A stretch of DNA of 52,067 nt, from assembly GCA_021792635.1 (NCBI GenBank), contig JAJYUH010000017.1:1-52067 (forward strand), written 5' to 3'. Shown here one piece after another: positions 1-52,067 of this stretch (positions are counted from its first letter, which is position 1; every line of letters starts with the position of its first letter). Source of the stretch: Natronospirales bacterium (GTDB taxonomy: Bacteria > Pseudomonadota > Gammaproteobacteria > Natronospirales > REEB76). A model generated the notes under the pieces. It was not told where the DNA came from and did not search any database. It was given only the letters and a program-made list of their open reading frames with translations. The translations under genes were made by a program, and so were the position numbers.

Positions 1-1005
1 GTAACCGGATTGATACGCCCGGTTCTCGGCGAGCAGTACCCAAGCGCGGCGCGCATTCTTGTTGGCCAGCGCCACGGCCACGACATTGCGGTGGCGGCGC
101 TCAAGCAATTGATCGAGCCAAGGCGCCTCGCCACGGGCACGATGCCGGAGCACGGAATGCGCACCCTGGATCAGCAGGGTGCGCAGGTAGCGATCCCCCC
201 GTTTGCTGCTCCCAGAGAGCCGAGCGTGCCCGCCGCTCGAGTGCTGCAGGGGCACGAGCCCTAGCCAGGCCGCAAACTGCCGACCGTTCTTGAATACTTT
301 GGCATCGCCCGCGCTCGCGACCAAGGCCGTGGCACTGAGAAGCCCTACCCCGGGGATGGCCGCAAGGCGCCGGCTGGCTTCGTCGCGACGGTGCCAGGTG
401 CGGATCGCGTGCTCGCTTTGCACTATGCGCTGTTGCAAGTCTTGGCGGTGCTCAAACACAATGGCCAAGCCCTCGCGGGCGACCGGCGGCAAACCGTTCT
501 CAGCCTCCTCCAGGATCCCGGGAAGCTTGGCCAAAACCTCGCGTCTACCCACCTTGAGGGTAATTCCGCACTCGAGGAGCAGCCCCCGCGCCCGGTTGCT
601 CGCCGCCGTGCGGGCCTGCACGAGCCCCGAGCGCGTGCGGTGCAACACCAGCAACGCCTGCTGCTCGGCACTCTTCAACGGCACAAACCGCATGCAGGGA
701 CGGCCCACGGCTTCGCAGATTGCCGCCGCATCGTTCGCATCATTCTTCTCCCCGGTAAGGTAGGGTTTGACAAGCCGCGGGGCCATGAGCCGCACCGTAT
801 GCCCGAAACTCTCAAGCTTGCGCCCCCAGTAGGGTGCAGTCCCGCAGGCCTCCATGCCGATGAGACAGGGCGGGAGCTTGGCGAAAAACTCTGCCAGCTC
901 TGCGCGCTTCAGCGCTTTGCGCACTACCACCTGCCCGTGCGCATCCACGCCATGCACCTGAAAAACCTTCTTCGCCAGATCCAATCCAATCATGCTAACG
1001 TTCAT
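1..1005 (-). CDS. IS110-family transposase (DEDD recombinase), C-terminal end cut by window edge
   Basis: The minus-strand frame is open from ATG at 1005 to the left window edge (335 codons), so only the last few residues should be missing. The N-terminal RuvC-like domain shows the DEDD residues at about D9 (GLDLAKKVF), E52 (IGMEACG), D89 and D92 (EKNDANDAA). The C-terminal Transposase_20 domain shows IPGVG, a candidate nucleophilic serine at about 256-257 (SSGG), and KRGDRYLRTLL. These enzymes move circular intermediates under guidance of an RNA encoded at one element end (family knowledge). The RGDRYLRTLL style suggests the IS1111 branch, but the ends were not determined. It lies 231 bp downstream of rpoS in the same orientation, so it can receive rpoS read-through. 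The family call is firm; the subgroup is tentative. Confidence 0.93.
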   Translation of the reverse strand, partial: MNVSMIGLDLAKKVFQVHGVDAHGQVVVRKALKRAELAEFFAKLPPCLIGMEACGTAPYWGRKLESFGHTVRLMAPRLVKPYLTGEKNDANDAAAICEAVGRPCMRFVPLKSAEQQALLVLHRTRSGLVQARTAASNRARGLLLECGITLKVGRREVLAKLPGILEEAENGLPPVAREGLAIVFEHRQDLQQRIVQSEHAIRTWHRRDEASRRLAAIPGVGLLSATALVASAGDAKVFKNGRQFAAWLGLVPLQHSSGGHARLSGSSKRGDRYLRTLLIQGAHSVLRHRARGEAPWLDQLLERRHRNVVAVALANKNARRAWVLLAENRAYQSGY

Positions 1006-1008
1006 GGT

Positions 1009-1087
1009 GACGCCCTCTCTCATGTGAGGTGGAATCATTCAACTGTCCACTCTGGCACATGACGATGCCGAATTGAGAGGGGGCGTC
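1009..1087 (-). promoter_or_regulatory. Long imperfect hairpin enclosing the transposase ribosome binding site; candidate IS end or guide-RNA element
   Basis: Nested complementary arms are visible: 1009-1020 with 1075-1087 (seven plus four pairs around a two-base bulge), 1021-1026 with 1056-1061 (six pairs), and 1029-1033 with 1046-1050 (five pairs). In the transcript the 3' arm contains the purine-rich AGAGAGGG that should serve as Shine-Dalgarno for the ATG at 1005, so folding would hide it. It may be an anti-read-through device, a subterminal inverted repeat of IS1111 type, or part of an IS110 bridge RNA. The sequence alone does not separate these. Confidence 0.55.
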
Positions 1088-1236
1088 CATATCATCTCGC
1101 GCCAGCGACAAGTATTCCTTGTATGTTCTTTCCGATTTGTTTGCGAAGGAGTTATATTTGTAAAACATCGGTATATTTGCGACTCGTTTTCCCCGGTGTC
1201 ACACGATAATTATGCATACGCCAAAGTGCAGCGTTG

Positions 1237-2256
1237 CTATTCAAACAGCAATTCTTCCGACAGTCCCTCGTCTTCCAGAATCTGCCTCAGCCGCTTGAGA
1301 GCATCCATCTGGATCTGGCGCACGCGCTCGCGGGTGACACCGATCTGGTTGCCCACCTGTTCCAGCGTGCCCTTTTCATGGCCGTTGAGGCCGAAGCGGC
1401 GTTCCACCACTTCGCGCTGCTTTTCGTTCAGGCGCGCCAGCCACTTCTCCACGATTGTCTGCAGGTCCGTATCTTGAAGCAACTGCGCGGGGTCGGCGTT
1501 GTTCTCGTCGGGAATGGCGTCCAGCAGCAGCCGGTCGCCATCCTTGCCGATGGGCGTGTCCACGGAAGCGATCCGTTCGTTGAGGCCCAGGAGCCGCTTC
1601 ACGTCCTCGATGGGTTTTTCCATGAGTTCGGCGATTTCCTCCGGTGTGGGTTCCCGGTCCAGAGACTGGGACAACTTGCGTGCGGCGCGCAGATACAGAT
1701 TGAGTTCCTTGATGACATGGATGGGCAGACGGATGGTACGGGTCTGGTTCATGATGGCCCGTTCGATGGTCTGGCGGATCCACCAGGTGGCATAGGTGGA
1801 AAAGCGGAAGCCGCGCTCCGGATCGAATTTTTCCACCGCGTGGATCAACCCCAGGTTGCCTTCCTCGATGAGATCCAGAAGCGGCAGGCCGCGGTTGATG
1901 TACTTGCGCGCGATTTTCACCACCAGCCGCAGATTGCTTTCGATCATGCGCCGGCGCGAGACTTCATCACCCTTGAGGGCGCGGCGGCCGTAATGGACTT
2001 CTTCCTCGGCGGTGAGCAACGGCGTATAGCCGATTTCGGACATATACATGCGGGTGGCATCGAGTTGTTCGCCCCCGAACTGCGATTCGGGCTCCGCCGG
2101 TTCCGGCGTGAAAACCGCAGCTACCCCGCCGTCCAGCGGGGATTCCTCCGCGTCACCTTCCAGCAGGACGCAGGTATTCGACGGCTCTTCTCCCTCGGGT
2201 TCGGGAAACAGCGCCTCTTCCGGTTTCTGCATGCCGTCGCGATTGAAGCCTGTCAT
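1237..2256 (-). CDS. rpoS: RNA polymerase sigma factor RpoS (sigma-38)
   Basis: This is the stationary-phase and general-stress sigma factor of the sigma-70 family. Counting from ATG 2256 (339 aa): region 1.2 at about 63-97 ([18 protein letters not shown]), region 2 at about 105-174 with the -10 recognition helix ([16 protein letters not shown]), region 3 to about 255, and region 4 with its helix-turn-helix at about 290-325 ([11 protein letters not shown]). ATG 2256 is chosen because AAAGGTG lies just upstream of it; a GTG at 2280 would add eight residues but has no obvious Shine-Dalgarno. The first ~60 residues are acidic and poorly conserved. It follows nlpD by 46-70 bp, the usual arrangement, in which the main rpoS promoter lies inside nlpD. 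No convincing terminator was found before the IS element. Confidence 0.97.
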
Positions 2257-2326
2257 GACACCTTTGGTTCTCCCCGGCACACGTATGCGGCTAATCTTGC
2301 CAACGGTTTAACCCCGGATGCAAGTG

Positions 2327-3088
2327 TCACCGCCGCGGCAGATAGCTCAGGGGATTCACGGGTTTGCCGTTATAGCGAATCTCGAAATGCAGTTCCGGAT
2401 GCCCGTCGCGCCCGAGTCCCATGCTGGCGATACGCTCCCCGGCTTGCACAATATCACCTTCCCGCACCAGCATCTCCGCATTATCGGCATACGCACTGAG
2501 GAATTGCCCGCTGTTCTTGATAATGATGAGCTTGCCGTAGCCGATGATACCGCTGCCGGTGTATACCACCTTGCCGGCTGCGGCGGCGTAGATGTCCTGA
2601 CCCTGCACGCCACTGATATCAATGCCTTTGGCGAACGGGTTACCCGCGTGATACATGCGGATGATCGCGCCTTGCGCCGGCCATACCCAGCGGATGGAGC
2701 CGGACGGCGGGATAAAATCCGGTATCGGCTCGGATGCGATGGAGGCTGATCCCGCGGCACGCGACGGAGAAGAGGCCGCCGCGGCCGTATGCGCCAGAGC
2801 GGAGGCCGGTTCCGCCAGCACCAGCGTCTGGCTCGGCTTGATGAGGTAACCGGGGCCGATACCGTTCCATGCGGCCAGGTCGTGGTAGTCGAGACCGTAG
2901 CGCCAGGCGATGGAATACAGCGTATCGCCGGGTTTCACCGTGTACTGGTTGGGAATGGGTTCCGCCGCCACGCCTATCTGGGCAGAGGGATAGGCAGCGG
3001 GAGGATTCCAGGTCAGCGCGCCGGCACAACCGGTCAACAGGCCGATGCACAAGGCAGCCGCGCCGAAGCACCGCAGACGGCCGCTCAA
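2327..3088 (-). CDS. nlpD: NlpD: LysM and degenerate LytM lipoprotein, amidase activator
   Basis: Murein hydrolase activator lipoprotein that switches on AmiC-type amidases at the septum (family knowledge). Signal peptide with lipobox LLTGC places the lipidated cysteine at residue 21. A LysM peptidoglycan-binding domain follows at about 47-93 ([17 protein letters not shown]), then an Ala/Ser-rich linker and a LytM/M23 domain at about 130-253. The metal ligands of active M23 enzymes are not preserved: GIDIS lacks the preceding His, YAH is YAD, and the HxH motif reads ELHFEIR. This fits the non-catalytic activator role of NlpD. It overlaps the pcm stop by 4 bp and precedes rpoS. Confidence 0.94.
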
Positions 3089-3750
3089 TCCAAACCTCCA
3101 ACCAGCGGCACAAAGCTGACTCTGTCGAGCACTTCCCGTGTGCAGTGCGCCGCATCGCGGCGCGTGATGAGCAGTAATTCCTGACTGCTCTGCCCACCCA
3201 CGGGAATCACCATACGCCCGCCCACATCCAACTGCTCCAGCAGCGCCGGCGGCACTTCTGCGGGTGCGGCGGTTACCAGAATGCCGTCATAGGGCGCGTG
3301 TTGCGCCCAACCCCAGCCGCCGTCCGCGTGTCGGAAACGCACATTGCGGATCTTGAGCGCGCTCAAGGTCTGACGGGCGCGCTGTTGCAACGACGCCAAA
3401 CGCTCAACGGTGTACACCTGTTTCACCAGAGTAGCGAGGATCAGGGTCTGGTAGCCGCAGCCGGTACCCACTTCCAATACCTTTTCCGGCGCGCCTTCCG
3501 CCAACAGGGCGGCGGTCATGCGCGCAACGATATAAGGCTGGGAAATGGTCTGGCCGAAACCGATGGGCAACGCCGTATCCTCATAGGCGCGGCTGGCGAG
3601 GGCCTCATCCACGAACAGATGACGTGGTGCGGAACGGATGAGATTGAGCACCGCGGCGTCGCGGATACCCTGTTCCCTGAGACGCACCACCAGCCGTTCG
3701 CGGGTGCGCGCGGAAGTCATGCCGATACCGCGCGTACCGGTGACATTCAT
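3085..3750 (-). CDS. pcm: Protein-L-isoaspartate O-methyltransferase
   Basis: Repairs age-damaged proteins by SAM-dependent methylation of L-isoaspartyl residues. The SAM-binding motif [11 protein letters not shown] sits at about residues 92-101, the isoaspartate-specific segment [17 protein letters not shown] just before it, and the C-terminus ends [10 protein letters not shown] as in other Pcm proteins. ATG 3750 overlaps the surE stop as ATGA, the usual coupling, and gives 221 aa; an upstream in-frame start at 3774 would add eight residues. It sits in the conserved surE-pcm-nlpD-rpoS order, with ATGA-type overlaps on both sides. Confidence 0.96.
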
Positions 3751-4511
3751 GGCAAGGGCATCCCCTGCAGCCACTGAGACAGGGGATCGAGCGCGGTGTA
3801 ACGCGTGAGATCAATCTGCAGGGGCGTGACCGACACGCAGCCGCGGCGCACCGCGTGGAAATCCGTGCCGGGGCCGGCATCCTGCTCGGCACCCGGCGGA
3901 CCCACCCAGTAGATGGGCCGGCCGCGCGGGTCGGTGGTCTTGGTGACCGGCTCGGAACGGTGCCGATGGCCGAGACGCGTGGCCTCGACTCCCTTCAGTT
4001 CCGTCCACGGCACCGCCGGCACGTTCACGTTGAGAATGGTATCCGCCGGCAGCGGATGGCTGAGCAGCCGCCGCACCAGATCGCAAGTCACACGTGCCGC
4101 CGTGGCATAGTGCCCGGGCGTTTCCGTGACCAACGATACGGCGATGGCGGGAAACCCGAGGAAACGCCCCTCAATGGCGGCCGCCACCGTGCCGGAATAC
4201 AGCACGTCGTCGCCCAGGTTGGCGCCGGCATTGATGCCGGAGACCACCATGTCGGGCTCCTCCTGCAACAGGCCGGTGATGGCCAGATGCACGCAATCCG
4301 TGGGGGTGCCGTCCACACATACTACCCCCGGCTCATCCTGGCGCACCCGCAAGGGCGCATCCAAGGTCAGGGAATGGCTGGTGCCACTGCGGTTGCGGTC
4401 CGGGGCAACAATGGTGACGCCGGCGAAACCGCGCAGCGCTTCGGCCAGGCAGCGCAGGCCTTCGGCACGGCAGCCATCATCATTACTGAGCAGGATTTTC
4501 ACGTAGCGCAT
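3747..4511 (-). CDS. surE: 5'/3'-nucleotidase SurE
   Basis: Metal-dependent nucleoside monophosphate phosphatase linked to stationary-phase survival. Signature blocks are present in order: SNDDG at residues 9-13 (metal-binding aspartates), [13 protein letters not shown] at about 37-49, and [19 protein letters not shown] in the middle. At 254 aa it matches the family. It is divergent from the Smr gene at 4588, leaving only 76 bp for both promoters; a TATACT at 4557-4562 on the plus strand is the only -10-like hexamer I can point to, without a good -35. Confidence 0.96.
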
Positions 4512-4587
4512 TCCGCCGGCGGAGCAGCGGCATTAGGATACTGTAAAAAGGCACTTGATATACTCACACTGGCGGCCAAGTGAGCAG

Positions 4588-5127
4588 ATGAGCGACCGGT
4601 TCAAACTGAGTGACAGCGAGGCACGGCTGTTCCGCGACGCGGTGGCCGATGCCAGGCCATTGTCGTCCAAACCACTGCGTCGCGGACCCAGACCCAGGCC
4701 GCGCGCCCGCTTCGCGCGAGCCGCCGAGCGGGAAATACTGGAGGAGAGCATCTCGGGCCCGCCGGACCCCGCCGAACCGCTGGTGGGCGAGGGTTTGTAC
4801 TACGCCAAACCCGGCGTGCAACACGCTCTCCTGCGAAAGCTGCGTCGCGGCCATTTCAGTGTCGGCGCGGAACTGGACCTGCACGGCCTGCGCAGCGCGG
4901 ACGCGCGCCTTGTCCTGGCCGAGTTTTTGCGTGATGCACGCGGCCGACGCATCCGCTGCGTATGCATCATCCACGGCAAGGGATATCGTTCCGGCCCGCG
5001 CGGACCCGTGCTCAAACAGAAACTCAACGACTGGTTGCGGCAGCGGGACCAGGTCATCGCCTTCTGCTCGGCACGTCCGGTGGACGGCGGCACGGGCGCA
5101 GTATACGTGTTATTGAACAGCCACTGA
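4588..5127 (+). CDS. Smr-domain protein (MutS2 C-terminal-like, SmrA/SmrB type)
   Basis: 179 aa from ATG 4588. The N-terminal half is basic and low in conservation (RRGPRPRPRARFARAAERE). The C-terminal half (about 95-179) is an Smr domain with the diagnostic ELDLHGL and IIHGKG motifs and a conserved end (NDWLRQRDQVIAFCSA, then GGTGAVYVLL). Smr domains are nucleases; the gammaproteobacterial SmrB type cleaves mRNA at collided ribosomes, while the role of other stand-alone forms is unsettled, so the exact function here is inferred. An in-frame TTG at 4555 would add eleven residues. It is the first gene of a short plus-strand island between two minus-strand runs. Confidence 0.9.
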   Translation: MSDRFKLSDSEARLFRDAVADARPLSSKPLRRGPRPRPRARFARAAEREILEESISGPPDPAEPLVGEGLYYAKPGVQHALLRKLRRGHFSVGAELDLHGLRSADARLVLAEFLRDARGRRIRCVCIIHGKGYRSGPRGPVLKQKLNDWLRQRDQVIAFCSARPVDGGTGAVYVLLNSH

Positions 5128-5160
5128 TTACTCGGATCACATCCTCGGAGGATAGCAAGC

Positions 5161-5340
5161 ATGCACATCACGCTGAATATCAATCTGCTGGTAATCTTCA
5201 CCCTGATCGGCGGCCTGATGGTCCTGTTCTGGCCCAGGCTTCTGGAACGATTCAAGCCGCTGCGCTATGTCATTGGTATCGGCCTGCTGATACTCGGCTT
5301 GATGAGCCTGTTTGGCTTGCACATCTTCATTATCAACTGA
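5161..5340 (+). CDS. Small two-helix membrane protein (59 aa), possible DUF3096-like
   Basis: An ATG at 5161 preceded by GGAGG nine bases upstream opens a 59-codon frame ending in TGA at 5340. The product is almost entirely hydrophobic: helix 1 at about 8-24 (LLVIFTLIGGLMVLFWP), a short charged turn (RLLERFKPLR), then helix 2 at about 36-57 (YVIGIGLLILGLMSLFGLHI). A Pro-Arg-Leu-Leu after the first helix recalls the small DUF3096 membrane family, but this is a memory-based resemblance. It follows the Smr gene by 33 bp in the same direction and converges on the enoyl-CoA isomerase gene with a 10 bp gap. No function can be assigned. Confidence 0.7.
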   Translation: MHITLNINLLVIFTLIGGLMVLFWPRLLERFKPLRYVIGIGLLILGLMSLFGLHIFIIN

Positions 5341-5350
5341 CACTCTGGCA

Positions 5351-6109
5351 TCACCCTTTGCGCGCGGCCAGTTGCGCCACCAGCGCCCGCATGGCCGCCT
5401 GGGTCTCGGCGCTGAACCACACTTGCATAAGCTCCTCATGGCTACGCCCACCAAACTCCGAAAATAGCCCGGCCAAGTCGGTGCGGGCCAGCTTGCGCGT
5501 CGCAGCGACGGCTTGCGGCGGCAGGGACAGCAATTCACGACACCAGTCGAGTGCCGCCGGAATCGTTTCCTCGAGGGCCGACAGAGCATCCACCAGACCG
5601 ATACGCAGAGCTTCGGCGGGAGAGATCAGCAGGCCGTGCATGCACAGGCGTTCCGCCTGATGCGCACCCACCAGCCGTTTAAGGGCGGCGTGAATCACCG
5701 CCGGCACCGGCAAGCCCACACGTACCTCGTTGAGGCCGATCTTGAAGTCTCCCTGGGCGGCGATGCGCGTGTCGCAGAAGATGGCCAGCACCGCTCCACC
5801 CGCGGGACTGTGTCCTGTCAGCGCCGCCGCCACCGGTATCGGCGACAGGGCGATGACACGCAGCAAACTGATGAACTCCCGCCAGAAAGTACTCATGGTG
5901 TTGCCATCGAGTTGCAGCAACTCCGGCACATCCAGGCCGGCGGAAAACATGCCCGGCACACCGGACAGTATGAGCGCGCGGGCGCCGCTTGCGGGCGCCG
6001 TCTCGATGGCCGCATGCAGCGCGTGCACCAGAGCGGGATTGAGGGCGTTGGCCGGCGGTCGTGTCATCCTCAGTTCGAGTACCCCGCCGTGTTCAATCTT
6101 CGTGAGCAT
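5351..6109 (-). CDS. Enoyl-CoA hydratase/isomerase family, ECI1-like delta3-delta2-enoyl-CoA isomerase
   Basis: Crotonase-fold protein of 252 aa. An oxyanion-hole block GHSPAGGAVLAIFCD and the segment IGLNEVRVGLP resemble mitochondrial ECI1, which shifts double bonds of unsaturated fatty acyl-CoAs for beta-oxidation; the Glu in LNEVRVG is the likely acid/base residue. The C-terminus (MQVWFSAETQAAMRALVAQL) also matches that subfamily better than classical hydratases. ATG 6109 has GGGAGAGAG just upstream and overlaps the end of truD by 17 bp, so the two are probably co-transcribed. Substrate specificity is inferred from resemblance. Confidence 0.85.
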   Translation of the reverse strand: MLTKIEHGGVLELRMTRPPANALNPALVHALHAAIETAPASGARALILSGVPGMFSAGLDVPELLQLDGNTMSTFWREFISLLRVIALSPIPVAAALTGHSPAGGAVLAIFCDTRIAAQGDFKIGLNEVRVGLPVPAVIHAALKRLVGAHQAERLCMHGLLISPAEALRIGLVDALSALEETIPAALDWCRELLSLPPQAVAATRKLARTDLAGLFSEFGGRSHEELMQVWFSAETQAAMRALVAQLAARKG

Positions 6110-7247
6110 CACTCTCTCCCACATCCGCAGAGTCGCTATCCACCAGTTCCCGCAGCACCGCCGTGGCATAGGCGCCCGCCGGCAGAAAAAATTCCAGCGC
6201 CAGTACGCGTTCTCCCGGTGACTGCCACCGCAGATCCGTCACGGGCAAGCGCAGCGCACGGCGTGCGGACTCCAGCCCCGCCGCTTCCAGGCCGCGGGCA
6301 AATGCAGCATAGTCGCGTGCCACCCGGGTTTCCAGCATCGCTACATTCCCGGAGACGCGGGTATCGCCTCTGCCCCACAAGGGTCCCGTGGGATGCACAT
6401 CGCCCGCCGCGGAACGCGCTGCCAAGGCAGCGTCCACGCTATCCGCATGAAACACACTGTGGCTACCGTCCAGCATGCATACTTCGCTCGGCAGGATCTT
6501 GTCCCAGGTATTGTCTGCGACACGCTGTGACACCACGGCATTGAAGATGAGGCTGCGGGCCGTGGATAGCAGCAAGCTGCGCAAATTGCGCTTGCGGATG
6601 GACAACTCGCCGCTGAAAAATGCCGCAGCGCGCGCAATGTTGGCGCCGTCGCGGCCAAAGCGCTGCGGACCGAAATAATTGGGCACTCCCCGCTGACGGA
6701 TCTGTGCAAGCCGCGACTCCAGTGCGGCGGCCGGTACCGTCAGGTCGCGCAGCAGCAGGCGGAAACGGTTGCCCCTGAGGGCACCGATGCGCAGCTTGCG
6801 GCGGTGGCGCGCTGCCGCCAGCACGCGGAATTCAGGGTGGGTCTGCGTGGACCAGTCCGGCTCGGGGCGCTTGCCCAGCCACAGGCTGAAATGCTGCACG
6901 GCCACCGCCTGCCGGTCCTTGCGGCCGGCAAAACTCACATCGCGGGGCGGTATGCCCGCCATGCGCGCGAGTTCCTTCGCCACCCACTGGGTGTTGGCAC
7001 CGCGCTTCTCCACGCGCACCAGTACATGCTCGCCGTCGCCTTGCGTCTCGAAGCCGAGCACTTCCTCCACACGAAAATCCTCGGGCGTGGTACGCAGGCG
7101 GGCACGGCCCGGAACGGCGCCGTGCGCGCGGACCCATTGAAATTGGCCCTGCTCAGCATGCGTCCCGCCAGCGTCAAATACTGCTTGGGGATGGCACCCC
7201 CCATGCGCATCCCCACGCCGGCGGCCGGAATCACCGCCCAGAATCAC
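6093..7247 (-). CDS. truD: tRNA pseudouridine(13) synthase TruD with an aberrant N-terminus
   Basis: Makes pseudouridine 13 in tRNA-Glu. The catalytic Asp lies in [11 protein letters not shown] at about residue 111; other TruD landmarks are TPEDFRVEE (54-62), RHKRKLR-like [28 protein letters not shown] and the C-terminal [15 protein letters not shown]. TruD proteins usually begin shortly before the AHG..G.ARLR block found here at about 41-51. The ~38 residues before it read through the ispD relic in another frame, and the only canonical start in this frame is GTG 7247, which has no good Shine-Dalgarno. The catalytic body looks intact; the N-terminus is probably new. It follows ftsB, where ispD-ispF normally intervene. 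Confidence 0.92.
7151..7243 (-). pseudogene. ispD: ispD relic: about 30 N-terminal codons only
   Basis: Reading the minus strand from 7243 gives [16 protein letters not shown] followed by [12 protein letters not shown], the unmistakable N-terminal nucleotide-binding signature of 4-diphosphocytidyl-2-C-methyl-D-erythritol synthase. After LAGR homology stops and within a few codons the DNA becomes truD in another frame. The relic has no start: a TGA lies immediately upstream in the same frame, and the nearest ATG (at about 7262) is one base out of frame. The remaining ~200 codons of ispD and all of ispF, which normally sit between ftsB and truD, are absent. This is a deletion scar. Confidence 0.88.
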
Positions 7248-7266
7248 GGTTCAGGACTGCATAGGC

Positions 7267-7581
7267 TCAGTGGCGGGGCGGCGGCGGTTCCCGCACGATC
7301 TGATAGAAAGTTTCGCCCTTCTTGATCATGCCGAGATCGGTGCGTGCCTGTTCCTCGATAGCCGCGTGACCCTGCTTGAGGTCCTGCACTTGTGCGGTCA
7401 ATATCTGATTGCGTTTCATGAGCTCGACATTCTCCGCTCGCTGTGCACTGACCTGCCGCCGCAGTTTCCAGGCACCACGCAGGTTGCCCTCCCCGAACCA
7501 CAACTGGTACTGAAACAGCAGCAGCAGCAACAGCAGCAGCAACGGCAGCAGAAATTTCAATTGTAGCCTGCGCGACAGCAC
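7267..7581 (-). CDS. ftsB: Cell division protein FtsB
   Basis: Bitopic divisome protein that joins FtsL and FtsQ to regulate septal peptidoglycan synthesis. 104 aa from GTG 7581: a short basic N-terminus, one membrane helix at about 9-24 made almost wholly of leucine, the family motif QYQLWFGEGNLR just after it, a coiled coil (about 35-80: RRQVSAQRAENVELMKRN), and the C-terminal AIEEQARTDLGMIKKGETFYQIV. The GTG follows the eno stop by one base with GGAAG at good spacing, so translation is probably coupled to eno. The membrane helix is encoded by a CTG-rich trinucleotide tract. Confidence 0.93.
   Translation of the reverse strand: MLSRRLQLKFLLPLLLLLLLLLFQYQLWFGEGNLRGAWKLRRQVSAQRAENVELMKRNQILTAQVQDLKQGHAAIEEQARTDLGMIKKGETFYQIVREPPPPRH
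7516..7551. repeat. CAG/CTG trinucleotide tract inside ftsB
   Basis: Near-perfect CAG triplets, interrupted by CAA and one CGG, run across the leucine-only part of the FtsB membrane helix (CTG/TTG on the coding strand). Slippage by whole triplets would change helix length without shifting the frame. Confidence 0.8.
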
Positions 7582-7582
7582 G

Positions 7583-8878
<1,296 letters not shown>

Positions 8879-8925
8879 TTACAGGTCCTGATTTCTTTGC
8901 TCGCCGTTACCAGAATGAAAGCACT

Positions 8926-11462
<2,537 letters not shown>

Positions 11463-11523
11463 CTAACAGAATCAGGGGATTGAAAAAAGCCAAATCACCT
11501 GCGCCTTGCGCCATGGCAGCCTT

Positions 11524-12858
11524 TCAGTGCAATGCGGGGTGCGACTGCCATTCGATGCGCAAACCCGGTTCGTCTTCCCCGGCCGCAAAGGGTGCACAGA
11601 CGAACAGCCCCGTCACAGCCGCCAGTTCGTCACCGATATAAACGAGCGGCAGCCGCGCGCGCATCCAGGGCACCACTTCCAGTTCCTGCAGCCATTTCTT
11701 GAGCGGCCGGCGATGGGCACGACCCGCCGGCTGACAGATCTCGCCGCCGGGGCGGAAACTGATGCGCACTCCTTGCAGCGGGCAATTTGCCAGGCGGATG
11801 CCTGCGCCGCCGGTGACCGCGAGCCGCAAAGTACCCAGGCCTGGGCTCAATGTCCGTGCGGCACCGGGCTGAAGCAGGAATTCCCCCGGCGGGTCCGGCA
11901 GCGGTGCCAGGGCGTAAAGTCGGCGGTGATAACGGCGCACCTCTGCTCCCCGCCACGTAATACAGGGATTGCGGTCAGCCCGGGCCGGCAACAGCTCGCT
12001 GAAAATCTGCTCCAGTTTATGCGCTGGCGGCAATGGCAGGCCGAGTTTTCCCAGCCAGTGGCGCAGCAGATTTTTTGCCCGTGCCTTGCCGAGCTCATGC
12101 AAGACGTGCAATGGCAACGCCGAAATTTTCCCGCCCGCATGTCTTTCCCAGTCTTCTGCGGCAACCGTGGCAAGCAGTTCCGCGGCTTCCGCACAATGCC
12201 GTGCGCTGCGCGTCACAGTTTCAGCCGCCGCCGGCCACCGCCGGCGGATTACGGGAATGACCTGCTGACGCAGGTAATTGCGGTCAAAGCGGATATCGGT
12301 ATTGCTCGGATCCTCCAGCCAGGTGAGTTTTTCCGCCTCAGCCCAGGTGCGCAGTTGAGCACGCGAAAAAGCGAGCAGCGGTCGCGCCAGATGACCCGAA
12401 CCGCAGGCTGCCAACGCCGGCATGGCAGCGAGGCCACGCAGCCCCGCACCGCGGAACGCCTGCAACAGAAAGGTTTCCGCCTGATCGTCACGCTGGTGGG
12501 CCAGCAGCAGCATGCCGCCTTCCCGCAGCAGTTCCCGGAATACGGCATAACGCTCGTTACGGGCCGCCGCCTCGAGACTTTCGCCGGTTGCGGTCGTCAC
12601 CCTGACACTGCGGCAATCCAGCGGCACAGGCAGCACGGCACAAATTTGTGCGCAGTGCCGTTCCCAGTCATCTGATTTCGGGTTGAGATGGTGATTCACG
12701 TGCAGCGCACGCAGTTCGGCGCCAAGCCGCACCTGCTGCCGCGCAAGTGCGTGCAGTAATACCGTTGAATCCAGACCGCCGCTGAAGGCCACCCAATAGC
12801 GTGGTGCCGGCGGTAGTCCGCACAGCCGGTCCGCCAGGTATGCAGGGGTGAATTCCAC
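11524..12858 (-). CDS. tilS: tRNA(Ile)-lysidine synthase
   Basis: Converts C34 of the CAU-anticodon tRNA-Ile to lysidine so that it reads AUA. The PP-loop SGGLDSTVLLH lies near the N-terminus, followed by LHVNHHLNPKSDDWE, AHQRDDQAETFLLQAFRGAGLRGL and LEDPSNTDIRFDRNYLR, then the TilS substrate-binding and C-terminal domains (SFRPGGEICQPAGRAHRRPLK). The start is uncertain: GTG 12858 gives 444 aa and a normal N-terminus, and it overlaps the end of accA by 33 bp. Longer in-frame reading into accA looks non-homologous. Confidence 0.93.
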   Translation of the reverse strand: MEFTPAYLADRLCGLPPAPRYWVAFSGGLDSTVLLHALARQQVRLGAELRALHVNHHLNPKSDDWERHCAQICAVLPVPLDCRSVRVTTATGESLEAAARNERYAVFRELLREGGMLLLAHQRDDQAETFLLQAFRGAGLRGLAAMPALAACGSGHLARPLLAFSRAQLRTWAEAEKLTWLEDPSNTDIRFDRNYLRQQVIPVIRRRWPAAAETVTRSARHCAEAAELLATVAAEDWERHAGGKISALPLHVLHELGKARAKNLLRHWLGKLGLPLPPAHKLEQIFSELLPARADRNPCITWRGAEVRRYHRRLYALAPLPDPPGEFLLQPGAARTLSPGLGTLRLAVTGGAGIRLANCPLQGVRISFRPGGEICQPAGRAHRRPLKKWLQELEVVPWMRARLPLVYIGDELAAVTGLFVCAPFAAGEDEPGLRIEWQSHPALH

Positions 12859-12889
12859 AGGCGGGCCGGACGGGAAGACGCCCGACGGC

Positions 12890-13846
12890 CTATTCCCTGA
12901 AACTGCCAAAGGACATGAACCGTTTGTAGCGTGCTTCCAGCAGCTCATCCATGGAAACATGCTCGAGCCGGCTCAGATTATCGGTGAGGGCGTTTTTGAC
13001 GGTTGCCGCCATGGCATCCGCATTGCGGTGCGCGCCGCCCAGCGGTTCCTTGAGTACCGCATCAATCAGTCCCAGGCTTTTGAGGCGTTCGGCGGTAATG
13101 CCCATGGCCTCCGCCGCCTCGCTGGCCTTCTCCGCACTCTTCCACAGGATGGAAGCACAGCCTTCCGGCGAGATAACGGAATAGATGCTGTATTGCAGCA
13201 TCAGCACGCGGTCGCCCACACCGACGGCGAGCGCACCGCCGGAACCACCCTCGCCGATCACACTACAGATGATCGGGACCCGCAAGGTGGACATTTCAAA
13301 CAAGTTGCGCGCAATCGCCTCGGACTGGCCGCGCTCCTCCGCACCCACGCCGGGATAGGCGCCGGGTGTGTCAATAAAGGTCATGAGCGGCAGGCGGAAG
13401 CGTTCGCTGAGCTTCATGATGCGCAGTGCCTTGCGATAGCCCTCAGGACGCGGCATGCCGAAATTACGGCGTACTTTTTCCTTGGTGTCACGGCCCTTCT
13501 GCTCGCCGATGACGGCCACCGGTCTGCCGTCCAGCCGCGCTACGCCGCAGACCAGGGCGGGATCGTCGCCGAATGCCCGATCGCCGTGCAGCTCCTCGAA
13601 ATCCGTGAAAATGCGCTGAATGTAATCCAGGCTATAGGGCCGCAGGGGATGACGCGCCAGTTGCGCTACCTGCCAGGCGCTGAGGCCGGAGAAAATGGTT
13701 TCCGTAAGTGCGCGGCTCTTGGCCTGCAGGCGCTCGATTTCCTCGGTAATGCTGACGGCGGACTCGTCGCCGACGAAGCGCAGCTCCTCGATTTTCGCCT
13801 CCAGTTCGGCGATGGGTTGCTCAAATTCGAGAAAGTTGAGGTTCAT
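12890..13846 (-). CDS. accA: Acetyl-CoA carboxylase carboxyltransferase subunit alpha
   Basis: With AccD forms the carboxyltransferase that makes malonyl-CoA for fatty acid synthesis. 318 aa, normal length. Landmarks: [19 protein letters not shown] at the N-terminus, [61 protein letters not shown], and the oxyanion segment [15 protein letters not shown]. It lies directly downstream of dnaE, as in E. coli. The 63 bp gap contains short inverted repeats but no U-tract terminator. Confidence 0.98.
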
Positions 13847-13895
13847 CTTTTGAGGGGGTACTCAAGGGGTGGTAAACGTTACCGGCTGGGGCCGC

Positions 13896-13909
13896 GGGGC
13901 ACAAGCCCC
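13896..13909 (-). other. Short GC hairpin in the dnaE-accA gap
   Basis: GGGGC and GCCCC with a four-base loop lie just past the dnaE stop on the minus strand, with no run of T after them. It could slow polymerase or mark an mRNA 3' end between dnaE and accA, but evidence is slight. Confidence 0.3.
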
Positions 13910-16900
13910 TCAGGCGCTGACGGCTTCATCGGCAGGACTGACGGGGCGCGTACCGTAATGCAGCGTGACCCGCTCTGCGCCCAGCCAGGCGCCCAGTCGC
14001 CGGGTGAGGGACTCGGCCGGATGCACCCGCCAGGCATCGCCCAGGGATACCGGCACGCTGGCTCCCTGCCCCCGGTAGTGCACCCATACGCTGACGCGGC
14101 CGCCCAAATGGGGCTTGAGCACGTCCTTGAGGCGTGTGACGAAATCCGCTGCTGCTGCCGGCTCCCAGTCAATATCCAGACGGCGGACGTAGCGTTCCCG
14201 CAGTTCGTCTATTCCATACAAGTTCTTCACGGTAACACGCCAACCGTTGATGAATTCGTCGAACCCGAGCCGTCCCTCCGCTACCACCACACTATCCTTT
14301 GCTGCCAATGCGCGAAAGCGGTTATAGGTGTCCTCGAACAACGTAATTTCCATGCGCCCACTGCGATCATCCAGTACCAGGCTCACACGGCCGCCACGCT
14401 TGCGCAGATCCACCACCAGACCCGCCACGATGACAGCGCGCGACGCCGCGCCATAAGCATAACCGCGTTCGCCGTTGCTTTCCGGCGGCGACTCGCCCGC
14501 GAGCTCGCCGAGCGGCGCGGTAACCACATGCCGCAGGTCAGCCAGATAACGATTGACGGGATGACCGGTCAGATACAATCCCAGAGTGTCTCTTTCGCCG
14601 CGCAGGCGTTCATCCTCATCCCAGTCGGATACTGGCGGGGCGGTCTGTGCTTCATCCGGCTTCGCCACCTCCGGCCCCGCCAGACCGAACATATCGTTTT
14701 GACCTGCTGCTGTTGCACGCGTGTTCTGATCTGCGCGTGCCAGGGCATCAGGCAACCGCGCCATGAGCGTGGCGCGGTTAAGACCCAGCACATCCAGAGC
14801 ACCGGCGCGGATCAGGGCCTCGATCACACGGCGATTGGCCTTTTGTAAATCAATACGCCTGCAGAAGTCTTCGATGGATTTGAAATCGCCATTGCGTGCC
14901 CGCTCTTCCAATACCCCTTCAATGGCCGCTAACCCCACGCCCTTTATGGCGCCCAAGCCGTAGCGGATAGAGCTTTCATTTGCTACTGCAAAACGGTAAT
15001 CGGAATGATTGACATCTGGCGGCAGAATTTCCAATTCCATGGCGCGGCATTCATTTATGAGCGTCACTACTTTATCGGTATGCTCCATGTCAGAAGACAG
15101 CACAGCCGCCATGAAGGCTGCAGGATAATGTGCCTTGAGCCACGCTGTTTGATAAGCAAGTAACGCATAGGCGGCAGAATGGGATTTATTAAAGCCGTAG
15201 CCTGCAAACTTCTCCATCAGATCGAAAATATGCGTAGCCTGCCGCGGGTTCACACCACGCGCTATCGCGCCTTTCACGAACACGTCCCTCTGTTGTGCCA
15301 TCTCTTCCGCATTTTTCTTTCCCATGGCACGGCGCAGCAGGTCGGCACTTCCCAAAGTATAGCCGGCCAGCACCTGTGCAATCTGCATCACCTGCTCCTG
15401 GTAGAGGATCACGCCATAGGTGGGTTTCAGAACGGGTTCCAGCTTGGGGTGCGGGTAATCCACCCTGGCCTTACCGTGTTTACGCGCAATGAAATCATCC
15501 ACCATGCCGGACTGCTGCGGACCGGGGCGAATCAGCGCCTGCAGCGCCACGATGTCTTCGAACCGGTCCGGCTTTAGTCGCCTGATCAGGTCTTTAGTGC
15601 CACGCGATTCCAACTGGAATACCGCGGTAGTCTGGCAACGCCTCAACAGCGCGTAAGTTGCCGGGTCATCCAGCGGAATGGCATTGATGTCCACCGACGC
15701 CGCATTATTTACCTGATGTTTCCGGTTGATGATGCCAACCGTCCAATCGATGATTGTAAGAGTACGCAGACCCAGAAAGTCGAACTTGACCAGACCCACC
15801 GATTCCACATCATCCTTGTCAAACTGCGTGACCGGGTGGGTACTGCCGGGTTCACAATAGAGCGGCATGAAGTCGGTGAGCTCGGAAGGGGCGATCACCA
15901 CGCCGCCGGCATGCTTGCCGGCATTGCGCGCCAACCCTTCCAGGGAGCGCGCCAGGTCAATCAGCTGCCGCACTTCATCCTCGTTCTTGTAGCGCTTGCG
16001 CAGCTCAGGCTCCTGCCCCAGAGCCTTGTCCAGAGTCATCTCCAGCTCAAAGGGGATCAGTTTGGCAAGCTGATCCACGAACCCGTATGGATGACCGAGT
16101 ACGCGTCCCACGTCACGCACCACCGCGCGGGCCGCCATGCTTCCATAGGTGATGATCTGGGAGACGCGCCCGCGGCCGTAGCGCTCCGAGACATAATCGA
16201 TTACGCGGTCACGGCCTTCCATGCAGAAATCAACATCAAAATCCGGCATCGAGACGCGTTCAGGATTCAGAAAGCGCTCGAACAGCAAATCGTATTCCAG
16301 GGGATCCAGGTCGGTAATGCCAAGCGCATAGGCCACGAGGGAACCGGCGCCCGAACCGCGCCCGGGCCCCACAGGAACACCATTTTCCCTGGCCCATCGG
16401 ATGAAATCGGCCACGATGAGAAAGTATCCGGAAAAACCCATGCCCAGGATTACGTCAAGCTCCAGTACCAGCCGTTCTTTATAGGACTGTGCACGGGTCT
16501 TCTTGTCTCCGCCGCCGGGGCGCAAGGACGCCAGGCGCCTCTCCAGGCCCGCCTGAGCTTCGGACCGGAGATAACTTTCGGTGCTCTGCCCGTCCGGAAC
16601 CGGGTACACCGGCAGGAAATTCTTGCCCAGGCGCAGTTCGAAACTGCAGCGGCGGGCGATTTCAACGCTGTTTTCCACCGCCTCCGGCAAATCGGAAAAG
16701 AGCCGCAGCATCTCTTCCTCATTGCGCAGGTACTGCTGTTCAGTGTAGCGGCGGGGGCGGCGCGGATCACTGAGGGTCCGGCCTTCCTGGATGCACACCC
16801 GTGCTTCATGGGCTTCGAAATCCCCAGGCTTGAGAAAACGTACATCATTGGTTGCCACCACCGGCGCTCCGCTGCCGGCGGCAAGTTGCACCGCCGCCTG

Positions 16901-17440
16901 CAGATAACCCTCTTCGCCTTCGCGACCGGTACGCTGCAAATCAATGTAGAAGCGGTTGGGAAACAGCTCCAGCCAGTCATGCAGTAAAGTACGGGCTTGC
17001 GTCTCGCGGCCCGCCAGTAAGGCGCGTCCTATGTCGCCTTCACGTCCGCCGGAGAGTGCGATCAAACCGTCGCTATGGCCCTCAAACCACTGTCGCTCCA
17101 GCAGGGGCATACCACGCTGCTGGCCTTCCAGGTAACTGCGGGTGATGAGCACGGACAAATTGCGATAGCCCTCTGCATCGCAACACAGCAACGTTAGAAC
17201 ATGGGGCGGATCCGCTTCCGCGTCCCGAATTCGCAGGTCTGCACCGATCAGTGGCTTGATGCCGCGGGCCTGGGCCTCTTTGTAGAACTTGACCAGCGCA
17301 AACAGGTTTCCCTGATCCGTGAGTGCTATCGCCGGCATGTGCATGCTTGCCACCGTATCTATGAGCTCCGCTACACGGATAACGCTGTCCACCAGCGAAT
17401 ACTCGCTGTGCAGACGCAGGTGAACGAAACGCGGTGACAT
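13910..17440 (-). CDS. dnaE: DNA polymerase III alpha subunit
   Basis: Replicative polymerase catalytic subunit, 1176 aa. The PHP domain opens the protein (FVHLRLHSEYSLVDSVIRV), the palm carries GPGRGSGAGSLVAYALGI and the catalytic aspartates in PDFDVDFCMEGRDRVIDYV, then the thumb/fingers (GVILYQEQVMQIAQVLAG, FNKSHSAAYALLAYQTAWLKA), a helix-hairpin-helix region and an OB-fold (VIVAGLVVDLRKRGGRVSLVLDD). ATG 17440 follows the rnhB stop by two bases; the in-frame codons further upstream are inside rnhB. The order lpxB-rnhB-dnaE-accA is the standard gammaproteobacterial one. Confidence 0.98.
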   Translation of the reverse strand: MSPRFVHLRLHSEYSLVDSVIRVAELIDTVASMHMPAIALTDQGNLFALVKFYKEAQARGIKPLIGADLRIRDAEADPPHVLTLLCCDAEGYRNLSVLITRSYLEGQQRGMPLLERQWFEGHSDGLIALSGGREGDIGRALLAGRETQARTLLHDWLELFPNRFYIDLQRTGREGEEGYLQAAVQLAAGSGAPVVATNDVRFLKPGDFEAHEARVCIQEGRTLSDPRRPRRYTEQQYLRNEEEMLRLFSDLPEAVENSVEIARRCSFELRLGKNFLPVYPVPDGQSTESYLRSEAQAGLERRLASLRPGGGDKKTRAQSYKERLVLELDVILGMGFSGYFLIVADFIRWARENGVPVGPGRGSGAGSLVAYALGITDLDPLEYDLLFERFLNPERVSMPDFDVDFCMEGRDRVIDYVSERYGRGRVSQIITYGSMAARAVVRDVGRVLGHPYGFVDQLAKLIPFELEMTLDKALGQEPELRKRYKNEDEVRQLIDLARSLEGLARNAGKHAGGVVIAPSELTDFMPLYCEPGSTHPVTQFDKDDVESVGLVKFDFLGLRTLTIIDWTVGIINRKHQVNNAASVDINAIPLDDPATYALLRRCQTTAVFQLESRGTKDLIRRLKPDRFEDIVALQALIRPGPQQSGMVDDFIARKHGKARVDYPHPKLEPVLKPTYGVILYQEQVMQIAQVLAGYTLGSADLLRRAMGKKNAEEMAQQRDVFVKGAIARGVNPRQATHIFDLMEKFAGYGFNKSHSAAYALLAYQTAWLKAHYPAAFMAAVLSSDMEHTDKVVTLINECRAMELEILPPDVNHSDYRFAVANESSIRYGLGAIKGVGLAAIEGVLEERARNGDFKSIEDFCRRIDLQKANRRVIEALIRAGALDVLGLNRATLMARLPDALARADQNTRATAAGQNDMFGLAGPEVAKPDEAQTAPPVSDWDEDERLRGERDTLGLYLTGHPVNRYLADLRHVVTAPLGELAGESPPESNGERGYAYGAASRAVIVAGLVVDLRKRGGRVSLVLDDRSGRMEITLFEDTYNRFRALAAKDSVVVAEGRLGFDEFINGWRVTVKNLYGIDELRERYVRRLDIDWEPAAAADFVTRLKDVLKPHLGGRVSVWVHYRGQGASVPVSLGDAWRVHPAESLTRRLGAWLGAERVTLHYGTRPVSPADEAVSA

Positions 17441-17442
17441 GC

Positions 17443-18042
17443 TCAGGCGGTCTCTTCCAGACAGCGCCTCACCGGTGCGAATGAACGCCGATGGATCGTG
17501 CATACACCGTGTGCTGCAATGGCCGAGAGATGCGCCGGCGTGGGATAGCCCTTATGCACTGCAAAACCGTACAGGGGAAATACTGGATCAAACCGCTGCA
17601 TGGCTGCATCCCGTTCCACTTTAGCGAGAATGGAGGCCGCACTGATGGCGGCTACCTTGCTGTCACCCTTGACGATGGCTTTCACCGCGCAGGGCAATGC
17701 CGGGCAGCGGTTGCCATCTACCCACACCATCTCCGGCACAAGCGAGAGCGCCAGCACCGCCCGCCGCATCGCCAGCAGCGAAGCTTGCAGGATATTCAGG
17801 CGATCTATTTCCGCGTGATCCGCCCAACCCACCGCCCAGTCCAAAGCCCGGATGCGGATTGCCGCGGCGAGCAACTCCCGCTGCAGCGGCGCGAGCTGCT
17901 TGGAATCCATGAGACCGGAGATAGGCCTGCCTGGGTCGAGGATCACCGCAGCGGCAGTTACCGGTCCGGCAAGCGGCCCCCGGCCGGCCTCGTCCACACC
18001 GGCGATGACGCCGCGATTCTCCCAAGACGTTATCAGTTGCAT
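17443..18042 (-). CDS. rnhB: Ribonuclease HII
   Basis: Removes RNA, including single ribonucleotides, from RNA-DNA duplexes. 199 aa from ATG 18042, which has GGGAG six bases upstream and gives the usual length; ATG 18072, right after the lpxB stop, is the alternative and adds ten residues. Catalytic motifs: [14 protein letters not shown] (Asp-Glu pair), VWVDGN (third Asp) and [14 protein letters not shown] (fourth acidic residue); the C-terminal [18 protein letters not shown] is typical. It is wedged between lpxB and dnaE with almost no spacing. Confidence 0.97.
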
Positions 18043-18073
18043 GACGGCTCCCGCGCGTGCGCGTGTCGTCATT

Positions 18074-19234
18074 TTACCCCGCCGCCTCGGGATGTTTCCC
18101 CAGTAATTCCAATACGGCTTCCGCCGCGCGTTGGTCCGCTCCGCGCTGCAGCATACTGCTGAGCGCGGCAAAGGCCTCAAGCTGCACGGCGCGCTCCGCC
18201 TGGTTCCGCAGCAGTTTCAGGATTGCCGTACTCAGGTTGTAAGGAATGGCCCGATATTGAAGAAATTCCGCAACCACGGCGCGGCCCGCCAGCAGATTGG
18301 GCAGCGATACGTGCGTAACGCGCAACCGGCCCAGACCCCTTACCAGTGCGTAACTGCTCGCGGCAACGCGATAGGCCACCACCATGGGACAGCGCCATAG
18401 CATGGCCTCCAGGGTGGCAGTACCGGAAGCGATGAGCGCCACGTCCGCCGCACCCAACACATCGCGTGCATGTCCCTCCACCACACTCACCGGCAGATCG
18501 GGCTTGAGCATACGCACCTGGTTCTTGATGAGCCGACTGAGTGCCGGGGTCGCGGCCGGAATGATGAACTTCAGTTCCGGCAGTTCCTCGGCCAGCCATT
18601 GAGCCGTGTCCAGAAACAGCGGCCCCAGCCGTTCCACTTCGGTACGGCGGCTACCCGGCAGCATCGCCACCAGTTGACCCTCCGGCGGCAGATGCAAGGA
18701 TTTGCGCAATCCGCTCCGATCCGGTATACGCGGGGCGATATCCGCCAACGGATGGCCGACAAATTCCGCGCGAAATCCGTGCTTTTCATACAGGGCCTTC
18801 TCGAAGGGCAACAAAGTCAATACCAGGTCCGTAGCCCCGCCTACGGTATACACCCGCCGCGAGCGCCATGCCCAGATGGAAGGGCTCACGTAATGCACGG
18901 TACGGATGCCCGCCTTGTGCAATCCGGCCTCGAGACTGAGGTTAAAATCCGGCGCGTCAATGCCGATGAAAACATCCGGGCGCTGCCTGAGGAAATGCCG
19001 GCGCAAACGCCGCCGCAACCACAGCAGTCTGGGCAGGTGCGCCAGTATCTCGGCGATTCCCATGATTGCCAGCGCTTCGGCGTGGGCGAGCGGCTTACAG
19101 CCTGCCGCGATCATTTCCGGACCGGCGATGCCTTCGAATTGTGCGTCGGGTACGCGTGCCCGGATGGCACGGATCAGGCCCGCGCCGAGAATATCCCCAG
19201 AACTCTCGCCAGCGGTGATGCCGATACGCAGCAT
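18074..19234 (-). CDS. lpxB: Lipid-A-disaccharide synthase
   Basis: GT19 glycosyltransferase joining UDP-diacylglucosamine and lipid X to make the lipid A disaccharide at the inner membrane. 386 aa. Landmarks: [84 protein letters not shown] and [18 protein letters not shown]. It follows lpxA by 34 bp in the lpxD-fabZ-lpxA-lpxB run. Confidence 0.97.
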
Positions 19235-19268
19235 GTTTTATCAGTGTCTGTGGAAAACCTTAACCGGA

Positions 19269-20039
19269 TCAACGCATGATACTGCGCTGACTCACTTCCA
19301 GAAATTTCACCAGGCACGATACTTCCGGCTGATTGGCGGCCAACACGCGCAACTTTTCCAGGGCCTCCTCCAGACGCAGATCCGAGCGGTACAAAATGCG
19401 GTAGGCATGCTTGACATTGCGGATTTGTTCTGCGGTGAAATTGCGCCTTTGCATACCTTCGCTGTTGATGCCGCGAGGCTCTGCAGGTGTACCGGAGACC
19501 ATCACATAGGGCGGCACATCACGGCTCAAGTCCACATTCATACCGGTAAAACCATGGGCACCAATGCGGCAGAACTGATGCACCTTGGTAAATCCACCGA
19601 GGATCGCCCAGTCCTCTATGGTAACGTGGCCGGCTAGCGTGGCATTGTTCGCCATGATGACGTTGTTGCCCAATACGCAATCATGCGCGATATGGACATA
19701 CGCCATGATCCAATTGTCACTACCGATAACTGTCCTGCCCCTGTCCTGCGCGGTGCCGCGATTCACGGTGACGAATTCGAAGAAGGTATTACGATCACCG
19801 ATTTCGATCCATGTCGGCTCACCGCCGTATTTCTTGTCCTGGGGTATGCCGCCGATGGAAGCAAACTGGAAAATGCGATTATCGCGGCCGATGCGCGCCG
19901 GCCCCTGAACGACTGCGTGGGGTCCAACCCGGGTGCCGGCGCCGATTTCCACTTGCGGACCGATGACGGCAAACGCTCCGATCGTCACCCCCGCGTCGAG
20001 ACGGGCCGACGGATCAATGACCGCTCGCGGATCAATCAA
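19269..20039 (-). CDS. lpxA: UDP-N-acetylglucosamine acyltransferase LpxA
   Basis: First step of lipid A synthesis: transfers an R-3-hydroxyacyl chain to UDP-GlcNAc. 256 aa, a left-handed beta helix of hexapeptide repeats ([20 protein letters not shown]). The catalytic His is in [10 protein letters not shown], and the acyl-chain region [13 protein letters not shown] and the C-terminal helical domain ([20 protein letters not shown]) are present. The start overlaps the fabZ stop by 4 bp. Confidence 0.97.
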
Positions 20040-20494
20040 GATTCAAACTCCCGCTCAGCGCACATGAGTTCCGCCTCGGCAACCACCGCTCCTTCTACCT
20101 CCGCCCGTGTTTTAAATTTCCATATGCCGCGCCTGTCCCACAGATATTCCACCTTCAGCAATACCTGGTCACCGGGCTCCACTGGTTTCTTGAAACGCGC
20201 GCTGTCAATACCGACGAAATAGTACAGGGTGTTCCTGTCGGGGGCATGACCGAGAGTGGCAAACGCCAACAGTCCGGTGGCCTGGGCCAAAGCCTCCAGA
20301 ATCAGGACTCCCGGCATGACCGGCCGGTGCTGGAAATGACCGGGGAAGAAAGGCTCATTGATAGTGACATTTTTGACGGCGGTAAGCGATACACCCGGCT
20401 TGCATTCCAGTACCCGGTCCACCAGCAGGAACGGATAACGGTGCGGCAATTGCTTCAGGATAGCGTGAATGTCGAGAAAGGTTTCCTTTGACAT
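20036..20494 (-). CDS. fabZ: 3-hydroxyacyl-[acyl-carrier-protein] dehydratase FabZ
   Basis: Hot-dog fold dehydratase of fatty acid elongation. 152 aa. The catalytic His lies in [13 protein letters not shown] and the catalytic Glu in [17 protein letters not shown], after the NEPFFPGHF block. It sits between lpxD and lpxA, where it shares the 3-hydroxyacyl-ACP pool with lipid A synthesis. It overlaps lpxA by 4 bp and follows lpxD by six bases. Confidence 0.97.
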
Positions 20495-20500
20495 GACCGT

Positions 20501-21523
20501 TCAATCCTTCAATTTCTTCTCTAAGAATGCAAGCCGGCGTGCCAGCATATCCAGTTGACGGAAGCGAACGCTGTTCTTGCGCCACCGTGCCGCCGTATCC
20601 ATGGGCATGCTGCCGCAATATACACCTGGTTCGTGTATCGAATGCGTGACAAGCGTCATGGCCGTGATGGTGACATCGTCGCAGATCTCGATATGGCCGG
20701 TGATACCCACCCCCCCCGCAATCATACAGCGCCGGCCGATGGTTGCACTGCCGGCAATAGCGGTACAACCCGCAATGGCAGTATGTTCGCCAATGCGGAC
20801 GTTATGTCCCACCTGAATCTGATTATCAAGTTTAACGCCGCTGCCGATGACGGTGTCCTCCAGCGCACCCCGGTCAATGGTGGTATTGGCACCGACTTCC
20901 ACATCATCTCCGATCACCACTGAACCCAGTTGCGGCACTTTGAACCACACCCCATCGTCGTTGGCGATGCCGAAGCCATCCGCACCGATTACGGCACCAG
21001 GATGAAGCAACGCCCGCTTGCCCACATGCACACCGTGGCAGAGAGTCACGCCTGCCACCAGACAACTGTGCTCTGCCACCCGCGCGTTTGCCATGATTAC
21101 GCAATTGGGACCGACAGAAGCACCGCCTGCGATCACCGCCCCCTCTTCCACCACCGCCCCCGGACCGATCCAGGCATCTACGGACACTCGTGCAGCAGGG
21201 TGCACGCTGGCACCGGCTGCCACGCCTTTGCGCACCGGCGCCGCGGGCGTGAGCACGGTGGCGACACGCGCATACAGCAGATAGGGATTGGATGTGATCA
21301 GCGCCGGTATCCGGCAGGCCTGCACGTCGACTGGCGCAAGAATCACGGCCGAGGCATGCGTCTCGTACAGATAGCGCCGGTAATGCGGGTTTGCAAGAAA
21401 GGTAATACTGCCGGCAGCGGCGCGCTGAATAGTGGCAACACCGCGAATATGCGTATCTCCGTTACCGCGCAGCTCACCGCCGCAACGCCTTGCCAATTCC
21501 GCCAACGTATATTCTACCGGCAC
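20501..21523 (-). CDS. lpxD: UDP-3-O-(3-hydroxyacyl)glucosamine N-acyltransferase LpxD
   Basis: Adds the second hydroxyacyl chain in lipid A synthesis. 340 aa from GTG 21523. An N-terminal uridine-binding domain (YTLAELARRCGGELRGNGD, ITFLANPHYRRYL) is followed by hexapeptide repeats from about residue 105 (VHPAARVSVDAWIGPGAVVE) and a C-terminal helix (RFRQLDMLARRLAFLEKKL). The active-site His lies in the IQVGHNVRIGEHTAI block. It lies downstream of skp with a 13 bp gap. Confidence 0.96.
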   Translation of the reverse strand: MPVEYTLAELARRCGGELRGNGDTHIRGVATIQRAAAGSITFLANPHYRRYLYETHASAVILAPVDVQACRIPALITSNPYLLYARVATVLTPAAPVRKGVAAGASVHPAARVSVDAWIGPGAVVEEGAVIAGGASVGPNCVIMANARVAEHSCLVAGVTLCHGVHVGKRALLHPGAVIGADGFGIANDDGVWFKVPQLGSVVIGDDVEVGANTTIDRGALEDTVIGSGVKLDNQIQVGHNVRIGEHTAIAGCTAIAGSATIGRRCMIAGGVGITGHIEICDDVTITAMTLVTHSIHEPGVYCGSMPMDTAARWRKNSVRFRQLDMLARRLAFLEKKLKD

Positions 21524-21536
21524 ACGTCGCCCCGCC

Positions 21537-22088
21537 TCACTTACCGCCGCTGCCGGACTTATGCTGCCGGGTTTGGAAATCCTTCTGCAATTGATCCAGC
21601 ACTTTGTCGGTCACATCCACGGTGCCATCCGCATAAAAGACGCCCTCACCGATGATGAGATTATATTTCTGGGCTTTGGCGAATTCCTGTACGGCCTTGA
21701 GGATGGCTTGTTGCAGTTTACCCAGTTCTTCATTGCGCTGCGCATTGACATCATCTTGGAAATCCACCTGCTTGCGGTTGAAATCCTGCTGCAGGCTGTC
21801 CAACTGGTTCTGCAGACTCTGCAATTGTGCGGCACTCATGATGGCGCCATTGCGGTTGATCTGATCCTGAAGGTTCTTGATCTTGTCCTGCTCGGCCTGA
21901 AGCGCCTTGCTGCGGTTATCGAATTTATCATGCATCACCTTGGTGGCCTCCTGCGCCTGGGGTGCCTGCTGCAGCAGTTTCGCCATGTTCACCACGCCGA
22001 TTTTTGTTTCAGCCGCATACACCTCTCCCACATACAGTAATGCAGCAAATGCCGCCAGCATGATGAACAGTTTTGGTGTAATTTTCAT
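21537..22088 (-). CDS. skp: Periplasmic chaperone Skp (OmpH)
   Basis: Holds unfolded outer-membrane proteins on their way to BAM. 183 aa from ATG 22088, preceded by GGAGAG; a GTG two codons upstream is the alternative. Sec signal peptide to about residue 25 (LFIMLAAFAALLYVGEVYAA), a beta-stranded core start (TKIGVVNMAKLLQQAPQ), long coiled-coil arms rich in Gln/Lys/Asp (about 50-130), then a return to the core (FAKAQKYNLIIGEGVFYAD). The last ten residues are Ser/Gly/Lys-rich. It is adjacent to bamA, its partner in the pathway. Confidence 0.93.
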   Translation of the reverse strand: MKITPKLFIMLAAFAALLYVGEVYAAETKIGVVNMAKLLQQAPQAQEATKVMHDKFDNRSKALQAEQDKIKNLQDQINRNGAIMSAAQLQSLQNQLDSLQQDFNRKQVDFQDDVNAQRNEELGKLQQAILKAVQEFAKAQKYNLIIGEGVFYADGTVDVTDKVLDQLQKDFQTRQHKSGSGGK

Positions 22089-22106
22089 AAACACTCTCCA
22101 AAGAAA

Positions 22107-24485
22107 TCAGAAATAGGTACCCAACGTGAACTGGAAACGTTCAGTCTGGTCTCCCGGTTGGGCGTTCAGCGGCAAAGCATAACTGAATTTCATGGCGCCA
22201 AGGGGAGTCAGAAAGGTAGCCGCCACGCCGGTGGAGATACGCAAGGCATTCCAGCGGAAATCACCCGGATCGGTAAAGGCATTGCCCGCATCCAGGAACA
22301 AAGCCCAGCGACTGGAACCGCTTTCCGATCCGGATTTGCTGCCGAAATGCGGCAGAATCAGTTCATTCTGCATCCATACGTCGGTCCGGCCGCCGAACGG
22401 GTAGCCTGAGGAGTATGGCCCCAAGGTGTCGATTCGCCAGCCGCGTACCGTGTCCGGGCCGCCAACAAAAAAGTTCTTGTAGGGAGGATAGGTGGCGGTC
22501 TTGCCGTAGGGTGCGCCATAATCCGCTTCGCCGTTAAAGCCGAAGATGAATCCCTTGAACAACGGAATGAATGCCAGTTGCTGATAGCTCAGTATGTAGT
22601 ATTCCTGGTCAAATCCCGGTACCGCCGCAGTCAGGCTGATGGATTCGCGCGCGCCGCGGTCCGGGAAAATGATCCGGTTGCGGGTATCGCGCACATAACT
22701 CAGCGATGCCTCAAGAGTATTGTATTGCAGCGCCGGATATTCGCAAATAAATGTAAATCCCCTCGGATCACTGCATGCACCCGTCGTATCAGTGACATGG
22801 CCATTGGCGGGGTTGGATATAAACGCCACATACTGTTGTGATGTTCCAAACTGTGAAAACAGCTGATTATGCGAGTAAGTAGCGCTGATGCCCCAGGCGC
22901 TGTATTCCGACACCGGTATATTAAAACCTATCTGACCGCCGTAGGACTGGGTTGTCAGCGGTGCACTATAGATGGTAAGCGAAGAAATCTGGCTCTGGTA
23001 TACACTCAACGTCCGGCTGATTCCATCCACCGTCCAATATGGATCAGTGAAGCTGACGTTGTAATTGTGCCCGATATAACTGCGGCTTGCCTGCACTGCG
23101 AAGCGCTCCCCGGTACCCAGGAAGTTTGCATTGACTACCTGGCCCTGCAGCACCAGGCCGGAATAGCTGCCGTAACCGACTCCCACGTTGGCTGTACCCG
23201 CCGGGCGTTCGCTTATTTTGTAATCCAGGTCCACCAAATCAGGTGAACCGGGTACACGTACGGTCTTGACTTTTGCATCCTGCACCCACGGCAGGCGATC
23301 AATGCGTACACGCGAACGTTCCACATCTGTATTGGACAGCCAAGTGCCCTCGAACTGGCGCATTTCGCGGCGGAATACCACATCATCGGTACCGGAACCA
23401 CCGCTGAAATTGATATGCCGTACGTATTCGCGCTGGCCCGGGTCAACGTAAAAAGTGATAGAGACCAGCTTGCGCTGACGGTCAATATCGGGAATCGGAT
23501 TCACCTGGGCAAAGGCATAGCCATCCACGCCAAGCCGCCTTTGAATCAGGTCAGCACTCACAGTGGCACGCTTGAGAGAGAATGTTTCTCCGGGCTTCAC
23601 CAGCACATATTTTTTCAGTTCTTCCTCAGGCACCACAAATTGCCCGGCCAATTTCACATCCTTGATCTTGTACACTCCGCCTTCGGAGATATTTACCGTG
23701 ATATAGACACTGTTGCGGTTCGGCGAAATTGCCACCTGGGTTGAGTCAATGGCAAAATCCGCATAGCCCTGGTCCATATAGAAGGATCGCAGGGATTCGA
23801 GATCACCCACCAGCTTCTCGCGGGCGTACTCGTCCGAACTGCCAAAAAACGTCCAGATGCTCGCTACCTTCAGCTTGAATACGTCACGCAGGGTGCTTTC
23901 GGAAAAAGTGTGATTACCCACGATACTGATGGAACGGATTTTGGCTGTCGTGCCTTCGGCAATTTTTACGGAAATATCAACCTTGTTATCACTGACATTG
24001 GCAACGTCGGATTTGATTATCACGCCGTATTTTCCGTGACTGTAATATTCGTCCGTGAGCTGCTGGATGAACTGATCAAGGGTAACCCGGTTGAATATCT
24101 GTCCCTCGGATAGACCTATCTTGTTCAAAGTCTTATACAGATCATCGGACTTGATCAGCTTGTTGCCCGTTATGACGAAATGTGCGATGGACGGCCGCTC
24201 ATGCACGATGATGATGAGCGTATCGTTCTGACGACGCATTTCAATGTCACGGAAAAATCCGGTCTTGTAAAGCGCGCGGATGGCGTCCTGAATACGCGCT
24301 TCGGTGAGATGATCGCCGATATTGATAGGCAGATAATCGTAGAGCGTGCCTGTGGAAATACGCTGCAGGCCGACGATCTCGATCTTTTTGACGGTAAATG
24401 ACTCATCCGCATGGGCGATGGAGGGAGCCAGCACCAGGAATAGCAGAAAAGCCAGAATGATCCCGGTGCCTTTAAGTAGTCCCAA
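22107..24485 (-). CDS. bamA: Outer membrane assembly factor BamA
   Basis: Central Omp85-family insertase for outer-membrane beta-barrels. 792 aa: signal peptide ending AHA at about 26, five POTRA repeats to about 425 (KKIEIVGLQRISTGTLYDYL; SISIVGNHTFSESTL; DVKLAGQFVVPEEEL), then a 16-stranded barrel (NVGVGYGSYSGLVLQGQVV). The lid-loop motif reads TVRGW (VRGF/Y in most relatives), and the C-terminal residue is Phe, as needed for barrel recognition. An extracellular loop holds two cysteines (GACSDPRGFTFICEYP) that could form a disulfide, comparable to the pair in E. coli BamA. It lies between rseP and skp. Confidence 0.97.
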   Translation of the reverse strand: MGLLKGTGIILAFLLFLVLAPSIAHADESFTVKKIEIVGLQRISTGTLYDYLPINIGDHLTEARIQDAIRALYKTGFFRDIEMRRQNDTLIIIVHERPSIAHFVITGNKLIKSDDLYKTLNKIGLSEGQIFNRVTLDQFIQQLTDEYYSHGKYGVIIKSDVANVSDNKVDISVKIAEGTTAKIRSISIVGNHTFSESTLRDVFKLKVASIWTFFGSSDEYAREKLVGDLESLRSFYMDQGYADFAIDSTQVAISPNRNSVYITVNISEGGVYKIKDVKLAGQFVVPEEELKKYVLVKPGETFSLKRATVSADLIQRRLGVDGYAFAQVNPIPDIDRQRKLVSITFYVDPGQREYVRHINFSGGSGTDDVVFRREMRQFEGTWLSNTDVERSRVRIDRLPWVQDAKVKTVRVPGSPDLVDLDYKISERPAGTANVGVGYGSYSGLVLQGQVVNANFLGTGERFAVQASRSYIGHNYNVSFTDPYWTVDGISRTLSVYQSQISSLTIYSAPLTTQSYGGQIGFNIPVSEYSAWGISATYSHNQLFSQFGTSQQYVAFISNPANGHVTDTTGACSDPRGFTFICEYPALQYNTLEASLSYVRDTRNRIIFPDRGARESISLTAAVPGFDQEYYILSYQQLAFIPLFKGFIFGFNGEADYGAPYGKTATYPPYKNFFVGGPDTVRGWRIDTLGPYSSGYPFGGRTDVWMQNELILPHFGSKSGSESGSSRWALFLDAGNAFTDPGDFRWNALRISTGVAATFLTPLGAMKFSYALPLNAQPGDQTERFQFTLGTYF

Positions 24486-24497
24486 GTGCAGTCCTCC

Positions 24498-25862
24498 TCA
24501 CCCGATGATTCTCGTCAGATCGTTGTATATGGCAAAACACATCAGCACCAGCAGCAACGCGATGCCGACACGCTGGCCCATAATCTCGGCCTGGACGGAC
24601 AAGGGTGAGCCCTTGACCGCTTCCACGACGTAATAAAGCACGTGGCCGCCGTCCAGCACCGGAATCGGCAGCAGATTCAGCACTCCGAGGCTGATACTCA
24701 CGATGGCGAGGAACGCCAGGAACGGCACCAAGCCGCTCTCCGCGGTGTAGCCTGCGTACTGCGCTATATCTATCGGCCCGCTGAGGTTGCGCAAGGATAC
24801 CTTGCCCAACACCATATTCCAGGAGGCATCCAGGGTGAGCCAAGCAAGGCTCCCAGTGCGTGCAAACGCATGCCCCAGCGCGACCGCGGGATTATACCTT
24901 TGTTCCGCCCGCAGGCGCGCACCGAATCCGGGTGGAATTCGCACCATGGCACCGATATGGCCAAGCAACCTCCCTCCCGGTTCCTTCACCTCCCCTACGG
25001 GCAGGGACAGGGTCAGAGTATGACCATACCGTTCCAGTGTCACGACCAGTGTCTTGCCGGCAGAGGCCTGCAGAATAGCCACCAACTGCTGCCAGGAGCG
25101 GATCGGGATATTGCCCAACTCAACGATATGATCACCCGGCCGCAAGCCCGCCGCCTTGGCTGTGCCGCCATCTGCGACCTGGGCGATCACCGCCGGCAGA
25201 TCGGGGTTCCATTGGCCGAGCCCAAGGCCGGTCAGCAGCTTCCCCGGTTCGGTGAGGGTCTTGGCGTGCGTCACCTGCAGTACCAGATCTTTTTCGCTGT
25301 TCTGCACCGTCCGCACCCGCACATTTATACGCCCGCCCTGCATTACGCCCTCAAAAAGCCGTACCAGGGCGCTATCCCAGGTGGGGGTGGTATGGCCGTT
25401 GACGGCAAGAATCTCGTCTTTCTTCACCATGCCCGCCAGCGCGGCGGGCGAATCCGGTCGCACATCGCCCACGATGGGACGGATGCCGGGAATCCCAATC
25501 ATGAAAATCACCCAGTAAGCCAGCACCGCAAACAACAGATTGAATAGCGGACCTGCCAACACCACCATAAAACGCTTCGGCAGCGGCTGCCGGTTGAAGG
25601 CCAGATGCCTGTCCGCTTCCGGTACTTCGCCTTCACGCTCATCAAGCATCTTGACATAGCCGCCCAGCGGTAACCAGGCGATGACATACTCCGTGGCATC
25701 CGGGCTGCGTTGCCAGCGCAGCAGCGGTTTGCCGAACCCCACTGAAAAACGCAGTACCCGGATCCCGAGGAAGCGCGCCACGATGAAGTGTCCGAACTCA
25801 TGCACGCTGACCAGCACGCCAATGGCGACCATGAATGCCACAATGCTGATGAGGATATTCAC
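24498..25862 (-). CDS. rseP: Site-2 intramembrane protease RseP
   Basis: Zinc protease that cleaves RseA and remnant signal peptides, releasing sigma-E. 454 aa from GTG 25862, whose GTGA overlaps the stop of the dxr relic; further upstream codons in frame belong to the relic region. The zinc motif HEFGH lies in helix 1 (VLVSVHEFGHFIVARFLGI), two PDZ domains follow the second helix (RPDSPAALAGMVKKDEILA; DGGTAKAAGLRPGDHIVEL), and the third zinc ligand is in LLPIPVLDGGHVLYY. The order cdsA-(dxr)-rseP-bamA is the standard one. Confidence 0.97.
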   Translation of the reverse strand: MNILISIVAFMVAIGVLVSVHEFGHFIVARFLGIRVLRFSVGFGKPLLRWQRSPDATEYVIAWLPLGGYVKMLDEREGEVPEADRHLAFNRQPLPKRFMVVLAGPLFNLLFAVLAYWVIFMIGIPGIRPIVGDVRPDSPAALAGMVKKDEILAVNGHTTPTWDSALVRLFEGVMQGGRINVRVRTVQNSEKDLVLQVTHAKTLTEPGKLLTGLGLGQWNPDLPAVIAQVADGGTAKAAGLRPGDHIVELGNIPIRSWQQLVAILQASAGKTLVVTLERYGHTLTLSLPVGEVKEPGGRLLGHIGAMVRIPPGFGARLRAEQRYNPAVALGHAFARTGSLAWLTLDASWNMVLGKVSLRNLSGPIDIAQYAGYTAESGLVPFLAFLAIVSISLGVLNLLPIPVLDGGHVLYYVVEAVKGSPLSVQAEIMGQRVGIALLLVLMCFAIYNDLTRIIG

Positions 25863-26089
25863 GCTACACGTTCCGCTGCACCGGCCGTAGCCGCCGCCGC
25901 GATGACACGCGCGCGTCGATCGCACTCCAACACGGCTTCGATGGAATCAGGGGCGGAAGAAGGACATTGCTCCAGCGTGCGGCGCACCATCTCGGCAATG
26001 ACCTGAAAATGGCCGCAATGACGGCTCAGCACATCCAGGGTATGCCTGCCGACGCTGCTGGTGGCACCCAGAATAGTGATACCCCTCAT
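25859..26089 (-). pseudogene. dxr: dxr (ispC) relic: N- and C-terminal ends fused by internal in-frame deletion
   Basis: A 76-codon frame sits exactly where dxr normally lies, between cdsA and rseP. The first ~32 residues (ITILGATSSVGRHTLDVLS, then HFQVIA) match the NADPH-binding start of 1-deoxy-D-xylulose-5-phosphate reductoisomerase, though the Gly of GATGS has become Ser. The text then jumps to the C-terminal helix of the same enzyme (VRRTLEQCPSSAPDSIEAVL, then ECDRRARVIA). About 320 residues, including all catalytic and metal-binding residues, are missing. The frame is preserved: ATG 26089 overlaps the cdsA stop and the stop overlaps the rseP GTG. It cannot be an active enzyme. Confidence 0.9.
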
Positions 26090-26892
26090 CGCAACCACCC
26101 CAGCAACGACACTCCCAGCCAGAAGGCCGGTACCGCCGCCGTCAAACTGTCAATGCGATCCAGCACGCCGCCGTGGCCGGGAAACAGCACGCCGCTGTCC
26201 TTCACCCCCGCCTGGCGCTTGAACAGGCTTTCCGAAAGATCGCCCACCATGGACAGCCATCCCGTCAGCATGCATATAAGAATAAAGGGAAGCGCGTTAC
26301 CCGGCGGTATCAGCCGCACACTCAGCAGCGTCACCACCAGCAGGCTGAGCGTACCACCCGCCACCCCTTCCCAGGTTTTGCCGGGGCTCACCGCGGGGGC
26401 GAGCTTGTGACGGCCAAAGACCCGACCGGCGAAATAGGCTCCGCTGTCTGCTGCCCAGATCAGCACTAGCGGCAAGAGCAGCAGTACCGGTCGCTGTTCC
26501 TGCAAGGCGAGTGCCGCGAACAGGGGCGGAATCAGCGTCAACCAGCCGCTGAACGCTTTGCATGGCCGTGGAAAGTCGGTGCGCCACGCCGTAATCCAGA
26601 TAAGCGCAAACAGCCACCACGCGATTGCCATCCCGCAGAGGCTGCTGAGTATCCCATCCCATGACCAGGTGAGGCCGGCAAGCACCACGGCTGCGCACCA
26701 CACCGCGGTCAACAGGCAATAAAGAATACGCCCGCCCGTACGCACATAACCGGAAAGCGCCGCCCATTCCCAGGCGGCAAGCAGCGTCAGTGCGCTGAAC
26801 AGCACCCCCAGCCACGCCGTGGGTGCGAACAGGACCAGCAGCACGACGACGGGCAACATGACCAGGGCGGTGATGATGCGCTGCTTAAGCAC
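26086..26892 (-). CDS. cdsA: Phosphatidate cytidylyltransferase
   Basis: Makes CDP-diacylglycerol, the precursor of all phospholipids, in the inner membrane. 268 aa with about eight hydrophobic helices. The family signature is complete near the C-terminus: SESLFKRQAGVKDSG then PGHGGVLDRIDSL. Upstream blocks SPGKTWEGVAGG and LIWAADSGAYFAGRVFGRHKL also match. GTG 26892 overlaps uppS by 8 bp and follows its AGAGG; the stop overlaps the dxr relic as ATGA. Confidence 0.96.
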   Translation of the reverse strand: MLKQRIITALVMLPVVVLLVLFAPTAWLGVLFSALTLLAAWEWAALSGYVRTGGRILYCLLTAVWCAAVVLAGLTWSWDGILSSLCGMAIAWWLFALIWITAWRTDFPRPCKAFSGWLTLIPPLFAALALQEQRPVLLLLPLVLIWAADSGAYFAGRVFGRHKLAPAVSPGKTWEGVAGGTLSLLVVTLLSVRLIPPGNALPFILICMLTGWLSMVGDLSESLFKRQAGVKDSGVLFPGHGGVLDRIDSLTAAVPAFWLGVSLLGWLR

Positions 26893-27631
26893 CCGCCTCT
26901 TCCTTCATCTGCTCCGGCGTACGGCCGAAACGTCGTTGGCGCGCGGCGTACCAGTTAAGCGCGGTTTGCAGCGCCGGCTCGTCGAAATCCGGCCACAGAC
27001 GGTCGGTGAAATAAAGTTCCGTGTAAGCGAGGTTCCACAACAGGAAGTTGCTGAGGCGCTGTTCACCGCCAGTACGGATGAAGAGGTCCGGATCCGGGAG
27101 CTCCGGCAGCACCAGCGCCCGTGACAAGCGCGCTTCGTCAATTTGGTCAGGCCGGATGTGTCCGCTGACCGCCGCAGCGGCCAGTTTATGCGCCGCGCAC
27201 ACGATATCCCAGCGCCCGCCATAGCTGGCGGCAATATTCAGCGCCAGTCCGGTATTCATCACCGTCAGTTCCTCGGCGCGGCGCATGCCCTGTTGCAGAT
27301 CGGGAGAAAAGGCTTCAAGGGTGCCGACGAAACGTATGCGAATATTATTCGCATGCAGTTCCCTGACTTCATCCTCAAGAGCATGCATCAAAAGGTCCAT
27401 GAGGTTACCGACCTCCCTCTGGGGACGCTGCCAGTTTTCACTGCTGAAGGCAAACAGGGTAAGAGCACCGATGTGAAGTCGCGCACAACCTTCAATGACA
27501 TGACGGGCAGCGGTGAGTCCGGCGCGATGTCCGGCTTGGCGCGGCAGCAGGCGACGTTTGGCCCAGCGGCCATTACCGTCCATGATGATGGCGATATGCC
27601 GCGGCAGAGCGGCAGTTTCAGTCCCGGCCAT
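26885..27631 (-). CDS. uppS: Undecaprenyl diphosphate synthase (cis-prenyltransferase)
   Basis: Builds the C55 lipid carrier for peptidoglycan and LPS from FPP and eight IPP units. 248 aa from ATG 27631; an in-frame GTG at 27667 would add twelve unrelated residues. Landmarks: HIAIIMDGNGRWAKRR with the catalytic Asp, AGHRAG, LTLFAFSSENWQRP, and RTGGEQRLSNFLLWNLAYTELYF. It shows that this cell needs IPP even though two MEP-pathway genes at neighbouring loci are relics. Confidence 0.97.
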   Translation of the reverse strand: MAGTETAALPRHIAIIMDGNGRWAKRRLLPRQAGHRAGLTAARHVIEGCARLHIGALTLFAFSSENWQRPQREVGNLMDLLMHALEDEVRELHANNIRIRFVGTLEAFSPDLQQGMRRAEELTVMNTGLALNIAASYGGRWDIVCAAHKLAAAAVSGHIRPDQIDEARLSRALVLPELPDPDLFIRTGGEQRLSNFLLWNLAYTELYFTDRLWPDFDEPALQTALNWYAARQRRFGRTPEQMKEEAGA

Positions 27632-27694
27632 GCCGCTGCGCACCCCGTTTGGATGATACCGCCGCACAACGCGCGGCTGAAAACCACTGTGGCA

Positions 27695-28252
27695 TCACAC
27701 CTCCAGGAGCTCCGCCTCTTTAGCGGCGAGTATCTTGTCAATATCGGCAATGTGTCTGTCGGTAAGTTTCTGGATTTCGTCCTGGGTCCGGCGTTCCTCA
27801 TCCTCCGTGATCTTTTTGTCCTTGAGCAGAGTCTTAAGTTCGGCGTTGACATCGCGGCGCACATTGCGCACCGCCACCCGTGCGGCTTCCGCCTCCTGGC
27901 GCGCCACCTTGATGATCTCACGACGCCGCTCCTCGGTAAGCTGCGGCATGGGTACGCGAATCACATTGCCTGCCGTGGCCGGCGTAAGCCCCAGGTCGGA
28001 AGTCATAATGGCTTTTTCGATTACCGGCACCATCTGCTTTTCCCACGGAGTGATGGTAAGCGTGCGCCCATCGGCGGCGGCAACGTTGGCAACCTGATTG
28101 AGCGGTACCTCGGATCCATAATAGGACACGCGAATATGATCCAGCAGGCTGGTATGGGCACGGCCGGTTCGCAGCTTGGCGAGCGCTTCCTTGAGCGTGT
28201 CCGCGCTCTTGTGCATGCGTACCGCAGCATTTTTCTTCATATCGTCAATCAT
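27695..28252 (-). CDS. frr: Ribosome recycling factor
   Basis: Splits post-termination ribosomes with EF-G. 185 aa from ATG 28252, which has GGAGG at ideal spacing and overlaps the pyrH stop by 8 bp; upstream in-frame codons are pyrH sequence. Typical segments: [62 protein letters not shown] and the helical [17 protein letters not shown]. Adjacent to pyrH and uppS, as in most gammaproteobacteria. Confidence 0.97.
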
Positions 28253-28985
28253 GACCGCCTCCATTATCCACCTGCGTACCCACATCGCTTGCGCCAAGCA
28301 CGATACGCATGAAATCACCCGGGTGCGTGAGGTCAAAAACCCTGAGCGGGATATTGTTATCACGGCACATGACGATGGCGGTGGCATCCATCACCATGAG
28401 CTTGTCAGAAAGCACCTGGTCAAAAGTCAGGTGTGCATAACGCGCAGCCTTGGGGTTTTTCTTGGGATCGGCGCTGTACACACCGTCAACCTTGGTGGCC
28501 TTGAGCAACAGGTTTGCACCTGTTTCGATGGCGCGCAGACTGGCGGCCGTGTCGGTGGTAAAGAACGGGTTGCCGGTACCGGCAGCGAAGATGCAAACAC
28601 GGCCCTTTTCCAGGTGGCGTACCGCGCGACGGCGAATATAATCCTCGCAGAGCTCGTTGGCACTCAGTCCGGACATCACGCGCACATGCACACCGAGGCG
28701 CTCCAGTGCATCCTGCATGGCCAGCGCATTCATGATGGTGGCCAGCATACCCATGTGGTCGGCGGTGACCCGGTCCATGCCGGCCCGTGCCAAACCTGCG
28801 CCACGAAAAATGTTGCCGCCACCGATCACGATGCCTACCTGCACACCCAGGTCGCGTACATCGCGTATTTCCTCGGCAAGGCGGCGTATGACGACCGGGT
28901 CAATACCGTAATCGGCGCTGCCCATAAGGGCCTCGCCGCTCAACTTGAGGATTATCCGCTGGTAAACGGGCATCTGATCTGGCAT
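28245..28985 (-). CDS. pyrH: UMP kinase
   Basis: Phosphorylates UMP to UDP; hexameric amino-acid-kinase fold, feeding CTP synthesis by the nearby pyrG. 246 aa. Landmarks: [71 protein letters not shown] and NIPLRVFDL. The start could be Met1 (28985) or Met5 (28973); neither has a strong Shine-Dalgarno. It is separated from tsf by a gap with a strong hairpin at 29017-29039. Confidence 0.97.
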
Positions 28986-29016
28986 GTCGTAGCCGTTTCA
29001 CGCGTGAAGGATGAGC

Positions 29017-29039
29017 AGAGCCCCGCAAAGCGGGGCTCT
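29017..29039 (-). terminator. Perfect GC-rich hairpin between tsf and pyrH
   Basis: Ten-base-pair perfect stem (AGAGCCCCGC with its complement) and an AAA loop (TTT in the minus transcript), 31 bp before the pyrH start and about 70 bp after tsf. No T-run follows on either strand, so it is either a weak or attenuating terminator separating rpsB-tsf from pyrH-frr or an mRNA-stabilising 3' structure. Confidence 0.55.
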
Positions 29040-29110
29040 CGGGCCTGGACATTGTACCGTAAATTCGGCTGAGCGCGAGCTCCAGACCCCGCAGAACGGT
29101 TTGTGCGAAT

Positions 29111-29983
29111 TTATGTTCCGCGCGCTTGAGCCATCACCTCGGTCGCGAAGTCTTCCTGCTTTCTTTCAATACCCTCTCCCACTTCAAAGCGGGCAAAGCG
29201 CAAGACCCGGGCTGCGTTCCGGGTGAGGAGTTGTTCCACCGTCACATCGGCATCTTTTACGAAGGGTTGGCCCAACAGCGTTACTTCGGCAAAAAACTTC
29301 TTGAGGCGGCCTTCCACCATTTTCCCGATGACGGTATCCGGCTTGCCGCTTTCCGCCGACTGGGCACGGATGACTTCACGTTCCTTCTCCAATATTTCTG
29401 CCGGTACCTGCTCGGCTTTGACGCACAGCGGACAGCTGGCAGCCACCTGCATGGCGATATCCTTGGCCAGAGCCGGTGTACCGCCATGCATTTCGACCAG
29501 CACACCGATGCGGGTGCCGTGAAGGTAGCTGCCCAGCAGCCCGCCACTGGTTTTGAAGCAGGCACAACGTCGCACGTTGATATTCTCACCGAGCTTGGCT
29601 ACCAGTTCGCGGCGCACGGTATCCACCGTCTTTTCCCCGGCAAGCGGCAGCTCACCCAGCTCCCGCGTGCCCAACGGAGCATTCTCCAGAACGGCGCGCA
29701 CTACACTTGCGACAAAATCGGCAAAGTCCTCGCCGTTCGCCACAAAATCGGTTTCACAGTTCACCTCGACCATGGCGGCGGTGTTACCCGTCACTTGCAG
29801 TGCAATGCGCCCCTCCGCTGCGATGCGCCCGGCCTTCTTGTCGGCCTTGGCGAGTCCTGCCTTGCGCATGCTTTCTATTGCCAAGTCGAGGTCACCCAGA
29901 GATTCAGTGAGCGCCTTCTTGCACTCCATCATGCCAGCGCCAGTACGTTCGCGCAGCTCTTTCACCAATGCGGCAGAAATCAT
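29111..29983 (-). CDS. tsf: Elongation factor Ts
   Basis: Nucleotide exchange factor for EF-Tu. 290 aa from ATG 29983, with GGAG six bases upstream; the ATG just before it at 29986 is an alternative. N-terminal SAALVKELRERTGAGMMECKKAL, the EF-Tu-contact segments AAMVEVNCETDFVA and MQVAASCPLCV, and C-terminal EVTLLGQPFVKDADVTVEQ are all present. Co-directional with rpsB, 56 bp after its stop. Confidence 0.97.
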   Translation of the reverse strand: MISAALVKELRERTGAGMMECKKALTESLGDLDLAIESMRKAGLAKADKKAGRIAAEGRIALQVTGNTAAMVEVNCETDFVANGEDFADFVASVVRAVLENAPLGTRELGELPLAGEKTVDTVRRELVAKLGENINVRRCACFKTSGGLLGSYLHGTRIGVLVEMHGGTPALAKDIAMQVAASCPLCVKAEQVPAEILEKEREVIRAQSAESGKPDTVIGKMVEGRLKKFFAEVTLLGQPFVKDADVTVEQLLTRNAARVLRFARFEVGEGIERKQEDFATEVMAQARGT

Positions 29984-30039
29984 CATAAACTCCGAACCTT
30001 GAAAAAATTGATTTAATACAATGACCGCTTTGACGGCGG

Positions 30040-31020
30040 TCATGCGGTCTCATCGCCACCGTCCGCAGCTTTCTTTGCAACTTTCTTGCGCACCGTGGGC
30101 TTTTTAGCTGTGATCTTGCGGCGTGCTGCGGCTTTAGGTACCGCCGTCTCCTCGCCACTGGCCTGAGGTGCCACAACCGGCTGCAACTCCGCCTGTGCTT
30201 CCATAGCGGGTTTTCCCGCCGGTTTGCGCCGGGCCGGGGGTTTCTTGGCCGTCATCTTTTTCCGGCCGCGGCCGCGCTTGGGGTTACCGTGTTCATCCAG
30301 TTCCACAAACTCATCTTCATCGCCCGCGAGCTGCGGCAATGCCTCTTTACCCGCCAATACGGCATCGGCAATGCCCTGGGCATAGAGTTGCACCGCACGG
30401 ATGGCATCGTCGTTGCCGGGAATGACGTAATCAATGCCATCGGGGGAATTATTAGTGTCAACGATGCCAACGAGTGGGATGCCGAGTTTGCGCGCTTCGC
30501 TCACGGCGATCTTTTCATGGCCCACGTCAATGACGAACAACGCATCGGGTAGCGCGCCCATTTCCTTGATGCCGCCGAGACTCTTTTCGAGTTTTTCCAT
30601 CTCGCGATGCAGGCGAATAACTTCCTTCTTGCCAAGACGCTCAAAGGTACCGTCCTGCGCCTGCAGCTCCAATTCCTTCATGCGGCGGATGGACTGGCGC
30701 ACGGTCTTGAAATTGGTAAGGGTACCGCCCAGCCAGCGCTGACTTACGTGTGGCATACCGCAACGCTGTGCTTCCTGGGCCACGGTTTCGCGTGCCGCGC
30801 GTTTGGTGCCTACAAACAGCAGGCTGCCGCCATCGGCCACCAGGCGTTTCACGAACTCCAGCGCCTCGTGGTAAAGGGGTAGCGTCTTTTCCAGGTTGAT
30901 AATGTGAATTCGACTGCGTTCACCGAAGATAAAGGGAGCCATCTTCGGATTCCAGTAACGGGTCTGGTGACCAAAATGCACGCCAGCTTCCAGCATCTGG
31001 CGCATGGACAGATTCGCCAT
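30040..31020 (-). CDS. rpsB: 30S ribosomal protein S2 with a long basic C-terminal tail
   Basis: The core (residues 1 to about 225) is ordinary S2: [69 protein letters not shown] and [24 protein letters not shown]2 is normally about 240 residues, but this protein has 326. The extra ~90 residues are low-complexity Lys/Ala/Pro/Arg ([18 protein letters not shown], then [18 protein letters not shown]), interrupted by an acidic/neutral stretch. AGGAG lies nine bases before ATG 31020. It is first in the rpsB-tsf operon, driven by the promoter at 31173-31201. Confidence 0.96.
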
Positions 31021-31041
31021 GAGTCAATACTCCTGATGATT

Positions 31042-31060
31042 GGGAACGTAAAACGTTCCC
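31042..31060 (-). promoter_or_regulatory. Perfect hairpin in the rpsB 5' leader
   Basis: GGGAACGT, an AAA loop (TTT in the transcript) and ACGTTCCC form an eight-pair stem 21 bp upstream of the rpsB ATG. rpsB leaders in gammaproteobacteria carry structures through which S2 represses its own operon; whether this is that element is an inference. Confidence 0.5.
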
Positions 31061-31153
31061 GGGGTTAAGCCTCCATACGCCCCATATCGCAACCCTGGCC
31101 CTTGCGAGCCGGCGGGCACCCCCGCGACATGTGCCGACGTATGTGTGGGTTAT

Positions 31154-31182
31154 TTGCCAAAAAAGGCGGCGCTTTATACCAT
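31154..31182 (+). promoter_or_regulatory. Possible map promoter overlapping the rpsB promoter
   Basis: TTGCCA (31154-31159), a 17 bp spacer and TACCAT (31177-31182) on the plus strand. The -10 is weak, but the site lies about 70 bp before the map ATG and overlaps the divergent rpsB promoter, so the two may compete. Confidence 0.4.
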
Positions 31183-31201
31183 ATAGCGCCTGTAACAGCA
31201 A
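31173..31201 (-). promoter_or_regulatory. Promoter of rpsB-tsf with GC-rich discriminator
   Basis: On the minus strand TTGCTG (31201-31196), a 17 bp spacer and TATAAA (31178-31173) make a strong sigma-70 promoter. The bases right after the -10 are GCGCCGCC, the GC-rich discriminator typical of stringently controlled stable-RNA and ribosomal-protein promoters. The leader to the ATG would be about 145 nt. Confidence 0.75.
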
Positions 31202-31253
31202 CGCCGGCAAGGGTTTACGTCATCCCGGTAAGCATCAGCGCGAACGAATCCCC

Positions 31254-32021
31254 ATGCCAGTAACCATCAAGACTCCAGAAGAACAGGACAAGATGCGTAT
31301 TGCCGGCCGCCTTGCCGGCGAAGTGCTGGACATGATCGGAGCACACGTGCAACCGGGGATAACCACCGATGAGTTGGACCGGATCTGCCACGATTATATC
31401 GTCAACTCCCAGCGGGCCATCCCGGCCAACGTAGGCTACAACGGCTTCCCCAAAACCATCTGTACCTCCGTTAATCATGTGGTATGTCACGGCATCCCTA
31501 ACGACAGGAAACTCAGGGACGGTGATATCGTCAACATTGATGTGACTGTTATCAAGGATGGTTGGCATGGCGACACCAGCAAGATGTATTTCGCCGGAGA
31601 ACCGTCGGTACTTGCGAAACGCCTGGTACAGGTGACACACGATGCCATGCTGACCGGCATTAAAAGCGTAAAACCCGGCGCCCGTCTCGGGGATATCGGC
31701 TACGTTATTCAGCAATACGCCGAAAATCACGGTTTCTCGGTGGTACGCGAATATTGCGGCCACGGGATCGGCCGCATTTATCACGAGGATCCACAGGTAC
31801 TGCATTACGGCACACCCGGAACCGGCCTGGAACTTCAATCCGGCATGGTCTTTACCATCGAGCCCATGATCAATGCCGGCAAACGCCATGTACGTCTGCT
31901 GCCTGATGGCTGGACGGTGGTCACCAAGGATCATGCGCTTTCAGCTCAATGGGAACACACCATACTGGTCACACATACCGGTCACGAGATTCTTACCGTA
32001 CGCGCGGGCGGCGAAATATGA
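31254..32021 (+). CDS. map: Methionine aminopeptidase type I
   Basis: Removes the initiator Met from nascent proteins. 255 aa from ATG 31254, giving the normal N-terminus (IKTPEEQDKMRIAGRLAGEV). Metal ligands are visible in order: NIDVTVIKDGWHGDTSKM (two Asp), CGHGIGRIYHEDPQ (His), FTIEPMINAG (Glu) and QWEHTILVT (Glu); the substrate His is in VVCHGIPND. It is divergent from rpsB, as in E. coli, and is followed by glnD. Confidence 0.97.
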   Translation: MPVTIKTPEEQDKMRIAGRLAGEVLDMIGAHVQPGITTDELDRICHDYIVNSQRAIPANVGYNGFPKTICTSVNHVVCHGIPNDRKLRDGDIVNIDVTVIKDGWHGDTSKMYFAGEPSVLAKRLVQVTHDAMLTGIKSVKPGARLGDIGYVIQQYAENHGFSVVREYCGHGIGRIYHEDPQVLHYGTPGTGLELQSGMVFTIEPMINAGKRHVRLLPDGWTVVTKDHALSAQWEHTILVTHTGHEILTVRAGGEI

Positions 32022-32040
32022 TGTCGCCCGCTGAATTCGC

Positions 32041-34701
32041 TTGAACGCGCTTCCCAATTATGTCTCCCTGATTCCAGACATCCCGGAACTGGATCATGCC
32101 CTGCGTACCGGAGCAAGCCCGCTGCCGCTGCTGCGTCGGGTCCTGCAACAGGGTGATACCGCATTAAAACGCTACTTCACGGCGGGCGTACCGGTTGGGG
32201 GACTGGTACATGCGCGCGCCATACTGGTGGATGCGGTATTGACACGTGCCTTCGATGCGCAACTCGCTGATGCGGCTGACAAGCCGGCGCTGGTAGCGGT
32301 TGGCGGCTACGGGCGCGGCGAGCTGCACCCGTACTCCGATGTGGATATCATGATCTTGCTGCGCGAGCAAGGCCACGAATTGCAGCGCAAGGCCATCGAA
32401 GCATTCATCGCCCTGCTTTGGGATACCGGCCTCGCAGTGAGTCATAGTGTACGCACCCTGGATGAATGCGTCGGGCAAGCACAGGTGGATGTGACCGTTG
32501 CCACCAATCTTATGGAGTCACGTCTGCTTGCCGGCGACAGGTCCCTGTTCAACTCCATGCGAAACCTGACTGGGCCGGCAAAAATCTGGCCTTCGGCGAA
32601 GTTCTTTACCGCCAAACGGCGTGAACAGCAGCAACGGCATGAAAAATTCCACGATACCGCCTACCGGTTGGAACCCAATGTGAAAGAAGGACCTGGCGGC
32701 CTGAGGGATATCCAGATGATTGGCTGGGTGGCACAACGTCACTTCCACGCAGAAACGCTGCATGACCTGGTACGCCATGGATTTCTCACGGAAAGCGAAT
32801 ACACCGCCCTGATGCAGGGACAGTTTTTCCTGTGGAAACTGCGCTTTGCTCTGCATATGCTCAGCGGGCGGTGTGAAGACCGGCTGTTGTTTGACGCACA
32901 ACTGAAACTGGCGCGCCAGTTCGGCTACCGTGATACACCGCAATCCCTGGCGGTGGAGCAACTCATGCAGGACTACTACCGCACCATCAAGCAATTGGGT
33001 CTGCTGAATGAGATGCTGATGCAAATGCTGGAGGAGGCCATCCTGGGCACGACGGCGGATACCCTGTTGTTAACGGCTGATTTTGAGGCACGCAACGATT
33101 TTCTGCATGCACGTGATTCCGGGCTGTTTGCACGCCGCCCCGCCGCTCTTTTGGAGTTATTTCACGTGCTTGAACAGCATCCACGGCTCAGGGGCGTAGG
33201 TGCTGCCACTCTCCGGCAATTACGCCACGGCCTGCCGCTGATTGATGACCGCTTCCGGTCCGATGCGGAGAACCGCCGGCTTTTCTTGCAAATTCTGCGT
33301 GAACCCCGGGGGGTTACCCACGAATTGCGTCGCATGAACCGCTACGGTGTACTGGGATGCTATCTGCCGGCATTTGGTCGGATTGTCGGGCGCATGCAGT
33401 ATGACTTGTTTCATGCCTACACCGTGGACGAGCACATCCTGTTCGTAATCAGCCACCTGCGTCGCTTTGCCCTGACGCGTTACGACCATGAATTCCCGCT
33501 TTGCAGCCAGATCATGCAGCGTCTTCCCAAACCGGAGCTCGCCTACCTGGGTGCGCTGTTTCACGACATCGCCAAGGGCCGCGGCAGTGATCATGCGGAA
33601 CTGGGGGCACAGGAAGCGGAGAGCTTTTGCCTGAATCATGCTCTCAGCCGTTATGATTCCCATCTGGTCAAATGGCTGGTGCAGCATCACCTGCTGTTGT
33701 CGTCAACCGCACAAAAAAAGGACATCGGCGATCCGCAGGTGGTACATGACTTTGCCCTGCAAGTGGGTGATCAACTGCACTTGGATTACCTTTATGTGCT
33801 CACCGTCGCCGACGTGCGCGCTACCAACCCGGACCTGTGGAACTCCTGGAAGGCGAGCCTGTTCAGTGAACTCTATCGCCATGCCAGTCAAATGCTGCGC
33901 CATGGATTGGAAAACCCCATCGATAAGGACGAATTGCTGTGCGAGGTGCGGGAAAGTACGCTCAAACTGCTGCGAGACCAGGGCATGAAAGCACAGGATG
34001 CGCTTGCAGCGTGGACGCTGTTCCCGGATGAATACTTCCTGCAACATACGCCGGATGAGATTGCCTGGCATACCCTCAGCCTGGCCGGGCACTTGGGCAA
34101 AAACAGGTCGGTGGTATTTCTGCGCCAGCAGGTACAGCGTGGCGGCACCGCCGTGTGCACTTATTCCAGCCAGGATGAATCCGTATTCGGCCGCGTGACA
34201 GCGGCCCTTGCACAACTGGGGTTGACGGTACTCGAAGCACGCATGGTTCCCATGCGCAACAGTGATCGCCTGGATACTTATATAGTGCTGGAGGATAACG
34301 GAGAATCAATTCTCGATGCGGAGCGCTTGGGGGAAATCAGGCAGACTCTGCGGCACGAGATCAGACGGCGTAATGCTGCCCCTATTACGGTTACGCGGCG
34401 TGCCCCGCGACAGGTACGCATGTTCACCACCCAGACGCAGATACAATTCGCCGAAGATTCCATCAATCATCGCACGGTTCTCGAAATCAGCGCCGGCGAC
34501 CGGCCAGGCCTGCTTTCGCTTATAGGGCAGATTCTCAGGACCTGCGACATCCGCCTGCAGAACGCGAAAATAACTACCGTCGGCGAACGCGCCGAAGATG
34601 TGTTTTTCGTCACCGACGCCCAAAACCGGCCGCTGTACGATCCGGCGGTCCGGCAACGATTACACGCCGCACTCATGGCATGCATCGGCGAAGCGAGTTG
34701 A
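32041..34701 (+). CDS. glnD: Bifunctional uridylyltransferase/uridylyl-removing enzyme GlnD
   Basis: Nitrogen sensor that uridylylates or de-uridylylates PII proteins according to glutamine. 886 aa. Domains: nucleotidyltransferase at about 75-130 (VAVGGYGRGELHPYSDVDIM), a linker helical region (YRLEPNVKEGPGGLRDIQ), an HD hydrolase domain at about 465-600 (ALFHDIAKGRGSDHAELG; WLVQHHLLLS), and two ACT domains near 710-780 and 815-886 (ISAGDRPGLLSLIGQIL). The start is a TTG at 32041 and no clear Shine-Dalgarno is seen, so the exact N-terminus is uncertain. It follows map by 19 bp. Confidence 0.97.
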   Translation: MNALPNYVSLIPDIPELDHALRTGASPLPLLRRVLQQGDTALKRYFTAGVPVGGLVHARAILVDAVLTRAFDAQLADAADKPALVAVGGYGRGELHPYSDVDIMILLREQGHELQRKAIEAFIALLWDTGLAVSHSVRTLDECVGQAQVDVTVATNLMESRLLAGDRSLFNSMRNLTGPAKIWPSAKFFTAKRREQQQRHEKFHDTAYRLEPNVKEGPGGLRDIQMIGWVAQRHFHAETLHDLVRHGFLTESEYTALMQGQFFLWKLRFALHMLSGRCEDRLLFDAQLKLARQFGYRDTPQSLAVEQLMQDYYRTIKQLGLLNEMLMQMLEEAILGTTADTLLLTADFEARNDFLHARDSGLFARRPAALLELFHVLEQHPRLRGVGAATLRQLRHGLPLIDDRFRSDAENRRLFLQILREPRGVTHELRRMNRYGVLGCYLPAFGRIVGRMQYDLFHAYTVDEHILFVISHLRRFALTRYDHEFPLCSQIMQRLPKPELAYLGALFHDIAKGRGSDHAELGAQEAESFCLNHALSRYDSHLVKWLVQHHLLLSSTAQKKDIGDPQVVHDFALQVGDQLHLDYLYVLTVADVRATNPDLWNSWKASLFSELYRHASQMLRHGLENPIDKDELLCEVRESTLKLLRDQGMKAQDALAAWTLFPDEYFLQHTPDEIAWHTLSLAGHLGKNRSVVFLRQQVQRGGTAVCTYSSQDESVFGRVTAALAQLGLTVLEARMVPMRNSDRLDTYIVLEDNGESILDAERLGEIRQTLRHEIRRRNAAPITVTRRAPRQVRMFTTQTQIQFAEDSINHRTVLEISAGDRPGLLSLIGQILRTCDIRLQNAKITTVGERAEDVFFVTDAQNRPLYDPAVRQRLHAALMACIGEAS

Positions 34702-34728
34702 AACGTACAACCCAACCGAACATCAGTT

Positions 34729-35925
34729 ATGAATCCCGACCTGAAGAAACTGTTCCCGTACCCTTTCGAACGCCTGGCGCAGCTCAAACAGGGTATCGCA
34801 CCCCCGTCAGAGCTCGCACATATCGCCTTGTCCATCGGTGAACCCAAGCATGCGCCGCCGGAGTTCGCGTTGCAGGCCTTGCGTGAACACTTGCAGGGTC
34901 TCGGCGCGTATCCGCTGGCCAGGGGTCTGCCGGAGCTGCGCCAAGCCATTGCCCACTGGCTCACGCGCCGCTTCCGTCTCCAGGCCGGGCGTGTGGATCC
35001 CGAACGCCATGTGCTCCCTGTCAATGGCACCCGGGAAGGCCTGTTTGCCTTTGCCCAGGCAGTGGTGGACCGATCCACAAATCCTCTGGTGCTGATGCCT
35101 AACCCGTTCTATCAGATTTATGAGGGTGCGGCCTTGCTGGCCGGCGCAGAACCTTGCTACATGAATACGCCGGAAGAAAGCGGGTTCCTGCCGGATCTGG
35201 ATGCGGTACCGGAAAGCGCGTGGAATCGCTGTCAGCTCCTGTATATTTGCACTCCCGGCAACCCCACCGGTGCGGTCATGGATATCGCCTATCTGAGTCG
35301 CGTTATCGGGCTCGCCGATCGCTACGGTTTCATTGTCGCATCCGATGAATGTTATGCGGAAATCTACCCGGATGAGGCCAACCCGCCCCCGGGGTTGCTG
35401 CAAGCATGCGAATCCATCGGTCGCCACGATTTCAAGCGCTGCGTGGTATTCCACAGCCTGTCAAAGCGCTCGAGCCTGCCGGGCTTGCGTTCCGGTTTCG
35501 TGGCAGGCGACGCTGAAGTGCTGGCGAAATTTCTGATATACCGCACCTATCACGGCTGTGCGCTGCCGCTGCCGGTACAGCTCGCCAGTGTGCTGGCCTG
35601 GGACGATGAGCAGCACGTAACGGAGAACCGCCGCTTGTATCAGGAAAAATTCACCGCCGCCATGGAAATCCTGGACCCGGTCATGGACCTGCACTACCCG
35701 CCGGCAGCATTCTACCTCTGGCCGCGCACGCCCATGGACGACGAGCGTTTCGCCCGGGAGTTGTTCGCCCGGCAGAACATCACTGCGCTGCCCGGCAGTT
35801 ACCTTTCCCGTCCGACGCCGCAGGGCGACCCTGGCAAAAACCGCCTGCGCATTTCTCTGGTGGCCTCGGTGCAGGAATGCACCGAGGCGGCGTGCCGCAT
35901 ACGAAACTATGTACGATCCCTATGA
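34729..35925 (+). CDS. dapC: Succinyldiaminopimelate transaminase (class I/II aminotransferase)
   Basis: PLP enzyme of 398 aa placed directly before dapD and dapE, so the reaction is very likely conversion of N-succinyl-2-amino-6-oxopimelate to N-succinyl-LL-DAP. Fold type I landmarks: [65 protein letters not shown], the PLP lysine in [16 protein letters not shown], and the C-terminal Arg in NRLRISLVA. The stop overlaps the dapD start as ATGA. Confidence 0.95.
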
Positions 35926-36761
35926 ACACCACGTCGGTCCCCACTATCTGCCGGATAATCAATACCGCCTTTGAACGGCGCGACGTTATCACACCCGCGA
36001 ACGTCACCGCCGAGGTGCATCAGGCGGTGGAAGCGGCCATCGGTTTGCTGAATCGGGGCGAAATGCGCGTGGCGGAAAAGCGGGATGGCCACTGGATTGT
36101 GCATGCGTGGCTGAAGAAAGCGGTGCTGCTGTATTTCCGCACGCAGTCCAACCAGATCACGGATGGCGGCGGCACACACTATTTCGACAAGATACCGCTC
36201 AAGTACGCTGCCCACAGCCACGCGGAATTTCAGCGCGGGGGTGCGCGTATTGTGCCACCGGCCACGGTGCGCTACGGCGCCTACCTCGCGTCAGATGTGG
36301 TGCTCATGCCCTGCTACGTGAATATCGGCGCCTATGTGGGCCGCGGCAGCATGGTGGACACCTGGGCCACTATCGGTTCTTGTGCCCAGGTTGGTAAAAA
36401 CGTGCACATCTCCGGTGGCGTCGGTATCGGCGGCGTGCTGGAGCCGGTGCAGGCCGCGCCCACCATTATCGAGGACGATTGCTTCATCGGTGCACGCTCC
36501 GAGATCGTCGAGGGCGTGATCATTGAACAGGGTGCGGTGATCTCCATGGGGGTGTTCATCGGCCAGAGCACGCGCATCTACGATCGTGAAACCGGCGAGA
36601 TTTTTTACGGTCGCGTGCCGGCCGGCGCGGTGGTAGTCCCGGGCAGTCTGCCTTCGCCCGACGGTCGCTATAGCCTGCAATGTGCCGTGATCGTGAAGCG
36701 CGTGGATGCCCAGACCCGCAACAAAGTGGGCATCAACGAACTGCTGCGCGGAATCCGCTGA
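35922..36761 (+). CDS. dapD: Tetrahydrodipicolinate N-succinyltransferase
   Basis: Succinyl-CoA-dependent step of the lysine/diaminopimelate pathway. 279 aa from ATG 35922, coupled to dapC by an ATGA overlap. An N-terminal helical domain ([20 protein letters not shown]) is followed by hexapeptide repeats forming a left-handed beta helix ([50 protein letters not shown]) and a C-terminal strand region ([13 protein letters not shown]). Its last base pairs share the TGATG junction with dapE. Confidence 0.97.
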
Positions 36762-37891
36762 TGAGCGCGGTGCTGGAACTGGCGAAGGAACTCATCGCCC
36801 GCCCCTCGCTCACGCCCGACGATGCCGGCTGTCAACAGCTCATCGCCGCGCGTCTCGCCAAACTCGGTTTCAAGATCGAACACTTGCGCTTCGGCCAGGT
36901 GGACAACCTCTGGGCGCGCTACGGCACCGAAAGACCGTTACTTGTCTTCGCCGGCCACACCGACGTGGTGCCCACCGGCCCGAAGGAACAATGGCACTCC
37001 GATCCTTTCATTCCCGCGCTCAAAGACGGCCTGCTCTATGGCCGCGGCGCCGCCGACATGAAAGGTGGCTTGGCCGCCATGGTCGTCGCCGTGGAGCAGT
37101 TACTGGCGGACAAGCCAAATCTCAAAGGCAGCATTGGGTTTCTAATCACCAGCGACGAGGAAGGTCCCTCGGTGGACGGCACCGTCAAAGTGATGGAATG
37201 GCTGAAACAGCGCGGCGAGAAAATTGACTGGTGCCTGCTGGGGGAGCCTTCCTGCCTGGAAAAATTCGGCGACACCCTCCGTCACGGCCGTCGTGGTTCA
37301 TTGACCGGTTTGCTCACCGTCCATGGGGTACAGGGCCATGTGGCCTATCCCGACCGCGCTGACAATCCGATTCACCGCGTGCTGCCGGCACTCGCGGAAC
37401 TGATCGAGACGCGCTGGGACACGCGGCCCAACCCGCACTTCCCGCCCACCAGCTTCCAGATTTCCAATTTCCATTCCGGTACCGGCGCCGGTAACGTGAT
37501 CCCCGGTGATGCCGCCATCCGCTTCAACTTCCGCTATTCCACTGCCGTCACTGCCGCGGAACTCAGGGACCGGGTGGAAGAAACACTGAAACACCACGGC
37601 CCGCGCTACAGCCTGGAATGGCGGCCCATGGGCGAATCGTTTCTAACCCAACCGGGAAAACTGAGCACCGTGGTGCAGGATGCGGTAGAAAAAGTAACCG
37701 GCCTGCGGCCCAAACTCGACACCGGCGGCGGCACCTCGGATGGCCGCTACATCGCTCCAACCGGCGCCGAAGTCATTGAATTCGGCCCTATGAATGCCAG
37801 CATTCACAAGATTGATGAATGTGTAGCAGTAAACGAACTTGACTTGCTTTCTGAGATCTACTGCGGAATTATTTTGAAGCTATCTGGCTAA
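36761..37891 (+). CDS. dapE: Succinyl-diaminopimelate desuccinylase
   Basis: M20-family dizinc hydrolase releasing LL-DAP for lysine and peptidoglycan. 376 aa from ATG 36761, which overlaps the dapD stop by one base (TGATG). Metal and catalytic residues are visible: FAGHTDVVPTGP (His), LLYGRGAADMKGGLAAM (Asp), ITSDEEGPSVDGT (Glu-Glu), and GPMNASIHKIDE near the C-terminus (His). The dimerisation domain lies in the middle (VQGHVAYPDRADNPIHRVLP). Last gene of the plus-strand dap run; the following 79 bp are more AT-rich and hold no recognised element. Confidence 0.97.
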   Translation: MSAVLELAKELIARPSLTPDDAGCQQLIAARLAKLGFKIEHLRFGQVDNLWARYGTERPLLVFAGHTDVVPTGPKEQWHSDPFIPALKDGLLYGRGAADMKGGLAAMVVAVEQLLADKPNLKGSIGFLITSDEEGPSVDGTVKVMEWLKQRGEKIDWCLLGEPSCLEKFGDTLRHGRRGSLTGLLTVHGVQGHVAYPDRADNPIHRVLPALAELIETRWDTRPNPHFPPTSFQISNFHSGTGAGNVIPGDAAIRFNFRYSTAVTAAELRDRVEETLKHHGPRYSLEWRPMGESFLTQPGKLSTVVQDAVEKVTGLRPKLDTGGGTSDGRYIAPTGAEVIEFGPMNASIHKIDECVAVNELDLLSEIYCGIILKLSG

Positions 37892-37970
37892 CTACTCATG
37901 TAGGTTGCGGGTGAGTCTTCGAACCCCAACATTCAACACTTAATCCAAAATAATTGTGATCTACCCCATG

Positions 37971-38264
37971 TTACCTAAAACCTCCGTTGTTTAAGGGGTT
38001 GGGATTGGCTTTGAGCAAAGCCGGGTCATTGGGTGCCAAACACTTGAATGTTATTTCCGCGTGAGCTGTGGGGAATTGGCCGGAATCGGTACTGACTAAA
38101 AGCATTTTCTTTCCCATACTTGAACAAAACGTGTTTGCCTTTGAGATAGGCATCATCGCTTCTTCCGCCGCTGAATGGACTTCCATGAACGTGCTGACGG
38201 TCATCATGTAGGTATCCGCCCCGATGGATTGAGGTTCTCCAACACTGGCACAAGCGGCAAGCAT
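37971..38264 (-). CDS. Small putative lipoprotein, signal peptide interrupted by a stop
   Basis: 97 aa from ATG 38264: a lipobox-like MLAACAS at the very start, then a small conserved-looking domain (GADTYMMTVSTFMEVHSAA; ISKANTFCSSMGKKMLL; HAEITFKCLAPNDPALL) of a type I recognise only as a recurrent small proteobacterial lipoprotein. The start is too close to the Cys for a functional signal. In the same frame upstream one reads VRPLLILVHA, a TAA at 38282-38280, then LLFSVMLAAC, which together would make a normal lipoprotein signal. No ATG or GTG precedes the stop. The gene may be a fresh pseudogene or start at a CTG. Function unknown. Confidence 0.5.
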   Translation of the reverse strand: MLAACASVGEPQSIGADTYMMTVSTFMEVHSAAEEAMMPISKANTFCSSMGKKMLLVSTDSGQFPTAHAEITFKCLAPNDPALLKANPNPLNNGGFR

Positions 38265-38321
38265 GACTGAAAACAGCAGTTAAGCGTGAACCAGGATTAG
38301 TAGGGGACGGACAACAGTTAA

Positions 38322-38837
38322 TCATGCTGCGGCCTCCCCAATCCTCTGCTTACGTGACCAACACCAATTCACCACCAGCCCGCCCACACCCAGAATCACG
38401 AACCAGATCAGCACCCATTCCGGCATAGTCAGACCCAGAAACTTCCAGGTAATCAATGCGCAATCGCCGGTGCCGGTGAACGCCTTAACGATGAACTTGT
38501 TGAGCGGCAGGCTGCTGAACATGTAATTCAGCCCCGGTCCGCAGGGCGGCTGTTTCCATTCTGGCAGATGCTGCAGATACGACTGGCGGATGGACACCGC
38601 CGAGCCGGCGGCCGCGACAATGATAAGCAGGATGCCGTAAACACGCGCACCAATGACTTTAGGATGGTGCAGGAACGCAATCAGGAAAATGATGCCGAGA
38701 ATAATCATGGCGATGCGCTGAAAGATACACAGCACGCAGGGCTCCAGACCATCGTGGAACTGCGAATAATAGGCATACGCCATCAGCAGCACGCAGATCA
38801 GGAACCCGACAAGATTTCCAAGGCGGCGTAAAGGCAT
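38322..38837 (-). CDS. dsbB: Disulfide bond formation protein B
   Basis: Inner-membrane quinone reductase that reoxidises DsbA. 171 aa from ATG 38837, with GGAG seven bases upstream; a longer frame to 38876 adds non-homologous residues. Four membrane helices; first periplasmic CxxC in EPCVLCIFQR, the second cysteine pair in PPCGPGLNYMF and GTGDCALITW, and the C-terminal LTMPEWVLIWFVILG. It stands between the small lipoprotein gene and phoU. Confidence 0.95.
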   Translation of the reverse strand: MPLRRLGNLVGFLICVLLMAYAYYSQFHDGLEPCVLCIFQRIAMIILGIIFLIAFLHHPKVIGARVYGILLIIVAAAGSAVSIRQSYLQHLPEWKQPPCGPGLNYMFSSLPLNKFIVKAFTGTGDCALITWKFLGLTMPEWVLIWFVILGVGGLVVNWCWSRKQRIGEAAA

Positions 38838-38917
38838 GCAAATCTCCTCACCATAATCATGTCTGACATCAGGCAAGACAGCATTGATTTTCCATTGAAA
38901 ACCCGGAAACCGGTGCT

Positions 38918-39637
38918 TCAGGGTCGCTCGTGTGCTTCGCGTTCCATCACCTCAAAACCGGCATGACGCACATCCTTGCCCTGCACCAGATAGACTACAT
39001 ACTCGCATATGTTCTTGGCGTGATCACCGATGCGTTCCAGGGCACGCGCTGACCACATAATATCCAGCACCTGCCGGATGGTACGCGGATCCTCCATCAT
39101 GAAGGTGATGGATTGCCGCGTCAGAGCTTCGTATTCATCATCCACACGCGCATCCTCGCGTGCCACATGCACCGCCGCCTCGGCATCCATGCGCGCAAAC
39201 GTATCCAGGGCATCGTGTACCATACCCTGCGCATGACTGCCAAGATGCTGCAAGGCCACATAACGGTCACCGGCCCGCTCCATCTCGGCGAGCCGCGCGG
39301 CAAAACGTCCGATTTTTTCCGCCTCATCGCCGATGCGTTCCAGGTCGGTGATAGTCTTGATGATTGCAAGGATCAAACGGAGATCACTGGCGGCCGGCTG
39401 ACGACGCGCCAAAATCCGGCTGCATTCCTCGTCAATGACAACCTCCATCTGGTTGACCTTGTAGTCCTGTTGCTCGATACTGCGTCCGAGTTCGCTGTCG
39501 CTCTCCGTTAACGCACGTAAGGCATCTGAGATCTGCTGCTCCACCAACCCGCCCATAGTCAGCACGTGGTTGCGGATATTTTCCAGTTCTTCATTGAATT
39601 TCTGGGAGATATGATGCGTCAGATTCAGTTTGTTCAT
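38918..39637 (-). CDS. phoU: Phosphate signalling protein PhoU
   Basis: Negative modulator of the PhoR-PhoB system and of phosphate uptake. 239 aa from ATG 39637. Two homologous three-helix bundles, each with an E/DxxxD metal-cluster motif: [22 protein letters not shown] at about 90-111, split here as [18 protein letters not shown], and [18 protein letters not shown] at about 195-212. It follows phoR by 73 bp. No pst transporter genes are in the window, so the cluster is phoB-phoR-phoU only. Confidence 0.96.
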
Positions 39638-39710
39638 GGTGCATACCTCGGAATACCGGTACGACAGCGCTGATTCACAGTATACACATGCTTGGGAATA
39701 AACGCATGCC

Positions 39711-41021
39711 TCAACTCGCACCGGCTTTGTCCGCTTCGCGGCGCACGCGTTCACGCGTAAACTTGCAGATGAAGACGCTGCCGCGTCCGGGCTCACTGCT
39801 GATGGCAAGGGAAGCTCCGTGGTGCTGCAGTACGTGCTTGACAATAGCCAGCCCAAGTCCGGTGCCTCCACTGTCGCGGTGGCGGGATTTATCCACGCGA
39901 TAAAACCGTTCAGTGAGGCGCGGAATATGTTCCGCCGGAATGCCGATGCCGGTATCAGCCACGGTGAATTGGGCGGCTTCACCTTCCTGCTTCCAGCTCA
40001 CCGTCACATTTCCGCCAGTTGGCGTGTAATTCATGGCATTAAACAACAGATTGGAAAACGCGCTGTAAATCTCGCGTTCGGCACCCAGCAGAAACAGCAT
40101 TTCATCCACTTCCAAACTGATGTTCCGCGGACCGCAACCCAGGGACAAGGCTTCTTCACGCATGCGCCGGATGAGAGCCGGCACGCCTACCGGCGAATAA
40201 GGTGCCTCGCGTTGCTCAGTTTCAAGACGCGACAGCTCCAGCAAGTCAGCAACGATTGCAGTCATGCGTGCGGTCTGGTGTTGCATGGCCTCAAGCGGCT
40301 TGCCCCAGGCAGCGCGCAACTGTGCATCCTCGCGCATGGCTTCCAGATAACCGCTCATGACCGTCAGCGGCGAACGCAGTTCATGGGAAGCGTTGGCCAC
40401 AAATTCGCGGCGCATCTCCTCCAGCCGATGCAGGCGCGTCGTATCACGCACCAGCACCAGCCGCTGATCTTCCCCATAGGGCACGATACGCAAACTGAGA
40501 TGCTGGCTGCGGGAAAACGGCGACACCAGGGATACCGGTTCTCTATAGTCCCTGCCGTTCAGGTAATGGATGAAATCCGGATGCCGTACCAGGTTGGGAA
40601 GCCGTTGACCCACGTCCTGGGGAACGCGTAAATGCAAAAGCCGGCCCGCGGCTGCATTGAGCCAGCGGATTTCGCCCATGTGATCCATGATGATGACGCC
40701 ATCAGGCATGGCGGTGGTGAAATTGCGGATTTCACGCAGCAACTGCACCAGATGCCGTTTGCGTGTGCGCCCGTGCCGCCGCAGCAGGTAAATATGGTCA
40801 CAGATTTCGCCCCAGACACCCGTGGTCGTCGGTGCATTGAATCGCCGGCCGCGACCCAGCCAGCGCTCCAGCCTGTATAAGTTGATGATGTTCCAGACAA
40901 GATACACTGAGACCGCAACAAACAGCCACATGCCAATATGGCCGAAGATTCCGCCCGTCAACGCTGCCGCTGCCAGCAGCAACGCCAGACGCAGTATCTC
41001 CCGTGGCCAACTTTGGCTCAT
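39711..41021 (-). CDS. phoR: Phosphate regulon sensor histidine kinase PhoR
   Basis: Inner-membrane kinase that phosphorylates PhoB on phosphate limitation. 436 aa: two N-terminal hydrophobic helices ([31 protein letters not shown]), a PAS domain at about 95-200 ([19 protein letters not shown]), a HisKA dimerisation helix with the phospho-accepting His in [20 protein letters not shown], and an HATPase domain ([35 protein letters not shown]). The start overlaps the phoB stop by 4 bp. Confidence 0.96.
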
Positions 41022-41716
41022 TTACCGTTCCGTTGTGTACCGGGTGAGAAACGGTAGCCTGCGCCGCGTACTGTCTCCACATACTGGGCACAATCGTGCT
41101 CTTCCAAGACGCGCCGCAGGCGCCGGATATGCACGTCCACGGTTCGCTCTTCCACATATATGCCGCTCCACATGCGATCCAGAACCTGAGCACGGCTGAA
41201 CACGCGCTCCGGGTGCATCATGAAGAATTTGAGCAGACGATATTCTGTCGGTCCAAGCGTGACTTCCCTGTCGCTGATGGTAACGCGATGGCTGACGATA
41301 TTCATGTCTATGGCTCCAGCCATCAGCCGTTCTTCATGACTACTGGTGCGGCGCAGTACGGCTTCTATGCGCGCCACCAGTTCTCGCGCGGAGAATGGTT
41401 TGGTGACATAGTCGTCTACGCCACTCTGCAAGCCCGCGATCTTGTCATCCTCTGCCACCCGCGCCGTAAGCATGATGATGGGAAGTTCACGCGTGGCTTC
41501 ATCCCGGCGCAGCGCACGTGCGAATTCCAGTCCGCTCATGTCCGGCAGCATCCAGTCCAGCAATACCAGATCCGGCAGCCGATCTGCAATCGCCGTACGC
41601 GCTGCAGCACAGTCGCCCGCCTCCATCACCTGGTAACCCGCCCGCTTCAGGCCAAAGCCCACCATTTCCCGCAATGCGCGTTCATCTTCAACGATCAGAA
41701 TGTTTTTTTCCACCAT
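41018..41716 (-). CDS. phoB: Phosphate regulon response regulator PhoB
   Basis: OmpR-family transcription factor activating phosphate-starvation genes. 232 aa from ATG 41716. The receiver domain has the acidic pair (LIVEDERALREMVGF), the phosphorylated Asp in VLLDWMLPDMSG at about 54, and the Lys in DDYVTKPFSARE. The C-terminal winged helix reads LGPTEYRLLKFFMMHPERVF and YVEERTVDVHIRRLRRVLE. I found no convincing PHO box in the short gap before it. Confidence 0.97.
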   Translation of the reverse strand: MVEKNILIVEDERALREMVGFGLKRAGYQVMEAGDCAAARTAIADRLPDLVLLDWMLPDMSGLEFARALRRDEATRELPIIMLTARVAEDDKIAGLQSGVDDYVTKPFSARELVARIEAVLRRTSSHEERLMAGAIDMNIVSHRVTISDREVTLGPTEYRLLKFFMMHPERVFSRAQVLDRMWSGIYVEERTVDVHIRRLRRVLEEHDCAQYVETVRGAGYRFSPGTQRNGK

Positions 41717-41738
41717 GAATCTGCCACGTCTCTGTGAC

Positions 41739-41758
41739 CGCTGTATTAAAACAGCGGC
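41739..41758 (-). other. Inverted repeat between tsaB and phoB
   Basis: CCGCTGT and ACAGCGG flank a six-base AT-rich loop, 15 bp after the tsaB stop and 22 bp before the phoB ATG. No T-run follows. It may be a weak terminator for yoaA-tsaB, a leader hairpin of phoB or an operator palindrome. Confidence 0.45.
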
Positions 41759-41772
41759 GTGTGACAAGCCGG

Positions 41773-42459
41773 TTACAGCGGAGACTTCGGCCAAGCCACC
41801 CGCTCGCGGAGATACACGGGCAGCGCCGCCTCCGCAGCCACGGTCTGCCCCCGCGCCAGAGCCTGTCCGGCAAGGGTGGCAACATCACGTGCTGCCGGCA
41901 ATAGCGTGTCGTCCCGACCTGCCAGCTCCGTGTGCAGCCGCCCCATTAACGTCTTTCCATGAACACGCAACCCCGGACCCGCTGCGAACCAGGGGCCCGC
42001 ATCGGGCAACTGTATCCTTTCCGGTGTGACCAGCAACTCCTCACCGCTGGCGCTGATAGCGCCTCCGGCTGACACCCTGTAGGTACAGCAGTACACCTCA
42101 CCCATGCGTGCATCCAGACAAGACAGTACTCTGTTACTGCCATACAGGCGGTATGCGCCCACTGCCAAAGCCATGAGATCCGACACCGGTACCACCGGCC
42201 GATCCACTCCAAAGGCAAGGCCCTGAATCATCGCTGCCGCGACGCGTACGCCCGTAAACCCCCCGGGACCTCGTCCGAAAGCCAGAGCATCGAGTTGCGC
42301 AAGCGAAACGCCCGCCGCGGAAAGCAAGGCTTCCACCATGGGTAAAACCAACTCCGCATGTGCACGCACCGCGGTTTGGCAGCGCTCCTCAATATGATCT
42401 TCAAGCATCAATGCCGCGGAACAGCGCTCCGTTGCAGTATCCACTGCCAGTATTCTCAT
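41773..42459 (-). CDS. tsaB: tRNA threonylcarbamoyladenosine biosynthesis protein TsaB
   Basis: Partner of TsaD/TsaE in making t6A37 of ANN-decoding tRNAs. 228 aa from ATG 42459, which overlaps the helicase stop as ATGA. Family landmarks: ILAVDTATERCSAAL at the N-terminus, HAELVLPMVEALL, and LDALAFGRGPGGFTGVRVAAAMIQGLAF. The second actin-like lobe (DARMGEVYCCTYR) is present but shorter than in TsaD, as expected. Confidence 0.95.
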   Translation of the reverse strand: MRILAVDTATERCSAALMLEDHIEERCQTAVRAHAELVLPMVEALLSAAGVSLAQLDALAFGRGPGGFTGVRVAAAMIQGLAFGVDRPVVPVSDLMALAVGAYRLYGSNRVLSCLDARMGEVYCCTYRVSAGGAISASGEELLVTPERIQLPDAGPWFAAGPGLRVHGKTLMGRLHTELAGRDDTLLPAARDVATLAGQALARGQTVAAEAALPVYLRERVAWPKSPL

Positions 42460-44420
42460 GCCGGTACCCGCTGCACGCTGACCGGCAGAATGCGCACAAA
42501 GAACGCCTGTACTTCCTCCAGCTTTCTGGTACGCGGCATGGGTGGCAAGCTCTCCAGGAATAATTTGCCGTAACCCTTTTGCGTTATGCGAGGATCGCAC
42601 AACATCAATACACCGGTATCGGTATCGTCACGGATAAGTCTTCCCACGCCTTGTTTGAGGGCTAGAACCGCCTGCGGTAACTGGTACTCAATGAACGGAT
42701 CATGTCCCTGGCGTGCGAGCGTCGCAAGACGGGCCTTCATAACCGGATCGCCGGGCGACGCGAACGGCAGCCGGTCGATCACCACCAACGACAGTGCCGA
42801 TCCCTTTACATCCACTCCCTCCCAGAAACTGGCCGTCCCCAAAAGTACCGCATTGCCCAATTCGCGGAAGCGCTCCAATAAGCGCCGCCGTGGCGCCTCA
42901 CCCTGTACCAACAGGGGGAACTCCAGCCGGCCTCGCAGTTGCTCCGCAGCTTCCTGCAATGCCCGGTGGCTGGTGAACAGCAGGAAGGCGCGACCACCGC
43001 TTGCATGGATCACCGGCAATGCCGCCCACACCACCGCCGCAGTATAGCCCGGTGTATTCACATCCGGCAGGCCGGAGGGAAGATAGAGCAACGCGTTATC
43101 CTCATAATCAAACGGGCTGCCGAGCAACAGCTCCTGTGCCTCCTCAAGTCCGAGCCGTTCGCGAAAGTGTCCAAACCCGCCATGAATGGACAGAGTGGCG
43201 GATATAAAGACCCATGCACAATGCGTCTCCCGCATACATGCCTGAAAGCGGCCGGCCGCATCCAGCGGTGTCAGATTAAGGCTGAAGCCACGGCCATGCC
43301 GCTCGACCCAGCGCACCTGCTCCCCATCCGGCTCTTCCTCGACAAACTGCCCCAGACGCATGACGACGACTGCCATCCGCTGCCGGCAGTTCTCCATCCC
43401 TGTGGAGCGTTCAGCAAGTATTTCCAGGGCCTGTCCTGATTGCTGCAGAGCGGTACCCAGCACTTGTAGTGCCGTCTGCAGACCGTGCCGGGGATGCAGC
43501 TCCCGCCATTCGGTTCGGATTGCCACCTGACTGAAATGCCGCTGCAGATCGGCAAGGGATACTTCTACCCTTGCCAGCGCAGCTTCAAAGCCTGGCATGT
43601 CCGCCGCCGCCCGGTATTCCCGCCGGGTATCCTGTACCAGTTCCTGGAGCTGCCGGCTGGAAAGGCCCATGCTGAAATGCTGTATGGCCATATCCGGCAA
43701 CTGATGGGCCTCATCCACGATGATCGCATCCACACCTGGCAGCAGTGCGCCGAAGCCTGCCTCCTTGAGCAGCATGTCGGCCAGCAGCAAGTGATGGTTA
43801 ACCACCACAATATCCGCTGCCTGCGCCCGACGGCGCGCCTCAATCACGCAACAATGCACATACTCCGGACATTCCTGGCCGAGACAATTTTCTGCCGTGG
43901 ATGTAACCTGTGGCCAAACTGGAGAATTTTCCGGTACCACACCAAGCTCCGCGATCTCGCCGCTGTGTGTGCCGCGCGCCCAATCACTGATATAGGCGAG
44001 TTCACGCCTGCTCCCCGTTTTATCAAACAGCCCTTCGCTACTGTTTAAAATGAGCCCGAGACGATGCCGGCAGAGATAGTTGGATCGGCCCTTGAGCAGA
44101 GTCATTTTCACCGGCATGCCCAGCACATCGCGTACCGCCGGCAAGTCACGGTGATATAACTGGTCTTGGAGCGCACGCGTACCGGTGGAGATCAGGATAC
44201 GTTTCCCTGACAGCAGCGCCGGTATAAGGTACGCAAAGGTCTTGCCCGTACCCGTACCGGCTTCGGCAATCAGCATTTCCTGCCTTGACAGTGCACGGCC
44301 CACAGCCTGGGCCAGTACCTGCTGCGTGGTACGCGGAGTAAATCCCGGCAATTTCTCCGCGAATACGCCATCCGCGCCCAGTAACCCGGAACAGTCTGGG
44401 GTACTTCCGGGAGAACTCAT
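42456..44420 (-). CDS. yoaA: DinG/YoaA-type Fe-S ATP-dependent DNA helicase
   Basis: XPD-like superfamily 2 helicase of 654 aa acting in DNA repair and replication-fork maintenance. Motif I is AEAGTGTGKTFAYLIPALL (about 52-70), the iron-sulfur cysteines lie in SNYLCRHRL and ENCLGQECPEYVHCC (between motifs Ia and II), motif II is IIVDEAHQLPD, and motifs V-VI are LGTASFWEGVDVKG and KQGVGRLIRDDTDTG. The length and placement next to tsaB match YoaA rather than the longer DinG of E. coli. Confidence 0.93.
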   Translation of the reverse strand: MSSPGSTPDCSGLLGADGVFAEKLPGFTPRTTQQVLAQAVGRALSRQEMLIAEAGTGTGKTFAYLIPALLSGKRILISTGTRALQDQLYHRDLPAVRDVLGMPVKMTLLKGRSNYLCRHRLGLILNSSEGLFDKTGSRRELAYISDWARGTHSGEIAELGVVPENSPVWPQVTSTAENCLGQECPEYVHCCVIEARRRAQAADIVVVNHHLLLADMLLKEAGFGALLPGVDAIIVDEAHQLPDMAIQHFSMGLSSRQLQELVQDTRREYRAAADMPGFEAALARVEVSLADLQRHFSQVAIRTEWRELHPRHGLQTALQVLGTALQQSGQALEILAERSTGMENCRQRMAVVVMRLGQFVEEEPDGEQVRWVERHGRGFSLNLTPLDAAGRFQACMRETHCAWVFISATLSIHGGFGHFRERLGLEEAQELLLGSPFDYEDNALLYLPSGLPDVNTPGYTAAVVWAALPVIHASGGRAFLLFTSHRALQEAAEQLRGRLEFPLLVQGEAPRRRLLERFRELGNAVLLGTASFWEGVDVKGSALSLVVIDRLPFASPGDPVMKARLATLARQGHDPFIEYQLPQAVLALKQGVGRLIRDDTDTGVLMLCDPRITQKGYGKLFLESLPPMPRTRKLEEVQAFFVRILPVSVQRVPA

Positions 44421-44446
44421 GCCCTGCGTGGTTAAAGTCCGGATTG

Positions 44447-45193
44447 TCAGGGCGCAAGGTCCAAGGGCGATTTCTTGAGTGCGTCCACCTGCGTCTGACT
44501 CAGCACGTTCTGCTGGGCATCCATCTGCAGTATGGCGTTGCGCAGTGCCAGGACCTTACCCTGGTTTCCCAATGACTCAACGTCCCCCGGGTCAGCTGCC
44601 AAGGCGACCAATAACGCAATATCCTGCGGTTGCAGTTGCACAAATGGTTTCTTGAAATAAACCAGGCTGGCTGCGGCAAACCCGCGAACCGGCTGACCAT
44701 TGTGCTGCCCCAGATTGACATCATTGATAAAGGCTTCAAGAATATCCGTGCGGGAATAACGCAACTGCAAAGCTACCGACATTGTGGCAATGGAGGGAGC
44801 GGAAGCATCTGGAAAATACCCGCGCACCAAACGGCTGGTCAGCGGGCTAAGGGTCATATTGCTGTTATTGTAGAAATTCGGATCCATGGCGGCCAACAAT
44901 GTATTCGGAAGAAATTGCGTGGTGGTCTGCAAATTCAGGGTCACGCGATTGCGCCCTAATGCATTGGCTGTGCGGTCAGCGACGAAGCGACTGTCAATCT
45001 CGTGGGTCAGCCAGCCCATGTAGCCAAGCGCGGCCAAGATGACCAGAACCGTGATCATCAGCGCAATAAGTACTCCCTGGGACGTGTGTTTAGCGGCCGA
45101 TCGTTTCGTGGCTCGCTCGCGACGCCGACGGATCACCCGCTGGGTGTCGTCACTGCGGCGCTTGAGAACCTCCCTGATTGTGTGCTCGCCCAT
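44447..45193 (-). CDS. Membrane-anchored, catalytically degenerate GT51 (PBP1b-like) protein
   Basis: 248 aa with AGGAG before ATG 45193. A strongly basic cytoplasmic N-terminus (RRRRERATKR) precedes one membrane helix at about 41-60. The rest resembles only the peptidoglycan glycosyltransferase domain of PBP1b: LPNTLLAAMDPNFYNN (98-110), ALQLRYSRTDILEAFINDVN (141-160), then GFAAASLVYFKKP. Key catalytic elements are missing: the Glu of the EDRHF motif is Met, and the STLTQQ and RKxxE blocks with the second Glu are deleted. No transpeptidase domain follows. It is coherent and well started, so it may act as a binding or regulatory protein; activity is very unlikely. Confidence 0.75.
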   Translation of the reverse strand: MGEHTIREVLKRRSDDTQRVIRRRRERATKRSAAKHTSQGVLIALMITVLVILAALGYMGWLTHEIDSRFVADRTANALGRNRVTLNLQTTTQFLPNTLLAAMDPNFYNNSNMTLSPLTSRLVRGYFPDASAPSIATMSVALQLRYSRTDILEAFINDVNLGQHNGQPVRGFAAASLVYFKKPFVQLQPQDIALLVALAADPGDVESLGNQGKVLALRNAILQMDAQQNVLSQTQVDALKKSPLDLAP

Positions 45194-45313
45194 AACCCAC
45201 TCCTGCCAAAAACATCGAAACCACCCGGCAGCATTCTAGCATCCATGTCCACCGCTTGCGTGCCATCATGCGACCGGTATGGGGCTCCATAACCTCCTGC
45301 ACGCCGTGGGCGT

Positions 45314-45319
45314 TATAAT
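45314..45319 (+). promoter_or_regulatory. Consensus -10 element upstream of pckG
   Basis: A perfect TATAAT lies 66 bp before the pckG ATG in the 191 bp gap shared with the divergent GT51-like gene. No good -35 is found at 16-18 bp, so activator dependence is possible, which would suit a gluconeogenic gene. Confidence 0.45.
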
Positions 45320-45384
45320 ACTGGCTTAATGGCGCCGGGACGCGCCCAGCCTTCTCTTACTCACTGCCAACACACGGGCTAGCA

Positions 45385-47127
45385 ATGACCACGAATAGAG
45401 CGCTTTCTGACTGGGTCGCACAGACTGCAAACCACACCCAACCAGACCGCATACACTGGTGCGATGGTTCGGATATCGAGTATCGGGGTCTGGTGGATGG
45501 GATGCTGAAAGACGGCATGCTCCAGGAGCTTAACCAGAAAACTCACCCCAACTGCTATCTGCACCGCTCTAACCCCCAGGATGTGGCACGGGTGGAACAT
45601 CTGACGTTCATCTGCAGCCACAGCCAGGCAGATGCCGGTCCCAACAATAACTGGATAGACCCGCAGGAAGCCCATGCAAAAATTGATGCGCTATTCAAAG
45701 ATTCCATGCAGGGCCGCACCTTGTACGTAATCCCCTACTGTATGGGGCCCAGCGATTCGCCATTATCCCGTTGCGGGGTGGAAATCACCGACAGCCCCTA
45801 CGTGGCCGCCAACATGAAACTCATGACGCGCATGGGCAACGTGGCGCTGAAACGCATCGAGCAGGATGGCGAATTTGTGAAGGGTCTGCATTCCATGGGG
45901 GACCTCAACCCTGATCGCCGCTTTATCATGCATTTCCCCGAGGAACTCACCATCAAGAGCTTCGGTTCTGGTTACGGCGGCAACGCCCTGCTGGGCAAGA
46001 AGTGCCACGCATTACGCATCGCCAGCTGGCAGGCTAAACGCGAAGGCTGGCTCGCCGAGCATATGCTGATCATGGGTGTCGAAAACCCCCAGGGTGAAAC
46101 TCACTACATCGCCGCCGCCTTCCCCTCCGCCTGCGGCAAGACCAATCTCGCCATGCTGATCCCGCCGGAATCCCACCGGGGCTGGAAAATATGGACCATC
46201 GGGGATGATATCTGCTGGATGCATCTCGGCGAGGATGGCAGGCTGTGGGCCATCAATCCGGAAGCAGGGTTTTTCGGTGTGCTGCCAGGTACCAACCCCA
46301 AGACCAACAAGAATGCTTATGACATGATCACTCACGATACGATTTTCACCAACGTGGCGCTGACCAGGGACAACCGGCCTTGGTGGGAAGGGCTGAAGGA
46401 AGGTTCCCCGGTAGTGGACTGGCAAGGTCGTCCGTACGATGGCAGAAATGGTACGGCCGCCCACCCCAACTCGCGCTTCACGGTATCGGCGCAGCAAAAT
46501 CCCGGCTATTCACCGAAATCAGAGGATCCAAGCGGCGTACCCATCTCCGCCATCATCTTCGGTGGGCGACGTGCTGACGTAGCCCCATTGGTGTATGAAG
46601 CTCGGAACTGGATTCACGGCGTATTGATGGGCGCCGGTGTTGCCTCCGAAACTACCGCTGCTGCCACGGGCAGGGTGGGTGTAGTACGTCGCGATCCCAT
46701 GGCCATGAAACCTTTCTGCGGTTACAACTTCGCCGATTACTGGAATTACTGGTTGTCATTTGCCGACAAGTCAACAACCCTGCCGAAGATTTTTCATGTG
46801 AATTGGTTCCGTCAGGATAAGGATGGCAAATTCATGTGGCCTGGGTTTGGTGAAAATCTGCGCGTGCTTCGCTGGATTCTTGACCGCTGCGACGGCAAGG
46901 CACGGGGCCGGGAGACTGCTATCGGGTATGTGCCGGCAAGCGGGGCTATTGACACCCGCGGCCTCGATGTGGACGCTGACACCATGCGGGCACTGCTGGA
47001 AGTAAATCCTGACAAATGGCGAAATGAAATGCAGATCCTCGATGAATATTTCTCCAGTTACGGCGAGCGCCTGCCCTCGAGACTGAGGGAAGCACATCGG
47101 CAGGTGGCGGCCGCTTTATCCCGATAA
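45385..47127 (+). CDS. pckG: Phosphoenolpyruvate carboxykinase (GTP)
   Basis: Converts oxaloacetate and GTP to PEP in gluconeogenesis, or runs in reverse for anaplerosis. 580 aa, at the short end of the ~600-residue family. Landmarks: IHWCDGSDIEYRGLVDGM at the N-terminus, YVIPYCMGPSDSPLS, NALLGKKCHALRIAS, the P-loop with the reactive Cys in AAFPSACGKTNLAM, IGDDICWMHLGEDGRLWAIN, and GFFGVLPGTNPKTNKNA. This is the GTP-dependent enzyme (metazoan/actinobacterial type), not the ATP enzyme of E. coli. It converges on the FHA gene with a 65 bp gap lacking a clear terminator. Confidence 0.97.
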   Translation: MTTNRALSDWVAQTANHTQPDRIHWCDGSDIEYRGLVDGMLKDGMLQELNQKTHPNCYLHRSNPQDVARVEHLTFICSHSQADAGPNNNWIDPQEAHAKIDALFKDSMQGRTLYVIPYCMGPSDSPLSRCGVEITDSPYVAANMKLMTRMGNVALKRIEQDGEFVKGLHSMGDLNPDRRFIMHFPEELTIKSFGSGYGGNALLGKKCHALRIASWQAKREGWLAEHMLIMGVENPQGETHYIAAAFPSACGKTNLAMLIPPESHRGWKIWTIGDDICWMHLGEDGRLWAINPEAGFFGVLPGTNPKTNKNAYDMITHDTIFTNVALTRDNRPWWEGLKEGSPVVDWQGRPYDGRNGTAAHPNSRFTVSAQQNPGYSPKSEDPSGVPISAIIFGGRRADVAPLVYEARNWIHGVLMGAGVASETTAAATGRVGVVRRDPMAMKPFCGYNFADYWNYWLSFADKSTTLPKIFHVNWFRQDKDGKFMWPGFGENLRVLRWILDRCDGKARGRETAIGYVPASGAIDTRGLDVDADTMRALLEVNPDKWRNEMQILDEYFSSYGERLPSRLREAHRQVAAALSR

Positions 47128-47192
47128 TCCTCCCTGATGGCGGATAAAAACCCCTCTGGATGCAAGCTCTCCGTCAGCATGACAGAGGCAGC

Positions 47193-48098
47193 CTAGCCCT
47201 GCTGCTCCGTCACTGTGTCACTGCGGGTGCTGGCAAGCAATTCCGGCCGAACGTAGGTACCGCGTGAGGAAACATCCATCAGGTTTATACGTTTATTCTC
47301 ACTGATTTCAACTATCAGGTGTTGCCTGGAAACATCAGTATGCACATGGTTTAAGTGAATATCGCACTCGGAGGAACGCCCGATGGTGTTGCGTCCCACT
47401 TTCAACGGGTAGGCGCTGCCCGCCTCACTCTCCTTGAACAAAACAACCCCACCCCGCTTGGCCAGACGATAGCGGTTAGTTCCCAGAAACAGCGTGATAT
47501 CCGGCTTCTCATCCATATCCACTTCCACGGTGTGACAATGTGGCAGGCGTGAGTATTTCTCCAATACAGCAGTTGCGGATGGTGCAGATACTTCATCCAA
47601 CCCTGCTCGGCTGGGAGCAGCAGTCAGAGACGGTTCGCTGCCCCCGGACCGCTCCTGATGCTGGCGAAACCCGTCCAGAGCATCCCGGCGCGTTTCCAGA
47701 AATCGCAGGTATTGTGCCAAGGCCTCACGCTGATAATCCTCGGCGACATGCTGCGCATTTCCAAGGGTAAACAGGATAGAAGGCCAGTCATGATCATCCG
47801 GAACCTTGCTGATATCGAGACGCCGCCACAGATTGGCAATGGGTTCGCCACTCTCCTTCGCGCTCACCATGACATCCATGACATTCTGATGTGCGTGCAG
47901 CATCTTGCGGGCTTCGCGCTGCAGAGCGCGCTCACCGAGCCGCGCGAATTCTTCCAGGCGATCGCCGGGTACGGCAAGACGCGCCTTCAGGAAACGTACA
48001 AATTCCTCCTGAGAAGCGAAAACCTTGCTAACGCCACCGATTTGGATCTTCAAAGTTCGGCGACCAATAATGGCGACAATGTGCTTAAGGGTAGACAT
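47193..48098 (-). CDS. FHA-domain protein with unrecognised N-terminal region
   Basis: 301 aa from ATG 48098 (GTG 48110 is an alternative; neither has a clear Shine-Dalgarno). Residues ~215-290 are a forkhead-associated, phosphothreonine-binding domain: YPLKVGRNTIGRSSECDIHL, then DVSRQHLIVEI and LMDVSSRGTYVR, with the Gly-Arg, Ser and Arg-His residues that contact phosphopeptide. The first ~150 residues are helical and charged (EEFVRFLKARLAVPGDRLEE; EDYQREALAQYLRFLETRRD) and match nothing I know. It starts 4-16 bp after the adhesin stop, so the two are probably co-transcribed. Phosphoprotein signalling linked to surface display or secretion is a guess from position. Confidence 0.85.
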   Translation of the reverse strand: MSTLKHIVAIIGRRTLKIQIGGVSKVFASQEEFVRFLKARLAVPGDRLEEFARLGERALQREARKMLHAHQNVMDVMVSAKESGEPIANLWRRLDISKVPDDHDWPSILFTLGNAQHVAEDYQREALAQYLRFLETRRDALDGFRQHQERSGGSEPSLTAAPSRAGLDEVSAPSATAVLEKYSRLPHCHTVEVDMDEKPDITLFLGTNRYRLAKRGGVVLFKESEAGSAYPLKVGRNTIGRSSECDIHLNHVHTDVSRQHLIVEISENKRINLMDVSSRGTYVRPELLASTRSDTVTEQQG

Positions 48099-48114
48099 GA
48101 GTATCGGCACTCAT

Positions 48115-51100
48115 TCAAGTCTTGCCCCGAATCATGCGACGTGTGCGTCTTTCCCGGTGCCCGGACGACACTTGCCCTCCAGTGGATCGTGGGTGACACG
48201 ATTTGCTGTTGGGTCGCTCACACTGATCCGCAGGCAGCATAATACCGGACCCGAAGACATCATATAGGGAAATATTCTGGAAAAGCGACACATCGATAAA
48301 ACCACCCTGTAACAGCCCTCCGGTTTGAGCAAGTGCCGCGATCTGCTGGCCAATGCTGGTGACTTGGCTGTTAGCCTGTACAAAAAGTCCCAGTTGGGCG
48401 GCGATGGTATCGGCAACTACCGCTAACGGACCGATCACCACCGGCAGAGTCGGCGGTGCAAGGAATGACTGTATTGCACCGGTGGCAATCTGCACCTGAG
48501 CGGCACTGCTCGGCACCTGGATATTGAGTTCCTGACCCAGTTGGCCGATTTGGCCGCCGGACACCAGCACTACCGTATTCGCGTTGATGAGTGTCTGCGG
48601 GGCACCCGGATTTTGCATCACACTGTTCTGGCTGCCTGCCACCAGAGTCACGGAATTGGCCGTAAGTGTGCCGCTGTCGAGGGATAGATTACCCATACCG
48701 ACCAGTACCAGCGATGCGGAACTGCCGAGCGTCAGACTGCCATTCACCGTGATATTACCGGCCGCGACCGGCAGGCTGATGCCCACACCGCCGTTGGGCG
48801 CCGGCCCGGCGCCGATGTACAGGGCACCGTCATAGCCATCCATGGCGATAGTGTTCAGCGTGAGACCGCTGCCACTGCCGCCGATATTGACTGCCAAGCC
48901 ATTTGTTTCCGGGAGAAGCGTCAGCGTGGTGTTGCCCCGCACCGAGCCGGCGCCGCCATTAAAACCAATGGCATTGGCCTGTATGGTCGAAGCTGAAGTG
49001 ATGTCCAGTCTGCCGCCGAAATTGATGGCGCCAGTCTTGCTATTCAGCACACCGGCCAGGCTGGCGGAGCCGGATTGATAATTCTGGCTCCCGGAAGTGG
49101 TCACGGAACCCAGGGTAACCGCGGCACTGTTCACCGTAAGGGAGACAAGCGGCGCGCTGCCACCAACGGCACCACCCAAGGTTACCGGGCCGGATGCGGC
49201 CGTAAGCGTAAGCGCGTGTGCACCATCCACCGTACCGCTGATGCTTATGCCGCCACCGGCAGCACTCACCACTACGTCGGAGATCAGCGCCAGATTGCCG
49301 TTCACCGTTACCCCGCCATTCACCGTACTGGACAGGTTGCCGGCAAGCTGCACAGCACCGGTATAGGACTGACCCGCGCTGGTGGTGACATTGCCCAATG
49401 CAACCGTACCGCCGTTGATCGTGAGACTCGCCAGCGGCGTGACCTGACCTACCGGTGAAAGAATAACATTACCGCTACCGCTGTTGACGGCAAGAGCCTG
49501 GCCGCCGGCGGTAAGACCATTGATGCCGGTTGCATGGGAGAAATCCACAGTAGTATTGGTGGTAATGACACTGACGTTCGCTCCGGTAATGGCAATACTG
49601 CCCGTTATGCCACTGGCCAATAGACTGTTCGCCGAGATGTTATTACCCAATGACAACGTGCCACTGGTCTGCAGTGTCAGACTACCCAGATTGCTCACAG
49701 CTTGCAGGTTGATATCCCCGGTGCCGCTATCCAGAGTCAGCGACGATGCCCCGCCGGATCCTGTAATACCCTGATCGAAGATGATGGCGCCGCCGCCGGT
49801 GGTGATGCCGGCGGCTGTTCCGCTGCCTACGGCCGTCGCTGAAGCCAACTGCACACTGCCGCCATTGCCGGTGACGTTGCTGTCGAGTACTACCGGACCT
49901 GCGCCGGTCTGGGCAAGCGCACCGTTCAGGTTAACCGGTCCCGCGACCATGAAGGTGCCACCGTTCTGGATGGTGAGCGTGCCGCGTGTGGTATTGAATC
50001 CTTGCAGGGTAATATTTCCCGGTGCCTGCAAGGTGGTACCGCCGCTGGCGCCACTGGTCACGCCGGTGAAAGTGATGTCACCGCTGGCGGCGGTGACGGT
50101 AACCATGCCGCCGGCAAGATTGCCGCCGATATTGCCGGTTACACCAGTGCCGCCCGTGAGGGACAGGATGCCTGTACCGGAACTCACTGTGCTGTCAAGA
50201 TTCAACTGGCCCGCCGCAACCAGGTTTACATCGCTGCCGCCCCCGGCAGCAATGGTGCCTGCAGTAGTGAGATCCCCACTGCTGGTGGTGAGTGTGATAT
50301 TGCCACCGCTGGTTACCGGTCCATTCGCAATCAGGGCGCCAGCAGAGGTGATGTAAACGGCACCATTATTGGTACTGACGGCACCCAGCGTGAGTGCGCC
50401 CGTATTGCTGATATTGATATCGCCGATACCGCTTACTGCGGCGCTCAGGTTAGCGGTAACGGTCTTGAGCAATGCCGCCGTTGTACCGATACCCGAAGCG
50501 GCGGTAAGGTTGACTGCGCCGGCTGCAACGCTCTGGCCGGCGGTGTCCGTGATGGCGCCGCCGCTTGCGAGCGTCAGCGTACCGCTGCCCAAACTGATGC
50601 CTTGCAGGTTAACGCTACCCACCGTATTTATGAAGGCATTGCCATTGGAAGCGGCGATTTGCAGATTGCCGAGGTTGCCAAGCAGCGGCTTGCTGGCGGA
50701 GCCGATGCTGGTGGCGCCGGAGATGGCCAAGGTACCCGCAGTCACGGTGGCTCCCGCATTGTCGGCGATGGTTCCCACATTGTTGATGGCCAGGGTGGAG
50801 GCTGGAGCGATAAAGGAACCCACGATGTTGACGGTGTCTGCACCACCACCGCCGTTGATGGAACCGCTCACACCGGCGCTCAGATTGAAGGTATCCGCGC
50901 CGGCACCGCCGCTCAGAATCTGGAAGTCACTGAAGGCAAGTGCGGCATCCAGGGTGCCTGCATTACTGCCAGTCACATTCCAGATATTCACGCTGTTCGG
51001 ACCCGCAAGATTATTCAGCAGTCCCACCGCTCCATTCGCACCCACTATATCGGTGATATTATCAAAGCCTCCGGTAATACTCGTCTCCGTGCCTTGCATT

Positions 51101-52067
51101 CCATCCACCGTCCCTGATCCCGTGATGACCACATTCCGCGCCGTCGTGTAAGCGCTCCAGTCAATGGTGTCATTACCGGAAGTCACGCCACCGCCATTGA
51201 GACTGCCGCTCAAGCTTGCGCCATTGGCGAAGATAAAATTGTCCGTACCCGTACCGCCGATCAGGTTACCGATGTTCGTGAACGTGCCGCCCAGACCCGT
51301 CACGCTGCCCTGGTTGGCACCGGTGACGCTCCAGGTATTGGCGCTGTTGTTCCCCTGCAGGCTGTTACCCGTCGCCGCCCCGCTGCCGCCATTGATATTG
51401 CCTGACAGGCTGCCGCCACTCAGTACAAACGCATTGCTGCCGCTGCCACCAGTCAGGTTCTCGATGCTGCTGAAGTTGAAGCCATCTACATTGCCGGCAT
51501 TGGCACCATTGAGCGTCCAGGCGTTCGTCAGATTCGGCCCGGTGAGCGTGTCGCTGCCCGCACTGCCCACCAGCGTGCCGATGCCGCTGAACGTCCCACC
51601 GATCTGTGAACCCGCACCGCTGCTGCTGGAACTCAGGGTCACACTCACCGGCCCGGCGAGGGCCGCATAGTCCAGCGTGTTGCTACCCGCGCCCCCATCC
51701 ACACTGCCCGATACGCTACCACCCGTCAGGAACACAAAGCGGTCATTGCCCGTCCCACCCACCAGATTGCTGATGCCGCTGAACGTGGTGGTGGTATTAA
51801 GGGTACCGGCATTCGCACCGCTGATCTGCCAGGCGTTGCTCCCGTCGGTCGCCGCCAGCGTGTCCACACCGCCGCCACCCGTGATCGAACCGTTGAAGCT
51901 CACTACCCCGCTCGCCAGCGTGAACGTGTCATTGCCCGTCCCGCCGGTGAGGTTTTGGAAGCTGCCGAAGTTCAACACCTGGGCGGAACCCGTATCCTGC
52001 AGGCTACCGCCGTTCGCCGCGGTGACGGTGTACGTCGCCCCGCTGGCATCTCCACTGAGCGTATTCG
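48115..52067 (-). CDS. Large repeat-rich secreted adhesin (FhaB/TpsA-like), N-terminus beyond window
   Basis: The minus frame is open from the right window edge to TGA at 48115, more than 1300 codons. The upstream part (50815-52067) has ~60-residue modules with NLTGGTGNDTF-like turns and a recurring NAWxxxGANAGxx box. The rest to about 48400 is beta-helix-type sequence with short Gly/Ser/Thr/Asn-rich strands (SLTINGGTVALGNVTTSAGQ; LASGGAITDTAGQSV), as in filamentous haemagglutinin exoproteins. The end carries FIDVSLFQNISLYDVFGSGI and LPADQCERPNSKSC, then a basic tail. Cysteine is nearly absent elsewhere. Secretion through a two-partner TpsB pore is inferred; the N-terminal TPS signal would lie outside the window. 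Confidence 0.85.
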   Translation of the reverse strand, partial: NTLSGDASGATYTVTAANGGSLQDTGSAQVLNFGSFQNLTGGTGNDTFTLASGVVSFNGSITGGGGVDTLAATDGSNAWQISGANAGTLNTTTTFSGISNLVGGTGNDRFVFLTGGSVSGSVDGGAGSNTLDYAALAGPVSVTLSSSSSGAGSQIGGTFSGIGTLVGSAGSDTLTGPNLTNAWTLNGANAGNVDGFNFSSIENLTGGSGSNAFVLSGGSLSGNINGGSGAATGNSLQGNNSANTWSVTGANQGSVTGLGGTFTNIGNLIGGTGTDNFIFANGASLSGSLNGGGVTSGNDTIDWSAYTTARNVVITGSGTVDGMQGTETSITGGFDNITDIVGANGAVGLLNNLAGPNSVNIWNVTGSNAGTLDAALAFSDFQILSGGAGADTFNLSAGVSGSINGGGGADTVNIVGSFIAPASTLAINNVGTIADNAGATVTAGTLAISGATSIGSASKPLLGNLGNLQIAASNGNAFINTVGSVNLQGISLGSGTLTLASGGAITDTAGQSVAAGAVNLTAASGIGTTAALLKTVTANLSAAVSGIGDINISNTGALTLGAVSTNNGAVYITSAGALIANGPVTSGGNITLTTSSGDLTTAGTIAAGGGSDVNLVAAGQLNLDSTVSSGTGILSLTGGTGVTGNIGGNLAGGMVTVTAASGDITFTGVTSGASGGTTLQAPGNITLQGFNTTRGTLTIQNGGTFMVAGPVNLNGALAQTGAGPVVLDSNVTGNGGSVQLASATAVGSGTAAGITTGGGAIIFDQGITGSGGASSLTLDSGTGDINLQAVSNLGSLTLQTSGTLSLGNNISANSLLASGITGSIAITGANVSVITTNTTVDFSHATGINGLTAGGQALAVNSGSGNVILSPVGQVTPLASLTINGGTVALGNVTTSAGQSYTGAVQLAGNLSSTVNGGVTVNGNLALISDVVVSAAGGGISISGTVDGAHALTLTAASGPVTLGGAVGGSAPLVSLTVNSAAVTLGSVTTSGSQNYQSGSASLAGVLNSKTGAINFGGRLDITSASTIQANAIGFNGGAGSVRGNTTLTLLPETNGLAVNIGGSGSGLTLNTIAMDGYDGALYIGAGPAPNGGVGISLPVAAGNITVNGSLTLGSSASLVLVGMGNLSLDSGTLTANSVTLVAGSQNSVMQNPGAPQTLINANTVVLVSGGQIGQLGQELNIQVPSSAAQVQIATGAIQSFLAPPTLPVVIGPLAVVADTIAAQLGLFVQANSQVTSIGQQIAALAQTGGLLQGGFIDVSLFQNISLYDVFGSGIMLPADQCERPNSKSCHPRSTGGQVSSGHRERRTRRMIRGKT
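50815..52067 (-). repeat. Degenerate tandem protein modules in the adhesin
   Basis: At least five copies of a module with consensus N-L-x-G-G-x-G-x-D-x-F are visible, beginning near 51954, 51768, 51579, 51459 and 51267, with a further copy near 50920. Most are paired with an N-x-W-x-x-x-G-x-N-x-G box and an aromatic-x-x-I segment. Spacing is about 60 residues, sometimes half that. Divergence is high, so duplication is old. Confidence 0.75.

Follow-up and report, generated by a model that had tools for sequence, protein, structure and literature searches.

Replacement of the MEP pathway by a mevalonate operon in a Natronospirales bacterium, with leucine catabolism as the predicted source of HMG-CoA

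In the bacterium studied here, the mevalonate pathway has almost certainly replaced the MEP pathway. The genes for the MEP steps that follow dxs are disrupted, deleted or were not found, and we consider it fairly likely that a mevalonate operon now makes all of the IPP of the cell, from HMG-CoA that is predicted to derive from leucine. Bacteria differ in their isoprenoid routes: some have either one of the two, some have both and some have none. The comparison involves assemblies estimated as 94% (source genome), 99% (its sister species, G008), 98% (the genus mate G007) and 100% (G014) complete. The source species and its sister share 93% protein identity (over seven proteins) and group as a single clade in a comparison of six genomes. 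The original prediction started from two sites in the window (the whole 52,067-nucleotide stretch of DNA that was analysed), which read as follows.

6093–7247, minus strand: truD, kept; its own start codon is deleted and the frame now opens at GTG 7247, within the former ispD.
7152–7153, no strand: deletion junction; 1,101 bases of the sister are absent, and with them the whole of ispF, the start codon of truD and the greater part of ispD.
7153–7262, minus strand: ispD relic; about 110 bases survive from the 5′ end, and these carry a 1-base insertion as well as a stop in register.
7267–7561, minus strand: ftsB (DivIC family), kept, adjoining ispD; the listed ORF is 7267–7728 and the start codon was read from the letters.
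24498–25862, minus strand: rseP, kept, adjoining dxr; the listed ORF is 24498–25925 and the start was read as GTG 25862.
25859–26089, minus strand: dxr relic, a 76-codon in-frame stub between cdsA and rseP (from BLAST against the sister and the letters).
26086–26892, minus strand: cdsA, kept, adjoining dxr.
26885–27667, minus strand: uppS, kept; its product consumes IPP.

At the first site, the two flanks, one ending at 7152 and the other starting at 7153, match the sister (94% and 91%); in the sister the ispD frame is open (L058:9673–10428) and ispF is intact. In the dxr stub, codons 1–32 correspond to the N-terminus of the sister DXR and the remainder to the DXR C-terminus, with about 320 codons missing relative to the intact sister orthologue (L031:6988–8187). 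Two BLAST alignments to the sister overlap by 14 bases at this joint, where a shared ATTGCC is read from the letters at 25999–25994, and a 4-base overlap joins the stub to the cdsA stop, with another of the same length at the rseP start. The decay that had been claimed for dxr and ispD–ispF was thus borne out at both sites, together with the retention of the neighbours, uppS included: rpoS, surE, truD, ftsB, eno and kdsA remain on the ispD–ispF side and bamA, rseP, cdsA, uppS, frr, pyrH and tsf on the dxr side. Missing contigs were rejected as the cause of the absence of dxr and ispD–ispF, since the flanks join directly within the window. No complete copy of dxr or ispF, which would count against the loss, was found elsewhere: DXR (PF08436) and IspF (PF02542) have no match in the source genome, and were matched in 43 and 44, respectively, of the 56 genomes searched.

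As anticipated, the decay extends to the remaining genes of the pathway. ispG is a pseudogene split into four pieces: within the conserved part, a single base is inserted at one point and lost at two others, and a TGG codon has become TGA. ispE is a frameshifted pseudogene (one 1-base insertion and one 1-base deletion). IspH (PF02401), matched in 42 of the 56 genomes searched, is unmatched in the source genome, and the ispH region of the sister has no counterpart in the 200 kb of the source genome compared. Because IspH is also unmatched in the genus mate G007, this absence may reflect an assembly gap. In the sister, DXR, IspF, IspE, IspG and IspH are all uninterrupted. The proposal that the MEP pathway as a whole became dispensable therefore holds for the genes after dxs but not for dxs itself, which is intact (923 bits against a cutoff of 466) and adjoins a farnesyl diphosphate synthase gene. 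DXP also feeds thiamin and pyridoxal phosphate, and DXS serves other pathways too; retention of dxs for these two products is likely.

The relics show a nonsynonymous:synonymous ratio of 36:30, compared with 85:145 in the controls (p = 0.015; rseP was left out of this comparison), a dN/dS that is only mildly raised and, in what is a weak test, does not differ significantly from that of the sister's copies (p = 0.44). Since the lesions in ispE and ispG are mostly single-base indels, one might ask whether errors of assembly or sequencing have produced seeming relics in a functional pathway. We regard the chance of this as negligible: both deletions are clean, span about 1 kb and have matching flanks, ispG carries a nonsense substitution, IspH is unmatched in the genome and no further gene is cut short among the 51 compared. 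These are pairs with dN/dS below 0.5, taken from sister ORFs that have a BLAST partner in the source genome (ORFs with no partner fall outside the table); 49 of the 51 are covered over at least 80% of their length, one of them through a match to an unrelated stretch, which leaves ispE and ispG as the two that are truncated. For dxr and ispF, the error reading is already refuted unless a second assembly differs.

The mevalonate genes that had been predicted in place of the lost pathway are, with one exception, present, phosphomevalonate kinase as a candidate. An operon within the hopanoid cluster comprises mvaD (NCBIfam TIGR01240, 297 against a cutoff of 171; 250 bits to a solved decarboxylase), a phosphomevalonate-kinase-like gene, a fusion of HMG-CoA reductase and mevalonate kinase, and idi-1 (TIGR02150, 155 against 106). 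The fused protein (752 residues) exceeds the cutoffs for both of its parts (TIGR00532, 403 against 260, for the reductase and TIGR00549, 249.5 against 163, for the kinase), and the HMG-CoA reductase family match in the genome scores 364 bits. The motifs of the reductase part that we take to be catalytic align with a solved class II reductase (PDB code 1qax). The phosphomevalonate-kinase-like gene scores 104.9 bits with TIGR01220, below the cutoff of 165.7, and its solved relatives are weak; its position in the operon fits. Between the sisters, the whole fused protein has a dN/dS of 0.041 and is therefore under constraint. The sister carries the same operon along with its intact dxr, ispF, ispE, ispG and ispH, so that gain of the operon preceded loss of the MEP genes; HMG-CoA reductase is unmatched in eight other dxr-bearing members of the genus. 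Reductase matches in G021, G035 and G043 were discounted as mevalonate pathways, as no kinase, decarboxylase or isomerase match was found in the stretches read; in other genomes these queries reach relatives of about 24% identity.

The exception is HMG-CoA synthase (mvaS), which the original prediction had included. Of the 56 genomes searched, seven combine the reductase with genes for the kinase or decarboxylase, the source and its sister among them, and PF01154 has no match in any of these; G014 is without a match as well. A dedicated profile of ten HMG-CoA synthase sequences from divergent relatives gave no match at E ≤ 10 in the source genome, the sister or G014. This profile reaches FabH in other genomes, and its matches in G016, G041 and G045 proved on checking to be FabH; within the genus it matches no related enzyme, not even FabH, and so has no positive control there.

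Because no synthase was found, a leucine origin of HMG-CoA is predicted. Both the source species and its sister contain a cluster of adjacent genes for the catabolism of leucine that leads to HMG-CoA. The best solved relative of the isovaleryl-CoA dehydrogenase is of that kind (561 bits). The β subunit of the methylcrotonyl-CoA carboxylase has acyl-CoA carboxylases including methylcrotonyl-CoA carboxylase as its best solved relatives (798 bits), and three other acyl-CoA carboxylases give it a somewhat higher score than PDB code 3u9r does; the α subunit was assigned by position and by its biotin carboxylase family. Between the two subunits lies a putative methylglutaconyl-CoA hydratase of the crotonase family (302.8, below the equivalog cutoff of 426). 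It fits this role better than an enoyl-CoA hydratase gene beside truD (5351–6169), which was rejected, its best solved relative being an enoyl-CoA isomerase. HMG-CoA lyase scores 456 bits with NF004283 (cutoff 246), and an acetyl-CoA acetyltransferase (thiolase) gene also belongs to the cluster. Its presence in G002 and G011, in which HMG-CoA reductase is unmatched, shows that the cluster is not tied to the mevalonate pathway. Taken together, we think it rather probable that leucine catabolism feeds the mevalonate pathway.

Other sources of HMG-CoA or of its products have to be weighed against this. The mevalonate pathway could have replaced the MEP pathway and yet draw HMG-CoA from acetyl-CoA, through a synthase that is either missing from the assembly or has diverged beyond recognition. 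A synthase-like gene occurs in 17 of the 30 genomes with the fused enzyme (12 of these at only 52–65 bits), in a Nevskia genome (L090) about 3 kb downstream of the fused gene, and the thiolase in the leucine cluster would suit such a route. The 17 of 30 are what weighs most against the leucine feed. We consider it possible but unlikely, given that the nearly or fully complete assemblies of the sister and G014 are without a synthase as well and that even the divergent-relative profile found nothing in them or in the source. The same thiolase, together with HMG-CoA lyase, might instead form HMG-CoA from acetyl-CoA and acetoacetate by running the lyase in reverse; its reaction normally runs towards cleavage and the enzyme shows no sign of alteration, which makes this extremely improbable. 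Import of mevalonate or other isoprenoid precursors, with MEP loss marking dependence on neighbours, has a precedent of sorts in the bacteria with neither pathway, which a review (PMC13001223) puts at 2.61% of species. It is nevertheless highly unlikely here, as the reductase step, which would have no use if mevalonate were imported, lies in the strongly constrained fused protein and the genome is of ordinary size (2.7 Mb).

The fusion itself is a type common to Wenzhouxiangella, Dyella, Nevskia and Rhodanobacter. In Wenzhouxiangella and other Lysobacterales-type bacteria the same fused reductase-kinase is about 65–71% identical, and the gene order mvaD, phosphomevalonate-kinase-like gene, fusion, idi-1 is seen in 68 of the 80 loci retained for comparison, all taxa together; some of these Wenzhouxiangella and Lysobacterales-type genomes have HMG-CoA synthase, whereas none was found in the source or in Wenzhouxiangella sediminis (G060). 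Three class mates (G034, G041 and G045) have a reductase with DXR unmatched, but with separate reductase and kinase genes. Their kinases, decarboxylase, isomerase and, in one genome, reductase show 23–42% identity to those of the source, and in the other two BLAST did not match the reductase with the fused protein. In a phrase search of the literature, no paper contained at least two of six phrases chosen to describe such a fusion, and among the matches listed in a search of titles and abstract starts, with subscription journals mostly outside it, none dealt with decayed MEP genes beside a bacterial mevalonate operon.

As described in the review (PMC13001223), Legionella likewise has mevalonate genes within the gammaproteobacteria; all species analysed are reported to be without phosphomevalonate kinase and most without HMG-CoA synthase, and the authors ask how Legionella completes the pathway. 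The source differs from that description in having reductase and kinase in one protein, an operon within a hopanoid cluster, visible MEP relics and a dual-route sister. That sister resembles the dual-pathway bacteria named in the same text, Mycobacterium marinum and some Streptomyces (PMC13001223); in M. marinum, however, the MEP pathway is given as the essential one, whereas in the source it is the MEP side that was lost. Leucine carbon enters sterols via HMG-CoA in Trypanosoma brucei, which also has HMG-CoA synthase (PMC5993337), while in the source the shunt would be the only supply. The Acidobacterium hopanoid genome SD22 (PMC5462960) resembles the source in that MEP genes were not found and most mevalonate genes were, alongside shc, hpnH and a squalene synthase-like gene; it is an environmental, possibly partial genome, and the accessible part of that report describes no relics and no dual-route sister.

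These observations suggest an order of events. The common ancestor of the source and its sister gained mvaD, the phosphomevalonate-kinase-like gene, the fusion and idi-1 within the hopanoid cluster, likely by horizontal transfer, after which both routes co-existed as they do in the sister today. In the source lineage, dxr, ispD–ispF, ispE and ispG then decayed through the deletions, frameshifts and nonsense changes now visible, ispH was probably lost and dxs stayed, likely for its thiamin and pyridoxal phosphate roles. The replacement, originally thought to have been caught midway, looks finished in the source species, and it is the sister that shows the midway state. Isovaleryl-CoA dehydrogenase, methylcrotonyl-CoA carboxylase and methylglutaconyl-CoA hydratase would likely deliver HMG-CoA. 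The fused enzyme would draw on this HMG-CoA for reduction and phosphorylation ahead of its cleavage by HMG-CoA lyase. We lean slightly towards the broader view that all isoprenoids of this cell come from leucine carbon, through a synthase-less mevalonate pathway that first served hopanoids beside the MEP pathway and then the whole cell, and that the same feed may explain other cases, including Legionella. Insensitivity to fosmidomycin is predicted, because DXR is lost.

The two sister species represent the before and after of a switch of isoprenoid route, an act seldom caught, and as a pair they order its events into gain, overlap and loss, with dxs as the gene that was spared. The leucine feed predicts a simple labelling result and bears on Legionella species in which HMG-CoA synthase is missing. 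Such bacteria may be misclassified in surveys of presence and absence for which HMG-CoA synthase is a requirement.

The genome (2.71 Mb in 30 contigs, 94% complete) includes the window as one entire contig (C12), whose named genes run rpoS, surE, truD, ftsB, eno, kdsA on one side and bamA, rseP, cdsA, uppS, frr, pyrH, tsf on the other. Its alignment with the sister species G008 (∼90–94% identity) is interrupted at two breaks. At 7152/7153, G008 has 1,101 additional bases comprising ispF, most of ispD and the truD start codon, and the leftover ispD piece has, in addition, an extra inserted base and a stop in register. Relative to G008, ∼960 bases of dxr are gone, with ATTGCC common to both sides of the joint. 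The affected region includes the following features.

5351-6169, minus strand: enoyl-CoA hydratase/isomerase gene, overlapping the end of truD; locally collinear with G008
6093-7247, minus strand: truD, start codon lost with the ispD-ispF deletion
25859-26089, minus strand: dxr stub, 76 codons open in frame, overlapping both the stop of cdsA and the start of rseP by 4 bases

The stub may bridge passing ribosomes from cdsA on to rseP, which would account for its survival. The sole conventional start seen 5′ of the conserved part of truD is now a GTG within the old ispD, giving ∼30 extra residues read in another frame. The best solved relative of the enoyl-CoA hydratase/isomerase is a mitochondrial enoyl-CoA isomerase.

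The original prediction was that a mevalonate pathway had replaced the MEP pathway, with ispE, ispG and ispH expected to be absent or decayed. Family searches of 56 genomes (the source genome and 55 relatives) agree with this: DXR, IspF and IspH, matched in 43, 44 and 42 genomes, respectively, have no match in the 94% complete source assembly, where IspG (46 of 56, source genome counted) is found as four broken pieces and IspE (47 of 56, likewise counted) also as broken pieces. In alignment with G008, ispG has a single base inserted at one site and deleted at two, and a TGG codon changed to TGA, with additional differences upstream of its conserved part; ispE has a single base inserted at one site and deleted at another. 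The loss of IspH is the least certain, given the incomplete assembly, the lack of any match to the G008 ispH neighbourhood within the 200 kb of source genome compared and the lack of an IspH-family match in the genus mate G007 even though it is 98% complete. The dxs gene is intact and adjoins a farnesyl diphosphate synthase gene. All 56 genomes match the DXS family, some by weak matches only, which are probably other thiamin-dependent enzymes.

Nonsynonymous:synonymous counts for ispE and ispG taken together in the source lineage were 36:30, versus 85:145 for a set of ten control genes (p=0.015); the G008 copies gave 20:24, from which the source-lineage copies did not differ (p=0.44), and decay was therefore called on lesions rather than on rates. 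The decay of the MEP genes is probably young. In the order mates G014 and G016 the loss seems more advanced: family searches matched none of DXR, IspE, IspF, IspG and IspH in them, and DXS only weakly. Both would have to get pyridoxal phosphate and thiamin precursors from elsewhere. Mevalonate genes are present in both (stretches L029 and L030).

The predicted mevalonate genes are embedded in a hopanoid cluster on contig C19.

C19, first part: hpnA, squalene synthase-family gene, squalene-hopene cyclase, hpnG
C19, after hpnG: mvaD, phosphomevalonate-kinase-like gene, HMG-CoA reductase::mevalonate kinase fusion, idi-1
C19, after idi-1, opposite strand: radical SAM gene with a DUF3463 domain, read as hpnH

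The mvaD, reductase, kinase and isomerase assignments pass their NCBIfam cutoffs, and the phosphomevalonate-kinase-like gene falls under its own. The fused protein has 752 residues; aligned to a solved class II reductase, it keeps the motifs that we take to be catalytic, and its dN/dS of 0.041 against G008 indicates strong constraint. The single squalene synthase-family gene of the cluster (L025:8024-9229, plus strand) scores 109 bits with TIGR01559, under the cutoff of 287, and none of hpnC, hpnD and hpnE was seen beside it.

HMG-CoA reductase matches occur in ten of the 56 genomes (nine above cutoff), and within the genus only in the source genome and G008. The class mate G045 has one whole reductase gene and, on its contig C3 (L023, L024), a second reductase-like gene in pieces, one with an internal stop. 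G008 carries the same operon (82–95% protein identity) with DXR, IspF, IspG, IspH and IspE all uninterrupted; the mevalonate operon was gained before the MEP genes were lost. A phylogeny based on seven proteins in six genomes places the source genome and G008 as sisters (support 1.0, 93% identity), with G002, G007 and G005, none of which gave a reductase match in the family search, at 69–76% identity. DXR is found in nine of ten genus mates, the tenth genome being 52% complete. In a midpoint-rooted FastTree phylogeny, the fused protein groups with those of a Rhodanobacter MAG and another gammaproteobacterial MAG (support 0.96), nested in a clade of 33 of the 82 sequences (support 0.94); 17 of the first 30 names listed for this clade are Wenzhouxiangella or Wenzhouxiangellaceae, and the order mate G016 lies outside it. 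This placement suggests that the operon was acquired by horizontal transfer. The four genes from mvaD to idi-1 are in the same order at 68 of 80 loci surveyed from the 280 found with the fused protein, and at least one hopanoid gene lies nearby at 33 of the 80, within the stretch examined, many stretches being short.

Reductase, mevalonate kinase, mvaD and idi were thus found as anticipated; mvaS was not, by either model used. The HMG-CoA synthase family PF01154 matches only G050 among the 56 genomes and none of the seven with reductase plus kinase or decarboxylase genes (the source genome, G008, G014, G016, G034, G041 and G045). Across 30 genomes with the fused protein (the source genome and 29 from the 80 loci, G008's record included), 17 have a gene resembling HMG-CoA synthase, in some cases strongly diverged, and 13 lack one. 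A dedicated profile built from ten of these genes, run on these 56 genomes with an E-value limit of 10, gave no match in the source genome, G008, G014 or G034; it matched nothing across the genus (G000-G010) and so has no positive control there. Matches in G016, G041 and G045 proved to be FabH. As far as these models see, an HMG-CoA synthase gene is absent from the assembled parts of the source genome and G008, while it is often present in relatives further afield. The profile catches FabH in several genomes and nothing in the genus, which may lack an ordinary FabH. Among genomes with the fused enzyme, those of Dyella and Nevskia and two further MAGs (L191-L196) encode a divergent HMG-CoA synthase of ∼490–520 residues, scoring only 52–65 bits with PF01154.

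HMG-CoA could come from a leucine-catabolism cluster on contig C15.

C15: acyl-CoA dehydrogenase, best solved relatives isovaleryl-CoA dehydrogenases (561 bits)
C15: thiolase
C15: carboxylase beta subunit, near methylcrotonyl-CoA carboxylase (798 bits), somewhat nearer acyl-CoA carboxylases 4q0g, 9tps and 9yx0
C15: crotonase, at the position expected for methylglutaconyl-CoA hydratase
C15: alpha subunit, biotin carboxylase-type
C15: HMG-CoA lyase (456 bits, cutoff 246)

The cluster also occurs in G008, G014, G002 and G011, and G016 has three of its genes at a contig end. Since G002 and G011 have it with no reductase match in the family search, the cluster likely predates the operon and was later co-opted. 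In Trypanosoma brucei, leucine is described as feeding sterols through HMG-CoA, its entry being abolished by deletion of isovaleryl-CoA dehydrogenase (PMC5993337); an account of Myxococcus gives the link in the opposite direction, from HMG-CoA to isovaleryl-CoA (PMC9548883).

One survey reports both isoprenoid pathways in 2.42% of species and, among the Legionella it analysed, phosphomevalonate kinase missing in all and HMG-CoA synthase in most, the remedy being given as unknown (PMC13001223). A mevalonate pathway is reported for Wenzhouxiangella (PMC7691419), and an environmental acidobacterial genome is described with mevalonate and hopanoid genes, its MEP genes not having been found in that study (PMC5462960). 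As far as our literature search shows, what is new here is a mevalonate route that would have to work on its own with no recognisable HMG-CoA synthase, the surviving remains of four MEP-pathway genes (dxr, ispD, ispE and ispG) and a pair of sister species displaying the pathway swap.
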